DNA of 64,000 nt from Streptomyces sp. NBC_00376 (GTDB lineage Bacteria; Actinomycetota; Actinomycetes; Streptomycetales; Streptomycetaceae), in assembly GCF_036077095.1 (NCBI RefSeq), contig NZ_CP107960.1:3782001-3846000 (forward strand), given 5' to 3'. Of this stretch, positions 1 to 64,000 are shown piece by piece (position 1 is the first letter of the stretch; each line of letters starts with the position of its first letter). Below the pieces are notes generated by a model. It made no database searches and was not told where the DNA came from. It saw only the letters and a program-made list of their open reading frames with translations. Position numbers and translations under genes: made by a program.

Positions 1-62
1 TCGCAATCGATTCCGGTCTTGACCGAGACCCATCAACCGGGTGCGCGATTACGCTCCGAACC

Positions 63-1250
63 ATGTCCGACAGCGCACTTACCGCCGGTATCCCCATATC
101 GGCCCCCACCGACCTCACCGAGGGCCGTCCCGTCTACGTGGTCGGCGGCGGTCCGGGCGGTCTCGCAGCCGCGGCGGCCCTGCGCGAGCAGGGCGTACGG
201 GCGGTCGTGCTGGAGAAGTCCGGGAACGTGGGCGCGTCCTGGCGCCGCCACTACGACCGGCTGCACCTCCACACGACCCGGAGCCGGTCCGCGCTGCCGG
301 GGCTCGCGATGCCGCGTCGGTTCGGGCGCTGGGTGTCCCGGGACGACGTGGTGCGCTATCTGGACAAGTACGCCGAGCACCATGAGCTGGAGGTGGTGAC
401 GGGCGTCGAGGTGTCCCGGATCGACCGCGCCCCGGACGGCAGGGACTGGCAGCTGACCGCGACCGGCGGCCGGGTGCTGACCGGCCGGGCGGTCGTCGTC
501 GCCACCGGCTTCAACCACACCCCGCGCGTCCCCGACTGGCCCGGCCTCGACACCTTCACCGGCGATCTGGTCCACGCCTGCGACTACCGCAACCCCGCCC
601 CGTACGCGGGCAAGGACGTCCTGGTCGTCGGCATCGGCAACACGGGCGCGGAGATCGCCGTCGACCTGGTCGAGGGCGGGGCGTCGCGGGTCCGGATCGC
701 CGTGCGCACCGTGCCGCACATCGTGCGCCGCTCGACGGCGGGCTGGCCCGCGCAGTTGACCGGCATCCTGGTACGCAGGCTGCCGGTCCGTCTGGTCGAC
801 CGGGCCGGGCGCCTGATGGCCAGGGCCGCCGTGCCCGACCTCTCCGCGCAGGGCCTCCCCCGCCCGGACACCGGTCTGTACTCACGGGTCAAGGACGGCG
901 CGATCCCGGTGCAGGACGTGGGACTGATCGACGCGGTGAAGCGCGGCCGGGTGGTACCGGTGGCGGCCGTCGAGTCGTTCGACGGGGACGCGGTGGTACT
1001 GGCCGACGGCGAGCGGATCACCCCGGACGCGGTGATCGCGGCGACCGGCTACCGGCGTGCCCTGGAGGGCCTGGTCGGCCATCTCGGCGTACTGGACGCC
1101 CGGGGCCGGCCGGTGGTCCACGGCGCCCGCACCCCCAAGCAGGCTCCCGGTCTGTACTTCACCGGCTTCACCAACCCGATCAGCGGCATGCTGCGCGAAC
1201 TGGCCCTGGACGCGCGGAAGATCGCGAAGAGGGTGGCACGCCGGGGCTGA
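63..1250 (+). CDS. FAD/NAD(P)-dependent flavin monooxygenase-like oxidoreductase
   Basis: The 395-residue protein has an N-terminal FAD-binding Rossmann motif GGGPGG at residues 28-33. A second dinucleotide fold, VVGIGNTGAEIA at about 185-196, fits NADPH. ATG-type hinge motifs follow each half (ATGFNHTPRVPDWPG near 147 and ATGYRR near 325). This is the layout of the CzcO/ArsO/YUCCA branch of flavin monooxygenases, cytosolic enzymes that oxygenate soft nucleophiles or carbonyls. The full family length is present and there is no membrane anchor. The ATG at 63 is the first in-frame start before the Rossmann strand. Nothing cotranscribed with it is visible, and the substrate cannot be inferred. 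Confidence 0.88.
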   Translation: MSDSALTAGIPISAPTDLTEGRPVYVVGGGPGGLAAAAALREQGVRAVVLEKSGNVGASWRRHYDRLHLHTTRSRSALPGLAMPRRFGRWVSRDDVVRYLDKYAEHHELEVVTGVEVSRIDRAPDGRDWQLTATGGRVLTGRAVVVATGFNHTPRVPDWPGLDTFTGDLVHACDYRNPAPYAGKDVLVVGIGNTGAEIAVDLVEGGASRVRIAVRTVPHIVRRSTAGWPAQLTGILVRRLPVRLVDRAGRLMARAAVPDLSAQGLPRPDTGLYSRVKDGAIPVQDVGLIDAVKRGRVVPVAAVESFDGDAVVLADGERITPDAVIAATGYRRALEGLVGHLGVLDARGRPVVHGARTPKQAPGLYFTGFTNPISGMLRELALDARKIAKRVARRG

Positions 1251-1275
1251 GGCCGCACGGACCGCGGCTTCCGGA

Positions 1276-1482
1276 GTGATCGCCGTGCCGATACCCGTAC
1301 ACGCTCTCGCGCACCGCCCGTTGACCGCCGAGGCCGTCGCCGAACTCGTCGCGCTGCCCGTCACCACCCGTTCGGAGACCTGGGCGCCCGGAGATTCCTG
1401 GTAGTCGGGGAGATGCACCCCCACCGATCCGGACGACGAAGACGGCCCGGGCCGGTGGATCAACGCGCACATCGACTGGTGA
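1276..1482 (+). pseudogene. Possible gene remnant interrupted by an in-frame TAG
   Basis: From the GTG at 1276 the frame reads 42 residues (VIAVPIPVHALAHRPLTAEA and so on), meets TAG at 1402-1404, then continues in the same frame for another 25 codons ending INAHIDW before TGA at 1480-1482. Third codon positions are mostly G or C on both sides of the TAG, so both halves look like one former coding sequence. The family is not recognised and no clear ribosome binding site precedes the GTG. It could also be a chance frame in GC-rich DNA. Confidence 0.3.
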
Positions 1483-1601
1483 TCCGGGGCGCGGACCACT
1501 CACGGGGCTACCCGTTCGAGATCTCATGCTTGAACCTGTCCAAGGCCTCCGCGCCGGTACCAGCCCACAACTCCGGGCACCGTCCACCCCCGCGATGCGA
1601 A

Positions 1602-1635
1602 GAACGTGACACTTCCCCCATCCACTGTCACGTTC
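1602..1635. repeat. 10-bp perfect inverted repeat, GAACGTGACA ... TGTCACGTTC
   Basis: The arms are at 1602-1611 and 1626-1635, separated by 14 bases. The half-site with flank GAACGTGACACTT recurs at 61055-61067, beside another decayed region. The element could be a pair of regulator half-sites or a weak hairpin. There is no T-run, so it is not a typical terminator. Confidence 0.5.
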
Positions 1636-1712
1636 GCAGCATGGGGCTGAGTCCGTGAGCTACGCGTCCTCGCACCGGCCGGGATCAGCAGCCGCCCCGC
1701 GCTCGTGTTCCT

Positions 1713-1748
1713 CAGTCAGATCGGGGGCGTCAGTCAGATCGCGGGCGT
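1713..1748. repeat. Tandem 18-bp duplication spanning the stop codon of the secreted-protein gene
   Basis: Two adjacent 18-base units (1713-1730 and 1731-1748) differ at one position. On the minus strand each unit carries an ATC-TGA ending, so the reading frame closes with TPAI-stop and an identical-looking TPPI-stop lies just behind it. It is a local slippage duplication with no effect on the protein as read. Confidence 0.75.
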
Positions 1749-3089
1749 GGCGTTCACCGTGAGCTGGGTCGTGTTGTTGGCCGGCTGCGGGTCGAAGGGG
1801 AAGGTCGCGGGGCTGGAGCCGCCGGTGGTGAGCATGACGCGGCCGGTCGCACCGGGGACGACGCGGTCGATGCGCAGCTGGAACGGGAGGGAACGCGTCG
1901 TGTCCGGCAGCGCCCAGTACGGCATCTCGCAGCTGTAGCGCGGGGCGCCGGTCCGCTGCGGGTAGTAGCCGCCGCTCAGGGTGCGCGGCTCGCAGTCGAC
2001 GGGGGCGTTGGTGACGGTGGCGCCCTCGGGGACGGTGAAGTCGACGGCCGCGACCGGGTCGCCGGAACCGAGGTTGCCGATCCAGGCGGGGCCGTTGTTG
2101 CGGAAGCCGAGTTCGGCGGTGACGGTCTCGCCGACGCCGCCCGTGACCTGAGCACCCTGTGCCGCGAAGTCCGCCGTGTTCACCGCGCCGAAGGCGGCGA
2201 TGGTGTAGTTGTCCTCGTCCGAGAGGTCGGCGGCTCCGTTGCCGGGCTCGACGCTGATGTCCAGCCGCTCGGTGTACGCGTGCGCGGCGAGGGCGACCCG
2301 CAGCGGCGTCGGCAGGGTGAAGGAGTCGCCCGGCTCGATGACCTGGTCGAAGGAGCAGGTGGCCTGGGACATCGGGGCGTAGTCGCCGCCGGTCGTGCTG
2401 TAGGCGCACTCGGTGTACTCGGTGAGGAAGTCGAGCCCGTACGAAGCGGTGAAGGTGACGGTGAGGCCCTCGGACCGCTCGCTGCCCTTGTTGGTCACCG
2501 CGAACGGCACGGTCCGGACGGTGCCCGGCTGGAGGTTCTTCACCGGGGCGATCTCCCCGAGGGACAGGTCGGGGGCCGAACCGACCGAGACCGTGGTGTC
2601 GAACGAGTCGAGCGGGGCTTCCAGCGTGCCGTCGGGGCCGCCGGTGGCCACGGCGGCGTAGGTGATCCGCCCCTGGGCCCCGGGCTCGGCACCGTCGGCG
2701 GCGCGGACCGTGAGGTGGACCTGCGGGCTGTAGGCCTCGCCGATGACGGGGACCTCGGGGACGGTGCACACGGCCGTGGTCCCGGTCGGGGCGCAGTTGT
2801 CGGGCCAGGTCACATCGGCCACCCCGGCGACACCGGAGATGTCGACCGAGAGCCGGCCGTCGGTGACGGCGAAGTTGTCGTTGTCGTGGTAGAGCCCGAT
2901 GTCCAGCGGGCTGCCCTCCGACGAGCTGCCGCCGGGCGTCAGCTTCTGCTCGTTGGGGGCCTGTATCCAGAGCTGATCGGTCTGCTCCTCGGCGAACGCG
3001 GGAGCCGCGAGTCCGGCGGTCAGCAGTCCGGCGGCTGCGGCGACACAGACGCCGAGGCGCACGGTACGCCGGACGGAGACGGGTCTCAT
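1734..3089 (-). CDS. Secreted protein with repeated Ig-like/DUF11-type beta domains
   Basis: The 451-residue protein opens with a classical Sec signal: MRPVSVRRTVRL, a hydrophobic Ala/Leu core and an AFA cleavage site at about residue 33. The rest is acidic and rich in Thr, Val and Gly, with recurring strand patterns ending in phrases such as PLDIGLYHDNDNFAVTDG and VTNKGSERSEGLTVTF. This resembles tandem Ig-like CARDB/DUF11 modules of actinobacterial exoproteins. There is no LPXTG motif or C-terminal membrane segment, so it is probably released. The ATG at 3089 is chosen because a GGGAG box lies 5 bases upstream and the signal peptide starts there. The start is divergent from the acyl-CoA synthetase gene. 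Confidence 0.85.
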   Translation of the reverse strand: MRPVSVRRTVRLGVCVAAAAGLLTAGLAAPAFAEEQTDQLWIQAPNEQKLTPGGSSSEGSPLDIGLYHDNDNFAVTDGRLSVDISGVAGVADVTWPDNCAPTGTTAVCTVPEVPVIGEAYSPQVHLTVRAADGAEPGAQGRITYAAVATGGPDGTLEAPLDSFDTTVSVGSAPDLSLGEIAPVKNLQPGTVRTVPFAVTNKGSERSEGLTVTFTASYGLDFLTEYTECAYSTTGGDYAPMSQATCSFDQVIEPGDSFTLPTPLRVALAAHAYTERLDISVEPGNGAADLSDEDNYTIAAFGAVNTADFAAQGAQVTGGVGETVTAELGFRNNGPAWIGNLGSGDPVAAVDFTVPEGATVTNAPVDCEPRTLSGGYYPQRTGAPRYSCEMPYWALPDTTRSLPFQLRIDRVVPGATGRVMLTTGGSSPATFPFDPQPANNTTQLTVNATPAI

Positions 3090-3230
3090 GTTTCTCCCAG
3101 GGGTGGGCCATGGATGGCGAACGACGGCCGGTGTGTCCGGCCCGACCATTGGACCTTCAAGATCACCCGGAGGTTGTACGGATCCGGCCGATGCCTCCCC
3201 CTCGCTCAGGCTTTGCCTGCACAACCATTC

Positions 3231-3245
3231 CTGACGAGCCGTCAG
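3231..3245. promoter_or_regulatory. Operator-like palindrome CTGACGAGCCGTCAG (site 1 of 6)
   Basis: The CTGAC/GTCAG arms are perfect, with a 5-base centre. It lies between the divergent secreted-protein gene and the NDP-forming acyl-CoA synthetase gene, 24 bases from a second copy. Similar sites occur at 3255, 9748, 20122, 25525 and 25613. The size and symmetry suit a TetR-family dimer. Confidence 0.7.
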
Positions 3246-3254
3246 TTCAGTAAC

Positions 3255-3269
3255 CTGACAGAGCGTCAG
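3255..3269. promoter_or_regulatory. Operator-like palindrome CTGACAGAGCGTCAG (site 2 of 6)
   Basis: This is the second perfect CTGAC-N5-GTCAG palindrome upstream of the acyl-CoA synthetase at 3328, 58 bases before its ATG. It sits 24 bp centre-to-centre from site 1, a little over two helical turns, which is compatible with paired binding. Confidence 0.7.
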
Positions 3270-3327
3270 CTTTTGGCTGGCCCGGCACGATCAACCCGAC
3301 GGACCCCGAGCAGGAGTGGGCGGAACG

Positions 3328-5559
3328 ATGCTTGGATCGACTCACGGCACCCTCACCACCGACTTCCGCGCCAGGGTGGTGGCCTGCGGCGAAGAGCCGC
3401 ATGCCGCCGTCCACAGCATGACGGTCGCCGCCGCAACGGAAGGCGTGCTGGACGTCAGCGGCCGGCCGTTGTACGCGGCCGTACCGGATCTGGACCGGTT
3501 CTTCCGGCCCGGCTCCGTGGCCGTCGTCGGCGCGTCCGACACCGAGGGACGGCCCAACACCGGCATCACCCGGCAGCTGATCCGCTGGGCCGAGCGGGTC
3601 GGGGCGCGGCTGTATCCCGTGCACCCCACCCGGGAGTCCGTGTTCGGGCTGGCCTGTTCTCCTTCCGTCGCGGAGCTGCCGGAGCAGGTCGATCTGGCCG
3701 TGCTGCTCGTCGGCGACCCGCTCCCGGTGATCGAGGAACTCGCCCAGGCCAAGGTGCGGTTCGCCGTCGCCTTCGCCTCCGGGTTCGCCGAGACCGGCGA
3801 GGAGGGCGCCGCCGCCCAGGCCCGGCTGGCCGCCGCGGTGGAACGGTCCGGGCTGCGGCTGCTCGGGCCGAACACCAACCTCAACGCCTTCGAGGAGTTC
3901 CGGGACGATCTGGACGGGCCGGCCATCGCGCTGATCACCCAGTCCGGTCACCAGGGCCGCCCCGTCTACACCCTTCAGGAGCTGGGCGTGCGGCTCTCGC
4001 ACTGGGCGCCCACGGGCAACGAGGCGGATCTGGAGACCGCCGACTTCATCTCGTACTTCTCTCAGCGCCCCGAGGTCGGGGCCATCGCCTGTTACGTGGA
4101 GGGGCTCAAGGACGGTCGCTCCTTCCTGCTCGCCGCGGACCGGGCCGCGCGGGCCGGGGTCCCGGTCGTGGCGGTCAAGGTGGGGCGTACCGAGACGGGG
4201 GCCAGGATGGCCGCGTCACACACCGGCAAGCTGACCGGCGCCGACCAGGTGGTGGACGCGGCGATGCGGCAGTTCGGCGTGATCCGGGTGGACGGGCTCG
4301 ACGAACTCCAGGACACCGCGGCGCTGCTCGCGCGGGCCCGGAAGCCGCAGGCCGAGGGGGTCGTCGTGTATTCGATCTCGGGCGGCACGGGCGCGCACTT
4401 CTCGGACCTGGCGACCGGCGCGGGGCTGAGCCTGCCCACCCTGTCCGAGGCGAAGCAGCGCGAGCTGCACGAGTGGATCCCCGGCTATCTGAACGTGGCG
4501 AACCCGGTCGACAACGGCGGGCATCCGGTCGGCGACTGGCGCGGCCGGAAGATCATCGACGCGATACTCGCCGACCCCGACGTCGGGGTGCTGATCTGTC
4601 CGATCACCGGCCCCTTCCCGCCGATGAGCGACAAGCTCGCGCAGGACCTGGTGGACGCGGCGGAGGCCACGGACAAACTGGTGTGCGTGGTGTGGGGCTC
4701 GCCCGTCGGCACGGAGGAGGCGTACCGCACGACGCTGCTCGGCTCGTCCCGCGTCGCCACCTTCCGCACCTTCGGCAACTGCATCACCGCCGTGAAGGCC
4801 TACCTGGACCACCACCGGTTCGCCGCTTCCTACCGCTCCCCCTTCGACGAGGCGCCGCGCACGCCCTCGCCCTCGTTCCGCAAGGCGCAGGCACTGATGC
4901 GTCCGGGCCAGCAGCTGAGCGAGCACGCGGCGAAGCAGCTGCTGCGGGCGTACGGGATCCGCGTGCCGCGCGAACAGTTGGTGACCAGCGCCGCGGCATC
5001 CGTCCGGGCCGCGGCACTGGTCGGCTACCCGGTCGTCATGAAGGCGTCGGGCGCCAGGCTCGCCCACAAGACCGAACTGGGCCTGGTCAAGGTCGGGCTC
5101 ACCTCCGCGAGCCAGGTGCGGGACGCCTATCGCGAACTGACCGACATCGCACGGTTCGAGGGCATCGAGCTGGACGGGATCCTGGTCTGCCAGATGGTCG
5201 AGCGGGGCGTCGAGATGATGGTCGGCGTCACCCAGGACGCGCTGTTCGGGCCGACGGTGACGGTCGGGCTCGGGGGCGTACTCGTCGAGGTGCTGCACGA
5301 CGCGGCGGTACGGGTGCCGCCGTTCGGCGAGGACCAGGCACGGTCGATGCTGGCCGAACTGCGCGGCCGGGCCCTGCTGGAGGGTGTGCGCGGTGGTCCG
5401 CCGGTGGATGTGGACGCGCTCGTCGAGGTCGTGCTGCGGGTGCAGCGGATGGCGCTGGAACTGGGCGACGACCTCGCCGAACTGGACATCAACCCGCTGA
5501 TGGTGCTCGGGCGGGGGCAGGGCGCGGTGGCGCTGGACGCGCTCGCCGTCTGCCGCTGA
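3328..5559 (+). CDS. NDP-forming acyl-CoA synthetase (acetate-CoA ligase family)
   Basis: The 743-residue single-chain enzyme ligates a carboxylic acid to CoA with ATP to ADP. Order of domains: a short N-terminal extension, a CoA-binding Rossmann domain (VAVVGASDTEGRPN near residue 66), succinyl-CoA-synthetase-like ligase domains with the phospho-histidine loop SHTGKLTG (His298), and a C-terminal ATP-grasp domain from about 515 (LVGYPVVMKASGARLAHKTE). The ATG at 3328 is preferred to the GTG at 3316 because the AGGAG at about 3310 is too close to the GTG. It is followed by a crotonase 94 bases downstream, probably in one transcript, and preceded by two CTGAC-N5-GTCAG sites. The acid substrate is unknown. 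Confidence 0.9.
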   Translation: MLGSTHGTLTTDFRARVVACGEEPHAAVHSMTVAAATEGVLDVSGRPLYAAVPDLDRFFRPGSVAVVGASDTEGRPNTGITRQLIRWAERVGARLYPVHPTRESVFGLACSPSVAELPEQVDLAVLLVGDPLPVIEELAQAKVRFAVAFASGFAETGEEGAAAQARLAAAVERSGLRLLGPNTNLNAFEEFRDDLDGPAIALITQSGHQGRPVYTLQELGVRLSHWAPTGNEADLETADFISYFSQRPEVGAIACYVEGLKDGRSFLLAADRAARAGVPVVAVKVGRTETGARMAASHTGKLTGADQVVDAAMRQFGVIRVDGLDELQDTAALLARARKPQAEGVVVYSISGGTGAHFSDLATGAGLSLPTLSEAKQRELHEWIPGYLNVANPVDNGGHPVGDWRGRKIIDAILADPDVGVLICPITGPFPPMSDKLAQDLVDAAEATDKLVCVVWGSPVGTEEAYRTTLLGSSRVATFRTFGNCITAVKAYLDHHRFAASYRSPFDEAPRTPSPSFRKAQALMRPGQQLSEHAAKQLLRAYGIRVPREQLVTSAAASVRAAALVGYPVVMKASGARLAHKTELGLVKVGLTSASQVRDAYRELTDIARFEGIELDGILVCQMVERGVEMMVGVTQDALFGPTVTVGLGGVLVEVLHDAAVRVPPFGEDQARSMLAELRGRALLEGVRGGPPVDVDALVEVVLRVQRMALELGDDLAELDINPLMVLGRGQGAVALDALAVCR

Positions 5560-5653
5560 CCGGGCCTTCCCCCGGCGGCCCCGCCGCCGCAGGCACCATC
5601 GCCCGAACCGACCGCCTTCCCGACCGCCACCACGACCACCCAGGAGCTGCCCC

Positions 5654-6493
5654 ATGCCGTCCTCCCCCGAAGACATCACCGAGTCCGCCGAATCCGCCGA
5701 CCCGCTCCATTCATTGGTACTCCACGCCACTGACAACGGCGTCTCGTGGATCACGCTCAACCGCCCCGAAGCGATGAACGCCGTCACCTGGGAGCAGCGG
5801 GAACGCGTCATCGGCCTGCTCGCCGAGGCCTCCGCCGATCCGGCGGTCCGGACCGTCGTCCTCACCGCCACCGGCCGCGGTTTCTGCGCGGGCGCCGACC
5901 TGCGCGGCGCCCCGGCGACCGGCGAGCGGGTGCCGGGCGATGTGGCCCGTACGATCCGGCTCGGTGCGCAGCGGCTGATCGCCGCGGTCCTGGACTGCGA
6001 GAAACCCGTCATCGCGGCCGTCAACGGCACGGCGGCCGGCATCGGCGCCCATCTCGCGTTCGCCTGCGATCTGGTGCTGGCCGCCGGATCGGCGAAGTTC
6101 ATCGAGGTGTTCGTACGGCGCGGCCTCGTACCCGACGGCGGCGGCGCGTATCTGCTGCCGCGGCTGATCGGCCCGCAGCGCGCCAAGGAGCTGATGTTCT
6201 TCGGCGACTCGCTCCCGGCAGCAGAGGCGGAACGCCTGGGGCTGGTCAACCGGGTCGTGCCGGACGAGGAGCTGGCGGCGACGGCGCGGGAGTGGGCGCA
6301 GCGGCTGGCCGAGGGACCGACCCGGTCGATCGCCCTCACCAAGCAGCTCGTCAACGCGTCGCTGGACGCCGACCGGTCGACGGCGTTCGCCGCCGAGGCC
6401 ATGGCCCAGGAGATCAACATGACGACGCAGGACGCCAACGAGGGCGTGGCGAGCTTCGTGGAGCGGAGAGCGCCGAAGTACCGGGGGATCTAG
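5654..6493 (+). CDS. Enoyl-CoA hydratase/isomerase (crotonase family, PaaG-like active site)
   Basis: The 279-residue crotonase has oxyanion-hole motifs GFCAGADL (about 75-82) and NGTAAGIGAHLA (about 118-129). The second catalytic loop reads GLVPDGGGAYLLPRL, with Asp where hydratases have the second Glu. That resembles PaaG-type 2,3-enoyl or epoxyphenylacetyl-CoA isomerases more than classical hydratases. An AGGAG box precedes the ATG at 5654. It lies downstream of the NDP-forming acyl-CoA synthetase, as expected if the pair activates and then processes an acyl chain. Confidence 0.92.
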   Translation: MPSSPEDITESAESADPLHSLVLHATDNGVSWITLNRPEAMNAVTWEQRERVIGLLAEASADPAVRTVVLTATGRGFCAGADLRGAPATGERVPGDVARTIRLGAQRLIAAVLDCEKPVIAAVNGTAAGIGAHLAFACDLVLAAGSAKFIEVFVRRGLVPDGGGAYLLPRLIGPQRAKELMFFGDSLPAAEAERLGLVNRVVPDEELAATAREWAQRLAEGPTRSIALTKQLVNASLDADRSTAFAAEAMAQEINMTTQDANEGVASFVERRAPKYRGI

Positions 6494-6642
6494 GGACTGT
6501 CGTCGAACTGCCGTCGTCGCCCGGAGTGCGGCCGCCCCGGCGCCGTTCCCCGCTTGTCCGGCGCCGGGCGGTCGGCAACGGTGACTTTCGGCAGTGTCGG
6601 GGCGCTCCGCGACTGCGTACGGTCGTGCGGGTGGAGAGAGTG

Positions 6643-8076
6643 ATGTCGATCGGCGCGGTCCGGCGGGCCCTCGTCGCCCCGGGGAGTCTGCTCGCCGTCG
6701 CGGCGGCGTTCTGTGTCGGGCTGAGCACGGTCAGTATGTGGTGGGCGCTGCCCGCAGCCGTGGCGGCGTTCTTCGCGGGGCGGGAGCCGGGGAGGACCGG
6801 GCCCACGGTCCTGGTGCTGGTGGCGGTGCTGGCCGGTGGTGTGGTGGCGGTGGCCCTGGTGCCCTCCTGGCTGCTGATGGCGGGGCGGTTCTCCGCGGTG
6901 GTGGCGGTGGCCGCGATGCTGCCGTGGTTCGCGGGGCGGTTCTGGCGTCAGTACCAGGAGCTCGTCCGGGCGGGCTGGGAGCGGGCGGGCCGGCTGGAGC
7001 GCGAACAGCGGCTCGTCGCCGAGCAGGCACGGTCCCGCGAACGGGCCAGGATCGCCCAGGACATGCACGACGTCCTCGGGCACGACCTCAGCCTCATCGC
7101 CCTGTCGGCCGGCGCCCTGAAGCTGGCCCCCGGTCTCGACGAGGCGCACCGGGCGGCGGCCGGGGAGATCCGGGCCCGCGCGGCCGCGTCGGTGGAGCGG
7201 CTCGGCGAGGTGATCGGCCTGCTGCGCGAGGAGGCGGGCGAGGAGTCCCCGCAGCAGCCCGGCGGCGGCATTCCCCGGCTGGTCGAGGAGGCCGCGGCCG
7301 CCGGGCTCGCGGTCGGCCTGCGGGTCGAGGGGGAGGCCGGCGCCATGTCCCCGGCGGCCGGGCGGGCCGCCCACCGGGTGGTCCAGGAGGCCCTGACCAA
7401 CGCGGCCAAGCACGCGCCGCGGGCACGGGTGGACGTGCGGGTGACGCACGCGGCCGGGGAGACGACGGTCCGGGTGGAGAACGGGCCCGCGCCCGCACCG
7501 GCCCGCACCGAGGACCTCCCGGGCACCGGGCGGGGACTGATCGGGCTCGACGAACGGGTACGGCTGACGGGCGGCGAGTTCGCGTACGGACCGTACGGGG
7601 GCGGCTTCGCGGTCACCGCACGGATACCGCACGCCACGCCCGCCGCACTCGCCGCACCCGCCCATCGAGCACCTGCGGCTCCCCGGGCCGCGCCCCCGGC
7701 CCTGCCCCCGGAACACCGGCACGCCCGCAGCCGCGCCCGCCGGGCGCTGGCCGTCGCGGTCGTGCTGCCCCTGGTGGCGTGGGCGGTGCTGAGTGCGGCG
7801 CTGATGGCCTGGGACATCCGCTCGGCCCGGCTGTCCGTGCTGGACCCGGGCGACTACGCCCGGCTGCGGGTGGGACAGGATCGGGAGAGCGTCGGGCGGC
7901 TGCTGCCCGACCGCGAGACCACGCAGCGGCCGGTGGCCGGGGAACCGAAGGGAGAGGGCATCACATGCCGGTACTACGCGATGACGGCGGACCGCTTCGA
8001 CGACCGGTCCGGGGACGCCTACCGGCTCTGCTTCCGGGACGGCCGGCTGATGTCCAAGGAGGCGCTGACGCCATGA
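6643..8076 (+). CDS. NarL-family sensor histidine kinase
   Basis: The 477-residue membrane kinase begins with about four hydrophobic segments in the first 100 residues and a short coiled region. A HisKA_3 dimerisation domain follows with phospho-acceptor His142 in QDMHDVLGHDL. Then comes an HATPase_c domain (N box EALTNAAKHAPRA near 250, G box GTGRGLIGLDERV near 297). After an Ala/Pro linker there is one more transmembrane segment (about 370-390) and an SmpA-like C-terminal domain that may face outside. The ATG at 6643 follows GGAGAG. The TGA overlaps the ATG of a repeat-encoded mini-ORF that leads into the response regulator gene. Confidence 0.92.
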   Translation: MSIGAVRRALVAPGSLLAVAAAFCVGLSTVSMWWALPAAVAAFFAGREPGRTGPTVLVLVAVLAGGVVAVALVPSWLLMAGRFSAVVAVAAMLPWFAGRFWRQYQELVRAGWERAGRLEREQRLVAEQARSRERARIAQDMHDVLGHDLSLIALSAGALKLAPGLDEAHRAAAGEIRARAAASVERLGEVIGLLREEAGEESPQQPGGGIPRLVEEAAAAGLAVGLRVEGEAGAMSPAAGRAAHRVVQEALTNAAKHAPRARVDVRVTHAAGETTVRVENGPAPAPARTEDLPGTGRGLIGLDERVRLTGGEFAYGPYGGGFAVTARIPHATPAALAAPAHRAPAAPRAAPPALPPEHRHARSRARRALAVAVVLPLVAWAVLSAALMAWDIRSARLSVLDPGDYARLRVGQDRESVGRLLPDRETTQRPVAGEPKGEGITCRYYAMTADRFDDRSGDAYRLCFRDGRLMSKEALTP

Positions 8077-8183
8077 TTCCGGGTGATGTGCGAGCAGGCG
8101 CTGACGCCATGATTCCGGGTGATGTGCAAGCAGGCGCTGACGCCATGATTCCGGCTGATGCCCCGGGAAGCACTGACGCCATG
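8061..8183 (+). repeat. 36-bp direct repeats (3 full units plus a partial one) at the kinase-regulator junction
   Basis: Units with ATG codons at 8073, 8109, 8145 and 8181 repeat every 36 bases (common core TGACGCCATGATTCCGG). Copies 1 and 2 are almost identical, copy 3 has diverged, and copy 4 keeps only its first bases. The period is a multiple of three, so one frame stays open through all of them, and each unit brings its own ATG. Confidence 0.9.
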
Positions 8184-8219
8184 AGCGCGCCACACACCAC
8201 AGGGGTGAGCGGGCGGTGA
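8073..8219 (+). CDS. Small repeat-encoded ORF coupling kinase and response regulator genes
   Basis: The 48-residue frame begins at an ATG that overlaps the kinase stop codon (ATGA). It ends with a TGA overlapping the GTG start of the response regulator (GTGA). It encodes three 12-residue units of the type MIPGDVRAGADA, then a unique tail MSAPHTTGVSGR. An AGGAGG sequence 10 bases upstream (8057-8062) would serve the first ATG. It is either a translated coupling peptide or an expanded copy of a short original leader beginning at the ATG at 8181. No family is recognised. Confidence 0.5.
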   Translation: MIPGDVRAGADAMIPGDVQAGADAMIPADAPGSTDAMSAPHTTGVSGR

Positions 8220-8902
8220 TCCGGGTGCTGATCGCGGACGACGAGCCGATGATCCGCGCGGGGGTGCGCTCCGTGCTGTCCACCGATCCGGACATCGACG
8301 TCGTCGCCGAGGCCGCCGACGGGCGCGACGCCGTGGAGCTGGTACGCCGCCACCGCCCGGCCGTCGCCGTGCTCGACATCCGGATGCCCGGGACGAACGG
8401 CATCGAGGCGGCGGCCGAGATCCGGCGCACCGTGCCGGAGACGGGGGTCGTGATGCTCACGACCTTCGGCGAGGACGACTACATCCTCCAGGCGCTGGGA
8501 GGCGGCGCCACCGGTTTCCTGATCAAGTCGGGCGAGCCCGAGGAGCTGATCGCGGGGGTCCGCGCGGTGGCCGACGGGGCCGCCTACCTGTCACCGAAGG
8601 TCGCGGCGCGGGTCGTCGCCCATCTCTCGGCGACGGGCGCGGGCGCCCTGGCCGGCCGCCGCGCCGCCGCCCGGGAACGGGTCGGCGCGCTCACCGGCCG
8701 GGAACGCGACGTACTGGCCTTCCTCGGCAGCGGGCTGTCCAACGGGCAGATCGCCCGGCGGCTCCACCTGGTGGAAGGGACGGTCAAGGCGCACGTGAGC
8801 TCCATCCTGGCCCGGCTGGGCGTGGACAACCGGGCCGCCGCGGCCGTCGTCGCCCACGAGGCCGGAATCGTCGCGCCCGCGCAGCCGCCGCTCGACCGCT
8901 GA
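8216..8902 (+). CDS. NarL/FixJ-type response regulator
   Basis: The 228-residue regulator has a receiver domain with the acidic pair DDE at 8-10 and phospho-acceptor Asp54 in VAVLDIRMPG. The switch Thr is in MLTTFGEDDY and the conserved Lys in LIKSGEPEE. A LuxR-type HTH lies at about 160-212 (LTGRERDVLAFL ... VEGTVKAHVSSILARLGV). It is the cognate partner of the upstream kinase and binds DNA after phosphorylation. The GTG start at 8216 overlaps the stop of the mini-ORF, with a GGGGTGAG box upstream. Its last 300 bases are read antisense by the PAP2 gene. Confidence 0.93.
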   Translation: MIRVLIADDEPMIRAGVRSVLSTDPDIDVVAEAADGRDAVELVRRHRPAVAVLDIRMPGTNGIEAAAEIRRTVPETGVVMLTTFGEDDYILQALGGGATGFLIKSGEPEELIAGVRAVADGAAYLSPKVAARVVAHLSATGAGALAGRRAAARERVGALTGRERDVLAFLGSGLSNGQIARRLHLVEGTVKAHVSSILARLGVDNRAAAAVVAHEAGIVAPAQPPLDR

Positions 8903-9619
8903 CGCCGCACGCCGGGCGAGCGGCAGGAACGCAAGGAGTACGGCCGCCACCACCGAGGCCCCGAGGACCGCGCCGGCCAGCACGTCGTGCGGGTAGTGCG
9001 CCCCCACCGCGACCCGCAGCAGCGCCGCCGCCGCGCCCACCGGCAGGGTGACGGCAGCGAGGCGCGGGCGCAGCACGGCGAGGCCCACGGCGAGGCCGAC
9101 GGCGAGGGTGGCGTGGTTGCTCGGGAAGGACCAGTCGCCGGGCGGCGGGCACTCGGCGGCCGTCTCCGCGATGGAGCGCAGGGCCCGGCAGGGGCGTTCC
9201 TCGTCCACCACCAGTTTCGCCGCCTCGCTGACCGCGTACGCCGCCACGGTGCCGATGCCGGTGAGCACCGTGCCCGCGGAGACCCGGGTGTCCCCGCGCC
9301 GTACGGCGCTCCACCAGACCCACGCCAGCAGCAGGCCGAGGACCACCAGGGTGCCGTCGGTGGCCGCCTCCAGCAGTGGTCCCGCCCAGGAGGGCGCGTC
9401 GGCCACCGCCCGGGTCACCGACCGGTAGACGGACGCCGAGGCGCCCTCCGTCACCTCCACGGCACGGGCCGTGCCCAGGCCGCCCGGGGCGAGCGCCATG
9501 ACGGCCGCCGCCCCCGAGGCCAGCACGACGCAGGCGAGCAGGGGCCGCCCGGTACCCGACCCGGTACCCGCCCCGGTCCGGGTTCCGCTTCCGGTTTCTC
9601 GTCTCTTGAACATGAACAT
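8591..9619 (-). CDS. PAP2-family membrane phosphatase
   Basis: This is an integral membrane protein of the type 2 phosphatidic acid phosphatase superfamily, acting on lipid or isoprenyl phosphates at the membrane. The three signature motifs are visible: KLVVDEERP, PSNHATL, and RVAVGAHYPHDV near the last helices. Several hydrophobic segments flank them. After the domain (about residue 245) the frame runs on for some 95 Pro/Gly/Arg-rich residues antisense to the response regulator, an unnatural-looking tail. The original stop may have been lost through a small indel. The start is uncertain, with adjacent ATGs at 9619 and 9613. Confidence 0.85.
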   Translation of the reverse strand: MFMFKRRETGSGTRTGAGTGSGTGRPLLACVVLASGAAAVMALAPGGLGTARAVEVTEGASASVYRSVTRAVADAPSWAGPLLEAATDGTLVVLGLLLAWVWWSAVRRGDTRVSAGTVLTGIGTVAAYAVSEAAKLVVDEERPCRALRSIAETAAECPPPGDWSFPSNHATLAVGLAVGLAVLRPRLAAVTLPVGAAAALLRVAVGAHYPHDVLAGAVLGASVVAAVLLAFLPLARRAASAVERRLRGRDDSGLVGDDGRGGPVVHAQPGQDGAHVRLDRPFHQVEPPGDLPVGQPAAEEGQYVAFPAGERADPFPGGGAAAGQGARARRREMGDDPRRDLR

Positions 9620-9747
9620 GGACGTGAACCTAGAAAGCGGCGGGGCCGCGGACCCGGGCCGAACGGCAGGGACCACCCCCGACGATCGTCAGGGGTGGGG
9701 CCTGCCGCACCGGCAGGTCCAAGCTGCCGGTCCTCGGGCCTTCCCAT

Positions 9748-9762
9748 CTGATGGAGTGTCAG
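9748..9762. promoter_or_regulatory. Operator-like palindrome CTGATGGAGTGTCAG (site 3 of 6)
   Basis: It is a CTGAC-N5-GTCAG variant with one arm mismatch. It is followed directly by TTCTAATC; TCTAAT at 9764-9769 would be a good -10 box placing the transcript start at or next to the flavin reductase start codon. A repressor bound here would cover the core promoter. Confidence 0.6.
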
Positions 9763-9778
9763 TTCTAATCGAAGGGTG

Positions 9779-10408
9779 ATGGGACACGCAGGCATGGCCG
9801 CCATCGCCGTCCGGTACCTCAGGTCCGTCGGCGCCGCCACCACCGCAGGGCCGGTACCGGTCGACGCACTGCCGCGCCCGCACCTGCGAGCCGTGGCCGA
9901 CGGGGAGCGGCCGCCCGTCGACCCGGGCGAATTCCGCCGCGTACTGGGGCACTTCGCCAGCGGCGTCACCATCGTCACCGCGCACGACCCGGACGACGAG
10001 GAGGGCCCGGCGGGCTTCGCCTGCCAGTCGTTCGCCTCGCTCTCCCTCGATCCGCCGCTGGTCACGTTCATGGTCGCCCGTACGTCGACGACCTGGCCGC
10101 GCATCGCGCGCGCCGGGGCCTTCTGCGTCAACATCCTCGGCGCGGGCCAGGGCGAACTGTGCCGGAGCTTCGCGGTGAGCGGAGCGGACAAGTTCGCGGG
10201 AGTGGCGTACGAGGCCGCCCCGGCGACCGGGTCGCCGCTGCTGGACTCCGTACCGGCCTGGATCGACTGCCGCATCCAGGCGGTCCACACCGGGGGCGAC
10301 CATCTGATCGTCGTCGGCCGGGTGGCGGCGATGGGAGCGACGGACGGGGCCGATCCGCTGCTGTTCCACCGGGGGACGTTCGGACGGTTCGGGCCGCTCG
10401 ACGGGTGA
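9779..10408 (+). CDS. Flavin reductase-domain protein (FMN-binding split barrel)
   Basis: The 210-residue protein carries the flavin-reductase-like split barrel: FRRVLGHFASGVTIVTA near residue 53, then GFACQSFASLSLDPPLVTF, FCVNILGAGQ, and a C-terminal GRFGPL. Relatives such as HsaB and HpaC supply reduced flavin to two-component aromatic or steroid monooxygenases. No monooxygenase component is adjacent. The ATG at 9779 lies about 9 bases after a probable -10 box, so the mRNA may be leaderless; an internal ATG at 9794 is the alternative. The promoter shares the CTGAC-N5-GTCAG element with the 17-27 kb catabolic genes. Confidence 0.88.
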   Translation: MGHAGMAAIAVRYLRSVGAATTAGPVPVDALPRPHLRAVADGERPPVDPGEFRRVLGHFASGVTIVTAHDPDDEEGPAGFACQSFASLSLDPPLVTFMVARTSTTWPRIARAGAFCVNILGAGQGELCRSFAVSGADKFAGVAYEAAPATGSPLLDSVPAWIDCRIQAVHTGGDHLIVVGRVAAMGATDGADPLLFHRGTFGRFGPLDG

Positions 10409-10479
10409 GCACGCGCCACAGGCGGATCGGCGGGTCGGCCGGTACGCCGGTGCCTCGGCACGCCGGTACGCGTACGCCT

Positions 10480-11364
10480 TCAGCCGGCCGCGTCGCGCAG
10501 CAGATCCCGCAGCTTCAGCGCCGCCGGAAGCGGGGCGGCGGGCAGTGCGACATGTACGGTCCGGCGCGGGGCGAGGTCGCCGAGGCGGCAGACGGCGAGT
10601 TCGTCGGGGACCGCCCAGGCGGCCAGCGAGGGGACCAGCGCGACCCCCAGCCCGGCGGCCGCGTAACCGAACTTGCCGGTCCACTCGGCGATCCGGACGA
10701 TCCGCTTCGGCCGGAAGCCGGCCCGGCCGCAGACCTCGGCGAGCATCATGGGCCGGTCGGCGGAGACGTCCTGGAGCCAGGTCTCGTCGCGCAGTTCGCG
10801 CAGATCCACCGTCCCGGTTCCGGCCAGGCGGTGGTCGCGGGGGAGCACGACGAACAACTCGTCCTCCAGCAGGGCCTCGGTCGTGACGCCGTCGGCCGAC
10901 GGCAGACCCGACGGGTAGTCGCTGACCACGGCCAGGTCGAGCGCCCCGTCCGCCAGGCGCCGCATCGACTCACCGGTCCGGCCCTCGACCGCGACGACCT
11001 CGACATCCGGCCTGGACCTGGCGAACGCCCGCAGCGCGGCGGGCACCAGCGAGACATTGGCCGTGGCGAACGCCCCCACCCGAAGCCGCCCGCCCCGCCC
11101 GGCCCGGATCGCGGCCATCTCGTGCTCCGCACCCGCCAGGCGCGCGAGCACCTCCACGGCGTGCCGGTGCAGCGCGTGGCCGGCCGGATTCAGCCGTACG
11201 CCCCGGGCGAGCCGTTCGAAGAGCGGTCCGCCCGCCTCCTTCTCCAACGAGGCGATCCGCCGGGACACCGCCGACTGCGTGTAGTCGAGCCGGACCGCGG
11301 CCTTCGTGAACGATCCGGTTTCGGCCACCGTCACCAGCAGACGCAGCGCGTCGATCTCGAACAC
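10480..11364 (-). CDS. LysR-family transcriptional regulator
   Basis: The 294-residue protein has the N-terminal winged HTH (FEIDALRLLVTVAETGSFTK, then AAVRLDYTQSAVSRRIASLE) followed by the LysR substrate-binding domain. The GTG at 11364 is preferred over the ATG at 11379 because a GAGGGGGG box precedes it and it aligns with the first helix. It is divergent from the membrane protein gene at 11470. The 105-base intergenic region contains the imperfect palindrome GCATGGCTCACATGC (11376-11390), which has the size of a LysR site. The effector is unknown. Confidence 0.92.
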   Translation of the reverse strand: MFEIDALRLLVTVAETGSFTKAAVRLDYTQSAVSRRIASLEKEAGGPLFERLARGVRLNPAGHALHRHAVEVLARLAGAEHEMAAIRAGRGGRLRVGAFATANVSLVPAALRAFARSRPDVEVVAVEGRTGESMRRLADGALDLAVVSDYPSGLPSADGVTTEALLEDELFVVLPRDHRLAGTGTVDLRELRDETWLQDVSADRPMMLAEVCGRAGFRPKRIVRIAEWTGKFGYAAAGLGVALVPSLAAWAVPDELAVCRLGDLAPRRTVHVALPAAPLPAALKLRDLLRDAAG

Positions 11365-11469
11365 ATTCCCCCCTCGCATGGCTCACATGCAATCTAGTCG
11401 CTGGTGGAATGGCTCGTCCGGTCCTAGCTTCGACAGGAGTTCGCGAGCTTCGAGACGAGGGACACATCC

Positions 11470-12213
11470 ATGGCAGCAGCACCGAACACCCTGTCGCCCG
11501 AGGCCGCCGAACTGGCCGCCACCCACCGACTCGGCGCCCTGCAGGGCACGTTCACCCCCAAGCGCCTGAACAAGGCGATCTTCGTCCTCTACGTCTTCAC
11601 GACGCTCCACCTCTTGGCGATGCTCGTGATACCCGGCCTGCTGTTCTTCTGGTGGCTGCGCCGGTACCCGGACTTCAGCCGGAGACAGGCCGCCAAGCGT
11701 CTTCACCTGTTCGAGAACGGACTGATCGTGCACCCGGAGTCCGGCGACGGCAGGGCCGTCATCCGCTGGGACTCCGTACGGCTCTACCAGGACATCACCC
11801 AGAAGATCATCAACGGCATCCCGTCGACCACCGAGTACGTCTACTCCGCGGTGGGCCCGGGCCGGGACCACGCGAGAATCACCCACTTCTACGAGGGCCC
11901 CGAGACCTGGGGGCCCCATATGCAGCAGGCCGTCCTGCGGGCCCAGGGCCCGGCGGTCCTGGAATCGGTCCTGGCGGGCGGGACGGCCGACTTCGGGGAA
12001 TTCTCGCTCTCCCGCACCGGCCTGACCGCCCGGGGGAAGGGCCACCTCCCCTGGTCCGGCGTCCAGGAGATCCACGTGTCAGCGGGCCGGGTGAACGCCA
12101 TGGGGACCGGCGGCCCCGGGCGCCGTTGCAGCGCCGCGGTCAGCGACATCGCGAACCTGCACGTCTTCCTGGCCGTCGCCCAGCACCTTTGCACCGAAAG
12201 TTCGTCGGCCTGA
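11470..12213 (+). CDS. Membrane-associated protein, possibly DUF6585-like
   Basis: The 247-residue protein has a hydrophobic hairpin near residues 38-65 (IFVLYVFTTLHLLAMLVIPG, then LLFFWW). A PH-like soluble region follows with strand patterns such as RLHLFENGLIVHPESG and AVIRWDSVRLYQDIT. The repeated theme (SLSRTGLTARGKGHLPWSGV) in the second half suggests two related beta modules. It resembles the Streptomyces DUF6585 group, recalled rather than searched. The function is unknown. It is divergent from a LysR regulator, which may control it, and ends 21 bases from a convergent MFS gene. Confidence 0.8.
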   Translation: MAAAPNTLSPEAAELAATHRLGALQGTFTPKRLNKAIFVLYVFTTLHLLAMLVIPGLLFFWWLRRYPDFSRRQAAKRLHLFENGLIVHPESGDGRAVIRWDSVRLYQDITQKIINGIPSTTEYVYSAVGPGRDHARITHFYEGPETWGPHMQQAVLRAQGPAVLESVLAGGTADFGEFSLSRTGLTARGKGHLPWSGVQEIHVSAGRVNAMGTGGPGRRCSAAVSDIANLHVFLAVAQHLCTESSSA

Positions 12214-12234
12214 GGCGCCGGGCTCCCGGCGCCG

Positions 12235-13581
12235 TCAGCCGAGTCGGACCACGGCGCCCGAAGGCTCCTTCACCCGGCGGATCACCAGCGCCATCAGCGC
12301 CGCCACCGCGCACAGCGCCCCGGACGCGTACCAGACCACGTCGTACGAGCCGAACACGTCGCGCGCCACCCCGCCCAGGAACGCCACCAGCGCCGCGCCG
12401 ACCTGATGGGACGCCAGCACCCAGCCGAAGACTATGGCGCTGTCCTCCCCGTACTGCTCGCGGCACAGGGCGAGCGTCGGCGGGACGGTGGCGACCCAGT
12501 CCAGGCCGTAGAAGACGATGAAGAACACCATCGGGGGCTGCACCGTCGGCGCCATCAGTATCGGCAGGAAGAGCAGCGAGACGCCGCGCAGCGCGTAGTA
12601 GACGGCGAGGAGCCGCCGGGCGTCGAAGCGGTCGGTGAGCCAGCCGGAGAAGACGGTGCCGATGATGTCGAAGATCCCGATGACGGCGAGCAGTGACGCC
12701 GCGGCGGTGACGGGCATGTGGTGGTCGTGGGCCGAGGGCACGAAGTGCGTACGGATCAGGCCGTTGGTCGAGGCCCCGCAGATCGCGAACGAACCGGCCA
12801 GCAGCCAGAACGGCCCGGTGCGCGCCGCGTCGGTCAGTACGCGCAGGGTCCGCCGCGCCGCCCCGCGCGCGGGCGCCGACTTCTCCACGTAGCTGCCGCC
12901 GTACGGGGCGAGGCCCACGTCGGCCGGGTGGTCGCGGAGCAGGAACCAGACGAACGGGACGACGACCAGGGCCGCGAGCGCCACCGTCACCGAGGCGGGG
13001 CGCCAGCCGTGGTGCTCGACGATCCAGGCGCACAGCGGCAGGAAGACCAGCTGGCCGGAGGCGCCGGCCGCGGTGAGGATGCCGGTGACCAGGCCGCGCC
13101 GGGCCACGAACCAGCGGTTGGTGACCGTGGCGGAGAACGCCATCGCCATGGAGCCGGTGCCCAGGCCGACGAGCACGCCCCAGTAGAGCATCAGCTGCCA
13201 GGAGGCCGTCATCCATACGCTGGCCAGCGCCCCGGTGGCCACGGTGGTGAGGGCGACGACGACCACCCGGCGGATACCGAAGCGGTCCATCAGCGCGGCG
13301 GCGAACGGTGCGGTGAGCCCGTACAGCGCCATGTCGATGGAGACGGCGAGTCCGATCTCCCCGCGCGACCAGCCGAACCACGCGTTGAGCGGCTCGATGA
13401 GGAGGCCGGGGAGGGAGTTGAACGCGGCGCCGCCGATGATCGTCACGAAGGTGACGGCGGCGACGATCCAGGCGCGGTGAACACGTCGGCGCGGGGGACG
13501 CCCGGGGGCTGCCGGGGTGGTGGCCGGCCGGTCGTCGTACCGGGCGGCGCTGTCGGTTGTCTGGGTCACGTCACTCAGCAT
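12235..13581 (-). CDS. MFS transporter (oxalate/formate- or monocarboxylate-like)
   Basis: The 448-residue protein has about 12 hydrophobic helices and a cytoplasmic loop motif DRFGIRRVVVVA between helices 2 and 3; the matching DRFDARRLLAVY in the second half marks the internal repeat. The sequence WRPASVTVALAALVVVPFV and the long central loop carrying EKSAPARGAARR are typical of MFS monocarboxylate-type carriers. The ATG at 13581 is chosen because GAGGTG lies about 12 bases upstream and the basic N-terminus precedes helix 1. The substrate is unknown. Confidence 0.88.
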   Translation of the reverse strand: MLSDVTQTTDSAARYDDRPATTPAAPGRPPRRRVHRAWIVAAVTFVTIIGGAAFNSLPGLLIEPLNAWFGWSRGEIGLAVSIDMALYGLTAPFAAALMDRFGIRRVVVVALTTVATGALASVWMTASWQLMLYWGVLVGLGTGSMAMAFSATVTNRWFVARRGLVTGILTAAGASGQLVFLPLCAWIVEHHGWRPASVTVALAALVVVPFVWFLLRDHPADVGLAPYGGSYVEKSAPARGAARRTLRVLTDAARTGPFWLLAGSFAICGASTNGLIRTHFVPSAHDHHMPVTAAASLLAVIGIFDIIGTVFSGWLTDRFDARRLLAVYYALRGVSLLFLPILMAPTVQPPMVFFIVFYGLDWVATVPPTLALCREQYGEDSAIVFGWVLASHQVGAALVAFLGGVARDVFGSYDVVWYASGALCAVAALMALVIRRVKEPSGAVVRLG

Positions 13582-13764
13582 CGGGTCGCGGCGCACCTCC
13601 CCACGAGTGGCCGGAGGGACACCCTTCGCAGGAATCGGGCCATCGGGATCGCCGCTTCCCGGCCGGGCCGGACGGACGGGCCCGGGTGCGCGTACGATCG
13701 CCAGTCGGCCGACGGGCCGGGCGCGCCGGCCCCGTCGCACAGCACACCGATCCGGGGGATTTCC

Positions 13765-14097
13765 ATGCAGTGGGCAGCACGCCAGCACTTCCACCACCGC
13801 TCCGCGCTGATGCAGGCCTGGGGCTCCGTGATGCTGCTCATCGCCTGTGCCCTGTGGGTCTGGCTGGGCTTCCTGCTGGCGGACCAGGACGGCATGCACT
13901 GCTACGTCGGCAGGTCGTCGGTGTGCGAGGTGGAGAGCGACGTACCGAAGGGGCTCACCGTCCTGGGGATCTCCGCGCCCCTGTCCGTCCTCGGTGCGGG
14001 GCTGCTGGTCGCCGGCAGTGTGCGCAGGCAGACCAGCGCCCATGTCTTCGAGGTCATCGAGATGCAGAAGTCCGAGGAGCGGAGCCGGGAGAAGTAG
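13765..14097 (+). CDS. Small two-helix membrane protein
   Basis: The 110-residue protein has hydrophobic segments at about 18-40 (WGSVMLLIACALWVWLGFLL) and 68-88. A short loop between them contains two cysteines (MHCYVGRSSVCEVES) that could form an extracytoplasmic disulphide. The C-terminus is charged and cytoplasmic. The ATG at 13765 follows CCGGGGGAT. Its last 44 bases overlap the convergent DUF2809-type gene. The family is not recognised. Confidence 0.75.
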   Translation: MQWAARQHFHHRSALMQAWGSVMLLIACALWVWLGFLLADQDGMHCYVGRSSVCEVESDVPKGLTVLGISAPLSVLGAGLLVAGSVRRQTSAHVFEVIEMQKSEERSREK

Positions 14098-14515
14098 CCA
14101 GGGCCGCCACCGCCCAGGCGAAGCCCGCGCCCACCGCGTACCAGAGCAGATCGGGCGCGTTGAAGGTCGAGCCGAGCACCAGCCGCGCCGCCGTGCTGTG
14201 CCGGGAGAGCTCCGCGGGCACCCCGGTCAGTTGCAGCAGTTCCACCGCCCAGCTGAACGCCAGCCCCGCCCCGGCCGTGACGACCGGCCGCGCGCCGGGC
14301 GCGATCACGGCGGCCAGGGCGCAGATCAGCACGGTGTAGAGCGCGTCCCCGGCGTACTTGGCGAGGTCGCCGTCCATGAAGGCCCTGACCCCGAGCCCGG
14401 CGAGCACGGTCAGCGCCGCGGCGACGGCCGCGACCGCACGGGTGCGCCGGGCCGTCCAGACTTCCTCGACCCCGACCTCACCCTCGGCCCCGACCCCGTC
14501 CCCTCCCCCGGTCAC
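14054..14515 (-). CDS. DUF2809-like small membrane protein
   Basis: The 153-residue protein has four or five hydrophobic helices. The signature DLAKYAGDALYTVLICALAA near residue 45, then FSWAVELLQLTGVPAEL and FNAPDLLWYAVGAG, match the DUF2809 (VanZ-like) pattern of integral membrane proteins. The GTG start at 14515 overlaps the stop of the upstream MFS gene (GTGA), so the two are translationally coupled. The 3' end overlaps the convergent gene at 13765-14097 by 44 bases. The role is unknown. Confidence 0.8.
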   Translation of the reverse strand: MTGGGDGVGAEGEVGVEEVWTARRTRAVAAVAAALTVLAGLGVRAFMDGDLAKYAGDALYTVLICALAAVIAPGARPVVTAGAGLAFSWAVELLQLTGVPAELSRHSTAARLVLGSTFNAPDLLWYAVGAGFAWAVAALATSPGSAPRTSASR

Positions 14516-15732
14516 GCGATCCGCTCCAGCCGGCTGATCGGCCGGGCCACCAGCAGCACCGCCACCACCATCAGGTTGATCACCGCGCCGGCCAGCAGCA
14601 CCTCGGGCGTGCCCACCCGGTCCGCGACCGGCCCTGCCAGGGCCCGGCCCGCCGCCAGCATCAGCAGCGAGCCCGCCACGTCGTACGCGTGCAGGCGGTT
14701 CAGCGCCTCGGGCGGCACATGGGTCTGGACCGTCGTCGACCACATCACCAGCCAGAACGCGAACGCCGCGCCCGCCGCGAACTGCCCCGCCCCGAGCGCG
14801 GGCACCGGCAGCCCGAGCCCCAGCACCAGCAGGTTCACGCAGACCCCGGTCAGCGCGACGGCGCCCGCCGCGAGCGGGCGGCGGGGTCTCAGGCGCAGGG
14901 CCAGCAGCCCGCCGACGACGCTGCCCGCGCCGTTCACCGCCATCATCACGCCGTACGTGCCCGAGCCGTGCGCCTCGGTGACCTCGACCGCGGTGAGCGG
15001 GAGCATCGGGCCGAGCACCGTGAAGCCGTACACCGTCCAGATCGCGATCACCCCCCACAGCCAGCTGCGCGCCCGGAACTCCCGCCACCCGTCGGCCAGT
15101 TCGGCGACGAAACCGCCGCGCTGCGCCTCGTCCGAGGGGGCCGGGGCGAGCCGGAGCAGGAACAGGCAGATGCCGGAGACCAGGAACGTCGAGGCGTTCG
15201 CCGCGTAGACCGCCCCGGCGCTGGCCAGCCCGACGAGCATGCCCGCGAAGGCCGGGCCCGCCATGGTCATCAGCGCCTCGGAGACCCTCAGTACCGCGTT
15301 GGCCCGCTGCACGTCCGAGGCGACCCGGGGCACGGTCGAGGCGACGCCGGGCTGGAAGAGCGCGGCGCCCACCCCGGCCACCGCGCTGAGCGTGTACACC
15401 GCCCACAGCGGCGGGTTGCCGGTGGCGAAGGAGAACGCCAGCACCGAGGCCCCGACCAGCCGCAGCGCGTCCGCGATGATCATCATCCGGCGGGGGGTGA
15501 ACCGGTCCGCCAGTACGCCGCCGAAGAGCACGAAGACCGCCAGCGGACCCATCCAGGCGGCGAGCGCGAACCCCACGGAGGAGTGCGGGCGGCCGGCGCC
15601 CAGCAGCCCGGCGGTGAGCGCCACCGGGATCATGCCGTCACCGAAGAGCGCGGCGGTGCGGGCGACGAAGAAGAGCCGGAAGTTACGGTTCCAGAGCCCT
15701 TCCGACCGGCCGCTCCCCAGGCCCTCACCCAT
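14512..15732 (-). CDS. MFS transporter (MFS_3/enterobactin-exporter-like)
   Basis: About 12 transmembrane helices follow NRNFRLFFVARTAALFGDGM, the usual opening of EntS-like or macrolide-efflux-like MFS_3 carriers. The motif LADRFTPRRMMIIAD between helices 2 and 3 supports this. It probably exports a drug or natural product. The ATG at 15732 gives 406 residues. An in-frame GTG at 15825 would add 31 hydrophilic residues, and neither start has a strong ribosome binding site. It is coupled to the DUF2809-like gene and divergent from the GlxA-type regulator at 15884. Confidence 0.88.
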   Translation of the reverse strand: MGEGLGSGRSEGLWNRNFRLFFVARTAALFGDGMIPVALTAGLLGAGRPHSSVGFALAAWMGPLAVFVLFGGVLADRFTPRRMMIIADALRLVGASVLAFSFATGNPPLWAVYTLSAVAGVGAALFQPGVASTVPRVASDVQRANAVLRVSEALMTMAGPAFAGMLVGLASAGAVYAANASTFLVSGICLFLLRLAPAPSDEAQRGGFVAELADGWREFRARSWLWGVIAIWTVYGFTVLGPMLPLTAVEVTEAHGSGTYGVMMAVNGAGSVVGGLLALRLRPRRPLAAGAVALTGVCVNLLVLGLGLPVPALGAGQFAAGAAFAFWLVMWSTTVQTHVPPEALNRLHAYDVAGSLLMLAAGRALAGPVADRVGTPEVLLAGAVINLMVVAVLLVARPISRLERIA

Positions 15733-15883
15733 CGCGCGCACACCGGACGAACCGACCAAAAGGGGCTGCGCACCGTCGCGTTCGACGGCGGGAATGTGCG
15801 GATGTTCCGCTGACTTTTCCTTCACAGGAGTGACATGTATCAGGGTTGAGGTCTATACCACTAGGGGTGAAGGGAGTCCGCCA

Positions 15884-16867
15884 ATGCCGCACCGAATCGC
15901 CGTCCTGGCCCTCGACGGGCTGCTGCCCTTCGAACTGGGCATCCCTCAGCGGATATTCGGCCGCGCGTTCGGCATCGAGCCGCACGAGAAGGGCCGCGGC
16001 CTCTACGAAGTCGTGACCTGTTCCGTCCGCCCGCCGGGCCCGGTCCGTACCGACGCGGACTTCACGATCACCGTCGAACGCGGTCCCGAGGCCCTGGCCA
16101 CCGCCGACACGGTGGTGATTCCCGCCAGCTACGAACTCGGCCCCGTCTTCGACGAGGGCAGGCTCACCGACGAACTGGCCGCCGCGTTCACCCGCATCAG
16201 GCCGGGAACCCGGATGGTCTCGATCTGCACGGGCAGCTACGTGCTGGCCGCCGCCGGGTATCTCGACGGGCGCCCCGCCACCACCCACTGGTCGCACGCC
16301 GACCACTTCCAGCAGCTCTTCCCCGAGGTCCGGGTCGACCCGGACGTCCTGTTCATCGACGACGGGGACGTCCTGACCTCCGCCGGGGTCGCCGCCGGGA
16401 TCGATCTGTGTCTGCACATCGTGCGCCGGGACCACGGCACCGCCGTCGCCAATGACGTCGCCCGGCGCACGGTCGTGCCTCCGCACCGGGACGGCGGACA
16501 GGCGCAGTACATCCAACGCCCCCTGCCCGAGGCCCGGTTCGCGACCACGACCACCGCGCGCAGTTGGGCGCTCGGTCGGCTGGAGCGCCCGATCCTGCTG
16601 CGCGACATGGCGCAGCAGGAGTCGATGAGCGTACGCACCTTCACCCGGCGGTTCCGGGAGGAGGTCGGGGTCAGCCCCGTCCAGTGGCTGACCCGGCAGC
16701 GGGTCGAACGGGCCCGGCACCTGCTGGAGTCGACGGACCTGTCGATCGACCAGGTGGCGCGGGACGCGGGCTTCGGGACGCCCACGTCACTGCGGCAGCA
16801 TCTCCAGGCGGCGCTGGGGGTGTCCCCGACGGTGTACCGGCGCACCTTCCGCGCCGGGAGTGCCTGA
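15884..16867 (+). CDS. GlxA/FtrA-type AraC-family regulator with DJ-1/PfpI domain
   Basis: The 327-residue regulator carries an N-terminal DJ-1/PfpI-like domain (about 5-180) with the nucleophile-elbow region MVSICTGSYVLAAAGYLDGR, where the Cys is retained. A C-terminal double HTH of AraC type follows (MAQQESMSVRTFTRRFREEV and DQVARDAGFGTPTSLRQHL). Such proteins sense small molecules or act as plain regulators. The ATG at 15884 follows AGGGAG and starts directly at the first beta strand. The divergent MFS exporter at 15732 is the natural candidate target. Confidence 0.93.
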   Translation: MPHRIAVLALDGLLPFELGIPQRIFGRAFGIEPHEKGRGLYEVVTCSVRPPGPVRTDADFTITVERGPEALATADTVVIPASYELGPVFDEGRLTDELAAAFTRIRPGTRMVSICTGSYVLAAAGYLDGRPATTHWSHADHFQQLFPEVRVDPDVLFIDDGDVLTSAGVAAGIDLCLHIVRRDHGTAVANDVARRTVVPPHRDGGQAQYIQRPLPEARFATTTTARSWALGRLERPILLRDMAQQESMSVRTFTRRFREEVGVSPVQWLTRQRVERARHLLESTDLSIDQVARDAGFGTPTSLRQHLQAALGVSPTVYRRTFRAGSA

Positions 16868-16904
16868 GAGGCGCCCGGCGCGGAGGGTCAGAACACTCGG
16901 GGGG

Positions 16905-17954
16905 TCAGAACACCAGCACGCCCCGGGCCACCCGGCCGTGGTGCGCGTCGTCCGCCGCCTTGGCGAAGTCCTCCACCGGGTAGGTGGTGGTGACGAGTTC
17001 GTCCAGGAGCAGCCGGCCCTCCCGGTACAGCTCGGCGTAGAGCGCAATGTCCCGCTGCGGGCGCGAGGAGCCGTACCGGCAGCCCAGGATCGACTTGTCC
17101 AGGAACATCGACGAGACGAGGAACGACGCCTCCGCCGTGGCCGCCGGGACGCCCAGCAGGATCGCCTGGCCGTGCCGGTCCAGCAGGTCGATCGCGGTAC
17201 GGATCAGCTCCGTACGGCCGACGCACTCGAAGGCGTGGTCGGCGCCGTTCGGCAGGATGTCCCGCACCTCGTCCGCCGAGGTCACGAAGTGTGTCGCGCC
17301 GAACTGCCGGGCCGCCGCCTCCTTCGCCGGGTTGGCGTCCACGGCGACGATCGTCAGCGCGCCCGCGATCCGGGCGCCCTGGATCACGTTGAGCCCGACG
17401 CCGCCGGTGCCGATCACCACGACCGTGTCGCCCCGGTCGACCTTCGCCCGGTTGAGCACGGCGCCCACCCCCGTCAGCACCCCGCAGCCGATCAGGGCCG
17501 CCGAGGTGAGCGGCAGATCGTCCGGGATCTTCACCGCCTGCACGGCCTTGACCAGGGTCCGTTCGGCGAAGGCCGAGTTGGAGGCGAACTGGTACAGCGG
17601 CTTCCCGCGCCGCGTGAACGGCTGCCCCGGCATCCCGATCGCCTTGCGGCACATCGTCGGGCGCCCCCGGTCGCACTGGGCGCACGCCCCGCAGTTGGCC
17701 AGCGTGGACAGCGACACGTGGTCGCCGGGCGCCACATGCCGGACGCCGGCGCCGACCGCCTCGACCACACCCGCGCCCTCGTGCCCGAGCACCACCGGTG
17801 ACGGGAACGGAATCGTCCCGTCGATCACCGAGAGGTCGCTGTGGCACAGCCCGGCCGCGGCCACCGCCACCAGCACCTCGCCGGGGCCCGGATCGCGTAT
17901 CTCCAGATCGTCGACGACCTCGGTCCGCTTGCCGTCGAAGACGACGCCTCTCAT
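16905..17954 (-). CDS. Zinc-dependent alcohol dehydrogenase (MDR, class III-like)
   Basis: The 349-residue medium-chain dehydrogenase has catalytic zinc ligands Cys37 (GLCHSD), His58-Glu59 (LGHEGAG) and a Cys near 157. All four structural-zinc cysteines are present (88, 91, 94, 102 in NCGACAQCDRGRPTMC). The NAD-binding motif GTGGVG lies near 181. It oxidises an alcohol to the aldehyde or ketone. It is the last gene of a three-gene minus-strand unit: its ATG overlaps the stop of the acyl-CoA dehydrogenase (ATGA), which follows an SDR gene. The unit starts at a CTGAC-N5-GTCAG promoter, pointing to side-chain or alcohol catabolism. Confidence 0.95.
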   Translation of the reverse strand: MRGVVFDGKRTEVVDDLEIRDPGPGEVLVAVAAAGLCHSDLSVIDGTIPFPSPVVLGHEGAGVVEAVGAGVRHVAPGDHVSLSTLANCGACAQCDRGRPTMCRKAIGMPGQPFTRRGKPLYQFASNSAFAERTLVKAVQAVKIPDDLPLTSAALIGCGVLTGVGAVLNRAKVDRGDTVVVIGTGGVGLNVIQGARIAGALTIVAVDANPAKEAAARQFGATHFVTSADEVRDILPNGADHAFECVGRTELIRTAIDLLDRHGQAILLGVPAATAEASFLVSSMFLDKSILGCRYGSSRPQRDIALYAELYREGRLLLDELVTTTYPVEDFAKAADDAHHGRVARGVLVF

Positions 17955-19147
17955 CTCGGCTCCTTCGGTAGGCCGAGCACCCGCTCGGCGATGATGTTCC
18001 GCTGGATCTCGTCCGAGCCGCCGTAGATGGTGTCGGACCGGGTGAACAGGAACAGGCGCTGTGCCTCGTCGAGTCCGTACGGTTGTTTCGCCGACCAGTC
18101 CTCCGGGCCGACGGCCGCCGCCGTGCCCCTGATCTGCACGGCCAGCTCGCCCAGGCGCTGGTGCCAGCCGCCCCAGAGCAGTTTCGCCACGCTGGGCGCG
18201 CCCGGGTCGCCGGTGGAGCCGAGGGTGCGCAGGGCGTTCCAGCGCATGGTCCGCAGCTGGGCCCACTGCCGTACGAGGCGTTCGCGCAGGACCGGGTCCA
18301 TGACGGCGCCGCTGTCGACGGCCGCCTCGACCACCCGGCCCAGTTCGGCGGCGAAGCCGATCTGCTGGACGAGCGTGGAGACGCCGCGCTCCAGGGCCAG
18401 CAGCCCCATGGCGACCGTCCAGCCGTTGCCCTCGCCGCCGACGCACTCCTCGGCGTGCGCCCCGTCGAAGAAGACCTCGTTGAACTCGCTGGTCCCGGAC
18501 ATCTGGCGGATCGGCCGCACCTCGATCCTGCCGGGCTGGTCCATCGGCACGAGCAGGAACGACAGGCCGTGGTGGCGGCGGGAGCCGGGCTCCGTGCGGG
18601 CCAGCACGAAGCACCAGTCGGCCTCCTTCGCGAGCGACGTCCAGATCTTCTGCCCGGTCACCCGGTGGCCGCCGCTGCCCGGGTCGCGCACCGCGGCCGT
18701 GCGCACCGCGGCCAGGTCCGATCCGGCGCCCGGCTCGCTGTAGCCCTGGCACCAGAGCGCGTCGCCGCGCGCCACGGCGGGCAGGAAGCGGCGCTGCTGC
18801 TCCTGGCTGCCGTAGGCGATCAGGGTCGGGGCGAGGAGGTTCTCGCCGATGTGGCCGACCCGGGCGGGGGCGTCGGCGCGGGCGTACTCCTCGGCCCAGA
18901 CGACCTGCTGGACGAGGCTGGCGCGGCGGTTGCCGTGGCCGGTGCCGTGGTCGTCCCAGCCGAGGCCGATCCAGCCGTCGCGGCCGAGTTCGCGCTCCCA
19001 GGCGCGGCGGACCGCGACGCCCTCGTGCTCGCTGCCGGGGCCGCCGGTGCCGGCGGCCGCCGCGTACTCGCCCACGAGGTGCTCTGCCAGCCAGCCGCGT
19101 GCCTCCGCGCGGAAGGCGGTGTCGTCGGGGCCGAAGCTGAAGTCCAC
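17951..19147 (-). CDS. Acyl-CoA dehydrogenase
   Basis: The 398-residue flavoenzyme has the standard three-domain fold: an N-terminal helical domain, a central beta domain with WCQGYSEPGAGSDLA (near 130) and GQKIWTSLAKEADWCFVLAR, and a C-terminal helical domain ending in GGSDEIQRNIIAERVLGLP. It introduces an alpha-beta double bond into an acyl-CoA. The ATG at 19147 lies 37 bases downstream of the SDR gene. The 3' end overlaps the alcohol dehydrogenase start, so the three form one operon. Confidence 0.95.
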   Translation of the reverse strand: MDFSFGPDDTAFRAEARGWLAEHLVGEYAAAAGTGGPGSEHEGVAVRRAWERELGRDGWIGLGWDDHGTGHGNRRASLVQQVVWAEEYARADAPARVGHIGENLLAPTLIAYGSQEQQRRFLPAVARGDALWCQGYSEPGAGSDLAAVRTAAVRDPGSGGHRVTGQKIWTSLAKEADWCFVLARTEPGSRRHHGLSFLLVPMDQPGRIEVRPIRQMSGTSEFNEVFFDGAHAEECVGGEGNGWTVAMGLLALERGVSTLVQQIGFAAELGRVVEAAVDSGAVMDPVLRERLVRQWAQLRTMRWNALRTLGSTGDPGAPSVAKLLWGGWHQRLGELAVQIRGTAAAVGPEDWSAKQPYGLDEAQRLFLFTRSDTIYGGSDEIQRNIIAERVLGLPKEPR

Positions 19148-19184
19148 GGGTGCCTCCTGCTGTTGCCGCTCGCCGTCCAGGGCC

Positions 19185-20099
19185 TCACGCGTTCGGGCGC
19201 GCCTTCGCCGCTGCCGCCGCGGCCATCTCCTCCAGCCGTGCCAGCATCGGCATCGGGTCGGTGCCCACCGTCCCCGGCAGGAAGTCCGCGATCCGCTCCG
19301 GGGTCCACGCCCCCTCGACGTACCCGGCCCGCAGTTCCCTGGGCTGGGCCCAGACCGCGATCTTCGGCCCCGCGACCGTGTACACCTGGCCGGTGATCTT
19401 CTCCTGGCGGGCCCGTTCGCTGAGCAGGTAGACGACGAGCGCCGCCACGTCCTCCGGCTCGCCGATCTCCTTGAGCTCCATGGGGACGTTGGCGGACATC
19501 CGGGTGCGGGCGACCGGGGCGACGGCGTTGGCCGTGACTCCGTACTTGTGCAGGCCGAGCGCCGCGCTCCGGACCAGCGAGATGATCCCGCCCTTCGCGG
19601 CGCTGTAGTTGGCCTGGGCGACGCTGCCCTGGTGGTTGCCGCTGGTGAAGCCGATCAGGGTGCCGCCGCCCTCCTGCTTGCGCATCACCGCCGACGCGGC
19701 CCGGAAGACGGTGAAGGTGCCCTTGAGGTGGGTGGCGACCACCGGGTCCCACTCCTCCTCGGACATGTTGAACAGCATCCGTTCCCGCAGGATGCCGGCC
19801 ACGCAGACGACCCCGTCGATCCGGCCGAAGCGGGCGAGCGCCGTGTCCACGATCCGCTGGCCGCCCGCCATCGTGGCGATGTCGTCGGCGACCGCCACCG
19901 CCTCGCCGCCCGCCGCCTCGATCTCCTTGACGACCGACTCGGCCACCTCGCTGCTCGGTTCGCCGCCCTCGATGGAGACGCCGTAGTCGTTGACGACGAC
20001 CCGCGCCCCCTCGGCCGCGGCCGCGAGCGCGACCGCCCGCCCGATGCCGCGCCCGGCACCCGTGACGGCCACCACCTTGCCTGCCAAGAAGTTCCCCAT
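19185..20099 (-). CDS. Short-chain dehydrogenase/reductase (17beta-HSD4/MFE-2-like)
   Basis: The 304-residue SDR has the cofactor motif TGAGRGIG (13-20), NDYG after the second strand (NAD preference), the active-site Ser near 150 in IGFTSGNHQ, and Tyr164-Lys168 in YSAAK. It lacks the final compact SDR end and has about 50 extra C-terminal residues, as in the dehydrogenase part of peroxisomal-type 3-hydroxyacyl-CoA dehydrogenases. The likely reaction is oxidation of a 3-hydroxyacyl-CoA or steroid-like alcohol. It is the first gene of the three-gene unit. The divergent gene at 20183 shares the operator at 20122-20136. Confidence 0.93.
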   Translation of the reverse strand: MGNFLAGKVVAVTGAGRGIGRAVALAAAAEGARVVVNDYGVSIEGGEPSSEVAESVVKEIEAAGGEAVAVADDIATMAGGQRIVDTALARFGRIDGVVCVAGILRERMLFNMSEEEWDPVVATHLKGTFTVFRAASAVMRKQEGGGTLIGFTSGNHQGSVAQANYSAAKGGIISLVRSAALGLHKYGVTANAVAPVARTRMSANVPMELKEIGEPEDVAALVVYLLSERARQEKITGQVYTVAGPKIAVWAQPRELRAGYVEGAWTPERIADFLPGTVGTDPMPMLARLEEMAAAAAAKARPNA

Positions 20100-20121
20100 G
20101 CCCGGCCCCTTCCCGCGGTTT

Positions 20122-20136
20122 CTGACGGACCGTTAG
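20122..20136. promoter_or_regulatory. Operator-like palindrome CTGACGGACCGTTAG (site 4 of 6)
   Basis: It is a CTGAC-N5-GTCAG type site with one arm mismatch, centred between the divergent SDR and cyclase genes. On the plus strand TAGATT (20134-20139) is a plausible -10 box for the cyclase gene. On the minus strand TAAAAT lies just beside the palindrome as a -10 for the SDR operon. One bound dimer could therefore block both promoters. Confidence 0.7.
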
Positions 20137-20182
20137 ATTTTATGGGCCATCAGGTCCACGAGCACAAGCCCCAGGAGGCGCC

Positions 20183-21109
20183 ATGTCACTGCCGGCCGAG
20201 TTCCACGACATCGCGAAGCGGGTCAACAACTGGGGCCGCTGGGGGGCCGACGACGAGATCGGGACGCTCAACCTGATCACCGACGCCGTCGTGCGCGAGG
20301 CGGCGGCCACCGTCCGCACCGGTCTGCGGATCCCGCTCGCGCTCCCCCTCCAGCAGGACGGGGTGCAGAACGGACTGATCCCCGGGCGGGTCAATCCGCT
20401 GCACACCATGATCCAGATCAACCAGGAGCTCTTCGGCCCCGGCACCGTCGCCACCAGCGACGACACGGCGGTCCTGAGCCTGCAGACGGCCACCCACTGG
20501 GACGCCCTGACCCATGCCTCGCACTCGGGGAAGATCTACAACGGCCGCCCGGCCTCGACGATCACCGCACACGGCGGCGCGCAGTTCAGCGGGATAGACA
20601 AGGCGCCGCACATCGTCTCGCGCGGGGTGCTGCTCGACGTGGCGCGGGCCCACGGCGTGGACCGGCTGGAGGGCGGTCACGCCGTCACGCCCGAGGACCT
20701 GGACGCGGCCGAGGATCTGGCCGGGGTACGGGTCCGGTCCGGCGACATCGTGCTCGTACGGACCGGACAGGTGCAGGTGTATCTGGCGGGCGACAAGCAC
20801 GCGTACGGCTATCCGTCGCCCGGACTGTCGGTCCGGACGCCCGAGTGGTTCCGCGCGCGCGATGTGGCGGCGGTCGCCAACGACACCCTGACCTTCGAGA
20901 TCTTCCCGCCGGAGATCGAGGACCTGTGGCTGGGGGTGCACGCGCTGGACCTGGTCGAGATGGGCATGCTGCAGGGCCAGAACTGGAATCTGGAGGCGCT
21001 GTCCACAGCCTGTGCGCAGGAGAAGCGGTACGCCTTCCTGCTCTCCGCCATGCCGGAGCCGTTCACCGGCGCGACCGGCACCCCGGTGGCACCGGTCGCC
21101 GTCCTGTGA
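20183..21109 (+). CDS. Cyclase-family metal-dependent hydrolase (kynurenine formamidase-like)
   Basis: The 308-residue protein of the cyclase/KynB fold has the metal-binding stretch THWDALTHASH (about 102-112), matching the HxGTHxDxPxH theme with HWDALTH. Later conserved motifs include DIVLVRTG and ANDTLTFE. Family members hydrolyse amides, lactones or cyclic ketone intermediates, so a ring-opening or lactonase step is possible here. A GGAGG box precedes the ATG at 20183. It is transcribed divergently from the SDR, acyl-CoA dehydrogenase and alcohol dehydrogenase unit under a shared operator. Confidence 0.9.
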   Translation: MSLPAEFHDIAKRVNNWGRWGADDEIGTLNLITDAVVREAAATVRTGLRIPLALPLQQDGVQNGLIPGRVNPLHTMIQINQELFGPGTVATSDDTAVLSLQTATHWDALTHASHSGKIYNGRPASTITAHGGAQFSGIDKAPHIVSRGVLLDVARAHGVDRLEGGHAVTPEDLDAAEDLAGVRVRSGDIVLVRTGQVQVYLAGDKHAYGYPSPGLSVRTPEWFRARDVAAVANDTLTFEIFPPEIEDLWLGVHALDLVEMGMLQGQNWNLEALSTACAQEKRYAFLLSAMPEPFTGATGTPVAPVAVL

Positions 21110-21140
21110 CGGGAGAGTCCTCAGCGAACTGCTTTAACCT

Positions 21141-21659
21141 TTATGCAAAGTACTTGACGGCTTGTGACACCTGGTGCGCATCACGGTCCGCATCCCCCGC
21201 GCAGGGCGCGACGCCCTGCGCGCCGGAGTGCAGCGGCAGCTGGATCAGCGGCGCACCCCGGTCGACCTCGCACCAGATGCGCTTGCCCGCGCCCTCCGGC
21301 TGCCAGCCCCAGCGGTCGGCGAGGCCGTCGACCAGCTCCAGGCCCCGGCCGTTGGTGTCCTCGCCCGCCGCGTGGCGCTGCTGCGGCGGGCGACAGCTGG
21401 TGTCGGCCACCTCGACCCGGACGGTCCCGGCCGCACCGGCCGAGCCGGTCAGGCCGAACAGCATGCGGAGCACCGCCGGGCACCCGGTGTGCACCACCGC
21501 GTTGGTGACCAGCTCCGAGATCAGCAGGATGAGCGTCTCGGCCAGTGGCTCGTCGTCCCTTATCCCGGACCCGACCAGTCTCGACCGGGCCCATCTACGG
21601 GCCCGCCCGACCTCTGCGGGATCCGGCCCGACTTCCAGCTGAACCTGAAGCACCTGCAC
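21141..21659 (-). CDS. SpoIIAB/RsbW-like ATP-binding regulatory kinase
   Basis: The 172-residue single-domain HATPase_c_2 protein has N box ISELVTNAVVHTG and G box NGRGLELVDGLADRWGW. Such small GHKL proteins in Streptomyces act as anti-sigma factors or switch kinases of STAS proteins. The GTG at 21659 starts right at the first strand (QVLQVQLEVGPDPAEVG). The final 30 or so residues (after CEVDRGAPL) are longer than usual for this family and look unstructured, suggesting that an original stop was lost. The STAS protein at 27850 is a conceivable but unlinked partner. Confidence 0.85.
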   Translation of the reverse strand: MQVLQVQLEVGPDPAEVGRARRWARSRLVGSGIRDDEPLAETLILLISELVTNAVVHTGCPAVLRMLFGLTGSAGAAGTVRVEVADTSCRPPQQRHAAGEDTNGRGLELVDGLADRWGWQPEGAGKRIWCEVDRGAPLIQLPLHSGAQGVAPCAGDADRDAHQVSQAVKYFA

Positions 21660-22176
21660 CGCTCACACCATCCGAACCGGCGGACACATCGCCTCGCGCC
21701 TCCTCGGGGTCACGGAACGTGATTCCCCTGCGAGACAGCATGGTTGACGTACAGTCACCGCAACAAGCGCTTCGGGCATATTCCAGCGCGAAGGAGTACG
21801 TGTGATGCATACTGTGCGACGCACGTTGCGGGGAGTCGAACAGAGGCGCGTCGAGGCCGTACGAACCGCCCCCGGGGCATGCCCGGCGCTTCTGCCTGGA
21901 ACGCGAGCAGGGCACCGTTCCGGAGCCGGAGTCACCGCAGGGGCAACACCCGGACCGCCCGGTTCCAGTTCCTGTCGCATCCAACGGAGCGTACCCGAGC
22001 CCGGCGCCGACTCCACCCCGTGACGGATGACGTGAAGGCCGCAGGCCGGAGCCGGTGCCCGTCAACTGCACTGCGTAACTCCGCAGCGTGAGGCTTGCGG
22101 CTCTGCCTGTCATCTGCGTGCACCGCGCATTCACCCGCCACCGGGCACCCGAGGCCTGCACGGAACCCGCCCGGTT
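21660..22176. other. 517-bp stretch without a confident gene
   Basis: The region between the ATP-binding protein start and the 3' end of an acyl-CoA dehydrogenase gene is less GC-rich in its left half. It contains a possible promoter-like TTGACG (near 21743) and an AAGGAG box followed by GTG and ATG codons at 21802 and 21805. Two overlapping plus-strand frames are partly open but neither looks strongly coding. It may hold a small gene or the leader region of the minus-strand ATP-binding protein. Confidence 0.5.
21805..22023 (+). CDS. Possible small basic protein of unknown function
   Basis: The ATG at 21805 lies 8 bases after a good AAGGAG box (21791-21796) and opens a 72-codon frame beginning MHTVRRTLRGVEQRRVEAV. 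The N-terminal 25 residues are Arg-rich and helical in pattern; the remainder is Pro/Gly/Ser-rich and low in information. The competing frame, one base off, reads through Cys-rich and Pro-rich sequence without a start. The ribosome binding site is the main argument for it. It could equally be spurious. Confidence 0.25.
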   Translation: MHTVRRTLRGVEQRRVEAVRTAPGACPALLPGTRAGHRSGAGVTAGATPGPPGSSSCRIQRSVPEPGADSTP

Positions 22177-23130
22177 TCAGCACAGGTCCCCCGCGAGCAC
22201 CTCCTCGGCCGCCGCCGCCGTCAGCCACTGCCCGGACCGCAGCCAGGCCCGCTTGAGGTGCAGGTGGACGTCCGCCTCCCAGGTGAAGCCCATGCCGCCG
22301 TGCACCTGGAGGCAGTCGCGCGCGTTGCGGACCGCCGCGTCGTCGGCGAGCAGTTTGGCGCCCGCGATCTCCACCGGGTCCGCGGTCACGGCCGCCGCGT
22401 ACACGGCGCAGCGGGCCAGCTCGGCGCGGACCAGCATTCCGGCGCACAGGTGTTTGACCGCCTGGAAGGAGCCGATCGGCGATCCGAACTGCTCGCGCTC
22501 ACCGGCGTGTTGGACGGCCATCTCGGTCGTCCGGGCGGCGCTGCCGAGCTGTTCGGCGGCGGCGAGCAGGGCGCCCTCGTCGCGCAGCCGCCCGCCCCCG
22601 GGCAGCGGCTCGCCCGCCTCCACCGGGTCCGCGACCCGCCACAGGGGCGTGAACGGGTCCATCGAACGTACGGGGGTGGCGGCGTCCCGTACCGGGGTGA
22701 CGTCCGCCGGGGCGGCACCGGATTCCCGCGGTCCGTTCCCGGGACCGAGCACCAGCAGCGCGTCCGCCTCGCCCAGGTGTGCCACCGGCTGCCCCGGGTC
22801 GAGCACGGCGACCACCGTCTCGCCCTGCGCCGCGCCCTTGACCGGGCCGGCCGCGAGGTGGGTGGCGATCAGCGGTCCGGGCAGCAGCGAGCGCCCCGCC
22901 TCCTCGAAGAGCAGGACCGCTTCGGGCAGCCCGAGACCGACGCCGCCCTCCGCCTCCGGGAGCCGCAGCGCGAAGAACCCGGCCTCGCCGAGCTCCCGCC
23001 ACAGCGCCCGGTCGACGCCCGTGCCGTCGTCGAGCGCCACCCGCATCCGGTCCCTGCCGAAACGCCCGGCGAGGAGTTCCCGCACCCCCGCCCGCAGGGC
23101 CCGCTGGTCGTCCGAGAGCTGGAAGTCCAT
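22177..23130 (-). CDS. Acyl-CoA dehydrogenase, short subunit (FadE/ChsE-like)
   Basis: The 317-residue protein is about 70 residues shorter than a standard acyl-CoA dehydrogenase. It keeps MDFQLSDDQRALRAGVRELL, a central region reduced to PLWRVADPVEAG-type segments, and a C-terminal helical domain with REQFGSPIGSFQAVKHLCAG and QVHGGMGFTWEADVHLHLKR. The usual beta-domain FAD motif is degenerate. It follows 7 bases after a full-length acyl-CoA dehydrogenase. Adjacent unequal pairs form alpha2beta2 enzymes in actinobacterial steroid side-chain degradation (ChsE1-ChsE2, ChsE4-ChsE5), and a heteromer is inferred here. Confidence 0.92.
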   Translation of the reverse strand: MDFQLSDDQRALRAGVRELLAGRFGRDRMRVALDDGTGVDRALWRELGEAGFFALRLPEAEGGVGLGLPEAVLLFEEAGRSLLPGPLIATHLAAGPVKGAAQGETVVAVLDPGQPVAHLGEADALLVLGPGNGPRESGAAPADVTPVRDAATPVRSMDPFTPLWRVADPVEAGEPLPGGGRLRDEGALLAAAEQLGSAARTTEMAVQHAGEREQFGSPIGSFQAVKHLCAGMLVRAELARCAVYAAAVTADPVEIAGAKLLADDAAVRNARDCLQVHGGMGFTWEADVHLHLKRAWLRSGQWLTAAAAEEVLAGDLC

Positions 23131-23137
23131 GAGTGCG

Positions 23138-24298
23138 TCAGCGCCCCTTCGGCAGGCCGAGTATGCGTTCGGCGACGATGTTCCGCTGGATCTGCGAGGT
23201 GCCCGCGGCGATGGTGTACGAGAGCGAGGAGAGCCGGTCCAGGACCCACTCCCGGTCCAGGTCCGCGCTGTCGGCGCCGAGCACCTCGGCGGCCGCCTCG
23301 TACAGCTCCTGGCGGGCGTGCGAGTAGCGCAGCTTGAAGACCGAACCGCCGGTTCCGGGCACGCCGCCGGCCCCGGCCCGCTGCGCCTCGCTGACGTTCC
23401 ACTGGGTGAGCCGCCACAGCGCCCGGAATTCGGCGTTCAGCCTGCCCAGCCTGCGGCGCAGCACCGGATCGTCCCAGCGTCCGCCGCGCCGGGCCTCGGC
23501 CGCCAGCGCGTCCAGGGTGCGGCGGCAGGCGACTACCTCGCCGACAAAGGCCGTACCGCGCTCGAAGGAGAGGGTGACCATGGTGACCCGCCAGCCGTCG
23601 TTCTCCGCGCCGACCCGGTGGGAGACGGGCACCCGCACCTCGTCGAGGAACATCTCGGCGAACTCGGTGGACCCGGCGAGGGTGCGCAGCGGGCGGACGG
23701 TGACCCCCGGCGCGTCCATCTCCATCGCGAGCCAGGTGATCCCGCGGTGCTTGGGCGCCGCCGGGTCCGTACGCACCAGGAGCTCGCACCAGTCGGCGAC
23801 CTCGGCGTGCGAGGTCCAGATCTTGCTGCCGCTCACCACGTAGTGGTCGCCGTCGCGCACCGCCCTGGTCCGCAGCGCGGCGAGGTCCGAGCCGGCGTCG
23901 GGCTCGCTGAACCCCTGGCACCAGATCTCGTCGCCGCTGAGCACCGGGGGCAGCCAGCGCGCCCGCTGCTCCGAGGTGCCCTCGGCCGCGATCGTCGGGC
24001 CGGCGTGCAGCAGCCCGACGAAGTTCGCGCCGACGTACGGGGCTCCGGCCTTCTCCGTCTCCTCCAGGAAGATCAGGTGCTGGGTCGGGGTCGCGCCCCG
24101 GCCGCCCGCGTCGACGGGCCAGTGCAGACCGGCGTAGCCGGCGTCGTACAGCATCCGCTGCCAGGCCGTGTCGTACGCGCGGCGGCCCGGCCAGTCGTCG
24201 GGGCGGGGCTTCGGAGGCAGTCCGGGCAGCACGACGGCCAGCCACTCGCGCAGCCGCGCCCGGAACTCCTGTTCCTCCTGGGTGTACGCGAGGTCCAT
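23138..24298 (-). CDS. Acyl-CoA dehydrogenase, large subunit of the probable pair
   Basis: The 386-residue flavoenzyme has an N-terminal LAYTQEEQEFRARLREWLA, central WCQGFSEPDAGSDLAALRTR and GSKIWTSHAEVADWCELLVR, and C-terminal GTSQIQRNIVAERILGLPKG. Its ATG at 24298 lies 7 bases after the amidohydrolase stop. The short paralogue follows 7 bases downstream, so all three are one operon starting at 25499. It supplies the FAD site for dehydrogenation of a probably bulky acyl-CoA. Confidence 0.95.
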   Translation of the reverse strand: MDLAYTQEEQEFRARLREWLAVVLPGLPPKPRPDDWPGRRAYDTAWQRMLYDAGYAGLHWPVDAGGRGATPTQHLIFLEETEKAGAPYVGANFVGLLHAGPTIAAEGTSEQRARWLPPVLSGDEIWCQGFSEPDAGSDLAALRTRAVRDGDHYVVSGSKIWTSHAEVADWCELLVRTDPAAPKHRGITWLAMEMDAPGVTVRPLRTLAGSTEFAEMFLDEVRVPVSHRVGAENDGWRVTMVTLSFERGTAFVGEVVACRRTLDALAAEARRGGRWDDPVLRRRLGRLNAEFRALWRLTQWNVSEAQRAGAGGVPGTGGSVFKLRYSHARQELYEAAAEVLGADSADLDREWVLDRLSSLSYTIAAGTSQIQRNIVAERILGLPKGR

Positions 24299-24305
24299 CG
24301 CGGGC

Positions 24306-25499
24306 CTACTTGTCGAGGTCCAGGCCGAGCATGCGGATCGCGTTTCCGCGCATCAGTTTGTAGACGGTCTCGTCGTCCAGTCCCTTGACGTGGTCGAGGG
24401 CGACCTCCTTGGTGTGCGGGAAGGTCGAGTCGACGTGCGGGTAGTCGGTCTCGAAGGTGGCGTTGTCCCGCCCGACGACGTCGAGCGAGGCGACGCCGTG
24501 CTTGTCGCGGAAGAAGCAGCAGAAGATCTGCCGGTAGTAGTACGTGGACGGCGGCTCGGGGATCAGATCGCGCACCCCGCCCCAGGCCCGGTGCTCCTCC
24601 CAGACGTCGTCGGCGCGCTCCAGGGCGTACGGGATCCAGCCCATCTGGCCCTCGCTGTAGGCGAGCTTGAGCTGCGGGAACCGCACCAGGACCCCGCTGA
24701 ACAGGAAGTCCATCATCGAGGCCATGGCGTTGTTGAAGGAGAGGCTGGCCTGTACGGCGGGCGGGGCGTCCGGCGAGGCGGCGGGCATCTGCGAGCTGGA
24801 CCCGATGTGCATGTTGACGACCGTGCCGGTCTCCTGGCAGGCCGCGAAGAACGGGTCCCAGTACCCGGTGTGGATCGACGGCAGGCCGAGGTGGGTGGGG
24901 ATCTCGGAGAAGGTCACCGCGCGCACCCCGCGGGCCGCGTTGCGGTGGATCTCGGCGACCGCGAGGCCGATGTCCCAGAGCGGGATGATGCAGAGCGGGA
25001 TGAGCCGGCCGCCGCTGTCGCCGCACCACTCCTCGACCATCCAGTCGTTGTAGGCGCGGACACACGCGACCGCCACTTCTTTGTCCTGGGCCTCGGCGAA
25101 GGTCTGGCCGCAGAAGCGCGGGAAGGTCGGGAAGCAGAGGCTGGCCTCGACGTGGTTGAGGTCCATGTCCTTGAGCCGCTCGGCCGGGTCCCAGCAGCCG
25201 GGCCGCATCTCCGCCCGGGTGATGCCCTCCAGCGTCATGTCGTCGCGGTCGAAGCCGACGGCGGCGATGTTGCGCTTGTACGGGAACTTCAGGTCCTCGT
25301 AGATCCACCAGTCGGTGGGCGGGCCGTCCGGATCCATGGTGATGACGTACTTGCCGCCCGTGTAGGCCAGCTCGCCGATGCCCGCGGTGAGCGGCTGCGG
25401 GCCGCGCTCGCGGTACTTGGCGGGCAGCCAGGTCGAGAAGAGGTGCGGCGGCTCGATCACATGGTCGTCGACGCTGACGATCCGAGGCAGTTCCGTCAT
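24306..25499 (-). CDS. Amidohydrolase-family metal-dependent hydrolase (ACMSD-like)
   Basis: The 397-residue TIM-barrel amidohydrolase has an N-terminal metal motif VSVDDHVIEPP (Asp/His near 12-13). Further ligand-type residues are in NMHIGSSS (near 220) and the terminal Asp in ETDYPHVDSTFP (near 350). The ACMSD-like branch performs decarboxylation or hydrolysis of ring-cleavage products. It is first in an operon with the acyl-CoA dehydrogenase pair. The minus-strand promoter carries ACATAAAT next to a CTGAT/GTCAG palindrome. It may act on a ring-derived intermediate; this is inference. Confidence 0.92.
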   Translation of the reverse strand: MTELPRIVSVDDHVIEPPHLFSTWLPAKYRERGPQPLTAGIGELAYTGGKYVITMDPDGPPTDWWIYEDLKFPYKRNIAAVGFDRDDMTLEGITRAEMRPGCWDPAERLKDMDLNHVEASLCFPTFPRFCGQTFAEAQDKEVAVACVRAYNDWMVEEWCGDSGGRLIPLCIIPLWDIGLAVAEIHRNAARGVRAVTFSEIPTHLGLPSIHTGYWDPFFAACQETGTVVNMHIGSSSQMPAASPDAPPAVQASLSFNNAMASMMDFLFSGVLVRFPQLKLAYSEGQMGWIPYALERADDVWEEHRAWGGVRDLIPEPPSTYYYRQIFCCFFRDKHGVASLDVVGRDNATFETDYPHVDSTFPHTKEVALDHVKGLDDETVYKLMRGNAIRMLGLDLDK

Positions 25500-25524
25500 G
25501 GTGTCCCCTCCGGCGCGCGATTTT

Positions 25525-25539
25525 CTGATGACCCGTCAG
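25525..25539. promoter_or_regulatory. Operator-like palindrome CTGATGACCCGTCAG (site 5 of 6)
   Basis: It is a CTGAC-N5-GTCAG type site with one arm mismatch, 26 bases upstream of the amidohydrolase ATG. The minus-strand sequence CATAAAT abuts it as a probable -10 box, so occupancy would block transcription of the amidohydrolase and acyl-CoA dehydrogenase operon. Confidence 0.7.
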
Positions 25540-25612
25540 ATTTATGTCGCCATCAGGCTAGCCCCGCACCCCTGGACCGACAAGGCACATCGCTCTACGC
25601 TCTCCGCACCAT

Positions 25613-25627
25613 CTGACTGTCCGTCAG
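25613..25627. promoter_or_regulatory. Operator-like palindrome CTGACTGTCCGTCAG (site 6 of 6)
   Basis: The CTGAC/GTCAG arms are perfect. TTTAAG at 25629-25634 follows as a probable -10 box, and the GTG start of the CoA ligase lies 9 bases further on, so the transcript may be leaderless. The site is 88 bp centre-to-centre from site 5 in the divergent promoter region. Confidence 0.7.
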
Positions 25628-25643
25628 CTTTAAGGGGTTCGCC

Positions 25644-27182
25644 GTGACCGAGACCGCGCACGCCCTGGGTGCATCGGGCACCTTCTGGGAACTCGTCGAA
25701 CGCCGGGCCGGCCTGACCCCGGACCGCCCGTTCCTGATCCAGGACGACCGCACCCTGACCTTCGGCGAGCTGCGCGGCCGCGGCGAGCGGGTCGCGGCCG
25801 GGCTGTGGGAGATGGGCGTACGTCCGGGCACCGTCGTCGCCTGGCAGCTTCCGACCCGGATCGAAACGGTGCTGCTGTCGTTCGCGCTGACCCGGATCGG
25901 CGCCGTGCAGTCGCCCGTCATCCCGTTCTACCGGGACCGCGAGGTGGGGTTCGCGCTGCGCGAGTCGAAGGCGGAGTTCTTCGCCGTACCGGGCACCTGG
26001 CGCGGCTTCGACCACACGGCGATGGCCGGACGGGTGACGGCGGACCGGCCGGTGACGGTGTTCGAGGCGTACGCGTCACTGCCGGACGGCGATCCGTCGG
26101 TGCTCCCGCCGCCGCCCGGTGACGGCACGGCGGTGCGCTGGATCTACTGGACCTCGGGCACCACCTCCGACCCGAAGGGGGTCCTGCACACCGACCGCAG
26201 CCTGATCGCCGGCGGCTCCTGCCTGGCCCACGCGCTGCATCTGTCGGCCGACGACATCGGCTCGATGGCCTTCCCCTTCGCCCATGTCGCCGGGCCCGAC
26301 TACTCGGTGATGCTGCTCCTGTACGGCTTCCCGGCGGTCCTCTTCGAACACTTCGCGATGCCGGACGCGGTGGCGGACTACCGGCGCCACGGGGTGACGG
26401 TCGCGGGCGGGTCCACGGCGTTCTACTCGATGTTCCTGACCGAGCAGCGCAAGGCGCCGGACCGGAAACTGATCCCCAGCCTGCGGCTGCTGGCGGGCGG
26501 CGGGGCCCCGAAGCCGCCGGAGATCTATCACGCGGTGGTCCGGGAGATGGGCGTCCAGCTCACCCACGGGTACGGCATGACCGAGGTGCCCATGATCACG
26601 ATGGGCGCCCCCGACGACACGGTGGAACACCTCGCCGAGACGGAGGGCCGGCCGCCCGCGGGCATGGAGATCCGGATCACCGACGAGGAAGGCAAGCCGC
26701 TGCCGCACGGCACGGACGGCGAGGTGCGACTGCGCGGGGAGGCCGTCTGCAAGGGCTATCTGGACCCGGCGGCGTCCGCGTCGGCCTTCGACGCGGACGG
26801 GTTCCTGATCACCGGCGACGTCGGCCACGTCAGGGCCGGCGGGCATCTGGTGCTCACCGGGCGGCTGAAGGACATCATCATCCGCAAGGGCGAGAACATC
26901 TCCGCGAAGGAGATAGAGGACCTGCTGCACCGGCACCCGGACGTCGGGGACGCGGCGGTGATCGGGCTGCCGGACCCGGAGCGGGGCGAGCTGGTCTGCG
27001 CGGTCGTGGAACAGCCGGCGGGCGCCGCCCCGCTGACGCTGACTCAGGTAACGGATTACCTGCGGGCCGAGGGACTCTCCGTGCACAAGCTGCCGGAACG
27101 GCTGGAGGTGGTGTCGGCGCTTCCGCGCAACGACACCCTGCGCAAGGTGCTGAAGTACCGGCTGCGGGAGCAGTTCACCTGA
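25644..27182 (+). CDS. AMP-forming acyl-CoA synthetase (FadD-like)
   Basis: The 512-residue ANL-superfamily ligase has the phosphate loop YWTSGTTSDPKGVLHT (near 165-180), the adenine motif HGYGMTEVPM (near 308), TGDVGHV (near 390), the hinge region GRLKDIIIRKGENISAKEIE, and a catalytic Lys in the final RNDTLRKVLKYRLRE. It activates a carboxylic acid via an acyl-AMP to acyl-CoA. The GTG at 25644 follows AAGGGG at spacing typical of a leaderless or short-leader message. It is divergent from the amidohydrolase operon under paired CTGAC-N5-GTCAG operators, so it probably starts the same pathway. Confidence 0.95.
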   Translation: MTETAHALGASGTFWELVERRAGLTPDRPFLIQDDRTLTFGELRGRGERVAAGLWEMGVRPGTVVAWQLPTRIETVLLSFALTRIGAVQSPVIPFYRDREVGFALRESKAEFFAVPGTWRGFDHTAMAGRVTADRPVTVFEAYASLPDGDPSVLPPPPGDGTAVRWIYWTSGTTSDPKGVLHTDRSLIAGGSCLAHALHLSADDIGSMAFPFAHVAGPDYSVMLLLYGFPAVLFEHFAMPDAVADYRRHGVTVAGGSTAFYSMFLTEQRKAPDRKLIPSLRLLAGGGAPKPPEIYHAVVREMGVQLTHGYGMTEVPMITMGAPDDTVEHLAETEGRPPAGMEIRITDEEGKPLPHGTDGEVRLRGEAVCKGYLDPAASASAFDADGFLITGDVGHVRAGGHLVLTGRLKDIIIRKGENISAKEIEDLLHRHPDVGDAAVIGLPDPERGELVCAVVEQPAGAAPLTLTQVTDYLRAEGLSVHKLPERLEVVSALPRNDTLRKVLKYRLREQFT

Positions 27183-27183
27183 C

Positions 27184-27238
27184 GGGGGTGCGGGGGCGGC
27201 TCGCCCGACGGGGGCGCGGGGCGCCGCCCCGCACCCCC
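27184..27238. terminator. Strong GC hairpin between convergent genes
   Basis: The left arm at 27184-27200 and right arm at 27223-27238 pair over 16 bases with one bulged G (core GGGGGTGCGGGG with CCCCGCACCCCC). It separates the 3' ends of the CoA ligase and the EF-hand gene and would work in both directions. There is no U-tract, as is usual in Streptomyces. Confidence 0.75.
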
Positions 27239-27245
27239 GTACGTC

Positions 27246-27767
27246 CTACGCGTCCGGGGCGATCACCGTGAAGTAGTCGGCGAGCGCCGACACCGCCTGG
27301 CCCTCGGTGATCCTGCCGTCTCCGTCCGCGTCCAGGCTCCGCGCCGCGAGCTGAGCCGTCCCGGCATCGGCACCCAGCACCCGCAGCACCCGCTCCACGG
27401 CGGGTACGGCCGCCGCGCCCAGGCCGTCCCCGTCCGCCACGGCGATCGCCGCGCGCAGGAAGGGGCGGGCGATCTCCGCGAAGCGCTCCGGGCTGTCGCG
27501 CAGCCGTTTCACGGCCCCGCCCACGAACTCCTCACGGGTGACGCGCTGGTCCCCGTCGACATCGGCGATGCCCGCCATGCCCTGCCAGAACGCCTCGGCC
27601 CCGGTGTAGAGCGCCTGGCCCTTGTCGCAGCGCGCCGTCGTGCCGAACTCGGCGAGCAGACGGGCCGCGGCGGCGTTGAAATCCGCGCGATCGATGTATC
27701 CGTTGCCGTCCTGGTCGAAGGCGGCGAAGCGGTGGGCGATCTTGCGCTCGTACTCTGCGCTGTCCAT
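27246..27767 (-). CDS. EF-hand calcium-binding protein (calerythrin/CabD-like)
   Basis: The 173-residue soluble protein has four EF-hand regions. Hand 1 (DQDGNGYIDRADF, 18-30), hand 2 (DVDGDQRVTREEF) and hand 4 (DADGDGRITEGQ) have intact acidic loops. Hand 3 (VADGDGLGAAAV) is degenerate. The length and the three-plus-one pattern match calerythrin and the Streptomyces Cab proteins, which buffer or sense calcium. It lies beside a STAS/sigma/anti-sigma group. Just upstream of the ATG at 27767 the minus strand reads CCAAAGTGACACGTGACG, a possible regulator site. Confidence 0.93.
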   Translation of the reverse strand: MDSAEYERKIAHRFAAFDQDGNGYIDRADFNAAAARLLAEFGTTARCDKGQALYTGAEAFWQGMAGIADVDGDQRVTREEFVGGAVKRLRDSPERFAEIARPFLRAAIAVADGDGLGAAAVPAVERVLRVLGADAGTAQLAARSLDADGDGRITEGQAVSALADYFTVIAPDA

Positions 27768-27849
27768 GCGGGGAGCGTACGACGCCGGAAGGCGTCACGT
27801 GTCACTTTGGAGCGCCCGGCACCGGAACGTGCGGCGTCGCGGAGCGGCT

Positions 27850-28224
27850 TCACGCGGAGAGCGGCCGGGCCCGGTCGTCGACGGCCGTGTCCCAGTCGGG
27901 GTAGACGTCGAAGAGCCGGCGTACACCGAGGGCGGCGAGCACCCGGTTGACGTGCGAGCCCTCCTCCGCGCCCCGGGCCGGCAGGATCAGCCGCAGCCGG
28001 CCCCCGCAGGAACGCATCAGCCGCCGGGCGGCGATCAGCACGCCGACCCCGCTGGAATCGCAGAACAGGACCTCGGAGAGGTCGAGCACCACGTCGTGGC
28101 GGCCGACGGCGACCGCGTCATGGACGGACTGGCGCACCACGGGCGACGTCAGCAGATCCAGCTCGCCGCGTATGTGCAGTACGGTCCATTCGCCCTGCAC
28201 GGTCTCGGCCACCCTCAAAGTCAC
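27850..28224 (-). CDS. STAS-domain anti-sigma factor antagonist
   Basis: The 124-residue protein has one STAS domain with the phosphorylatable serine in LFCDSSGVGVLIAARR, like SpoIIAA and BldG. In the unphosphorylated state such proteins bind a cognate SpoIIAB-like kinase and free a sigma factor. The GTG at 28224 is chosen because a GAGAGG box lies 8 bases upstream and the domain begins there; an ATG at 28305 would add 27 disordered residues with no ribosome binding site. It is divergent from the sigma factor gene at 28482. Confidence 0.9.
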   Translation of the reverse strand: MTLRVAETVQGEWTVLHIRGELDLLTSPVVRQSVHDAVAVGRHDVVLDLSEVLFCDSSGVGVLIAARRLMRSCGGRLRLILPARGAEEGSHVNRVLAALGVRRLFDVYPDWDTAVDDRARPLSA

Positions 28225-28481
28225 GCGACCGACCTCTCGTTCCGGGGATTCCGACGATCCGGAAGTTTCCGTTCCTTCTCGCGGCTGCCCCGGCCGCACC
28301 CTCATGAAACACCGAACGGCCTGTCAGGACACAGGCGGATTCAGACAGAAATGGTCACTTCACTATCATCCCGGGCCTTTTCAGGGGCGTACTTGCCGTA
28401 AAGGGACGTGCACGGCCGACACCGCCGACTACATTCGATGTGACGAGGGGAACAGAGCAGAGGAAACAGGTCGGGGGTCGC

Positions 28482-29057
28482 ATGACCAGGAACGCACCGC
28501 CCCGCTGGGACCGCAAGATGCAGCAGCGGCTGGCACGCGGTGAGGCGGCGGCTCTCGGTGAGCTCTACGACCGGTTCGCCTCGCTGGTGCACAGTCAGGC
28601 ACACCGGATGCTGGACGACGAGACCGCCGCCGACCTGGTGACCCGCGAGGTCTTCGGCTACGTGTGGGAGAACCCGGACGCGTACGACCCCAAGCAGGGC
28701 TCGATGCGCTCCTGGGTGGCCCGGCTCACGCACCGCCAGTCCGTGCGGCGGCTGCGCGAGGAGCACGGCCACCTCGATGGCCCGGACGAGGACGGGGGCG
28801 GCCTGGAGGAGCGGGTGCACCGGGCCACGGTCGCGGCCCGCGCCGACTACATCGTCGCGGCCATGCCGGCCCCGCTGCGGGCCGCGCTGGAGCTCGCGTA
28901 CATCCAGCGCCGGGACTACCGGCAGACCGCGGCCGACCTCGGGGTCACCGAGGACGAGGCCCGCCGCCGGCTCCGGCTCGGTCTGCAACTGCTCTCCACC
29001 GCACACACCCGCCCGCTCGAAGGGACGTCGCCGCCCGGATACGGACGGCCCCTGTGA
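28482..29057 (+). CDS. ECF-like RNA polymerase sigma factor
   Basis: The 191-residue protein has a region 2-like segment (LGELYDRFASLVHSQAHRML, then TAADLVTREVFGYVW) and a region 4-like HTH (AALELAYIQRRDYRQTAADL, then GVTEDEARRRLRLGL). This is the two-domain ECF layout. The ATG at 28482 starts at the usual distance before region 2; a GTG at 28440 would add 14 residues. The TGA overlaps the GTG of the anti-sigma gene, giving translational coupling. Its targets and inducing signal are not evident. Confidence 0.92.
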   Translation: MTRNAPPRWDRKMQQRLARGEAAALGELYDRFASLVHSQAHRMLDDETAADLVTREVFGYVWENPDAYDPKQGSMRSWVARLTHRQSVRRLREEHGHLDGPDEDGGGLEERVHRATVAARADYIVAAMPAPLRAALELAYIQRRDYRQTAADLGVTEDEARRRLRLGLQLLSTAHTRPLEGTSPPGYGRPL

Positions 29058-30421
29058 CCGGCGACGACGGACGCGGGGACGGACGCGACGACGAGGTGCG
29101 GGGCGCGCCGCGCATACCGGGCCCCCGTGCCGCCGCGGACGACTTCGACCTCTCCGCCGTACCCCTGCCGCCGCCCGTCCCCGCGACCCCGCCCGAGGAG
29201 CCGCGACCGGCCTCACCGCCGACGACACCGGAACCGGAAACCGCCGTGGCACCACCGGACCGATCGGACCCGTCGGACCCGCCGGACCCATCGGACCCGC
29301 CGGTGCCGGCACACCGCGTCCTCAAGGCGCTCCTCGGCGCGTGGGCCCTGGCGGCCTGCTCGGCGGAGGAGACCGAGGCCGTCGAGGCGCATCTGACCGA
29401 GTGCGCCGCCTGCGCGGACGAGGCCCTGCGGCTGCGCGACGCGGTCGGGCTGCTGCACACCGACCGCAGCCTGGACCTCGACCCGACGCTGCGCACCCGG
29501 GTGATCGACGCCTGCCTGAGCCGCCGCCCGGCCGACATCCCGGTGCCGGACTGGGCTTCCCCGTACGACGCGGAGACCGCGCGGCTCGACGCGCTGCTCC
29601 GTGACATCGGCAGCTCGGAGTGGCACGCGCCGGTGCGCCTGAAGTGGTTCGAGGGTGAGCAGGAGGCCGGCCGCAAGACCACGGTCGCGGGCGTCATCGG
29701 TCATCTCATGGCCGTCGACGGACTGATCGGCGCCGCCCTCGACCTCGAAGTGCCGCTCGGCGACGGAGCCCTCGGCCGGGGCGCCGACTGGCCGCTCTCC
29801 CCCGCCGCACGCACCGAGAAGTACTGGTCCGCCGCGCGGCGGCCGCCCACCCGCGCGGTCCACGAGCCGTGGCGCGCGCAGAGCCACACCCTCATCCGTA
29901 CGGTGTCCTTCGCCGGCCGCGGGGTCCGTGAGCTCTCCGTCTCGTACGGGGACTTCGCCCTGCCGATGCACGACGCCCTGCTGGACCGGGCCTTCGAGTG
30001 CTGGGTGCACGGCGGCGACATCGCGAAGGCGGTGGACTATCCGTACGAGGCGCCGTCCGCCGCCCACCTCAACCGGATGATCGACCTGGCGGCCCGGCTG
30101 CTGCCCGCCGTCCTCGCCGAACGCCGCAGGACCGGTCTCGCCGGGCCCGCCCGGCAGCTGGTGACGGCCGGGGCACCGGGCCGTTCGCTGCATCTGGAGG
30201 TCGAGGGCTCGGGCGGCGGCGACTGGTACATCCCGCTGGACTCCCCGGCCGCGCTCGGCTCCCCCGCGCACACCGTGGCGCAGGTCGCGCTGGACGGGGT
30301 GGAGTTCTGCCAGCTGGTGGCCGGGCACGTGCCGCCGGTCGAGGCGGCGGCCGGTCAGGAGGGCGACCGCGAGGCCATCCACGACGTGCTGTGCGCCGCG
30401 GCCTCGCTGAGCCGCCTGTGA
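29054..30421 (+). CDS. Zinc-finger anti-sigma factor fused to a mycothiol-dependent isomerase-like domain
   Basis: The 455-residue protein begins with about 85 disordered Pro/Asp-rich residues. A putative ZAS/zf-HC2 anti-sigma module follows with HLTECAACADEA (H-x3-C-x2-C). A DinB/maleylpyruvate-isomerase-type helical bundle follows (VRLKWFEGEQEA, VAGVIGHLMAVDGLIGAALD, CWVHGGDIAKAVDYP), then a C-terminal MDMPI domain. The GTG start overlaps the sigma factor stop. It should bind and silence the sigma factor. The fused domain belongs to a family that uses mycothiol, so redox sensing is an inviting but unproven idea. Confidence 0.9.
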   Translation: MTGDDGRGDGRDDEVRGAPRIPGPRAAADDFDLSAVPLPPPVPATPPEEPRPASPPTTPEPETAVAPPDRSDPSDPPDPSDPPVPAHRVLKALLGAWALAACSAEETEAVEAHLTECAACADEALRLRDAVGLLHTDRSLDLDPTLRTRVIDACLSRRPADIPVPDWASPYDAETARLDALLRDIGSSEWHAPVRLKWFEGEQEAGRKTTVAGVIGHLMAVDGLIGAALDLEVPLGDGALGRGADWPLSPAARTEKYWSAARRPPTRAVHEPWRAQSHTLIRTVSFAGRGVRELSVSYGDFALPMHDALLDRAFECWVHGGDIAKAVDYPYEAPSAAHLNRMIDLAARLLPAVLAERRRTGLAGPARQLVTAGAPGRSLHLEVEGSGGGDWYIPLDSPAALGSPAHTVAQVALDGVEFCQLVAGHVPPVEAAAGQEGDREAIHDVLCAAASLSRL

Positions 30422-30440
30422 CACCTCTCCCGGTGGGGTC

Positions 30441-31319
30441 CTACGCGAAGATCACCGTGCGGCGGCCGTTGAGCAGGATGCGGCGCTCCGCGTGCCACTT
30501 CACGGCCCGCGCCAGCGCCTGGCACTCCACGTCGCGGCCGATGGCGACCAGCTGGTCCGGCGTGACGCCGTGGCCCACCCGCTCGACCTCCTGCTCGATG
30601 ATCGGCCCCTCGTCGAGGTCCGCGGTCACGTAGTGCGCCGTCGCACCGATCAGCTTCACACCACGGGCGTGCGCCTGGTGGTACGGCTTCGCGCCCTTGA
30701 AGCTCGGCAGGAAGGAGTGGTGGATGTTGATGATCCGGCCGCTCAGCTGCTTGCAGAGGTCGTCCGAGAGGACCTGCATGTAGCGGGCGAGGACGACCAG
30801 CTCGACGTTCTCCGCACGGACCAGCTCCAGCAGCTCCTCCTCCGCGGCGGCCTTGGTCTCCTTGGTCACCGGGATGTGCCGGAAGGGAACGTTGTACGAG
30901 GCGACGAGCTCGGCGAAGTCCGTGTGGTTGGAGACCACGGCGGCGATCTCGACCGGCAGCGCCCCGATCCGGGAACGGAACAGCAGATCGTTGAGGCAGT
31001 GCCCGAACTTGCTGACCATCAGCACGACCCGCATCCGCTCCGCGGAGCGGTGGATCTGCCAGTCCATCCGGAAGGAGTCGCCGACCGCCGCGAAACTGGC
31101 CCGCAGCTTCTCCACGGTCACCGGGGCGTCCGCCGAGAAGTGGACCCGCATGAAGAACAGACCCGTGTCGTGGTCGCCGAACTGCTGACTGTCCTCGATG
31201 TTGCAGCCGGTCATGAACAGATAGCTCGACACGGCATGCACGATGCCCTTTTTGTCGGGGCAGGAGAGAGTGAGGACGTACTGCTCGGGGGCGGTGTCGG
31301 CAGGCTGCGGCGCGGTCAT
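30441..31319 (-). CDS. purU: Formyltetrahydrofolate deformylase PurU
   Basis: The 292-residue enzyme hydrolyses 10-formyltetrahydrofolate to formate and tetrahydrofolate, balancing one-carbon pools for purine synthesis. An N-terminal ACT domain (YVLTLSCPDKKGIVHAVSSY) is followed by the formyltransferase domain with the Asn-His-Asp triad in INIHHSFLPSFKGAKPYHQA and TADLDEGPIIEQE. The ATG at 31319 is taken because it precedes the ACT strand with a short linker; an upstream ATG at 31337 adds only six residues. The gene is convergent with the anti-sigma gene. Confidence 0.95.
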   Translation of the reverse strand: MTAPQPADTAPEQYVLTLSCPDKKGIVHAVSSYLFMTGCNIEDSQQFGDHDTGLFFMRVHFSADAPVTVEKLRASFAAVGDSFRMDWQIHRSAERMRVVLMVSKFGHCLNDLLFRSRIGALPVEIAAVVSNHTDFAELVASYNVPFRHIPVTKETKAAAEEELLELVRAENVELVVLARYMQVLSDDLCKQLSGRIINIHHSFLPSFKGAKPYHQAHARGVKLIGATAHYVTADLDEGPIIEQEVERVGHGVTPDQLVAIGRDVECQALARAVKWHAERRILLNGRRTVIFA

Positions 31320-31347
31320 CCCCGTAGCGTGCCACACCGGCCCGGAA

Positions 31348-31851
31348 TCAGGCCGACCTGGTCATGATGCGGAGCACGTCGAGGGAGCGCGGCGGCGTGT
31401 CGGGGTCCTCGCCGTCGTTGCCGGCGAGCAGCACATGGGCCTCGCGGGCGGCCCGGACGGCCTCCTGCCAGCCGTGGTGCTCCAGATACGCGGAGACGGG
31501 GGCGTCGGCGCCGACCTGGTGCATGATGCGCAGCACCCGGAGCACGGCGACGTCGACGAGAGCGGCCTCGTCGGTGTCGCGGAAGATCGTTCCGATGTAC
31601 TTCTCGGCGGACCAGTTGTCCAGCCAGGTGTCCTCGACCAGGCGGTACACGGCGTCGGTGACGTCGCCGTACCCCTCCAGGCCGGTCAGCCAGCACTCGT
31701 GGTGGAAGACGGGGTCGGAGAGCATGTGCAGCGCCGAGCGCACGTTGCTGCGCCAGCGCCACCAAGGCATGTCATTCAGCGGCATGCCGCCCATGGTGGA
31801 GGAGCGACGGCCGCGACGGGAAGAGTTCTCCGAACCTTGCTGCACGGTCAT
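31348..31851 (-). CDS. Conserved actinobacterial hypothetical protein (SCO4402-like)
   Basis: The 167-residue protein has a short basic N-terminus followed by MGGMPLNDMPWWRWRSNVRS and a helical, acidic body (HECWLTGLEGYGDVTDAVYR, VLRVLRIMHQVGADAP). It has no membrane segment or known catalytic motif. I recall the same protein next to purU in Streptomyces coelicolor; that is memory, not a search. Its stop lies 28 bases before the purU start, so cotranscription is likely. Its function is unknown. Confidence 0.88.
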   Translation of the reverse strand: MTVQQGSENSSRRGRRSSTMGGMPLNDMPWWRWRSNVRSALHMLSDPVFHHECWLTGLEGYGDVTDAVYRLVEDTWLDNWSAEKYIGTIFRDTDEAALVDVAVLRVLRIMHQVGADAPVSAYLEHHGWQEAVRAAREAHVLLAGNDGEDPDTPPRSLDVLRIMTRSA

Positions 31852-31956
31852 CGATCGTACGTTCCCTTTTCCGCCGCCCGCATCGCCCCCTGCAATTCAC
31901 CCGGATGTCACCGAGCGTTGAGCGGAGCACACTGCGGCGTTACCCCGCGGCCGGAA

Positions 31957-33249
31957 ATGTTCATGCCCATGACCGGATGGCGACGCCCCACCTCCTCCCG
32001 CCCCTACAAGCTCCTCACAAGTACGGCGGCGGCCGGGGCATTGCTGATGACCGGTTGCGGCGCACTCCCTGGGGCCACGGGGGGCTCCAGGGAGCCCGTC
32101 ACCGTACTGACCTGGGCCCCCAGCGGGGTCGCGGGGCCGGACACGGTGAACATGGCGGGCATGACCGCCATGGCCCGCACCTATGCCCGCTGGGCCAACG
32201 CCGACGGCGGGCTGGACGGTCACAAGCTGCGCGTCGTCACCTGCGACGAGCAGGACACCTCGATCGGGGCGGCGAACTGCGCCCGGCTGGCCGTCAAGGA
32301 GAAGGCGGTGGCGGTCGTCGGCTCGTACAGCCGGCACGGGACGGCGTTCATGTCGCCGCTGGAGGCCGCCGGAATCCCCTACATCGGCGGTTACGGCGCT
32401 TCCGAAGAAGAGCTCAGCAGCTACAACTCCTTCCCGGTCAACGGCGGTCAGCCCGCCCTGCTCGCGGGCAACGCCCGGCAGCTGGCCCGGAGTTGCGAGC
32501 GGGTGTCCGTTGTCCGGCCCGACACCCTGAGCGGCGACGGCCAGGCCTGGCTCCTCAGGACCGGCCTCACCGAGGCCGGCCGCCCCGCGCCCGCCGACAT
32601 CCGGGCCCCGGAGTCGGCCACTTCGTACGACGGGGCCGCCGCGCCCGCGCTCCGGGCGGCGGGGGCCTCCCACGGCTGTGTGACGGCCGTGCTCGGGAAG
32701 CGCACGGAGACCTTCTTCGACTCCTTCCGGCGGCTCGAACCGTCGTACGGGAGCGTCCGGATCTCCTCCGTGCTGGGCAGCGTCGACCAGCCGCTGATCG
32801 ACAGCACCGGCGGCCGGAACAGCCCGTTCGAGGGGGCGTACATCACCGGCTGGTACCCGGACGCGGGCGACGCCCGCTGGGACCCGATGCGCGAAGTGAT
32901 CCGCGAGCACGCCTTCGGCGACAACCGGATCGACCCGGACGACACGGGCGTGCAGACCACCTGGATCGCGTACACCGTGCTGAAGGAGCTCGTGAAGTCG
33001 ATCGACTCCCCGAAGATCACCCCCTGGAAGCTCACCTCCGCCCTCAACAAGGGGACCGCGGCCGGGACCGGCGGGCTCACCCCGGTGCTGCGCTGGGGCT
33101 TCACGGACGTGCTGGGCTCGTCCTCGTACCCCCGGATCGTCAACACCAGGGTGACGTATCAGGTGGTGCGGAACGGCCGGCTCGTCGCGGACCGGAAGGG
33201 CTTCATGGACGTCTCGAAGACCTTGTCGGACGCCAGCGCGACGCGCTGA
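31957..33249 (+). CDS. Periplasmic-binding-type lipoprotein (branched-chain amino acid/LivJ-like)
   Basis: The 430-residue protein has a basic N-terminus, a hydrophobic core and a lipobox LLMTGC with Cys34 as the lipid attachment site. The mature part is a type I periplasmic binding fold like LivJ/AmiC: VLTWAPSGVAGPDTVNMAGM, the hinge VAVVGSYSRHG, GIPYIGGYGASEEEL. No ABC permease or ATPase is adjacent, so it is an orphan binding lipoprotein anchored to the outer face of the membrane, possibly a sensor. ATG at 31957 or 31969 are both possible starts. Confidence 0.9.
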   Translation: MFMPMTGWRRPTSSRPYKLLTSTAAAGALLMTGCGALPGATGGSREPVTVLTWAPSGVAGPDTVNMAGMTAMARTYARWANADGGLDGHKLRVVTCDEQDTSIGAANCARLAVKEKAVAVVGSYSRHGTAFMSPLEAAGIPYIGGYGASEEELSSYNSFPVNGGQPALLAGNARQLARSCERVSVVRPDTLSGDGQAWLLRTGLTEAGRPAPADIRAPESATSYDGAAAPALRAAGASHGCVTAVLGKRTETFFDSFRRLEPSYGSVRISSVLGSVDQPLIDSTGGRNSPFEGAYITGWYPDAGDARWDPMREVIREHAFGDNRIDPDDTGVQTTWIAYTVLKELVKSIDSPKITPWKLTSALNKGTAAGTGGLTPVLRWGFTDVLGSSSYPRIVNTRVTYQVVRNGRLVADRKGFMDVSKTLSDASATR

Positions 33250-33292
33250 CCCGCACCACCCGCCCGGATTCGCGACACCTGCCCGGATTCAC

Positions 33293-33342
33293 GGCGCCCG
33301 TCCCGATTCGCAGCACCCTGATGGATGCGCGGGACGGGCGCC
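33293..33342. terminator. Bidirectional hairpin with a 12-bp perfect stem
   Basis: GGCGCCCGTCCC (33293-33304) pairs with GGGACGGGCGCC (33331-33342) around a 26-base loop. It lies between the convergent binding-lipoprotein and Gln-rich protein genes. Two short GCCCGGATTC direct repeats lie just before it. Confidence 0.65.
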
Positions 33343-33356
33343 GCCGGGACGTGCCG

Positions 33357-34925
33357 TCAGAGCTGCGTGGCCGCCCGCCGGGTCAGTCCGTACTTCGCCG
33401 CGATCGAGTTCCACAGCCCGGACGCCTGCTGCTTCTGCTTGCTCGCCTCTTCGCTCTGCTGGGTGGCCGCCTGCGTCTCGGAGGTCGTACGCGCCCTTCC
33501 GTGCTTGCACACCTTCTTGCCGTTCTTGGCCTGCTCGGCCCAGGCGGCGTAGTGCTCGTCGGCGGCGGCGGAGGCCCGCCACGCCTTGGTGAGGGAGGTG
33601 GTCAGCCGGGCGTGGTCCGGCAGCTTGTCGACGGACAGCTCTTCCAGCCGGGTCACCAGATCGCGGCGCTGCTGGGCGGCGCCCTTCAGATCGGTCACGG
33701 CCTGGTCCAGATCCGTGCAGCTCTTGGTCTTCTCGACGGCCCCGATGACCGCGGCACGGCTGTTGTTGCTGTCCGCGAGGAGCTTGTCGAGCGCCTCGGC
33801 CTGCGGCTTCGCCGGATCGGCGGCGGCCTGCGTGGAGGGCTCCCCGGCGGGTGAACTCGCCGCGGCGACCGCCTGCTTGTCGTCCTTGCCCTTCTCGTCG
33901 TCGCCGCCGCTCAGCAGCGCACCCGCACCGAGCCCGACGACTGCGCAGCCGGCCACGACCGCCGCGATGAGCGTGACGTGGGCCCGCCTCTTGCGCGGCT
34001 GCTGCGGCTCCTCGCCCATCGGCTGGTACGGGGCCTGCGCGGAGTGCTGGGCCTGCGGGGCGCCCTGGTACTGCGGCGGGGCGCCCTGATGCTGCTGCCG
34101 GGGGTCGAGCTGGGGCATCTGCTGGGTGGCGCCGGCCGGTTCGTCGCTGCGGAACAGGTTGTCGAACTCGGCGGGCGGCTGCCGGTCGCCCGGGGCTCCG
34201 GGCCTGATGCCGTAAGGGGTGCCGCCGGGGACCGGCGGGATGTACTGGGTCGCCTCGGCGTCACCGCCGTTGCCGGGCTGCTGCTGGTACGCCTGCTGCT
34301 GCGGCCCCCCGTGGCCGAGGAACGTCGTCGACTCCGCGGGGTTCTCCGGCGGCAGCCCGCCCGGCACGGGCCCACCGGGCACCGGCGCGATGTACTGCGT
34401 GGCCTCCGCGTCCCCGCCCATGCTCATCCCGGGCACGGCCTCGGGCGGCAGCGGCTGCGCGAACGACTGCGGCGGCTGGGGCTGTTGCTGCATCTGCTGC
34501 GGCTGCTGCCCCTGGTGCTGCGGCTGTTGCATCTGCTGCTGCATCGGCTGGGGCTGGTGCGGCGGCTGTTGCATGTGCTGCGGCATGTGCTGCGGCTGGA
34601 CGGGCGGCAGCGGCTGGGCCTGCGGCATCTGGGGGTGCTGCGGGGCGGACGGCTGCCCGTACCCCTGCCCCGGCTGCGCCTGGCCGTACTGCCCCTGCCC
34701 GTACGACCCCTGCCCCTGGGGCTGGTGGTGCTGCTGCGAGGGGTCCTGGTGCGCCGACTGCGGCCCCCAGGGCTGCCCCCACGGCTGGCCGCCCGCCGGA
34801 GCGGCCTGATCCGCGGGCCCCCCTGGTATCCAGGGCTCGCCGCCACCTGCGGGCAGCACGACACCCTCGTGCGTGGGCCGTACAGCAGGGAGCTGCTGCT
34901 CGTCACCCTGTCCGCTCTGCGTCAC
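33357..34925 (-). CDS. Gln/Pro-rich single-pass membrane protein with two ATQYI motifs
   Basis: The 522-residue protein has a disordered N-terminal half, with dense Gln/Pro/His repeats at about 50-155. Two copies of the motif GDAEATQYI followed by PVPGG lie near 174 and 223. A basic stop-transfer RKRR, one transmembrane helix near 320-342, and an extracytoplasmic helical domain with a Cys pair (KSCTDLDQAVT and KVCKHGRA) follow. The ATQYI repeats resemble phospho-threonine sites of PASTA-kinase/FHA systems. The GTG at 34925 follows TAGGAG. An envelope-associated signalling or scaffold role is likely but unproven. Confidence 0.87.
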   Translation of the reverse strand: MTQSGQGDEQQLPAVRPTHEGVVLPAGGGEPWIPGGPADQAAPAGGQPWGQPWGPQSAHQDPSQQHHQPQGQGSYGQGQYGQAQPGQGYGQPSAPQHPQMPQAQPLPPVQPQHMPQHMQQPPHQPQPMQQQMQQPQHQGQQPQQMQQQPQPPQSFAQPLPPEAVPGMSMGGDAEATQYIAPVPGGPVPGGLPPENPAESTTFLGHGGPQQQAYQQQPGNGGDAEATQYIPPVPGGTPYGIRPGAPGDRQPPAEFDNLFRSDEPAGATQQMPQLDPRQQHQGAPPQYQGAPQAQHSAQAPYQPMGEEPQQPRKRRAHVTLIAAVVAGCAVVGLGAGALLSGGDDEKGKDDKQAVAAASSPAGEPSTQAAADPAKPQAEALDKLLADSNNSRAAVIGAVEKTKSCTDLDQAVTDLKGAAQQRRDLVTRLEELSVDKLPDHARLTTSLTKAWRASAAADEHYAAWAEQAKNGKKVCKHGRARTTSETQAATQQSEEASKQKQQASGLWNSIAAKYGLTRRAATQL

Positions 34926-35110
34926 CGGGACTCCTACGTGTAAACCTACGGAATCGTCGGCTCACGCTATCGGGTGGTTGCCGCCGTCCGCCAAGCGTGT
35001 GCTGTCACTCACCAGCCCTTCACAAGCGCTGTAACGCTCAGCGCTCTCAAGACGCAGTTAAGGGGCACCCGGACACGTCCACCGGCCGGGTCCCCGGTCC
35101 CCGGCCCCGG

Positions 35111-36493
35111 TCAGGCCGCCTGGAGCTCCAGCCGGGCACCGAATTCGCGCACCGCCGACTCGTCCCCGTACGGGATCAGCCGCTGCTGCAGATCGTCCAG
35201 ATACTCCGCTCCCCGGCTGGAGCGCACCGACCCCAGCAGCTCCATCGCCCGCGTGCCCGTGTGGCAGGCCTGCTCCACCTCGCGCATCTGGACCTGGGCC
35301 GTGGCCAGCAGCACCAGGCCGATGCCCCGGCGGCGGGTCCGGGACTCCGGGTGGCCGGCCAGGGACTCCTTCGCGCGGCGCGCGGCGGCCTCCGCCTGGC
35401 CGAGGTCGCGGTGGCAGTGCGCCAGCTCGTCCGCGAGGTAGGCGCGGTCGAAGTGGGCGATCCAGTCGGGGTCGTCGCCCGTGCCCGGCTCGGCCCGCTC
35501 CATGGCGGCCAGTGCCCGGCCCGTCACCGCCTGGCAGGTGCGGGCGTCGCCGAGCAGGGCGTGACCGCGTGCCTCCGCCGCGTAGAACATCGCCTCCGCC
35601 CTCGGGGTGACGCGCCCGCGCGCGCCCTCCTGCGCCGCCCGCGCCAGCTGGGCGATCTCCCGGGGGTTGCCGAGCTGCGCGGCGAGATGGCTCATCGAGG
35701 CGGCCAGCACATAACCGCCGTACGCCCGGTCGCCCGCCGCCTGGGCCAGGCGGAGCGCCTGGATGTAGTAGCGCTGGGCGAGCCCCGGCTGGCCGGTGTC
35801 GACCGCCATGTACCCGGCGAGTTCGGTGAGCCGGGCGACCGCCGCGAAGAGCTGCCGGCCGACCGATTCGCGGTACGCCCCGGAGAGCAGCCCGGAGACC
35901 ACGCTGTTCAGGTAGTGCACCAGGACCGGCCGTACATGTCCGCTGCCGAACCGGTGGTCGAGGTCGACCAGCGCGGTCGTCATCGCCCGCACCGCCTCCA
36001 CGTCCGAGATCCCGACCCGGGCCCCGGCGGCTCGTGCCACCTGCGGGTCGGCGCCGGTGATCAGCCAGTCACGGCTGGGTTCGACGAGCGCGGACGAGGC
36101 GACCGCCGAACCGGACAGGAAGTCGCGGCGGCCGACATCGCTGCGCCACAGCTCGCAGACCTGCTCGATCGCGCCGATCACGGTCGGGGCGAACTGGAGG
36201 CCGACGCCGGACGCCAGGTTCTTGCCGTTGGCCATGCCGATCTCGTCGATCGTGACCGTACGGCCGAGCTTGCGGCCGAGGGCCTCGGCGATGATTCCCG
36301 GTGCCCTGCCGCGTGGTTGCTGTCCGCGCAGCCAACGGGCCACGGACGTCTTGTCGTAGCGCAGGTCGAGCCCGCGTTCGGCGCCGACCATGTTGACGCG
36401 GCGGGCGAGGCCGGCGTTGGAGCTTCCGGCTTCCTGAATGAGCGCCTGGAGCCGTTCGTTCGGCTGGCGGGCGACGAGAGGCCTGGCTGCCAT
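35111..36493 (-). CDS. NsdA-like TPR regulatory protein
   Basis: The 460-residue protein starts with an atypical DNA-binding helical region (LVARQPNERLQALIQEAG, KTSVARWLRGQQPRG), then a linker with RRDFLSG. A long all-alpha TPR-like body follows (HFDRAYLADELAHCHRDLGQ, QAEAAARRAKESLAGHPESR). This architecture matches NsdA and its paralogues, cytosolic negative regulators of development and antibiotic production in Streptomyces. The ATG at 36493 is chosen because GGGGGAAAC precedes it; the frame is open upstream but without a ribosome binding site. It is divergent from the prim-pol domain gene. Confidence 0.87.
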   Translation of the reverse strand: MAARPLVARQPNERLQALIQEAGSSNAGLARRVNMVGAERGLDLRYDKTSVARWLRGQQPRGRAPGIIAEALGRKLGRTVTIDEIGMANGKNLASGVGLQFAPTVIGAIEQVCELWRSDVGRRDFLSGSAVASSALVEPSRDWLITGADPQVARAAGARVGISDVEAVRAMTTALVDLDHRFGSGHVRPVLVHYLNSVVSGLLSGAYRESVGRQLFAAVARLTELAGYMAVDTGQPGLAQRYYIQALRLAQAAGDRAYGGYVLAASMSHLAAQLGNPREIAQLARAAQEGARGRVTPRAEAMFYAAEARGHALLGDARTCQAVTGRALAAMERAEPGTGDDPDWIAHFDRAYLADELAHCHRDLGQAEAAARRAKESLAGHPESRTRRRGIGLVLLATAQVQMREVEQACHTGTRAMELLGSVRSSRGAEYLDDLQQRLIPYGDESAVREFGARLELQAA

Positions 36494-36798
36494 GTTTCCC
36501 CCTGAGGCCGCAGTGATCATTGAGCCGATCACTGCCCGGCGAATACGCGGAAAATGCACAGATTCATCGTGTTCGTCACGTGCGTCGTGTTCCTTGCCAT
36601 TCATGTCGGCATATGACTGAGGCCGACCGTTCCGGACCCGCACGACGACTATCCGGCGGTTGCCCGTATGTGGCTACCCGCCCTGCCCGACACCGCCTCA
36701 CGCGCGCCCCCGCCCATGCATCCATGCGCCCCGCGTGCCGGATCGATACGCCGCGACCGCAGCCGCCACCCCCGTAACCCCGGGTGTTGGCCGTAGTT
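36494..36798. other. Divergent intergenic region with direct repeats
   Basis: These 305 bases separate the NsdA-like and prim-pol genes. Two TCGTGTTC direct repeats (36567-36574 and 36585-36592, 18 bp apart) flank a CACGTG palindrome (36577-36582), a plausible regulator site in a shared promoter. An ATG at 36613 opens only a short Arg/Pro-rich frame without a ribosome binding site, which I do not consider a gene. Confidence 0.5.
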
Positions 36799-37518
36799 GT
36801 GCTGTGCGTGGAAGAGCCGATCGCAGTCGAAGAGCCCGTCGGAGTCATGGAAGCCGCGAAGGTCCCCCAACAGCGGAGCGAGCAACTGCTCGACGCGGCG
36901 GTGCGGTACACGGAGGAGCGGCACTGGGACGTGTGCCCCGGCACCTGGCTGGAGGCGGCGGAGGGGACCGAGCGGTGCTCCTGCGGCGACGCCGGCTGCG
37001 CCGCCCCCGGCGCCCACCCCACCGGCCCCGACTGGGCGGGCCAGGCGACCGGGAGCGGGGCCGCGGCCCGCCGGATGTGGTCCAGGCACCCCAAGGCGTC
37101 GATCCTGCTGCCCACCGGCCGCGGCTTCGACGCGATCGACGTACCGGAGTCCGCCGGCTTCCTGGCGCTGGCCCGGATGGAACGGATGGGCCTGCCGCTG
37201 GGCCCCGTCACCTGCAGCCCCGACCGTCGGATGTTCTTCTTCGTGCTGCCGGGCGCGGCGGCCAAGTCGAACGAGCTGGTACGGAAGTTGGGCTGGCGGG
37301 CCGCCGCCATCGATCTGGTCGGCCGCGGCGAGGGCCACTACGTCACGGGTCCGCCGACCCGGGTCGGCGCCCGTGGAGCGGTGCAGTGGGCCCGCCGCCC
37401 CACCCCCGCCAACCGCTGGCTGCCGGACGCGGAGGAGCTCATCAGCCCGCTCGCCTACGCCTGCGCCAGGGAAGCCGCCGCCGCGCGGGCCCGCCTCTTC
37501 AGGGAGGCCCTTTCGTAG
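36799..37518 (+). CDS. Bifunctional DNA primase/polymerase-domain protein, stand-alone
   Basis: The 239-residue protein corresponds to the N-terminal prim-pol domain found in actinobacterial and phage replication proteins. Visible are AAVRYTEERHWDVCPGTWLE, a CSCGDAGCAAPGAHP zinc-like cluster, WSRHPKASILLPTGRGFDAI with the acidic strand FDAIDVPE, and LGPVTCSPDRRMFFFVLPG. No helicase domain follows, so it is a domain-only form of the type common in Streptomyces chromosomes. The GTG at 36799 is preferred from remembered homologue starts; the GTG at 36784 and the ATG at 36847 (with GGAG close by) are alternatives. Confidence 0.85.
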   Translation: MLCVEEPIAVEEPVGVMEAAKVPQQRSEQLLDAAVRYTEERHWDVCPGTWLEAAEGTERCSCGDAGCAAPGAHPTGPDWAGQATGSGAAARRMWSRHPKASILLPTGRGFDAIDVPESAGFLALARMERMGLPLGPVTCSPDRRMFFFVLPGAAAKSNELVRKLGWRAAAIDLVGRGEGHYVTGPPTRVGARGAVQWARRPTPANRWLPDAEELISPLAYACAREAAAARARLFREALS

Positions 37519-37559
37519 GCTGGTCCCGGAACACGGGGCCACCGAAAGGCAGAGGCATC

Positions 37560-38399
37560 ATGCGTGACCGCGCAGAGACCGACAGAACGGTACGGGCGGA
37601 CGGGGCGGAAGAGGCGGGCGGAGCCGGGGAGGCGAAGCCCGCCGTTCGCGTACAGGGGCTGTGGAAGCGGTTCGGGGAACAGACCGCGGTCGCCGGGATC
37701 GATCTGGAGCTGCCCGCGGGCAGGTTCATCGGCCTGGTCGGCCCCAACGGCGCGGGCAAGACCACCACGTTGTCGATGGTCACCGGACTGCTCCGCCCCG
37801 ACCAGGGCAAGGTCGAGGTCGCCGGCCACGACGTGTGGCGCGACCCGGTCGAGGTGAAGTCCAGGATCGGCGTGCTCCCGGAGGGGCTGCGGCTCTTCGA
37901 GCGGCTCTCGGGGCGCGAACTCCTCGGGTACACCGGCCGCTTGCGCGGGCTGCCGGGCGCCGAGGTCGACAAGCGGGCCACCCAGCTCCTCGATGTGCTC
38001 GACCTGGCGGGCGCCCAGCACAAACTGGTCGTCGACTACTCGACCGGCATGCGGAAGAAGATCGGGCTCGCGGCCGCGCTGCTGCACAACCCCGAAGTGC
38101 TGTTCCTGGACGAGCCGTTCGAGGGCGTCGACCCGGTCTCGGCGCAGACCATCCGCGAGGTCCTGGAGCGGTACACCCGCTCGGGGGCGACCGTCGTCTT
38201 CTCCAGCCATGTGATGGAGCTCGTCGAGTCGCTCTGCGACTGGGTGGCCGTCATGGCGGCCGGCACGATCCGGGCCCAGGGCACCCTGGCCCAGGTACGC
38301 GGCGACGCACCCTCGCTGCAGAACGCCTTCCTCGAACTCGTCGGCGCCGGCTCCCGCGCCACCGACGGCTCCCTCGACTGGCTGGACGGCAAGCGATGA
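37560..38399 (+). CDS. ABC transporter ATP-binding protein
   Basis: The 279-residue ATPase has Walker A GPNGAGKTTT (near 64-73), signature VDYSTGMRKKIGLAAALLHN, Walker B VLFLDEPFEGVDPVS, and a switch His in FSSHVMELVE. It belongs to the CcmA/DRR-type subfamily of ABC-2 exporters. It powers the membrane subunit encoded immediately downstream, whose ATG overlaps its stop (ATGA). Confidence 0.95.
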   Translation: MRDRAETDRTVRADGAEEAGGAGEAKPAVRVQGLWKRFGEQTAVAGIDLELPAGRFIGLVGPNGAGKTTTLSMVTGLLRPDQGKVEVAGHDVWRDPVEVKSRIGVLPEGLRLFERLSGRELLGYTGRLRGLPGAEVDKRATQLLDVLDLAGAQHKLVVDYSTGMRKKIGLAAALLHNPEVLFLDEPFEGVDPVSAQTIREVLERYTRSGATVVFSSHVMELVESLCDWVAVMAAGTIRAQGTLAQVRGDAPSLQNAFLELVGAGSRATDGSLDWLDGKR

Positions 38400-40048
38400 G
38401 CGTGCTCGACGCCCCCGTGGGGGCCGCCCCCGGCCGGCCCCCGGGCGAGAACCTCGTCCCCGTCTTCGTACGGCTGAAGCTGACCCTGCTGCGCAACGGG
38501 CTGCGGCAGTCGGCCGGCCGGCGGGCCGCGTACATCGCCTCCGTCGTCGTCACCCTGCTGTGCGCCGCGGGCCTGCTGCTCGGGCTGACCGCGCTGCACG
38601 GGCACGCCCACGTCGCGTCCCTCGTCGTGCTGCTGGCGGGGGTGGCGGCGGTCGGCTGGGCCGTGATGCCGCTGTTCTTCCCCAGCGGTGACGAGACCCT
38701 CGACCCGAGCCGGCTGGTGATGCTGCCGCTGCGGCCGCGCCCGCTGGTCTCGGCGCTGCTGGCGTCCTCACTGGTCGGGATCGGTCCGCTGTTCACGCTC
38801 TGCCTGGCGGCCGGGTCGGTGTTCGCGGTGGCGCGGGGGGCGGCCGGCGCGGTGTTCGCCGTGGTGGCCGCGCCGCTCGCGCTGCTGGTGTGCGTGGCGC
38901 TGGCACGGGCCGTGGCCACGGCCAACACCCGGCTGCTGACATCGCGCAAGGGCCGCGATCTCGCGGTGCTCAGCGGGCTGGTGATCGCGGTGGGCTTCCA
39001 GGTCGTCAACTTCGGTGCGCAGCGGCTCGGCCGGGCCGGCGGGCTGTCCGCCCTCGACCCGGCCGCGGACGTGGTGCGCTGGCTGCCGCCCGCCTCGGCG
39101 ATCGGGGCGGTGGACTCGGCGTCGCGGGGCTCGTACGGGCAGGCGTCCGTACAGCTGCTGCTCTCCGTCGCGGCGCTGGCCGCGCTGCTGTGGCTGTGGC
39201 AGCGGAGTCTGGTGAAGCTGATGACGGCCCCGGACGGTTCGACCCTGGCCGCCGCCGGTCCGGGCCGCGAGAAGGCCGGCAAGGGCGGCGCGGGCCGCTC
39301 TGCGCTTGCCGCGCTGCTGCCCCAGGGGCGCACCGGGACGGTGATGGAGCGCAGTCTGCGGTACATCGCACGCGATCCGAAGACCAAGGCCGCCTGGACC
39401 ACGGCGCTGGCGATCGGGCTGATCGTGCCGGTCCTCAACGCGCTCCAGGGCACCGGCTCGGTCTACTTCGCCTGTTTCGCCGCCTGGATGCTCGGCATCC
39501 AGATGTACAACCAGTTCGGGCAGGACACCTCCGCGTTCTGGATGGTGGCGCTGACGATCTCCTCGACCCGGGACGCCTATCTGGAACTGCGGGCGCGGGC
39601 GCTGGCGTTGCTGCTGATCACGCTGCCCTACACGATCGTGGTGACGGTGGTGACCGCCGCGATGCTCGACGACTGGGCCGCGTTGCCCGAGGTCATGGGG
39701 CTGTCGCTCGCCCTGCTGGGCGGGATGCTGGCGACGGGCGCGGTGGCCTCGGCGAACTTCCCGTACTCGATCCCGCAGGACGGCGCGTTCAAGAACGTGG
39801 CGCCGGGGCAGGCCGGGCTCGCCTGGATCTCGATCTTCGGCGGCATGGTCTCGGCGGGGCTGCTCTGCGCACCGCTGATCGCGGTGACGATCTGGCTGCA
39901 CGTCGCGGACCACGAGCAGTGGCTGTGGCTGCTGCTGCCGGTGGGGGCCGGGTACGGGGCGCTGATCGCCTGGGCGGGGCTGCGGGCCGCCGCCCCGCGC
40001 ACGGCGGACCGGCTCCCGGAGATCCTGGCGGCGGTCAGCAAGGGCTGA
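38396..40048 (+). CDS. ABC-2-type transporter permease
   Basis: The 550-residue integral membrane protein has about 12 hydrophobic segments in two halves joined by a hydrophilic loop (near 275-320, rich in Gly/Lys). The first cytoplasmic region reads VFVRLKLTLLRNGLRQSAGR, followed by FFPSGDETLDPSRLVMLPLR, motifs seen in large ABC exporter permeases. It is translationally coupled to the ATPase. The substrate is unknown; no resistance or biosynthetic gene is adjacent. Confidence 0.92.
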   Translation: MSVLDAPVGAAPGRPPGENLVPVFVRLKLTLLRNGLRQSAGRRAAYIASVVVTLLCAAGLLLGLTALHGHAHVASLVVLLAGVAAVGWAVMPLFFPSGDETLDPSRLVMLPLRPRPLVSALLASSLVGIGPLFTLCLAAGSVFAVARGAAGAVFAVVAAPLALLVCVALARAVATANTRLLTSRKGRDLAVLSGLVIAVGFQVVNFGAQRLGRAGGLSALDPAADVVRWLPPASAIGAVDSASRGSYGQASVQLLLSVAALAALLWLWQRSLVKLMTAPDGSTLAAAGPGREKAGKGGAGRSALAALLPQGRTGTVMERSLRYIARDPKTKAAWTTALAIGLIVPVLNALQGTGSVYFACFAAWMLGIQMYNQFGQDTSAFWMVALTISSTRDAYLELRARALALLLITLPYTIVVTVVTAAMLDDWAALPEVMGLSLALLGGMLATGAVASANFPYSIPQDGAFKNVAPGQAGLAWISIFGGMVSAGLLCAPLIAVTIWLHVADHEQWLWLLLPVGAGYGALIAWAGLRAAAPRTADRLPEILAAVSKG

Positions 40049-40073
40049 GGGCCGAGGCGGGCGAGGGTCGAGG

Positions 40074-40109
40074 GCGGCCGCCGCCCGGCCGCCCCCGGGC
40101 GGCGGCCGC
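40074..40109. terminator. 15-bp perfect hairpin between convergent genes
   Basis: GCGGCCGCCGCCCGG (40074-40088) and CCGGGCGGCGGCCGC (40095-40109) form a perfect stem with a 6-base loop. It sits 26 bases after the permease stop and 35 bases before the hydrolase stop, and is suited to terminate both. Confidence 0.8.
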
Positions 40110-40143
40110 ACCGCTCGTCACGGCGGCCCGTCCCGTCATCCCG

Positions 40144-41037
40144 TCACGGCAAGACGGGCTCGCGCTCCTCCTGGGGGTCTTCGGCGAACTGCTCCAGGAA
40201 AGGTTCGACCGCCGCGCGCCAGCCCTCGGGCTGGTCGTAGTGGACGAGATGGCCGGCGTCGGCCACTTCCGCGTACTGCCCTCGCGGCAGTACGCGGACC
40301 ATCTCCTGGGCCTCCGCCCGGCCCAGCTCGCCGTCGAGCCCGCGGAGCACCAGGGTCGGGCAGCGGACCTGCGCCAGCTCCTCCCAGTGCGCGTCGAACA
40401 CCCAGGTCGCACGGGACCGGAGCATCTGGCGGCGGGAGAAGACGGGGCGCCAGCCGTCGGCCCGCTCGGCCATCACCTCGGCGAAGAACTCGCCGCGGGC
40501 CGGGTTGGGCCGCTCCACCCAGGGGTCGTCCTCGCCGAACCACTTCCGTACGTCGGAGAGCGTCGCGAACGGCACCGGCCAGGACTTGAACCAGTCCTCC
40601 CACTCGCGCTGCGAGGCCGCGCCCAGAGCGGAGGCCCGCATGTCGCAGATGATCAGGGCCCGGACGAGATCGGGGCGTTTGGCGGCGAGCTGCCAGGCCG
40701 TGAGCGCCCCCATCGAATGCCCGACGAGGGTGACGGGGGCGAGGCCGAGCTGTTCGATCGCGGCCTCGACGTCGGCGACGTACGCATCCCGGGTGTACGG
40801 GCCTTCGGCCGGCTTGTCGCTGCGGCCGTGCCCGCGCTGGTCGAGGCCGACCGCCCGGTGCCGCTCCGTGAGCCAGCGGGCGGTCGAGGCCCAGTGCGCG
40901 GCCCGGCCCATCAGGCCGTGGAGCAATAAGACCCCGGAGGCGCGCTCGCCCTCCGTGCGCCCCTTGGGCGGGTCGGCGAACTCCCAGGCCGCGAGGCGTA
41001 CGCCGTCGGTCCCGGTCACATCGATGCGCCGCACCAT
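40144..41037 (-). CDS. Alpha/beta hydrolase
   Basis: The 297-residue alpha/beta-hydrolase-fold enzyme has an oxyanion region LLLHGLMGRA, nucleophile elbow VGHSMGALTAW (Ser near 112), an acid residue in LVLRGLDGELG and catalytic His in VADAGHLVHYDQPEGW. It has no signal peptide, so it is cytosolic. Substrates of this family range from esters to peroxides and cannot be assigned. The ATG at 41037 is chosen as the first start before RRIDVTGTDGVRLAAW. Transcription starts from the gene-poor 41.0-41.8 kb interval. Confidence 0.92.
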   Translation of the reverse strand: MVRRIDVTGTDGVRLAAWEFADPPKGRTEGERASGVLLLHGLMGRAAHWASTARWLTERHRAVGLDQRGHGRSDKPAEGPYTRDAYVADVEAAIEQLGLAPVTLVGHSMGALTAWQLAAKRPDLVRALIICDMRASALGAASQREWEDWFKSWPVPFATLSDVRKWFGEDDPWVERPNPARGEFFAEVMAERADGWRPVFSRRQMLRSRATWVFDAHWEELAQVRCPTLVLRGLDGELGRAEAQEMVRVLPRGQYAEVADAGHLVHYDQPEGWRAAVEPFLEQFAEDPQEEREPVLP

Positions 41038-41792
41038 ATGTCCTGGCACCCCCTTCTGGTCCTCGATCACCGCTTGATCACTGCTCGATCGCCGCCTGGC
41101 CGCGTCACGCCAGACTATCGAACTTGTATTCGAAAACTGGCTTCTGCCACCCAACACCGCTCGTTCGAGTGACCGGCCCCAAGGATTGACCGCGGTGGCG
41201 GAGGGGAGACCTTCTCCGGGAGGCGGGCCACTCGGGGATGAGGGCCCGTGGGGATCGACCTCGAGAGCTCGGGGCTCCAGGTCGAAACAGGGGAGGACAG
41301 GCCCCGGCGCCGCGCGGCGCCGGGGCCCTCTGCTTCCGGGAAAGCCACCGACGGCGATGCGCATCGGCGGCCGTCGGCGCTGATTCCGGTTCCAGGGGCA
41401 GCAGTGTGCGATTCATGGGCACCGGCGCACGACTCACGGGCGGCCGGAACCTCGGCGACCACCCTCCGGTACGCGTGCCGGACCTGCCGGACCTGCCAGT
41501 ACGACGGGCGCATGCGCCTGCTCCCTCCCCGACCGCGCGGCCAGGTGGCCGACACTCTCAGGTATGCCTCAGCCACAGCCTGGCACGGGATCCGTCCGGG
41601 CGCTGCCATTCCGGACGGAAACAGGCGGCGGACGAGCCGCCTCAATGCTCCGGCGGCGCCCCGGCCGCGAAATCCGGCCAAGCAGCGCCCCGACAGCGGG
41701 GATCCGGCCGCCGGGCGTCCGCTCGACCGCATCCCGCCGGCCGGCGCCCCCTCAGCGGCGCCGGACGGCAGTGGTTCCCCGCAGGGAGACTC
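41038..41792. other. 755-bp interval without a confident gene, containing a 28-bp palindrome
   Basis: The region lies between the hydrolase start and the dmdR1 3' end. It contains an AT-richer patch near 41105-41140 (probable promoter of the minus-strand hydrolase), a perfect GC palindrome at 41300-41327, and plus-strand frames that stay open into the dmdR1 antisense. Translations of those frames are Arg/Pro-rich and look like GC-bias artefacts, apart from the possible adm counterpart described separately. A small RNA or an unannotated leader cannot be excluded. Confidence 0.5.
41300..41327. repeat. 28-bp perfect palindrome (strong hairpin)
   Basis: GGCCCCGGCGCCGC is followed directly by its reverse complement. 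As RNA it makes a very stable hairpin with a 4-base loop in either orientation. It may terminate a transcript from either side, or shield the end of a small RNA. No gene ends close to it, which is why it stands out. Confidence 0.8.
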
Positions 41793-42485
41793 TCAGCGCT
41801 TGGCCACGAACACGTGCGAGGCGACCTCGGTGTCCAGCTCCGCCGCCTCACCGCTGCTGCCGACCAGCACACCGCCGGGCGACTGGGTCACGCTGACCAC
41901 GGAGCCGGGCTGCACACCCGCCCGCCGCAGCGTGTACATCAGCTGGGCGTCCGTCTGGATCGGCTCACCGATCCGGCGCACGACCACCGTCTTGCCGTCC
42001 GCCCCCGGATCGAGCTCCGACAGGCTCACCATGCCCTCGTCGATGAACGGGTCGGCCTCGGCCTTCTCGCCCAGCTCCTCCAGGCCCGGGATCGGATTAC
42101 CGTACGGCGACTCCGTCGGGTGGCGCAGCAGCTCCAGCACCCGCCGCTCCACCGCCTCGCTCATCACATGCTCCCAGCGGCACGCCTCGGCGTGGACCTG
42201 CTCCCACTCCAGGCCGATCACATCGACGAGCAGGCACTCGGCGAGCCGGTGCTTGCGCATCACACGCGTCGCCAGGCGGCGCCCCTCGTCGGTCAGCTCC
42301 AGATGCCGGTCGCCCGCGACCTGCACCAAGCCGTCACGCTCCATCCGCGCCACCGTCTGGCTGACCGTCGGACCGCTCTGGTCCAGCCGTTCCGCGATCC
42401 GGGCGCGCATGGGGACCACGCCTTCCTCTTCGAGTTCGAGGATGGTGCGGAGATACATCTCCGTGGTGTCGATCAGTCCGGACAT
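41793..42485 (-). CDS. dmdR1: DtxR/IdeR-family iron-dependent regulator DmdR1
   Basis: The 230-residue metalloregulator has an N-terminal winged HTH (MYLRTILELEEEGVVPMRAR, then IAERLDQSGPTVSQTVARME). The dimerisation domain carries metal ligands in the EACRWEHVMSEAVERRV helix and HPTESPYGNPIPG. A C-terminal SH3-like domain starts near 145. With Fe(II) it represses siderophore and iron-uptake genes at iron boxes. The length equals the known DmdR1 of S. coelicolor (SCO4394), and the SIS gene beside it matches that locus. The ATG at 42485 follows GAGGGG. Confidence 0.95.
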   Translation of the reverse strand: MSGLIDTTEMYLRTILELEEEGVVPMRARIAERLDQSGPTVSQTVARMERDGLVQVAGDRHLELTDEGRRLATRVMRKHRLAECLLVDVIGLEWEQVHAEACRWEHVMSEAVERRVLELLRHPTESPYGNPIPGLEELGEKAEADPFIDEGMVSLSELDPGADGKTVVVRRIGEPIQTDAQLMYTLRRAGVQPGSVVSVTQSPGGVLVGSSGEAAELDTEVASHVFVAKR

Positions 42486-42699
42486 TCGTGCCCCTCGATG
42501 CTGTGACAGGAAAACGTCGTAAGCGCTGCGCGCTGGCCCTCCCCCAATTCTGACGCATACCGCCGACAACCGTGCCGGGCCGGTCGAACACCGTGCGGCG
42601 GAGCCGGGCAGGCGGTATTGACATGTCACTGGTCCAGACCGCAACGTGATCGCGGCACGGACACCCATGAACACTTCCCCCGCCGGAAAGGGCTCCTCG

Positions 42700-43455
42700 A
42701 TGAGCGACAGCAAGCTGGCCGGTCAGTTCTTCGACGCAGCGATCGGCCTGCTGGAGCGGGTACGCGACGAGGAGTCCGGCAACATCGCGGCCGCCGGTGC
42801 CGCGATCGCCGACACCGTCGAGGCGGGCGGCAGGCTCTTCGCCTTCGGCGCCGGACACTCCTCGCTCGCCGCGCAGGACGTCGTCTACCGGGCGGGCGGC
42901 CTCGCCCTGATGAACCTGATGGCCGTACCGGGGACGGTCGGCGTCGACGTCATGCCCGCGACACTCGGCTCCGCGCTGGAACGGGTCGACGGACTGGCGG
43001 GCGCCGTGCTGGACTCCAGCCCCGCCGCGGCCGGCGACGTCCTCGTGATCATCTCGCTCTCCGGACGCAACGCCCTCCCGGTGGAGATGGCGCTGAACGC
43101 GCGGGCGCTCGGCCTGAAGGTCATCGGCGTGACATCGGTGGCGTACGCGGACGGCACCCGCTCCCGGCACAGCTCGGGCGGCTTCCTGCGGGACCACTGC
43201 GACATCGTGCTCGACAGCAAGATCGCCATCGGCGACGCGGAGCTGACGCTCGACGGGATCGAGGCACCGTTCGCCCCCGCGTCGACGGTCGTCACCAGCG
43301 CGCTGATGCAGGCCATGATGGCCGCCGCGACGGAGCAGCTGGTGGCCCGGGGGATCACACCGCCCCTGCTGCGCTCGGGCAACGTCGACGGCGGCCACGA
43401 ATGGAACGGCCGGGTCATGACCGAGTACGGGGACCGGATCTTCTACCGCCAGTAG
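42700..43455 (+). CDS. SIS-domain phosphosugar-binding protein
   Basis: The 251-residue protein has one SIS domain: LFAFGAGHSSLAAQDVVYRA near 46-65, VLVIISLSGRNALPVEMALN near 117 with the Ser-rich sugar-phosphate loop, and GLKVIGVTSVAYADGTRSRH. Such proteins isomerise or sense phosphosugars, in Streptomyces probably amino-sugar phosphates. The ATG at 42700 is preferred because GGAAAGGG lies 7 bases upstream; in-frame starts at 42646 and 42667 are less convincing. It is divergent from dmdR1, sharing a 214-base promoter region. Confidence 0.93.
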   Translation: MSDSKLAGQFFDAAIGLLERVRDEESGNIAAAGAAIADTVEAGGRLFAFGAGHSSLAAQDVVYRAGGLALMNLMAVPGTVGVDVMPATLGSALERVDGLAGAVLDSSPAAAGDVLVIISLSGRNALPVEMALNARALGLKVIGVTSVAYADGTRSRHSSGGFLRDHCDIVLDSKIAIGDAELTLDGIEAPFAPASTVVTSALMQAMMAAATEQLVARGITPPLLRSGNVDGGHEWNGRVMTEYGDRIFYRQ

Positions 43456-43501
43456 AAGCGCACCGGTGACCGGCGACGGGTAACGGGCCCCGCAGCGCCC
43501 C

Positions 43502-44860
43502 TCACCTCGTCGTCGCCAGCACCTGCGCCAGGTCCACCGCCGCCGCCACCCGCACCGCCACGCTCTCCGCGTACGCCGCGTCGGGGCGTTCGAAGGCGGC
43601 GCGGTGGGCGGAGCGCAGGAACGTCACCACGCCCAGCGTGCGCCCACGGCTCCGCAGCACCGCGCACAGCGCGTGCACGGCGTCGCCCGGCCACTGCCGC
43701 TCCGCCGCCCACACCTCGGCCCCGGCCCCGGCACCCGCGCTCGCCCGCACCGACCCCGTACGGTCCACCGCCTGGAGGGCCGGGTGCCCCGCCGCGTACC
43801 GCAGCGGTATGGAACCGCCGGCCACCGGCAGACACGGCCCGGGCTCACCGGCAGGCGTCGCCGCCACCCGCACCAGCCGTTCCCCCGCCACCACATCGAC
43901 CAGCGCATGGTCCGCGAAGCCCGCGAGCGCGTAGTCCAGGTACGACGTCGCCGCCTCCATCGGGTCCTCGCACTCGGACGCCGACCGCGAGGCCCGGTGC
44001 AGCTGGTTCGACCGGAACCGCATCCGGTCCGCCTCCTGCCCCGCCAGCTTCTCCGCCGTCACGTCCTGGAACAGCCAGCCCACCCCCAGCGGAACCGGCT
44101 CCTCGGCGAGCGGCGAGGCCAGCCGCAGAAAACCGCTGCGCCAGCACCGCCGCCGCTGCCCCTCCGCCGTCCGCAGCGTCACCCACAGCTCGGCGGGCGC
44201 CGGTGGTGCGCCCTCGGCGAGCACATGCTGCAACGCGCCCTCCAGATCCTCGACGCCCTGCGCGATCAGCTCGCCCAGCGGGCGCCCCAGCAGCGTCGTA
44301 CGGCCGCCGCCCAGCGCCCGCGCCGCGTGCGCGTTGACGATCGTCGGCCGCAGATCCGCGTCGACCAGCACCACACCCCAGGACGCGTCCTCGAACAGCG
44401 CCTCGCTCAGCGCGATCGACCGCTCCAGATCGATCTGCGCATGCACCTCGCTGAACGCGCAGTACACCCCGGCCGGTCTGCCGTCCGCGCCCCGGACCCC
44501 GGCCGCCTGGGTCCGCACCAGCACCCGCCCGCCGTCCTTCCGCAGCAGCGCGAACTCATGCACCCGGCGCCCCGGCGCATCCATCGCCGCCATCAGCCGC
44601 CCCTGCACCTCCACCGCGTCCGCCCGCCGCACCGCCCATCCGGCGAACCCGGGCCGCCCCACGGCCTCCTGGGCGGACCAGCCCAGGATCCGCTCGGCCT
44701 CGCGGTTCCAGTGGGTGATCGTGCCGTCCGCGTCGAACGCGCAGAGCGCGGCGTCCATCCCGTCGAGCAACGCCGCGAGCAACTCGGCCCCGAGCCCCGC
44801 CCCCGGCCCCTCGTCGGGCCCGAGCGCCTCGGCCGTTCCACTGCTTGTCGACGCACTCAC
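43502..44860 (-). CDS. PAS-PAS-GAF sensor protein without a visible output domain
   Basis: The 452-residue cytosolic protein has a first PAS domain near 25-140 (MDAALCAFDADGTITHWNRE, AERILGWSAQEAVGRPGF), a second PAS near 150-265 (ASWGVVLVDADLRPTIVNAH), and a degenerate GAF-like C-terminal half. No HATPase, PP2C, GGDEF or HTH domain is seen, so it may act as a partner of another signalling protein. The GTG at 44860 is preferred because GGGGGG lies 6 bases upstream; an ATG at 44890 adds ten residues. Confidence 0.87.
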   Translation of the reverse strand: MSASTSSGTAEALGPDEGPGAGLGAELLAALLDGMDAALCAFDADGTITHWNREAERILGWSAQEAVGRPGFAGWAVRRADAVEVQGRLMAAMDAPGRRVHEFALLRKDGGRVLVRTQAAGVRGADGRPAGVYCAFSEVHAQIDLERSIALSEALFEDASWGVVLVDADLRPTIVNAHAARALGGGRTTLLGRPLGELIAQGVEDLEGALQHVLAEGAPPAPAELWVTLRTAEGQRRRCWRSGFLRLASPLAEEPVPLGVGWLFQDVTAEKLAGQEADRMRFRSNQLHRASRSASECEDPMEAATSYLDYALAGFADHALVDVVAGERLVRVAATPAGEPGPCLPVAGGSIPLRYAAGHPALQAVDRTGSVRASAGAGAGAEVWAAERQWPGDAVHALCAVLRSRGRTLGVVTFLRSAHRAAFERPDAAYAESVAVRVAAAVDLAQVLATTR

Positions 44861-44970
44861 CCCGTACCCCCCGCAGGACGCATCCGGCATTTCCGCACGT
44901 CAGACCATTGAACTCGAAGGTGACCCAGCACACACCGACTTCCCGGAAATCGACCGGCACATTAATTCGC

Positions 44971-44999
44971 TTGTGCGGTGCCGGGGACGTTCCTAGGCT
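44971..44999 (+). promoter_or_regulatory. Sigma-70-type promoter TTGTGC-N17-TAGGCT
   Basis: A -35 hexamer TTGTGC (44971-44976) and a -10 hexamer TAGGCT (44994-44999) are separated by exactly 17 bases. The predicted transcript start is near 45006. It drives the short unit with the 12-codon ORF and folded RNA and faces away from the PAS gene. Confidence 0.65.
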
Positions 45000-45005
45000 G
45001 CTGCC

Positions 45006-45200
45006 AGCGAAGAAAGGAGGTGTTCCGGAAGTGATTTCTTCTCGGACTCGTGAGGTGGCTGCGGGCTGACGCCCGTTGTCGCGCTCTTTGCAGTGCAGGC
45101 CGGTCGTCGGCCAATCCCAAGCAGTCACCGACCCGCAGGCTCGCCGGTAAGTCCGGCCGGCTCCTCCGCAAGGAGGGACCAGAGCCTGCGGGTCTCTGCA
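45006..45200 (+). ncRNA. Candidate structured small transcript with a three-way-junction fold
   Basis: The predicted RNA starts near 45006, carries an AAAGGAGGTG ribosome site and a 12-codon ORF (45031-45069), then folds. A 13-bp perfect outer stem (45130-45142 with 45182-45194) encloses two hairpins: GCCGG-TAAGT-CCGGC (45143-45157) and CTCCT-CCGCA-AGGAG (45161-45175). The second locks up an AGGAGG sequence. Its 3' end abuts the convergent pdxH stop at 45214, so no plus-strand gene follows and the fold is not a leader of an adjacent gene. It could be a small regulatory RNA, or a small-peptide mRNA with a protective terminator. I recognise no Rfam family. Confidence 0.55.
45031..45069 (+). CDS. 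12-residue peptide ORF (VISSRTREVAAG)
   Basis: The GTG at 45031 lies 10 bases after AGGAGG (45015-45020) and is the first start with a ribosome site downstream of the promoter at 44971. The frame is open further upstream (reading PAKKGGVPE) but without a standard start after the predicted transcript start. I have an impression of similar SSRTREVAAG endings in other Streptomyces, which I cannot verify here. The peptide has no known function; translation might instead regulate the downstream RNA fold. Confidence 0.45.
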   Translation: MISSRTREVAAG

Positions 45201-45213
45201 TGTCCAAAGGGCC

Positions 45214-45894
45214 CTAGGGGCAGAGGCGCTCCACGCGCCAGTCCTCGCTGCCTTCCTCGCGTACGTACCGCAGCCGGTCGTGCAGCCGGTTCTCGTGGCC
45301 CTGCCAGAACTCGATGGTGTCGGGGACGACGCGGAAACCGCCCCAGTTCGGGGGCGCGGGGATCTGCTCGCCCTCGGGGTAGCGGGCCGCGAGCTCCTCG
45401 TAGCGGGCGAGCAGCTCGTCGCGGGAGCCGATCACCGTCGACTGGGGGCTCGCCCAGGCGCCGAGCTGGGAGCCGTGCGGGCGGGTGCGGAAGTAGGCGG
45501 CCGTCTCGTCGCGGCCGACGCGGTCCGCCCGGCCTGTGACGACGACCTGGCGGGCCATCGGGTGCCAGGGGAAGAGCAGCGAGACGTACGGGTTGGCGGT
45601 CAGCTCGCGGCCCTTGCGGGATTCGTAGTTGGTGAAGAAGACAAAGCCTCGCTCGTCGTACTTCTTCAGCAGCACGGTGCGCGAGGAGGGCCGGCCCTCG
45701 GGGGTGGCGGTGGAGACCACCATGGCGTTGGGCTCGTGGAGCAGCCCGCCGACGGCGACCTGCCGGAACCAGTGGGCGAACTGCTGCATCGGGTCGGCGG
45801 CCAGCGTGTCCTCGGTGAAGCCCTCGGAGCGGTACTGCTCGCGCATCGCGGCCGGATCGGTGATGGAATCGGAGGGTGAATCTGCGGTGGGCAC
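45214..45894 (-). CDS. pdxH: Pyridoxamine 5'-phosphate oxidase
   Basis: The 226-residue FMN enzyme oxidises pyridoxine or pyridoxamine 5'-phosphate to pyridoxal 5'-phosphate. The split-barrel sequence has [75 protein letters not shown] and the C-terminal signature [20 protein letters not shown], then LHDRLRY. The GTG at 45894 gives the normal family length; upstream in-frame sequence is unrelated and Arg-rich. It is divergent from the citrate synthase gene and ends against the small transcript at 45.0-45.2 kb. Confidence 0.96.
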
Positions 45895-46066
45895 GGGGTC
45901 ATCCTGCCGCAGCGGCGGGCCCGGCCCGGCAAGGAGGGTGGCTCGGGAGCGGGGCCGATTCGAGGTCCTGTGCCGGATGTCACGCTTCCCCGTGTCCCGG
46001 GTGACCCGCCAGTATCTGAGGCAGGCCGCTGTGGCCCGCGCAGAGCCGTCGACCGAGGGAGCCGCC

Positions 46067-47176
46067 ATGTCCGACTTCGTACCGGGACTAGAGGGAGTCG
46101 TCGCGTTCGAGACGGAGATCGCCGAACCGGACAAGGAAGGCGGTGCGCTCCGTTACCGGGGTGTCGACATCGAGGATCTCGTCGGCCATGTCTCGTTCGG
46201 CAACGTCTGGGGCCTGTTGGTCGACGGGGCGTTCAACCCCGGTCTGCCGCCGGCCGAGCCGTTCCCGATCCCGGTGCACTCCGGGGACATCCGGGTCGAT
46301 GTGCAGTCCGCGCTGGCGATGCTCGCCCCCGTGTGGGGTCTGAAGCCGCTGCTCGACATCGACGAGCAGACGGCCCGCAACGATCTGGCGCGGGCCGCCG
46401 TGATGGCGCTGTCGTACGTCGCCCAGTCGGCGCGCGGGCAGGGGCTGCCGATGGTCCCGCAGAGCGAGATCGACAAGGCGAACTCCGTGGTCGAGCGGTT
46501 CATGATCCGCTGGCGGGGCGAGCCGGACCCCAAGCACGTGAAGGCCGTCGACGCGTACTGGACGTCGGCCGCCGAGCACGGCATGAACGCCTCGACGTTC
46601 ACCGCCCGCGTCATCGCGTCGACCGGCGCCGATGTGGCGGCGGCGCTGTCGGGTGCGGTGGGCGCCATGTCGGGTCCGCTGCACGGTGGTGCGCCGTCCC
46701 GGGTGCTCGGCATGATCGAGGAGATCGAGCGGACCGGCGATGCCACCGCGTACGTGAAGAAGGCCCTGGACAAGGGCGAGCGGCTGATGGGCTTCGGGCA
46801 CCGGGTCTACCGGGCGGAGGACCCGCGGGCGCGGGTGCTGCGGCGTACGGCCGAGGAGTTGGGCGCGCCGCGCTTCGAGGTGGCGCAGGCGCTGGAGAAG
46901 GCCGCGTTGGAGGAGCTGCACGCGCGGCGCCCGGACCGGGTGCTGGCGACGAACGTGGAGTTCTGGGCGGCGATCATGCTGGACTTCGCGGAGGTTCCGG
47001 CGCACATGTTCACGTCGATGTTCACGTGTGCCCGTACGGCGGGCTGGTCGGCGCACATCCTGGAGCAGAAGCGGACGGGCCGGCTGGTACGTCCTTCGGC
47101 GCGTTACGTGGGTCCGGGCTCGCGTGATCCGCGGGAGATCGAGGGGTACGACCAGCTCGCGGATCTGGGGAACTGA
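46067..47176 (+). CDS. Citrate synthase (second, CitA-type)
   Basis: The 369-residue enzyme condenses acetyl-CoA and oxaloacetate, or a homologous acyl-CoA. It has [20 protein letters not shown] at the N-terminus, [17 protein letters not shown] with a catalytic-region His, [18 protein letters not shown] with the second His, and [20 protein letters not shown] near the C-terminus. It is shorter than the main Streptomyces GltA and matches the citrate synthase 2 group that also includes methylcitrate-type enzymes. AGGGAG precedes the ATG at 46067. Confidence 0.94.
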
Positions 47177-47201
47177 GCGCCGGTTCCGGGCGGAGGGGAC
47201 C

Positions 47202-47786
47202 CTACAGCTTGCCGCGGAGGGTGACGGTGCGGTGTCCGCCGAGGTGGCGCCGCACCTCCTGCTCGAAGTCGTGGGTCAGCTCGGCCCAGTTCCAGAAGGT
47301 GAGGCCGAGCTGCCCGCAGGCGTAGTAGTCGTCCTCCCAGCTCCATCGGTCGATGCCGGAGGGCCGGTGGCAGGAGGGGCATTCCACGGCTCCTTCGCCG
47401 CCCTTCTCCCAGTCCGCGAACCGGCCCGCGAAGGGTTCCCAGGCGCCGTCGACCGGGGTCCAGGTGTCGTCGACCAGGCGGGTCTCGGCGGCGCACAGCG
47501 GGCAGGTGGCGGCCCCGGGCTCGCCCTGGCCGCTGTCGAAGACGGTTCTTCCGGTCGTGATGTGGAGGCCGTTGCTCCAGAGCTCGACCGGTTCCGGGTC
47601 GTCGACGGCCCTGGCGTAGTGCGGTCCGGGCGGGTTGCCGTGGCCGTCCCCGCCGAGGACGCAGTCGGTGCGCTCGGCCGCGACGATCCCGTCGGCGATC
47701 AGCCGGTCCAGGAGCCCGGCGGCGAGCCGTTCGGCGTCCTGCTCGGTGGCGTCGAGGTCGACGATGGTCTGGAAGTAGTCGCCCAC
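47202..47786 (-). CDS. Hypothetical protein with two CPxC zinc-ribbon halves
   Basis: The 194-residue soluble protein has an N-terminal helical region (DYFQTIVDLDATEQDAERLA), then CPLCAAETRLVDD and, about 45 residues later, CPSCHRPSGIDRWSWEDDYY. The two CxxC pairs would form one zinc ribbon. The ending GQLGLTFWNWAELTHDFEQE is aromatic-rich. The GTG at 47786 has a GGGGGA box. It lies 13 bases after the TetR stop and may be cotranscribed with the operon above. I do not recognise its function. Confidence 0.82.
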   Translation of the reverse strand: MGDYFQTIVDLDATEQDAERLAAGLLDRLIADGIVAAERTDCVLGGDGHGNPPGPHYARAVDDPEPVELWSNGLHITTGRTVFDSGQGEPGAATCPLCAAETRLVDDTWTPVDGAWEPFAGRFADWEKGGEGAVECPSCHRPSGIDRWSWEDDYYACGQLGLTFWNWAELTHDFEQEVRRHLGGHRTVTLRGKL

Positions 47787-47799
47787 GGGTCCCCCGCGG

Positions 47800-48393
47800 T
47801 CAGTCGAGTACGTCGTCCAGCAGCAGTGCCCACTGTGCCACGACCCTCTGACGCCGGGCCGTGTCGTCGGTGAGTACGTTGGCCAGGCCCAGGCCGCGGG
47901 CCATGTCGAGGAGGCCCTGGACGGTTTCGCGTACGCCGGGCTTCGTCTCGTCGGCGGCGAGGAGTTCGACGGCGATGCGGTGGGTCTCGCGGCCGACGCG
48001 GGCTTCGAGTTCGGTGACGCGGGGGCGGAGCTGTGCCTCGTTGGAGGCGGCCACCCAGAGTTGGAGCGCGGCGCGGAAGAGCGGGCCGGTGTAGAGGTCG
48101 ACGAGGGCGGCGACGACGTCCGTGCGGCCCTGGACGGGCAGGGCGCGCAGGGCGGCGGAGCGTTCCTCGGCGACGTACTCGACGGCGGCGGTGAACAGGT
48201 CCTCGCGGGTGGGGAAGTGGTGCTGCGCGGCGCCGCGCGAGACGCCCGCGCGTTCGGCGACGACGGAGACGGTGGAGCCCGCCCAGCCGTGTTCGGCGAG
48301 GCAGGCGACGGCGGCTTCGAGGAGCCGGCGGCGGGTGGCCCGGCTGCGGTCCTGCTTGGGGGTCCGGTCGGTGGGAGGCGTCACAACACCCAT
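47800..48393 (-). CDS. TetR-family regulator at the end of the Atu-like operon
   Basis: The 197-residue repressor has the N-terminal TetR HTH (RRRLLEAAVACLAEHGWAGS, VVAERAGVSRGAAQHHFPTR) and an all-alpha ligand domain with a TetR_C-type end. The ATG at 48393 overlaps the crotonase stop by 13 bases; a GTG at 48384 would give a 4-base GTGA overlap and is equally possible. Because it is last in the operon that starts at 58102, it probably autoregulates that operon. The perfect palindrome at 58164-58177 is the best candidate operator. Confidence 0.92.
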   Translation of the reverse strand: MGVVTPPTDRTPKQDRSRATRRRLLEAAVACLAEHGWAGSTVSVVAERAGVSRGAAQHHFPTREDLFTAAVEYVAEERSAALRALPVQGRTDVVAALVDLYTGPLFRAALQLWVAASNEAQLRPRVTELEARVGRETHRIAVELLAADETKPGVRETVQGLLDMARGLGLANVLTDDTARRQRVVAQWALLLDDVLD

Positions 48394-49118
48394 TCGGGGT
48401 CCCGTCGTTCGAGGAAGGCCGTCATTCCTTCCCGGGCCTCGGCGGAGGCGAAGAGGGCCGCCGAGCGGGCGATGAGGTCTTCGGCATGCTGGTCGAAGTT
48501 GCTCAGCACAGTAGCCGTGACCAGCTCCTTCGATGCCGCCAGCCCCTGGGGGGACGCCTTGCGCAGGCCGTCCAGGACGGGGGCGAGGCCCTTGTCCACC
48601 TCTTCGGTGGCCAGCGTGATCAGGCCGATGCGGGCGGCTTCGGTGGCGTCGAAGCGTTCGCCGGTGAGGTAGTAGCGGGCGGCGGCGCGCGGGTCGACGC
48701 GGGGCAGCAGGGGCATCGAGATCACGGCGGGGGCCAGGCCCAGGCGGGATTCGGTGAGGGCGAAGGAGGCGTCGGGGCCGGCCGCCGATATGTCGCAGGC
48801 CCCGAGCAGGCCGAGGCCGCCCGCCCGTACGTGGCCGGTGACCCGGGCGACGACGGGCTTGGGCAGGGCGACGATCCGCCGCATCAGCGCGACGAAGGCC
48901 GCCGGGCCGGGCGGTGCGGTCAGGTCGGCACCGGCGCAGAAGGTGTTGCCGGTGTGGGTGAGGACGACGGCCCGTACGGCGTCGTCGGCCGCGCAGGTGT
49001 CCAGGGCGGCGGTGAGTTCGCCGACCAGGGCCGCGGAGAGTGCGTTGCGGTTGGCGGGCGAGTCGAGGGTGAGCGTGGTGATGCCCCGGTCGTGGGTGGG
49101 GTCGGCGAGCGCCGTCAT
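48381..49118 (-). CDS. Enoyl-CoA hydratase/isomerase family protein
   Basis: The 245-residue crotonase has oxyanion motifs NTFCAGADL (near 58-66) and HVRAGGLGLLGACDI (near 95), and the first catalytic Glu in FALTESRLGLAP. The second Glu position is Ala/Pro (GLAPAVISMPLLP), so it may be an isomerase-like or hydrolase-like member rather than a standard hydratase. It probably hydrates the alpha-beta unsaturated product in the operon. The ATG overlaps the stop of the CoA ligase (ATGA). Confidence 0.93.
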   Translation of the reverse strand: MTALADPTHDRGITTLTLDSPANRNALSAALVGELTAALDTCAADDAVRAVVLTHTGNTFCAGADLTAPPGPAAFVALMRRIVALPKPVVARVTGHVRAGGLGLLGACDISAAGPDASFALTESRLGLAPAVISMPLLPRVDPRAAARYYLTGERFDATEAARIGLITLATEEVDKGLAPVLDGLRKASPQGLAASKELVTATVLSNFDQHAEDLIARSAALFASAEAREGMTAFLERRDPEWVL

Positions 49119-50740
49119 GGTCGGTGGTCTCCCTGGCCGTTGGTGGTCCTGCGGGACTTCTCCCGGTCGCGCAGTTCGCGGCGGAGGATCTTGCCGGAGG
49201 TGGCGCGCGGGATCGCGTCGATGAATTCGGCCTGCCGGATCTTCTTGTACGGGGTGACGCGCTCGGCGATGTACGCCATGACGTCGTCCGGTGTGAGGTC
49301 CGGTGCGGACGGCCGGCGGACGACGTAGGCCTTGGGGACCTCGTTGCCGTCGGTGCCGTACACGCCGATGACGGCGGCGTCCGCGATCGAATCGTGGCCG
49401 AGCAGCAGTGCTTCGAGTTCGGCGGGGGCGACCTGGTAGCCCTTGTACTTGATGAGTTCCTTGACCCGGTCGACGACGAACAGCCAGCCGTCGGCGTCGA
49501 CGTGCCCTATGTCGCCGGTGTGCACCCAGCCGTCGGCGTCGATCATGTCGGCGGTGGCCTCGGGGCGGCCCAGGTAGCCCTTCATCACCTGCGGGCCGCG
49601 GATCAGGATCTCGCCGTCGGTGCCGGCCGGGGCGTCCTCGGGGCCGTCGCCGCCGAGCGGGGCGATCCGCATCTCGGTGCTGGGCAGGAGCCTGCCGACC
49701 GCCCCCGGGGGCGGGTTCTCGGCGGCGAGCGGAACGACATGGGTGCCGGGCGAGAGTTCCGTCATGCCGTACGCCTGGCGCACGGGCGGCAGTCCCAGGC
49801 GCTGGGAGCAGGCGGCGGCGAGCGTGGCGTCGAGCGGGGCGGCGGCGCTGACGACGTACTCCAGCGAGGACAGGTCGTACCGCTCGACCGAGGGGTGTTT
49901 CGCGAGGGCGAGGACGATCGGCGGGGCCACGTACAGGCCGGTGATCCGGTGCTTCTCGATCGCGGCGAGGAACTGGTCCAGGTCGAAGCGCGGCAGTACG
50001 ACGACGGTGGCGCCCATCCGCAGCGGGGCGTTCATCAGGGCGGTGAGCCCGTATATGTGGAAAAAGGGGAGTACGGCCAGGATGCGGGCGCCGGGGCCCA
50101 TGGGGATGAAGGGGCGGAGCTGCTCCAGGTTGGTGCCCATGGAGCGGTGGGTGAGCATGACGCCCTTGGGGGTTCCGGTGGTGCCGGAGGAGTAGGGCAG
50201 GGCGGCGACGTCCTCGCCGGGGTCGACGGTGACGCGGGGTTCGGGGGCGGTGGTGGCGAGCATGTCGAGTACGGAGGTGTGTCCCTCGGCCCGGTCGCAG
50301 ACGAGGATCTGCTCGATCGAGCCGACGAGTGCCGCGGCCTCGCGGGCCGTCGCCAGGAGCGGGGAGACGGTGACGATCCAGCGGGCGGAGGAGTCGCGGA
50401 GCTGTTTGGCGAACTCCTCCGCCGTGGCCAGCGGGTGGACGGTGGTGACGGTGGCGCCGGCCCGGGTCGCGCCGAAGAACACGGCCGGGTAGGCGATGGT
50501 GTTGGGGCTGTGCAGGGCCAGTACGTCGCCCTTGCGCAGCCCTGCCTCGGCGAGCGCCGCGGCGATCTTGCGGTGGAAGGCGTCGAGTTGCCGGTAGGTG
50601 AGGGCGGAGCCGTCGTCCGTCCCGTCGATCAGGGCCACGGTGTCGCCGTACGCGGCGGTGGCCTCTCCCAGGACCGCGTCATGGATGGGCAGGTCGAGTA
50701 CCGGTACGGCGGGGTAGTCGCTGTGGAACACGTGCACCAT
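49115..50740 (-). CDS. 4-coumarate:CoA ligase-family acyl-CoA synthetase
   Basis: The 541-residue ANL ligase has LPYSSGTTGTPKGVMLTHRS (near 178-197), QAYGMTELSPGTHVVPLA, GEILIRGPQVMKGYLGRPEA, HTGDIGHVDADGWLFVVDR and the 4CL-type box YKGYQVAPAELEALLL, plus the catalytic Lys in IPRATSGKILRREL. The sequence and gene order resemble S. coelicolor SCO4383, described as a cinnamate/4-coumarate:CoA ligase. In this operon it could equally activate a branched or terpenoid acid. It lies between the acyl-CoA dehydrogenase and crotonase genes. Confidence 0.94.
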   Translation of the reverse strand: MVHVFHSDYPAVPVLDLPIHDAVLGEATAAYGDTVALIDGTDDGSALTYRQLDAFHRKIAAALAEAGLRKGDVLALHSPNTIAYPAVFFGATRAGATVTTVHPLATAEEFAKQLRDSSARWIVTVSPLLATAREAAALVGSIEQILVCDRAEGHTSVLDMLATTAPEPRVTVDPGEDVAALPYSSGTTGTPKGVMLTHRSMGTNLEQLRPFIPMGPGARILAVLPFFHIYGLTALMNAPLRMGATVVVLPRFDLDQFLAAIEKHRITGLYVAPPIVLALAKHPSVERYDLSSLEYVVSAAAPLDATLAAACSQRLGLPPVRQAYGMTELSPGTHVVPLAAENPPPGAVGRLLPSTEMRIAPLGGDGPEDAPAGTDGEILIRGPQVMKGYLGRPEATADMIDADGWVHTGDIGHVDADGWLFVVDRVKELIKYKGYQVAPAELEALLLGHDSIADAAVIGVYGTDGNEVPKAYVVRRPSAPDLTPDDVMAYIAERVTPYKKIRQAEFIDAIPRATSGKILRRELRDREKSRRTTNGQGDHRP

Positions 50741-50807
50741 GGCGGGTCCCTTCGGGGCGGCGGTGTGGGCGACCGGAGCGGCGGTGTCGGGGACGGACTG
50801 CCGTGGC

Positions 50808-51968
50808 TCAGTAGGACTTGGGCAGGCCCAGGGACTGGTGGGAGACGTAGTTCAGGATCATTTCCCGGCTGACGGGGGCGATCCGGGCGACGCGGGCCGC
50901 CGTGATCAGGGACGCGAGGCCGTATTCGCGGGTGAGGCCGTTGCCGCCGAGGGTGTGCACGGCCTGGTCGACGGCCTTGACGCAGGCTTCGCCCGCTGCG
51001 TACTTCGCCATGTTGGCGGCCTCGCCGGCGCCGATGTCGTCGCCGTCGTCGTAGAGCCGGGCGGCCTTCTGCATCATCAGCCGGGCCAGTTCGAGTTCGA
51101 TGTGGGCCTGGGCGAGCGGGTGGGCGATGGCCTGGTGGGAGCCGATGGGGTCCTTCCACACCTGGCGGGTCCTGGCGTAGTCGACGGCGCGGGCGAGTGC
51201 GTAGCGGCCCATGCCGATGCCGAACGCGGCGGTCATGACGCGTTCGGGGTTGAGCCCGGCGAAGAGCTGGAGGAGCCCGGCGTCCTCGTCGCCGACGAGC
51301 GCGTCGGCGGGGAGGCGTACGTCGTCGAGGACCAGCTCGAACTGCTTCTCCGGGGCCTGGAGTTCCATGTCGATCTGTGAGCGCCCGAAGCCGGGGGCGT
51401 CGCGGGGGACGATGAAGAGGCAGGGCTTGAGCCGGCCGGACCGGGCATCTTCGGTGCGGCCGACGATGAGGGTGGCGTCGGCGATGTCGACGCCGGAGAC
51501 GAAGACCTTGCGGCCGGTGAGCAGCCAGTCCTCGCCGTCCTTGCGGGCGGTGGTGGTGATGCGGTGGGAGTTGGATCCGGCGTCGGGTTCGGTGATGCCG
51601 AAGGCCATGGTGAGGCTGCCGTCGGCGAGGCCGGGGAGCCACTGCTGCTTCTGGGCCTCGGTGCCGAAGCGGGCGATGACGGTGCCGCAGATCGCCGGGG
51701 AGACCACCATCATCAGCAGCGGGCTGCCGGCCGCGCCCAACTCCTCCAGGACGATGGAGAGTTCGGCCATGCCGCCGCCTCCGCCGCCGTACTCCTCGGG
51801 AAGGTTCACGCCGAGGTAGCCGAGCTTGGCGGCTTCGGTCCACAGTTCGTGCGGGTGGGCGCCGTCGCGTACGACGGAGGTCATGTAGTCGCGTCCGTAG
51901 CGCTTTCCGAGTGCGGCGACGGCGGCGCGCAGCGCCTGGTGCTCTTCGGTTTCGAGGACGGTGCTCAT
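50808..51968 (-). CDS. Acyl-CoA dehydrogenase of the Atu/Liu-like operon
   Basis: The 386-residue flavoenzyme has MAFGITEPDAGSNSHRITTT in the beta domain, GRKVFVSGVDIADATLIVGR, the C-terminal RQVWKDPIGSHQAIAHPLAQ and QAVHTLGGNGLTREYGLASL, and ends HQSLGLPKSY. The Asn-Ser after the Gly-Ser marks it off from isovaleryl-CoA dehydrogenases. It is probably a citronellyl- or medium-branched-chain acyl-CoA dehydrogenase. The ATG at 51968 overlaps the stop of the biotin carboxylase gene (ATGA). Confidence 0.95.
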   Translation of the reverse strand: MSTVLETEEHQALRAAVAALGKRYGRDYMTSVVRDGAHPHELWTEAAKLGYLGVNLPEEYGGGGGGMAELSIVLEELGAAGSPLLMMVVSPAICGTVIARFGTEAQKQQWLPGLADGSLTMAFGITEPDAGSNSHRITTTARKDGEDWLLTGRKVFVSGVDIADATLIVGRTEDARSGRLKPCLFIVPRDAPGFGRSQIDMELQAPEKQFELVLDDVRLPADALVGDEDAGLLQLFAGLNPERVMTAAFGIGMGRYALARAVDYARTRQVWKDPIGSHQAIAHPLAQAHIELELARLMMQKAARLYDDGDDIGAGEAANMAKYAAGEACVKAVDQAVHTLGGNGLTREYGLASLITAARVARIAPVSREMILNYVSHQSLGLPKSY

Positions 51969-53923
51969 CGCTTCGGTTCCTCCTGTACGTCTTGCACGAC
52001 GGCGAGCAGGGTGCCGACCTCCACCTGGAGGCCGGGTGCGGCGTGGAGTGCGGTGAGGGTGCCGGAGGCGGGGGCGAGGATGCGGTGTTCCATCTTCATC
52101 GCCTCCAGCCAGATCAGTGGCTGTCCGGCCGTGACCGCCGCCCCTTCGGCGAGCCCGTCCGCGACGCGGACGACGGTGCCGGGCATGGGGGCGAGCAGCG
52201 AGCCGGGTTCGGTGCGGTCGGTGGGGTCGGTGAAGCGGGGCAGGGCGGTGAGGGTGTACGAGCCGGTGGCGGTGTCCACGTACGCCTTGTCGCCGTGGAC
52301 GGCGATGTCGTAGTGGCGGGTGAGGCCGTCGCCGGTTTCGAGGGTGACGCGGTCGGGGGCGGTGGCGACGACGCGTTCGCCGGTCTCGGGGGCGGGGCCG
52401 GTGCGGGTGGTGCGGTAGGCGGCCTCGTGTTCGGTGCCGTCGGGTTCGGCGCGGTAGCGCTTGGTCCGGGGCTGGGAGGAGATGTTGCGCCAGGCGCCGA
52501 AGCGGGCCGGTCCGGGGCCGGCTGCGTGCTGCCGGGCGGCGGCGTCGGCGAGGGCGGCGGCCAGGGCGGCGAGGCGGGGTCCGGGATCGGCCGGGGCGGG
52601 GGCCGGGGCGAGGGCGTCCAGGTGGCGGTCGTAGAACCCGGTGTCGAGGCGGGCGGCGAGGAAGTCGGGGTGGCGCAGGGACCGTACGAGCAGCTCGCGG
52701 TTGGTGACCGGGCCGTGGATGCGGGCGCGTTCCAGGGCGCGGGCGAGCAGGCGCACGGCCTCGGTGCGGGTGGGGGCGTGGGCGACGACCTTGGCGAGCA
52801 TCGGGTCGTAGTGGACGCCGATGGTGTCGCCGTCGGTGTACCCGGTGTCGAGGCGGAGGCCTGGCTCGTCGGGTACGTGGAAGGTGTGCAGTGCTCCGGT
52901 CTGCGGCTGCCAGTCGCGGGCGGGGTCCTCGGCGTAGAGGCGGGCCTCGACGGCGTGGCCGTGCGGTGCGGGGGGTGCGGTGGTGGGCAGTGGTTCGCCT
53001 TCGGCGATGCGGAGCTGGAGGGCGACGAGGTCGAGGCCGAAGACCTCTTCGGTGACGGGGTGCTCGACCTGGAGGCGGGTGTTCATCTCCAGGAAGTACG
53101 GGCGTCCGTCGGCGGCGAGCAGGAACTCGACGGTGCCCGCTCCCTGGTAGCCGACGGCGTGCGCGGCGGCCACGGCGGCGTCGTGCAGCCGGTCCTGCAG
53201 CGCGTCGTCGAGTCCGGGGGCGGGGGCCTCCTCGATGACCTTCTGGTGGCGTCGCTGGAGCGAGCAGTCGCGGGTGCCGAGCGCCCAGACCCCGCCGTGC
53301 CCGTCGGCCATGACCTGGACCTCGACGTGCCGGCCGCGTTCCACGTACGGCTCGGCGAAGACCTCGCCGTCCCCGAAAGCGGCTGCCGCCTCCGCGGCTG
53401 CCGCCGTCAACTCAGCGGGCAGTTCGGCGAGTTCGCGTACGATCCGCATCCCGCGTCCGCCGCCGCCCGCCGCCGCCTTGAGCAGCAGCGGCAGGTCGTC
53501 GGCGGTGGCCCGTTCCGGGTCGACGGGGGCGAGGAGCGGCACCCCGGCGGCGGCCATCAGGCCCTTGGCCCGGGTCTTGGACGCCATCAGCTCGATGGCC
53601 TTGGCCGGCGGGCCCACCCAGAGCAGTCCGGCGTCCTGCACGGCGCGGGCGAATCCGGCGTTCTCGGAGAGGAATCCGTAGCCGGGGTGGACGGCGTCGG
53701 CACCGGCCGCGAGCGCGGCGCGCACCACGAGGTCGCCGCGGAGGTAGGTGTCGGCCGGGGCGGCGCCGGGCAGCCGTACGGCGGTGTCGGCCTCCCGTAC
53801 GTGGAGCGCGTCGGCGTCCGCGTCGGAGTACACCGCGACGGTGGCGATGCCGAGCGCCCGGCAGGTGCGGAAGATCCGGCAGGCGATCTCGCCCCGGTTG
53901 GCGACGAGGAGGGTGCTGATCAT
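51965..53923 (-). CDS. Acyl-CoA carboxylase biotin-carboxylase/BCCP subunit
   Basis: The 652-residue alpha subunit has an N-terminal biotin carboxylase (LLVANRGEIACRIFRTCRAL; ATP-grasp loop KAAAGGGGRGMRIV; FLEMNTRLQVEHPVTEEVFG), a middle domain as in MCC/PCC/GCC subunits, and a C-terminal biotinyl domain with the carboxylated-biotin lysine in EAMKMEHR, about 40 residues from the end. It carries out the ATP-dependent carboxylation of biotin for the transferase encoded 7 bases upstream. It corresponds to LiuD/AtuF. A separate biotin protein ligase is needed and is not in the window. Confidence 0.95.
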   Translation of the reverse strand: MISTLLVANRGEIACRIFRTCRALGIATVAVYSDADADALHVREADTAVRLPGAAPADTYLRGDLVVRAALAAGADAVHPGYGFLSENAGFARAVQDAGLLWVGPPAKAIELMASKTRAKGLMAAAGVPLLAPVDPERATADDLPLLLKAAAGGGGRGMRIVRELAELPAELTAAAAEAAAAFGDGEVFAEPYVERGRHVEVQVMADGHGGVWALGTRDCSLQRRHQKVIEEAPAPGLDDALQDRLHDAAVAAAHAVGYQGAGTVEFLLAADGRPYFLEMNTRLQVEHPVTEEVFGLDLVALQLRIAEGEPLPTTAPPAPHGHAVEARLYAEDPARDWQPQTGALHTFHVPDEPGLRLDTGYTDGDTIGVHYDPMLAKVVAHAPTRTEAVRLLARALERARIHGPVTNRELLVRSLRHPDFLAARLDTGFYDRHLDALAPAPAPADPGPRLAALAAALADAAARQHAAGPGPARFGAWRNISSQPRTKRYRAEPDGTEHEAAYRTTRTGPAPETGERVVATAPDRVTLETGDGLTRHYDIAVHGDKAYVDTATGSYTLTALPRFTDPTDRTEPGSLLAPMPGTVVRVADGLAEGAAVTAGQPLIWLEAMKMEHRILAPASGTLTALHAAPGLQVEVGTLLAVVQDVQEEPKR

Positions 53924-53930
53924 GTCTTCC

Positions 53931-55538
53931 TCACATCCGGAAGATGCCGAAGCCGCCGCGGGCGCCTTCGACCGGGGCGGTGTGGATCGCGGACAGGCAC
54001 ATTCCGAGGACGGTCCTGGTGTCGCGCGGGTCGATGACGCCGTCGTCGTACAGCCGCCCGGAGAGGAACATGGGCAGTGACTCGGACTCGATCTGCTGCT
54101 CGACCATGGCGCGCAGTCCGGCGTCGGCCTCGGCAGCCTTGTCGTCGTATGGCTGTCCCTTGGCGGCGGCGGAGGCGCGGGCGACGATGGAGAGCACCCC
54201 GGCGAGCTGCTGGGGGCCCATGACGGCGGACTTGCTGCTGGGCCAGGCGAAGAGGAAGCGCGGGTCGTAGGCCCTGCCGCACATGCCGTAGTGCCCGGCC
54301 CCGTACGAGGCGCCCATCAGCACGGACAGGTGCGGGACCTTCGAGTTCGACACCGCGTTGATCATCATCGCGCCGTGCTTGATGATGCCGCCCTGCTCGT
54401 ACTCCTTGCCGACCATGTAGCCGGTGGTGTTGTGGAGGAAGAGCAGCGGGATGTCGCGCTGGTTGGCGAGCTGGATGAACTGGGCGGCCTTCTGCGACTC
54501 CTCGCTGAACAGCACGCCCTGCGCGTTGGCAAGGATGCCGACGGGGTAGCCGTGGAGCCTCGCCCAGCCGGTGACCAGGCTGGTCCCGTACAGCGGTTTG
54601 AACGCGTCGAAGTCGGAGCCGTCGACGAGCCGGGCGATGACCTCGCGGGGGTCGAAGGGCACCTTCAGGTCGCCGGGCACGATGCCGATCAGCTCGTCCT
54701 CGTCGTACTTGGGCGGCTCGGCGGGGCCCGGATCGGCGTGTGCCTTGCGCCAGTTGAGGCGGGCGACGATCCGGCGGGCCTGGCGCAGCGCGTCCTGTTC
54801 GTCGACGGCGAAGTGGTCGGCGAGCCCGGAGGTGCGGGCGTGCATCTCGGCGCCGCCGAGCGATTCGTCGTCGCTCTCCTCGCCGGTCGCCATCTTCACC
54901 AGGGGCGGTCCGCCGAGGAAGACCTTGGACCGTTCCTTGATCATGACGGTGTGGTCGGACATGCCGGGGACGTACGCCCCGCCCGCGGTCGAGTTGCCGA
55001 AGACGACGGCGACGGTCGGGATGCCGGCCGCGGAGAGCCGGGTGATGTCGCGGAACAGCGCCCCGCCGGGGATGAAGATCTCCTTCTGCGAGGGAAGGTC
55101 GGCACCGCCCGACTCGACGAGGCTGACGCAGGGCAGCCGGTTGGCGAAGGCGATCTCGTTGGCCCGCAGGGCCTTCTTCAGTGTCCAGGGGTTGGAGGCG
55201 CCGCCGCGTACGGTCGGGTCGTTGGCGGTGATCAGGCACTCCACGCCCTCGATCACCCCGATCCCGGTGATGAGCGAGGCGCCGACCGCATAATCACTGC
55301 CCCAGGCCGCGAGCGGCGACAGCTCCAGGAACGGGGTGTCCTCGTCGATCAGCAGCTCGATCCGCTCGCGGGCCGGCAGCTTGCCGCGCGAGCGGTGCCG
55401 CGCCACGTACTTCTCGCCGCCACCCGCCTGCGCCTTGGTGTGCTCGCCGGCCAGTTCGTCGAGCTTGGCGAGCATGGCCGTGCGGTTGGCGGCGTATTCG
55501 GGGCTCGCGGCGTCGAGCGCGGTGGGCAGGACGGTCAT
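53931..55538 (-). CDS. Acyl-CoA carboxylase carboxyltransferase (MCC/geranyl-CoA-type beta subunit)
   Basis: The 535-residue transferase moves CO2 from biotin to an acyl-CoA gamma or alpha carbon. It has GGGEKYVARHRSRGKLPARE, LITANDPTVRGGASNPWTLK, SLVESGGADLPSQKEIFIPG (the MCC/GCC-type acyl-CoA loop), VFGNSTAGGAYVPGMSDHTV and, near the C-terminus, WPSSKSAVMGPQQLAGVLS. It therefore looks like methylcrotonyl- or geranyl-CoA carboxylase beta rather than propionyl-CoA carboxylase. The ATG at 55538 is preceded by GGAGGC inside a triple 29-bp repeat. Confidence 0.95.
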   Translation of the reverse strand: MTVLPTALDAASPEYAANRTAMLAKLDELAGEHTKAQAGGGEKYVARHRSRGKLPARERIELLIDEDTPFLELSPLAAWGSDYAVGASLITGIGVIEGVECLITANDPTVRGGASNPWTLKKALRANEIAFANRLPCVSLVESGGADLPSQKEIFIPGGALFRDITRLSAAGIPTVAVVFGNSTAGGAYVPGMSDHTVMIKERSKVFLGGPPLVKMATGEESDDESLGGAEMHARTSGLADHFAVDEQDALRQARRIVARLNWRKAHADPGPAEPPKYDEDELIGIVPGDLKVPFDPREVIARLVDGSDFDAFKPLYGTSLVTGWARLHGYPVGILANAQGVLFSEESQKAAQFIQLANQRDIPLLFLHNTTGYMVGKEYEQGGIIKHGAMMINAVSNSKVPHLSVLMGASYGAGHYGMCGRAYDPRFLFAWPSSKSAVMGPQQLAGVLSIVARASAAAKGQPYDDKAAEADAGLRAMVEQQIESESLPMFLSGRLYDDGVIDPRDTRTVLGMCLSAIHTAPVEGARGGFGIFRM

Positions 55539-55567
55539 GCGTGCGCCTCCGGTACGTGGACGGTCAT
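55535..55567 (-). CDS. Mini-ORF 2 of the 29-bp repeat (MTVHVPEAHA)
   Basis: This ten-codon frame starts at 55567. Its TGA (55537-55535) overlaps the carboxyltransferase ATG at 55538, and it carries an internal GGAGGC ribosome site for that ATG. It arose by duplication of the translation start region and is a link in an ATGA-coupled chain. The peptide itself has no evident function. Confidence 0.5.
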   Translation of the reverse strand: MTVHVPEAHA

Positions 55568-55622
55568 TCGTGCGCCTCCGGTACGTGGACGGTCATGCGT
55601 GCGCCTCCGGTGCGTGGACGGT
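55536..55622 (-). repeat. Three tandem 29-bp repeats over a translational-coupling junction
   Basis: Units at 55536-55564, 55565-55593 and 55594-55622 are almost identical; on the minus strand each ends in an ATG and has a GGAGGC box 7 bases before it. The third unit is also the 3' end of the AtuA-like gene (VHAPEAHA). The period is not a multiple of three, so each added copy shifts frame, yet the ATGA overlap is regenerated every time. Confidence 0.95.
55564..55596 (-). CDS. Mini-ORF 1 of the 29-bp repeat (MTVHVPEAHE)
   Basis: This ten-codon frame starts at 55596, overlapping the TGA of the AtuA-like gene (55595-55593). It ends at a TGA that overlaps the ATG of mini-ORF 2. Each mini-ORF carries a ribosome site for the next one, so ribosomes can be handed from the AtuA-like gene to the carboxyltransferase in three steps instead of one. 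Confidence 0.5.
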   Translation of the reverse strand: MTVHVPEAHE

Positions 55623-57308
55623 CTCCAGCAGCGATACGGGGATGGGCAGGTGCCGGGAGCGCAGCCACTCCCCCACCGCCTTGGCCTGCGGGTCGAACCG
55701 GTGCTGGGCGGCGACGCCCTCGCCGAGCAGCCCGTGGACGGTGAAGTTCAGGGCGCGCAGGTTCGGCAGGAGGTGGCGTACGACGGTGAGTCCGGCGGTA
55801 TCCGGCAGCAGTTCCCGGAACCGCTCGACGGTCAGCTCGTGGGCCAGCCACCGCCAGGCGTCGTCGTCGACGGCCCACACGCCCACGTTGGCGTCCCCGC
55901 CCTTGTCGCCGCTGCGGGCGCCCGCGATCCGGCCGAGCGGGGCGGGCCGGGTGGGCCCGGGGTCCGGCAGGGGTGCGGGCAGCGGCGGTTCCGCGGCGTC
56001 CCGGAGCGGCTGTGTCGTCGCGGGAGGTGCCAGGCTCTCCCGCCGTCCGTCGGGGAGCACCGCGATGTGCGGGACCTCGCCTGCCGGTACGTACCGGGCC
56101 TCGAACACCCCGTACGGTGCGCCCTTGCCGGGCGGGGCGGTGACGTGGAAGCCGGGGTAGCTGCCGAGCGCCAGCTCGATCGCGGCACCGGAGACCGCGC
56201 GCCCGACGGTCTCCTGGTCCTGGTCGCGGACGACGAGCCGGAGCAGGGCGCTCGCGGTCTCCTCGGTGGCGGCGTCGGCCCGGTCGGTCCGGGACAGCTC
56301 CCACCGCACCTCGTCGGGTTCGGCGCCGGAGCGGGCGAGCGAGTCCGCGAACTGTTCGCGTACCAGCTGGGCCTTGGCCTCGATGTCGAGGCCGGTGAGC
56401 ACGAAGACGACCTCGTTGCGCCAGCCGCCGAGCCGGTTCAGCCCGACCTTGAGTGTGGGTGGCGGGGCCTCGCCGCGTACGCCGGAGATCCTGACCCGGT
56501 CGGGTCCGTCCTGGGTCAGCCGTACGGTGTCGAGCCGGGCGGTGACGTCCGGTCCGGCGTACCGGGCGCCGCCGGTCTCGTACAGCAGTTGGGCGGTGAC
56601 GGTGCCGAGGTCGACGACGCCGCCGGTGCCGTCGTGCTTGGTGATGACGGACGAGCCGTCGGCGTGGATCTCGGCGACGGGGAAGCCGGGCCGGCGCAGG
56701 TCGTGGCCCCGGAAGAACGAGTAGTTGCCCCCGGTGGCCTGGGTGCCGCACTCCAGGACGTGCCCGGCGACGACGGCCCCGGCGAGCGCGTCCAGGTCGC
56801 CGGGGCCCCAGCCGAAGCGGGCGGCGGCGGGGCCGGTGACGAGGGCCGCGTCGGTGACCCGCCCGGTGACGACGATGTCCGCGCCCGCGGCGAGGCAGGC
56901 GGCGATCCCGGCGCCGCCGAGGTAGGCATTGGCGGTGAGGAACCCCTCGGGCACGGTGAGGCTGTCGCCCTCCACATGGGCGACGCGCACGGGGACGCCG
57001 ACCTTCTGGGCCAACTCCCGTACGGCGTCGGCCAGTCCGGCCGGGTTGAGTCCGCCCGCGTTGGCGACGATCTTCACCCCGCGTTCGTGGGCGAGCCCGA
57101 GGCCCTCTTCGAGCTGGCGCAGGAAGGTGGTGGCGTAGCCGCGCGTGGGGTCCTTGAGCCTGCTCCGGCCGAGGATGAGCATGGTCAGCTCGGCAAGGTA
57201 GTCCCCGGTGAGGACGTCGAGGGGGCCGCCGGTGAGCATCTCGCGCATGGCGTCGAAGCGGTCGCCGTAGAAGCCGGAGGCGTTGCCTATCCGCAGTGGT
57301 GCGGTCAC
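55593..57308 (-). CDS. AtuA-like (acyclic terpene utilisation) protein
   Basis: The 571-residue protein has the AtuA/DUF1446 domain (IGNASGFYGDRFDAMREMLT, KIVANAGGLNPAGLADAVRE, ADIVVTGRVTDAALVTGPAA, LECGTQATGGNYSFFRGHDL). The AtuA C-terminal ferredoxin-fold domain starts near 435 (RIAGARSGDKGGDANVGVWA). In pseudomonads AtuA belongs to citronellol/geraniol catabolism next to the geranyl-CoA carboxylase, though its reaction is still uncertain. The GTG at 57308 overlaps the stop of the TIGR03084-type gene. It is followed directly by the carboxylase subunits, as in Atu clusters. Confidence 0.94.
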   Translation of the reverse strand: MTAPLRIGNASGFYGDRFDAMREMLTGGPLDVLTGDYLAELTMLILGRSRLKDPTRGYATTFLRQLEEGLGLAHERGVKIVANAGGLNPAGLADAVRELAQKVGVPVRVAHVEGDSLTVPEGFLTANAYLGGAGIAACLAAGADIVVTGRVTDAALVTGPAAARFGWGPGDLDALAGAVVAGHVLECGTQATGGNYSFFRGHDLRRPGFPVAEIHADGSSVITKHDGTGGVVDLGTVTAQLLYETGGARYAGPDVTARLDTVRLTQDGPDRVRISGVRGEAPPPTLKVGLNRLGGWRNEVVFVLTGLDIEAKAQLVREQFADSLARSGAEPDEVRWELSRTDRADAATEETASALLRLVVRDQDQETVGRAVSGAAIELALGSYPGFHVTAPPGKGAPYGVFEARYVPAGEVPHIAVLPDGRRESLAPPATTQPLRDAAEPPLPAPLPDPGPTRPAPLGRIAGARSGDKGGDANVGVWAVDDDAWRWLAHELTVERFRELLPDTAGLTVVRHLLPNLRALNFTVHGLLGEGVAAQHRFDPQAKAVGEWLRSRHLPIPVSLLETVHAPEAHA

Positions 57309-58102
57309 TTGCCTTCTCCCCGGGGTGCGCGGCCCGGTCCGGCGGGCCCGGCGAACGCCTGGGCGATGTCGAGCCACTGGTCGGCGTCGGGGCCGACCGC
57401 CCGGACTGCGAGGTCGTCGCGGTGCGCGCGCTGGGTGACGAGCAGGCAGAAGTCGACGAGCGGGCCGGTGACCCGCTGCGGCGCGTCCTCGGGCCCGAAG
57501 ACGACCGGTCCGTGGCCCGGGGCTTCGAGCTCTACCCGGAACTCCTCCTCGGGCGCCTTGATCCCCCGTACCAGATAGGCGTAGTCGCGGGCCCGCACCC
57601 CGATCCGGGCGACGTGCCGCAGCCGGGCGGTGGGGGTCCTGGTGACCCCGAGGGCGTCGGCGATGTCCTGGCCGTGCGCCCAGGTCTCCATGATCCGGGC
57701 GGTCGCCATGGACGCGACGCTCATCGGCGGCCCGTACCAGGGGATGCGGGTGCCCGCCGGGGCCTTGCGCAACACCGCCTCCAGCCGCTCCCGCCCGGTC
57801 CGCCACCGCGCGAGCAATGCCTCCGGGGCCAGGGCGGCGGCGATCTCCTCGGCGCCCCGGTCGACGAAGGACTCGGGCGCCTCCATGGCCCTGGCCACCT
57901 CCCCCGCGAAGGCCTCGGCATCGGTGGCGGCCAGCAGCGCGACCTCGTCGGTCCAGGTGAGATGGGCGATCTGATGCGCGATGCTCCAGCCGGGGGCGGG
58001 GGTCGGAGCGGCCCACTGCCCGGCGCTCAACCCCCGTACGAGTGCGTCGAGTTCCTGGCTCTCATCGCGCAAGTCGTCGATCACGGCTGCGACATCGGGC
58101 AC
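57305..58102 (-). CDS. TIGR03084-type DinB/MDMPI-fold metal-binding protein
   Basis: The 265-residue four-helix-bundle protein has an N-terminal LRDESQELDALVRGLSAGQW, the metal-site motif PAPGWSIAHQIAHLTWTDEV, and a second His region RIMETWAHGQDIADALG. The C-terminal part ends in VGPDADQWLDIAQAFAG. The fold is shared by mycothiol-dependent enzymes and actinobacterial TIGR03084 proteins. It is the first gene of the operon that runs to the TetR gene at 47.8 kb. The GTG at 58102 is the start giving the normal family length; the palindrome at 58164 is 61 bases upstream. Confidence 0.92.
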   Translation of the reverse strand: MPDVAAVIDDLRDESQELDALVRGLSAGQWAAPTPAPGWSIAHQIAHLTWTDEVALLAATDAEAFAGEVARAMEAPESFVDRGAEEIAAALAPEALLARWRTGRERLEAVLRKAPAGTRIPWYGPPMSVASMATARIMETWAHGQDIADALGVTRTPTARLRHVARIGVRARDYAYLVRGIKAPEEEFRVELEAPGHGPVVFGPEDAPQRVTGPLVDFCLLVTQRAHRDDLAVRAVGPDADQWLDIAQAFAGPAGPGRAPRGEGK

Positions 58103-58163
58103 GGTTCGCTCCCCTCGGGGCAAGGCGGTGTGCCCAGGAGCATGGCAGCGGCCCCTTAAACAA

Positions 58164-58177
58164 GCAAGCATGCTTGC
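58164..58177. promoter_or_regulatory. 14-bp perfect palindrome GCAAGCATGCTTGC, likely TetR operator
   Basis: The palindrome lies in an AT-rich patch between the divergent TIGR03084-type and GNAT genes, with an extra CAAG half-site to its left and ATTATTTTTGG to its right. It overlaps the probable promoters of both. The operon to the left ends with a TetR gene, the most likely ligand of this site. Confidence 0.7.
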
Positions 58178-58227
58178 ATTATTTTTGGAGCGGCGAGACG
58201 GGCACGGCGTCGTGTGAGGATCGAGCA

Positions 58228-58758
58228 ATGGACGCGATAGAGATCCGCCGCCGTCGCGGCGCCGACATGAAGGCGTGCATCGACGCACTGGCCACCGTGC
58301 ACGAGGCGGACCGTTACCCGGCCGCGTGGCCGGCCGACCCGGGGAGCTGGCTCACCCCGCACGGGCTGCTCGATGCCTGGGTGGCCGTGGACGGCCCGAC
58401 GGTGCTGGGGCATGTGGCGCTCACACGTACGGAGGATGTCCTGGCGAAGAAGGCCGGTCTGCCCGCGGTAGAACTGGCATCGGTCGCCCGGCTCTTCGCG
58501 CGCGCCGGGGCCCGCCGGCGCGGGGTGGCCGGCGCGTTGCTCGACGCGGTGACGGCGGCGGCAGCAGCCGACGGCGTGCGGCTCGTCCTGGAGGTCGAGG
58601 ACGGCGGGACGGCCGCCATCGCCCTCTACGAACGCGCCGGGTGGCGTTACGTCGGCAGCCGCACCGACGACTGGACCACGGCCGATGGGCGTCCGGCCCG
58701 CATGCATGCGTACGCGGCCCCGGCCGGCCCGGCCGGGGAGCCCTCCGGGAACCGGTGA
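58228..58758 (+). CDS. GNAT-family N-acetyltransferase
   Basis: The 176-residue protein has a single GNAT domain: IEIRRRRGADMKACIDALA at the start, LGHVALTRTE, the acetyl-CoA pyrophosphate loop RLFARAGARRRGVAGALLDA, LVLEVEDGGTAAIALYERAG and WRYVGSRTDDW at the end. It acetylates an amine of a small molecule or protein; the substrate is not predictable. The ATG at 58228 follows GAGGATCG. It is divergent from the Atu-like operon and may be under the same operator. Confidence 0.92.
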   Translation: MDAIEIRRRRGADMKACIDALATVHEADRYPAAWPADPGSWLTPHGLLDAWVAVDGPTVLGHVALTRTEDVLAKKAGLPAVELASVARLFARAGARRRGVAGALLDAVTAAAAADGVRLVLEVEDGGTAAIALYERAGWRYVGSRTDDWTTADGRPARMHAYAAPAGPAGEPSGNR

Positions 58759-58776
58759 TCCGTCCTGGCGGGACCG

Positions 58777-59757
58777 TCAGGTGTGGTTGCGGCTCTTCAC
58801 GCCCCGGACCTGGCTTCGTACCGCCCCCATGCTCGCCCCGATGACGAGGGCGATCGCCAGCGCGTCGGTGGTCGTCAGGGCCTGGTCCAGGATCAGGAAG
58901 CCGGCCGCGGCCGCGATCGCCGGTTCCAGGCTCATCAGGATCGCGAAGGTGGGCGCGGGCAGGCGGCGCAGCGCCATGAGTTCGAGGGTGTACGGAAGCA
59001 CCGAGCTCAGCAGCGCCACCGCCGCGCCCAGCCCGATCGTGGACGGGACCAGCAGTTTCGAGCCCGACTCCATGATGCCGAGGGGCAGCGAGAGCACCGC
59101 CGCGACGACCATGGCCAGGGCCAGCCCGTCCGCCTGGGGGAAGCGGCGGCCGGTGCGGGCGCTGAAGACGATGTACGTCGCCCACATGGCACCGGCGCCC
59201 AGGGCGTAGGCGGCGCCGACCGGGTCGAGGCGGTCGAGCCCTCCGCCGCTCAGCAGCACGACGCCGCCCAGCGCGAGCCCGGCCCAGACCAAGTTGATCA
59301 GGCGGCGGGAGGCGAACACCGAGAGGGCGAGCGGCCCCAGCACCTCCAGGGTGACGGCCGCGCCAAGCGGGATGCGGTCGGCAGCCTGGTAGAAGAGCGT
59401 GTTCATGCCGCCCATGGCCAGCCCGAAGGTGAGGACCGTGCCCCAGTCCGCGCGCGAGTGGCCGCGCAGCTTCGGGCGGCAGACAGCCATGAGGACGATC
59501 GCGGCCACGGCCAGGCGCAGGGTGACGACGCCGAGCGCGCCGGCCCGGGGCATCAGCAGCACCGCGACCGCGGAGCCGAACTGGACGGAGAGACAGCCGC
59601 CGACCACCAGCGCGACCGGGGCGAGCGCCGCGCCCCGGCCCTTGGGGCGTGCGGGGCCCGCCGCGTCGCCCAGGGCGGAGGCCGCCTCGGGTACGGCGAC
59701 GGCTGCGGCCCGCTCCATGGCCGCAGCGGCCCCTGCTGCACTGCGCTGGTCGTTCAC
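58777..59757 (-). CDS. EamA/DMT-family transporter
   Basis: The 326-residue membrane protein has about ten helices in two EamA repeats, preceded by a 40-residue hydrophilic Ala-rich N-terminus. Typical RhtA-like features are FYQAADRIPLGAAVTLEVLG and LPYTLELMALRRLPAPTFAI, then LMSLEPAIAAAAGFLILDQ. Members export amino acids or metabolites. The GTG at 59757 follows GGAGG at 10-base spacing. It is divergent from the LysR regulator at 59921, which probably controls it. Confidence 0.93.
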   Translation of the reverse strand: MNDQRSAAGAAAAMERAAAVAVPEAASALGDAAGPARPKGRGAALAPVALVVGGCLSVQFGSAVAVLLMPRAGALGVVTLRLAVAAIVLMAVCRPKLRGHSRADWGTVLTFGLAMGGMNTLFYQAADRIPLGAAVTLEVLGPLALSVFASRRLINLVWAGLALGGVVLLSGGGLDRLDPVGAAYALGAGAMWATYIVFSARTGRRFPQADGLALAMVVAAVLSLPLGIMESGSKLLVPSTIGLGAAVALLSSVLPYTLELMALRRLPAPTFAILMSLEPAIAAAAGFLILDQALTTTDALAIALVIGASMGAVRSQVRGVKSRNHT

Positions 59758-59920
59758 CTGCGGTGTTCCTCCCGAATCCGACAGTTCAATACAATGAACC
59801 GTTCGATCTAAGATACTGCACCGCGCCCGTGTGCAATGCCCGTGCGGTACGTCCTCTTACGGTAGGTACCTCCGCGTGGCACGTGAAATGTCGACCGAGC
59901 TCCGGTTATGCTCCCCGCGC

Positions 59921-60823
59921 ATGAGCATGGGGCGTTCCGGACAAAGCGCTGGTCGCGGCATCGAAGTGCGGCATCTGCGTGCCTTTCTGGCCGTGGCCGA
60001 CGAGGGCAACGTCACTCGCGCCGCCGACAGGCTCCGCCTCACACAGCCCGCGGTCTCCCGCACCCTCGCCGCCCTTGAGCGGCATCTCGGCATCCGCCTC
60101 GTCGACCGGTCCACCCACCATCTCGTCCTCACCCCCGAAGGCGTCGCCTTCCGGGACAAGGCCGCCGCCGCGGTCGCCGCCTTCGACGAGGCGCTCGACC
60201 CCGGCGGGCTGCGCCACTGGCCGCTGCGGCTCGGGCACGCCTGGTCGGCGTTCGGCCCGTACACCACACCGCTGCTGCGCCGCTGGCAGGAGCTGTACCC
60301 GCAGACCTCGCTCGAACTGCTGCGGATCGACGACCGCACCGCCGGGCTGACCCGGGGCGAGGTCGATGCCGCGCTGCTGCGGGGGCCCGTCGAGGCTCCC
60401 GGCCTCGTCACCGAGGTGCTGTTCGACGAGGACCGGGTGGCGGCGGTGGCGGCGGACGGCCCGCTCGCGGACCGCGCCACGCTCCGGCTCGCCGATCTGG
60501 CGGACGAGACCGTCGTCCTCAACACCGTCTCCGGCACCACCACCGTCGACCTGTGGCCGCCTGGCGGCCGGCCCACCGCCACTCTCACCGTCGCCAACAC
60601 CGACGACTGGCTGACCGCCATCGCGGCGGGGCGCGGGGTCGGGGTCTCCGCCGCGTCCACCGCCGGCATGCATCCGCACTCCGGGGTCGCCTACCGCCCG
60701 CTGGTCGACGCCCCGTCCGTACCCGTCCTGCTCGCCCGGCGGGACGTCCCGGGGCATCCCGCGCTGCCGGCACTCACCGCCCTCGTCCACGAGATCCTGC
60801 GACAGGACACCACCGACGACTGA
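59921..60823 (+). CDS. LysR-family regulator, probably of the EamA gene
   Basis: The 300-residue regulator has the HTH IEVRHLRAFLAVADEGNVTR, then AADRLRLTQPAVSRTLAALE, and a LysR effector domain. The ATG at 59921 is chosen because TATGCT (59907-59912) is a good -10 box 8 bases upstream, so the message would be leaderless; no ribosome binding site is visible for this or the in-frame starts at 59831 and 59888. The divergent arrangement with the EamA transporter is the classic LysR target layout. Confidence 0.9.
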   Translation: MSMGRSGQSAGRGIEVRHLRAFLAVADEGNVTRAADRLRLTQPAVSRTLAALERHLGIRLVDRSTHHLVLTPEGVAFRDKAAAAVAAFDEALDPGGLRHWPLRLGHAWSAFGPYTTPLLRRWQELYPQTSLELLRIDDRTAGLTRGEVDAALLRGPVEAPGLVTEVLFDEDRVAAVAADGPLADRATLRLADLADETVVLNTVSGTTTVDLWPPGGRPTATLTVANTDDWLTAIAAGRGVGVSAASTAGMHPHSGVAYRPLVDAPSVPVLLARRDVPGHPALPALTALVHEILRQDTTDD

Positions 60824-60894
60824 GCCCCGCCCGCGTGGCGGACGGGCTGTCCGGCACCCGCCCAGCGGGCGCTGTCGCTGCCGCGAGCGGGAGT

Positions 60895-61041
60895 TCAGTG
60901 CTGCCGGTCGTGCGGGTACGGTGTCGGCCGCGCCGACGCGGGCAGCGCGCACGGACGCTCGTGGACGCGGATCGCGATGCCGGGCCCGGTCGCGCCGGGG
61001 ATGTCGTACGTCTTCGCCCCCCCGAGGGCCCGGCGGCACCC
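60895..61041 (-). pseudogene. C-terminal fragment of an unidentified Streptomyces protein
   Basis: The minus-strand frame between a TAG (61044-61042) and a TGA (60897-60895) encodes 48 residues including GGAKTYDIPGATGPGIAIRV and HERPCALPASARP. Nearly all third codon positions are G or C while second positions are balanced, the mark of real coding sequence, but no start codon exists in the frame. It therefore looks like a truncated gene end. Family not assigned. Confidence 0.4.
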
Positions 61042-61054
61042 CTACCTGCGTTGC

Positions 61055-61067
61055 GAACGTGACACTT
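61055..61067 (+). repeat. Copy of the GAACGTGACACTT motif
   Basis: The 13-mer is identical to 1602-1614 and sits between two gene fragments. Read on the minus strand, CCAAAGTGTCACGTTCGC also resembles CCAAAGTGACACGTGACGC upstream of the EF-hand gene. It may be an old regulator site. Confidence 0.4.
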
Positions 61068-61115
61068 TGGTGGGTGTTCGACACGCCGCTCGGTGGGTAG
61101 TGCCGCAGCAGCCGC

Positions 61116-61305
61116 TCAGGCCGGGTCGGGTTCGCGGCAGGGGCGGCAGAGGCCGTCGCGGAACGCTTCGGGCCTGCCCGGGGCGCCGCATTCGGGGCGG
61201 GAGCTTGTCGCGGAGGCGGCGGCGGACGAAGCCGAAGGGCGAGTCGACGGACGCGGGGAGCCCGGCGGTCAGCGCGTGCGTCAGGTAGTCGGCGTGCGTC
61301 GGGTT
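61116..61305 (-). pseudogene. Frameshifted C-terminal remnant of an HTH-type regulatory protein
   Basis: The first part, NPTHADYLTHALTAGLP followed by DSPFGFVRRRLRDKLPP (61305 to about 61194), then one base out of frame ECGAPGRPEAFRDGLCRPCR ending at TGA (61118-61116), reads as a single protein broken by a frameshift. The pattern of a GLP box, an RL..KLPP box and a short Cys-rich end is one I associate with C-termini of Streptomyces HTH proteins. No N-terminal half remains; the WYL gene occupies that position. Confidence 0.4.
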
Positions 61306-62309
61306 CGCAGGGCGTGGGAGGCGAGGCGGTCGGCGAAGGCGGTGACGAGGGCGCGGAGTTCGCTCGGGCGCTCGATGACGAACGGCCGGTCGAGCGCGGC
61401 GAGCACCGGGGGCAGCCAGTCGAGGCGCTCGGCCCGCAGCTCGACCCGCAGCCACTGCTCACCCTCGTCGGCCGTGGGCGCGAGCTCCGTCACTCGGGCG
61501 ACGGTCGCGGGCAGGTGGGCGCGGACCTGCGCGACCGTCGCCCGGACCCGCAGCACCACCTCGTGGCGGTACTCCGCGGCGGCGAACCCCGCCAGCAGCT
61601 GCCGCGCCGGGTCGTGGTCCGTCGGCGCCTCGAAGGAGCCGGGCAGGGGCCTGGCGTCCGTGATGCGGTCCAGCCGGAAGGTCCGCTGCTCACCGGTTCC
61701 GGGGTCCGCGCCCATTCCGGGGTCCGCGCCGGTGACGTACCACCGGCCCTCGTGGGCGACGATGCCGTAGGCGTGCAGCGTGCGTTCGCTGCGGTGGCCG
61801 GAGCGATCGGTGTACCGGAGGAGAACCGGCCGGCGGTGGCGCACCGCGTCGGCGAGGGTGAGCAGGACCTCCGCGTCCGGTACCGGCGCGGGCGCCGCGG
61901 CGGGGCGGGACGGGTCGGTGAAGGCGAGCGAATCGAGGAGCGCGGCGAGCCGGCCGGCCACGTGCTTGGGCAGCACCCGCCGGATCTTGGCCGACGCCGT
62001 CTCACCCGCCGTGCTCCCCGCCCCGGGCAACCCCGCCCGGCGGCCGGCGGCCAGGCCGAGCAGCACGGCCAGCGCCTCGTCCTCGGCGAGCATGAGCGGG
62101 GGCAGACGGTAGCCGGGGCCGAGCCGGTAGCCGCCGTAGCGGCCACGGATCGATTCCACGGGCACGTCGAGGTCGATCAGGTGCTCGACGTACCGCCGCA
62201 CGGTGCGGCCGTCGACGCCGAGCCGGTCGGCCAGTTCGGCCACGGTGCGGGTGCCGCCGGACTGGAGCAGCTCCAGCAGGGTGAGGACGCGGCCGGTGGG
62301 GCGGGGCAT
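61281..62309 (-). CDS. WYL-domain (YafY-type) transcriptional regulator
   Basis: The 342-residue regulator has an N-terminal HTH_11 (LLELLQSGGTRTVAELADRL, GVDGRTVRRYVEHL), a WYL domain near 160-230 (VLLRYTDRSGHRSERTLHAY, EGRWYVTGADP), and the WCX C-terminal domain. Such proteins are usually ligand- or nucleic-acid-responsive regulators. It is divergent from the VOC gene at 62410, its likely target. Its last residues run into the remnant at 61116-61305, so the natural C-terminus may have been altered. Confidence 0.93.
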   Translation of the reverse strand: MPRPTGRVLTLLELLQSGGTRTVAELADRLGVDGRTVRRYVEHLIDLDVPVESIRGRYGGYRLGPGYRLPPLMLAEDEALAVLLGLAAGRRAGLPGAGSTAGETASAKIRRVLPKHVAGRLAALLDSLAFTDPSRPAAAPAPVPDAEVLLTLADAVRHRRPVLLRYTDRSGHRSERTLHAYGIVAHEGRWYVTGADPGMGADPGTGEQRTFRLDRITDARPLPGSFEAPTDHDPARQLLAGFAAAEYRHEVVLRVRATVAQVRAHLPATVARVTELAPTADEGEQWLRVELRAERLDWLPPVLAALDRPFVIERPSELRALVTAFADRLASHALRTRRTPTT

Positions 62310-62409
62310 GGCCCCAGCCTACGGCCGAAAGCGGGCGGATTCTGTCCTCTATTGGTCCTACGTTGTGAGGGCAACGACGCCTTCGATCGAGCAGACCAAG
62401 GAAGACTTC

Positions 62410-62820
62410 ATGGATTTCGTTTCGATCCGCATCATCACCGCCGACGTCGCACGCCTCGTGGATTTCTACGAGCGGACCACCGGGGTGCCGGCCGACCGGG
62501 CCACCGAGGACTTCGCGGAGCTGCGCCTGCCCCACGCCACGCTCGCGATCGGCAGCGACCGCACCGTCCCGCTGTTCGCCCCGGGGTCGGCCCGGCCGGC
62601 GGCGAACAGCAGCGTCATCATCGAGTTCCTCGTCGACGACGTGGACCGCATCCACCGGAACCTGACCGGGTTCGTCACCGGCTTCGTCAAGGAGCCGACG
62701 ACGATGCCGTGGGGCAACCGCGCGCTGCTGTTCCGCGACCCCGACGGAAACCTCGTCAACTTCTTCACGCCCGTCACTCCGGAGGCCGTCGAGAGGTTCG
62801 CGTCGCGCCGCGCCTCCTAG
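62410..62820 (+). CDS. VOC-family (glyoxalase-like) protein
   Basis: The 136-residue protein has paired beta-alpha-beta-beta-beta modules: SIRIITADVARLVDFYERTT at the start, ELRLPHATLAIGSD, and a second half with VIIEFLVDDVDRIHRNL and LLFRDPDGNLVNFFTPV. Family members are dioxygenases, glyoxalases or resistance proteins with a metal site; here the C-terminal acidic ligand position is Asn (GNLVNFF). AAGGAAG precedes the ATG at 62410. It is divergent from the WYL regulator. The stop abuts that of the Fe-S gene. Confidence 0.92.
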   Translation: MDFVSIRIITADVARLVDFYERTTGVPADRATEDFAELRLPHATLAIGSDRTVPLFAPGSARPAANSSVIIEFLVDDVDRIHRNLTGFVTGFVKEPTTMPWGNRALLFRDPDGNLVNFFTPVTPEAVERFASRRAS

Positions 62821-64000
62821 TCACTCGGCCACCGGCCCGCTCCCCTCCCCGGCTCCCTCCATCAGGTCCTCGTCCAGGCCCTCCGCCAGAAGTTCCGCCA
62901 GGTGCCGTGCCCGTACGCCGCCCAGTTGTTCCAGCTGGGTCCGGCAGGAGAAGCCGTCCGCCAGGAAGGCCGTTCCCGGTTCCGATGCCCGTACCGAGGG
63001 CAGCAGGCTCTCCTCCGCGCAGGCCGCCGACACGTCCCAGTGGCCGCGTTCGAAGCCGAAGTTTCCGGCCAGGCCACAGCAGCCGCCGCTCAACTCGCCG
63101 GCCAGTCCCGCCCGTTCGCGCAGTCGGCGTTCCGCCGCGTCGCCCAGGACCGCGTGCTGGTGGCAGTGGGTCTGGCCGGTGACCGGGCGGTTCAGGCGGG
63201 GTGGCTGCCAGTCGGGGGCGTACTCCTCCAGGTACTGGGCCAGTGTTCTTACCGATGCGGCCAGTTCGGCGGCCCTCAGGTCGTCGGGGAGGAGTTCGGG
63301 CAGGTCGGTGCGGAGGGTGGCGGCGCAGCTCGGTTCGAGGACGACCAGGGGGGCGCCGAGCGTACTGCCCAGCCGGTCCAGGGTGCGGCGCATGACCTTG
63401 CGGGCCTTGTCCAGCTGACCTGTGGATACGTAGGTGAGGCCGCAGCAGACCCCTCGGCCGGGCAGCAGCGTCCGGCGGCCCGCCGACTCCAGGACCCGGA
63501 CCGCCGCCCGGCCCACCTCGGGCGAGAAGTGGTTGGTGAAGGTGTCGGGCCAGACGGTGACCACGTGGTCGTCGGAGGGGATCACCGTCCCCTTGCCCCG
63601 GTGCCTTCCGAGCCACCGGGTGAACGTCTGCCGCGCCAGGACCGGGATCGTGCGCTGCGGGGCGATCCCCGCCAGCCGCTTGACCAGGGCGGCGAGCGGG
63701 CGCATCCGGGCGAGGGTGTTGAGGACGGGGGCGAACGGGGCGGCCAGGCGCAGCCACAGCGGCAGCCGGCCCATCGAGTAGTGCGCGGCCGGGCGCAGTC
63801 GCCGCCGGTAGTGGTGGTGGAGGAACTCGGCCTTGTACGTGGCCATGTCGACGCCCACCGGGCAGTCGCTGCGGCAGCCCTTGCAGGACAGGCAGAGATC
63901 GAGGGCGTCCCGTACCTCCGTCGAGCGCCAGCCGTCCGTGATCACGCCGCCCGCCTCGCCCGCCTCGCCCGCCTCGCCCGCCTCGCCCGCCTCGCCCGCG
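62821..64000 (-). CDS. FAD-linked oxidase/Fe-S oxidoreductase, C-terminal part (truncated by window edge)
   Basis: The visible 393 codons are the C-terminal Fe-S portion of a large D-lactate/glycolate-dehydrogenase-like (GlcD-GlcF fusion) protein. The first part has the 4Fe-4S cluster motif CLSCKGCRSDCPVGVD. Two CCG-type cysteine-rich domains follow (LPGRGVCCGLTYVSTGQLDK; ELSGGCCGLAGNFGFERGHW) with HCHQHAVLG. The FAD-binding half must lie beyond position 64000: the frame is open to the edge through an Ala-Gly-Glu repeat linker. It probably feeds electrons from a 2-hydroxy acid to the membrane chain. Confidence 0.9.
   Translation of the reverse strand, partial: AGEAGEAGEAGEAGEAGGVITDGWRSTEVRDALDLCLSCKGCRSDCPVGVDMATYKAEFLHHHYRRRLRPAAHYSMGRLPLWLRLAAPFAPVLNTLARMRPLAALVKRLAGIAPQRTIPVLARQTFTRWLGRHRGKGTVIPSDDHVVTVWPDTFTNHFSPEVGRAAVRVLESAGRRTLLPGRGVCCGLTYVSTGQLDKARKVMRRTLDRLGSTLGAPLVVLEPSCAATLRTDLPELLPDDLRAAELAASVRTLAQYLEEYAPDWQPPRLNRPVTGQTHCHQHAVLGDAAERRLRERAGLAGELSGGCCGLAGNFGFERGHWDVSAACAEESLLPSVRASEPGTAFLADGFSCRTQLEQLGGVRARHLAELLAEGLDEDLMEGAGEGSGPVAE
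63952..63996 (-). repeat. Five tandem 9-bp units encoding an Ala-Gly-Glu linker
   Basis: The unit CGCCTCGCC repeats five times without change, up to the edge of the window. On the coding strand it gives (Ala-Gly-Glu)n between the FAD and Fe-S parts of the oxidoreductase. The copy number may be variable and the array may continue outside the window. Confidence 0.9.

Follow-up and report, generated by a model that had tools for sequence, protein, structure and literature searches.

In mycobacteria, CYP125- and igr-type genes are targets of the repressor KstR, and the KstR2 regulon comprises ring C/D genes and CoA-ester steps. The igr operon of M. tuberculosis encodes acyl-CoA dehydrogenases (ACADs), ChsH1/ChsH2 and Ltp2. 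In the accessible part of its description, mycobacterial KstR is a TetR-family repressor of lipid and sterol catabolism with the operator TnnAACnnGTTnnA (PMC1995591). For Streptomyces, the accessible part of a 2016 survey reports the steroid pathway as absent in 55 of 57 genomes and also names the KstR2 regulon (PMC4810484).

Here, we analysed a window of 64 kb (the whole stretch under study, C1:3782001-3846000 of a 10.04-Mb genome) in which the palindrome CTGAC-N5-GTCAG recurs upstream of genes for CoA-ester metabolism. It is probable that the extended motif ATCTGACGGNCCGTCAGAT is the operator of a conserved TetR-family repressor, called TetR38 here for a TetR protein carrying PF19352, that would control CoA-ester and oxidoreductase genes. 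The predicted system resembles mycobacterial KstR in its TetR family, its short palindrome, its many sites between divergent genes and its large catabolic regulon, as well as in targets of the CYP125 and igr types; a site at the regulator's own promoter may be a further parallel. By contrast, TetR38 belongs to a different TetR subfamily (PF19352, not PF17925), half-site and spacing differ, the predicted gene set includes amidohydrolases and luciferase-like (LLM) oxidoreductases, and TetR38 would coexist with a KstR-like repressor at some shared promoters. By description, it also resembles KstR2 as a putative second TetR layer over sterol catabolism, at CoA-ester steps. In the literature searched, mainly outside subscription journals, we found no paper describing CTGAC-N5-GTCAG or PF19352. 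The palindrome likely marks a new regulon, larger than the sequence-only reading had thought, for which a likely regulator can be named.

The palindrome in the window and in the genome

The sequence-only reading had listed six copies of the palindrome as one operator common to several promoters. Each of the six positions is correct, as is each number of mismatches (Table 1), the shared operator is supported, and Pfam confirms the enzyme identities that it had named. When the window was simulated 200 times with an order-3 Markov model, perfect copies averaged 0.05 (largest 2), against three observed; with up to one mismatch allowed the average was 2.03 (largest 6), against seven observed. The excess disappears once two mismatches are allowed (31 observed, 39.3 expected). 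All copies had been placed in promoters and none had been noticed inside genes, which holds for the six but not for a seventh, inside the AMP-forming ligase gene; with one mismatch it is likely a chance match and was rejected as a member of the regulon. In the 96 kb formed by the window and the 32 kb to its left (86% called coding), 12 of the 13 copies that have no more than one mismatch fall between genes (binomial p 6e-10), according to gene calls from a simple codon-usage caller with uncurated starts. The PaaG-like crotonase had also been counted among the operator-controlled genes; it lacks its own site and would be reachable only because it follows the NDP-forming ligase gene. In S. hiroshimensis (L301) and S. 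olivoreticuli (L309), too, a pair of sites spaced by 24 bp precedes a gene that shares the N-terminus of this ligase.

Table 1. Predicted operator copies and genes of the cluster, with related loci elsewhere in the genome (window coordinates unless prefixed by C1)
Feature	Position	Strand	Remark
Operator copy	-25061		left of window
Operator copy	-18938		left of window
Operator copy, one mismatch	-8631		left of window
Operator copy	-8525		left of window
Operator copy	-108		left of window
Operator, perfect (CTGACGAGCCGTCAG)	3231..3245		82 bp 5' of NDP-forming acyl-CoA synthetase start
Operator, perfect (CTGACAGAGCGTCAG)	3255..3269		24 bp from 3231 copy; 58 bp 5' of start
NDP-forming acyl-CoA synthetase	3328..5559	+	ATP-grasp_5, Succ_CoA_lig
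Enoyl-CoA hydratase/isomerase, PaaG-like	5654..6493	+	co-directional with synthetase
Operator, one mismatch (CTGATGGAGTGTCAG)	9748..9762		31 bp 5' of flavin reductase
Flavin reductase	9794..10408	+	Pfam
Zinc-type alcohol dehydrogenase	16905..17954	-	Pfam
Acyl-CoA dehydrogenase	17951..19147	-	Pfam
Short-chain dehydrogenase	19185..20099	-	heads leftward unit
Operator, one mismatch (CTGACGGACCGTTAG)	20122..20136		divergent promoter
Cyclase-family hydrolase	20183..21109	+	Pfam
Acyl-CoA dehydrogenase	22177..23130	-	Pfam
Acyl-CoA dehydrogenase	23138..24298	-	Pfam
Amidohydrolase	24306..25499	-	PF04909
Operator, one mismatch (CTGATGACCCGTCAG)	25525..25539		25 bp 5' of amidohydrolase; genus-conserved
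Operator, perfect (CTGACTGTCCGTCAG)	25613..25627		16 bp 5' of AMP-forming ligase; genus-conserved
AMP-forming acyl-CoA ligase	25644..27182	+	Pfam
One-mismatch copy, judged chance	27033..27047		within AMP-forming ligase gene
TetR38 gene	C1:3770762-3771409		215 aa; between sites -18938 and -8631
igr-like operon	C1:4297814-4302587		ACAD, ChsH2-like, ACAD, MaoC, Ltp
KstR-like TetR gene	C1:6120764-6121375		PF17925 domain
KstR-type palindrome	C1:6121538		promoter of KstR-like gene

The cluster extends 25 kb to the left of the window with five further sites. These sites stand before genes for a DoxX-like protein (recognized by eye) and a flavin monooxygenase; a thiolase; an acyl-CoA dehydrogenase together with an F420H2-dependent reductase; a ligase accompanied by an Ltp/ChsH2/crotonase operon; and a second amidohydrolase. 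Moreover, the regulon is not the local set of six sites first proposed but spans the genome: the suggested whole-genome scan gave 98 sites for CTGAYN5RTCAG against 8 for the reversed control. Promoter-placed sites, defined as lying no more than 170 bp 5' of a start in the gene calls and outside called genes and tRNAs, make up 37 of the 98, 28 lie inside called genes and 33 elsewhere; for the 45 perfect copies, the first two figures are 26 and 8. Three copies of CTGATTAAGAGTCAG, among the 33 elsewhere, were discarded as regulon sites, being located in tRNA-Lys genes. Besides the 28 in-gene copies, chance will account for part of the remainder too. By our reading, about two dozen of the 37 promoter-placed sites precede genes for CoA-ester or redox enzymes.

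The extended operator comes from aligned promoter sites (58 site-gene pairs, 54 distinct, two window sites being counted twice) and carries A/T-rich flanks on both sides. The sites lie near starts (selection up to 170 bp), several of them at 16-60 bp. Of 61 Streptomyces genomes, 43 have the amidohydrolase together with its paralogue and 18 lack it (E 1e-100). All 30 amidohydrolase promoters compared, our own genome included, contain at least one site and 29 contain two, with spacer bases and distances that vary; since the sites are kept while these change, the pattern is that of a protein-binding site. A consensus sigma-70 scan of the promoter with the 25525 and 25613 sites found no promoter. 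By eye, -10-like boxes adjoin the 25525 and 20122 sites.

It is very hard to credit the palindromes with a role as transcription terminators or as structural repeats instead of operators. The copy at 25525 is followed by TTT and has a terminator-like score, and genomes of family f13 carry many copies at convergent gene ends; however, in our cluster, at the Streptomyces loci examined and in genome G036 (family f14) the sites stand before genes, in many cases within divergent promoters, and the AT-rich flanks found at operator sites are absent from the copies of genome G012. The f13 genomes, which contain TetR38 without a KstR-family match, had at first resembled a giant TetR38 regulon. They were dropped as support: they hold 232-473 copies per genome, many of them between convergent genes, at stop codons or in genes, and therefore f13 was excluded from the co-occurrence analysis below. 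Gene-calling runs on f13 differ in detail.

TetR38 as the candidate regulator

The earlier statement that no obvious cognate regulator is adjacent is incomplete: a strong candidate, a TetR gene, lies in the same cluster, 10.6 kb to the left of the window. Its product has an N-terminal helix-turn-helix (PF00440, TetR_N, 26.8 bits for a cut-off of 24) and a C-terminal ligand domain (PF19352, TetR_C_38, 247.3 bits, residues 77-211 of the 211-aa form); the f14 copy also carries PF19352 (154.3 bits). TetR38 is found as a single copy in 61 of 61 Streptomyces genomes. Outside this genus its distribution is patchy, with matches above 120 bits in five other families and, in a sixth, one copy with an in-frame stop; among the matches listed, the best 80 named relatives are all from Streptomyces. 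Solved structures gave weak TetR matches only (best, EthR, 29 bits). In NCBIfam, no equivalog scored above its cut-off, and the KstR model NF033703 is absent among the TetR38 matches (E up to 0.001).

The earlier note had proposed to look for a TetR gene with the same site. Matches to the motif lie at tetR38, but the Streptomyces match overlaps the start codon. Copies with at most one mismatch between -180 and +30 were found at 53 of 58 tetR38 loci (0.28 expected), namely 43 of 44 in Streptomyces and 10 of 14 in others. The Streptomyces self-match CTGACGGCATGACAG overlaps both the start codon and a -10-like box in a conserved block, and hence might not serve as an operator. In families f12 and f14, tetR38 is preceded by a short-chain dehydrogenase (SDR) gene in all 7 loci compared (a sample that leaves out the f14 genome G130), with one motif copy (0-1 mismatch) before the SDR gene and one before tetR38. 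Furthermore, 80 Streptomyces tetR38 loci (1.39 Mb; related and thus not independent) contain 210 sites, 209 of them intergenic and distributed over 67 loci. The control GACTYN5RAGTC, which differs slightly from the reversed pattern of the genome-wide scan, gave 2.

Across genomes, the density of the motif follows TetR38. In a co-occurrence set of 197 genomes (TetR38 cut-off 120 bits; f13 left out; genomes not independent), the median is 4.19 sites/Mb with TetR38 (n=30) and 1.31 without (n=162; p 5e-13). The difference is about threefold with Streptomyces included and about twofold for the 14 TetR38 genomes outside Streptomyces (p 3e-6). Weaker matches in G181 (99 bits) and G162 (88 bits) were counted as without TetR38. 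Against the trend, G150 has 15 sites and no TetR38 match in a genome 68% complete, and G011 has TetR38 and only 7 sites.

We regard it as unlikely that another regulator encoded elsewhere reads the sites and that TetR38 is merely a neighbour. Streptomyces genomes carry many TetR genes, of which TetR38 and the KstR family were profiled, and the Streptomyces self-site is imperfect; on the other side, in f12 and f14 TetR38 follows an operator-led SDR gene, regulon promoters flank it in the genus, and motif density tracks it.

Still less likely, and in our view improbable, is that the KstR-like TetR (PF17925) is the reader of the sites, with an operator altered in Streptomyces. The KstR-like gene is present in 28 of the 30 TetR38 genomes outside f13, and in our genome it is located in the same region as CYP125 and the fused ACAD. 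Nevertheless, motif density follows TetR38 more closely than KstR: among KstR-family-positive genomes the median is 4.29 sites/Mb with TetR38 (28 genomes) and 1.29, i.e. background, without (35 genomes; p 4e-9). Outside f13, only G163 and G022 have TetR38 without a KstR-family match; G163, with no such match at E 1e-30, has 23 sites and G022 has 5, a background number. Four Streptomyces genomes with a weak best match to the KstR family, G206, G232, G239 and G245, have 9, 28, 64 and 13 sites, respectively. The KstR-like protein was rejected as the reader of the sites given this background density without TetR38, a palindrome of its own, and the lack of any match to the KstR operator in the 96 kb around the window.

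Predicted targets and two-motif promoters

Several predicted targets outside the cluster point to sterol-type chemistry. In our genome the operator precedes a CYP125 gene, whose product scores 517 bits to solved CYP125 and 310 bits to the next family, CYP124. It also precedes an igr-like operon and a fused acyl-CoA dehydrogenase gene. For the three operon proteins searched, the best solved relatives are the Tcur3483 ACAD (427 bits), ChsH2 (147 bits) and the 6ok1 Ltp (6ok1_A, 557 bits); the MaoC protein of the operon (133 aa) was matched to Pfam only. The window cluster has an Ltp that is less closely related (333 bits). Gene order is that of the M. tuberculosis igr operon, from which the operon differs in having the CTGAC operator, in showing no KstR-type palindrome in the 10 kb examined, and in that CYP125 lies elsewhere in the Streptomyces genome. 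The sterol side-chain set (CYP125, ACAD pair, ChsH1/H2, Ltp2) is represented as judged by sequence similarity.

A steroid- or terpenoid-like pathway had been proposed from the window, and its steroid-like part is plausible, since the same operator precedes CYP125 and the igr-like operon. With these two among the targets, our best guess is that the regulon would serve a sterol side-chain-type pathway. Relatives of the controlled genes also act on non-steroid substrates.

Targets of the same kinds occur in G036, where operators precede an amidohydrolase, a luciferase-like oxidoreductase, an SDR/crotonase and acyl-CoA dehydrogenases, together with a fused acyl-CoA dehydrogenase and a CYP125 relative (384 bits to natural CYP125; its site has one mismatch). 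In G111 (family f18), the first ten sites examined are mostly not promoter sites, and those near its tetR38 mostly are.

The KstR-like protein scores 198 bits against NF033703, below the curated cut-off of 280, a value passed by none of the 61 Streptomyces genomes. The classical KstR palindrome (TGAAACTTGTTCTA, TAGAACGCGTTCTA) stands at its promoter and at several sterol genes as a separate element, partly beside CTGAC sites; in our genome, the promoters carrying it include those of the fused acyl-CoA dehydrogenase, a MaoC hydratase and a ligase/crotonase at 8.22 Mb. Moreover, a KstR-type match adjoins the operator at the CYP125 and fused acyl-CoA dehydrogenase genes of G036. In regions chosen for containing CTGAC sites, 5 of 36 intergenic sites have a KstR-type match within 120 bp (1.1 expected), three in our genome, one in G036 and one in G111. 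None of the 9 CTGAC sites in the window region has one, and the window's own cluster carries TetR38-type sites only. We read this layout as a second sterol/isoprenoid-CoA repressor that would be layered on KstR.

Proposed mechanism and significance

The analysis shows the sites, their placement in promoters, how far they are conserved and how widely they occur in the genome, as well as the layout with two motifs and the co-occurrence of the sites with TetR38. We infer binding and repression by TetR38, its ligand and the substrate. A TetR38 dimer would occupy the operator just upstream of start codons and block transcription of genes for CoA-ester enzymes and flavin/F420 oxidoreductases; it would be released by a CoA-thioester or related intermediate of a sterol- or isoprenoid-like substrate. 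The position of the sites close before starts fits a repressor that would keep the promoter blocked until freed by a pathway intermediate. At several sterol side-chain genes, the KstR-like repressor at a TAGAACNNGTTCTA-type site may provide a second control. More tentatively, and as a possibility that we find doubtful, TetR38 might act throughout the genus as master repressor of a so far undescribed pathway in which sterol- or hopanoid/terpenoid-like compounds are broken down from the side chain. This pathway would join igr-type CoA chemistry to F420-dependent (LLM) oxidoreductases and an amidohydrolase pair, and its control would run in parallel to KstR at some promoters that both share.

With these results, a repressor conserved as a single copy in Streptomyces gains a predicted operator, a predicted regulon and a predicted substrate class. 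If this is true, sterol-type side-chain genes in Streptomyces, a genus mostly without the full steroid pathway, would be under a second, separate repressor beside KstR, which would offer a new control point for sterol bioconversion. It would also help to find what many unannotated acyl-CoA dehydrogenases, luciferase-like oxidoreductases and amidohydrolases do.

Possible promoter of tetR38 and the amidohydrolase paralogues

Across 44 Streptomyces loci, a conserved block of some 55 bp precedes tetR38, the gene of the proposed TetR-family reader of the CTGAC sites. This block contains TAAGCT-GACGGC-ATG, which by eye resembles a leaderless promoter from which Streptomyces tetR38 may be transcribed. 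Of the 61 Streptomyces genomes, 43 harbor two amidohydrolase matches and the other 18 none: judged from these matches, both paralogues are co-inherited.

Features discussed in this part (C1, contig NZ_CP107960.1; L, fetched loci)
Feature	Location	Strand	Locus or basis
Protein gene behind predicted operator	C1:5044354-5045193		L059
Protein gene behind predicted operator	C1:288443-289564		L003
Amidohydrolase paralogue pair	window 24306-25499 and C1:3755724-3756911		
Possible leaderless tetR38 promoter	700-775, immediately upstream of tetR38		L017, by eye
Region of leftward unit with a further TetR gene at its end	window 47800-55538	-	

A further leftward unit with a TetR gene

The leftward unit ending with a further TetR gene also encodes acyl-CoA dehydrogenase, biotin carboxylase and carboxyltransferase. 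The region carries no CTGAC site at up to one mismatch, and the unit looks like a separate catabolic one.

The palindrome in family f13

In the f13 genomes (G012, G035, G053, G069 and G085; loci L130 and L132-L173), the same palindrome, CTGACN5GTCAG, is used in a different, repeat-like way, with 232-473 copies per genome of 4.3-5.5 Mb. In the two genomes where its placement was mapped, it frequently sits between convergent genes and provides a stop codon: at least one at 9 of 25 sites in G012 and 5 of 17 in G085. It lies within called genes at 8 of the 25 G012 sites and 11 of the 17 G085 sites.

Candidate pathway enzymes

No Pfam family exceeds the cut-off for the two proteins encoded behind predicted operators (L059 and L003), both candidates for new pathway enzymes.
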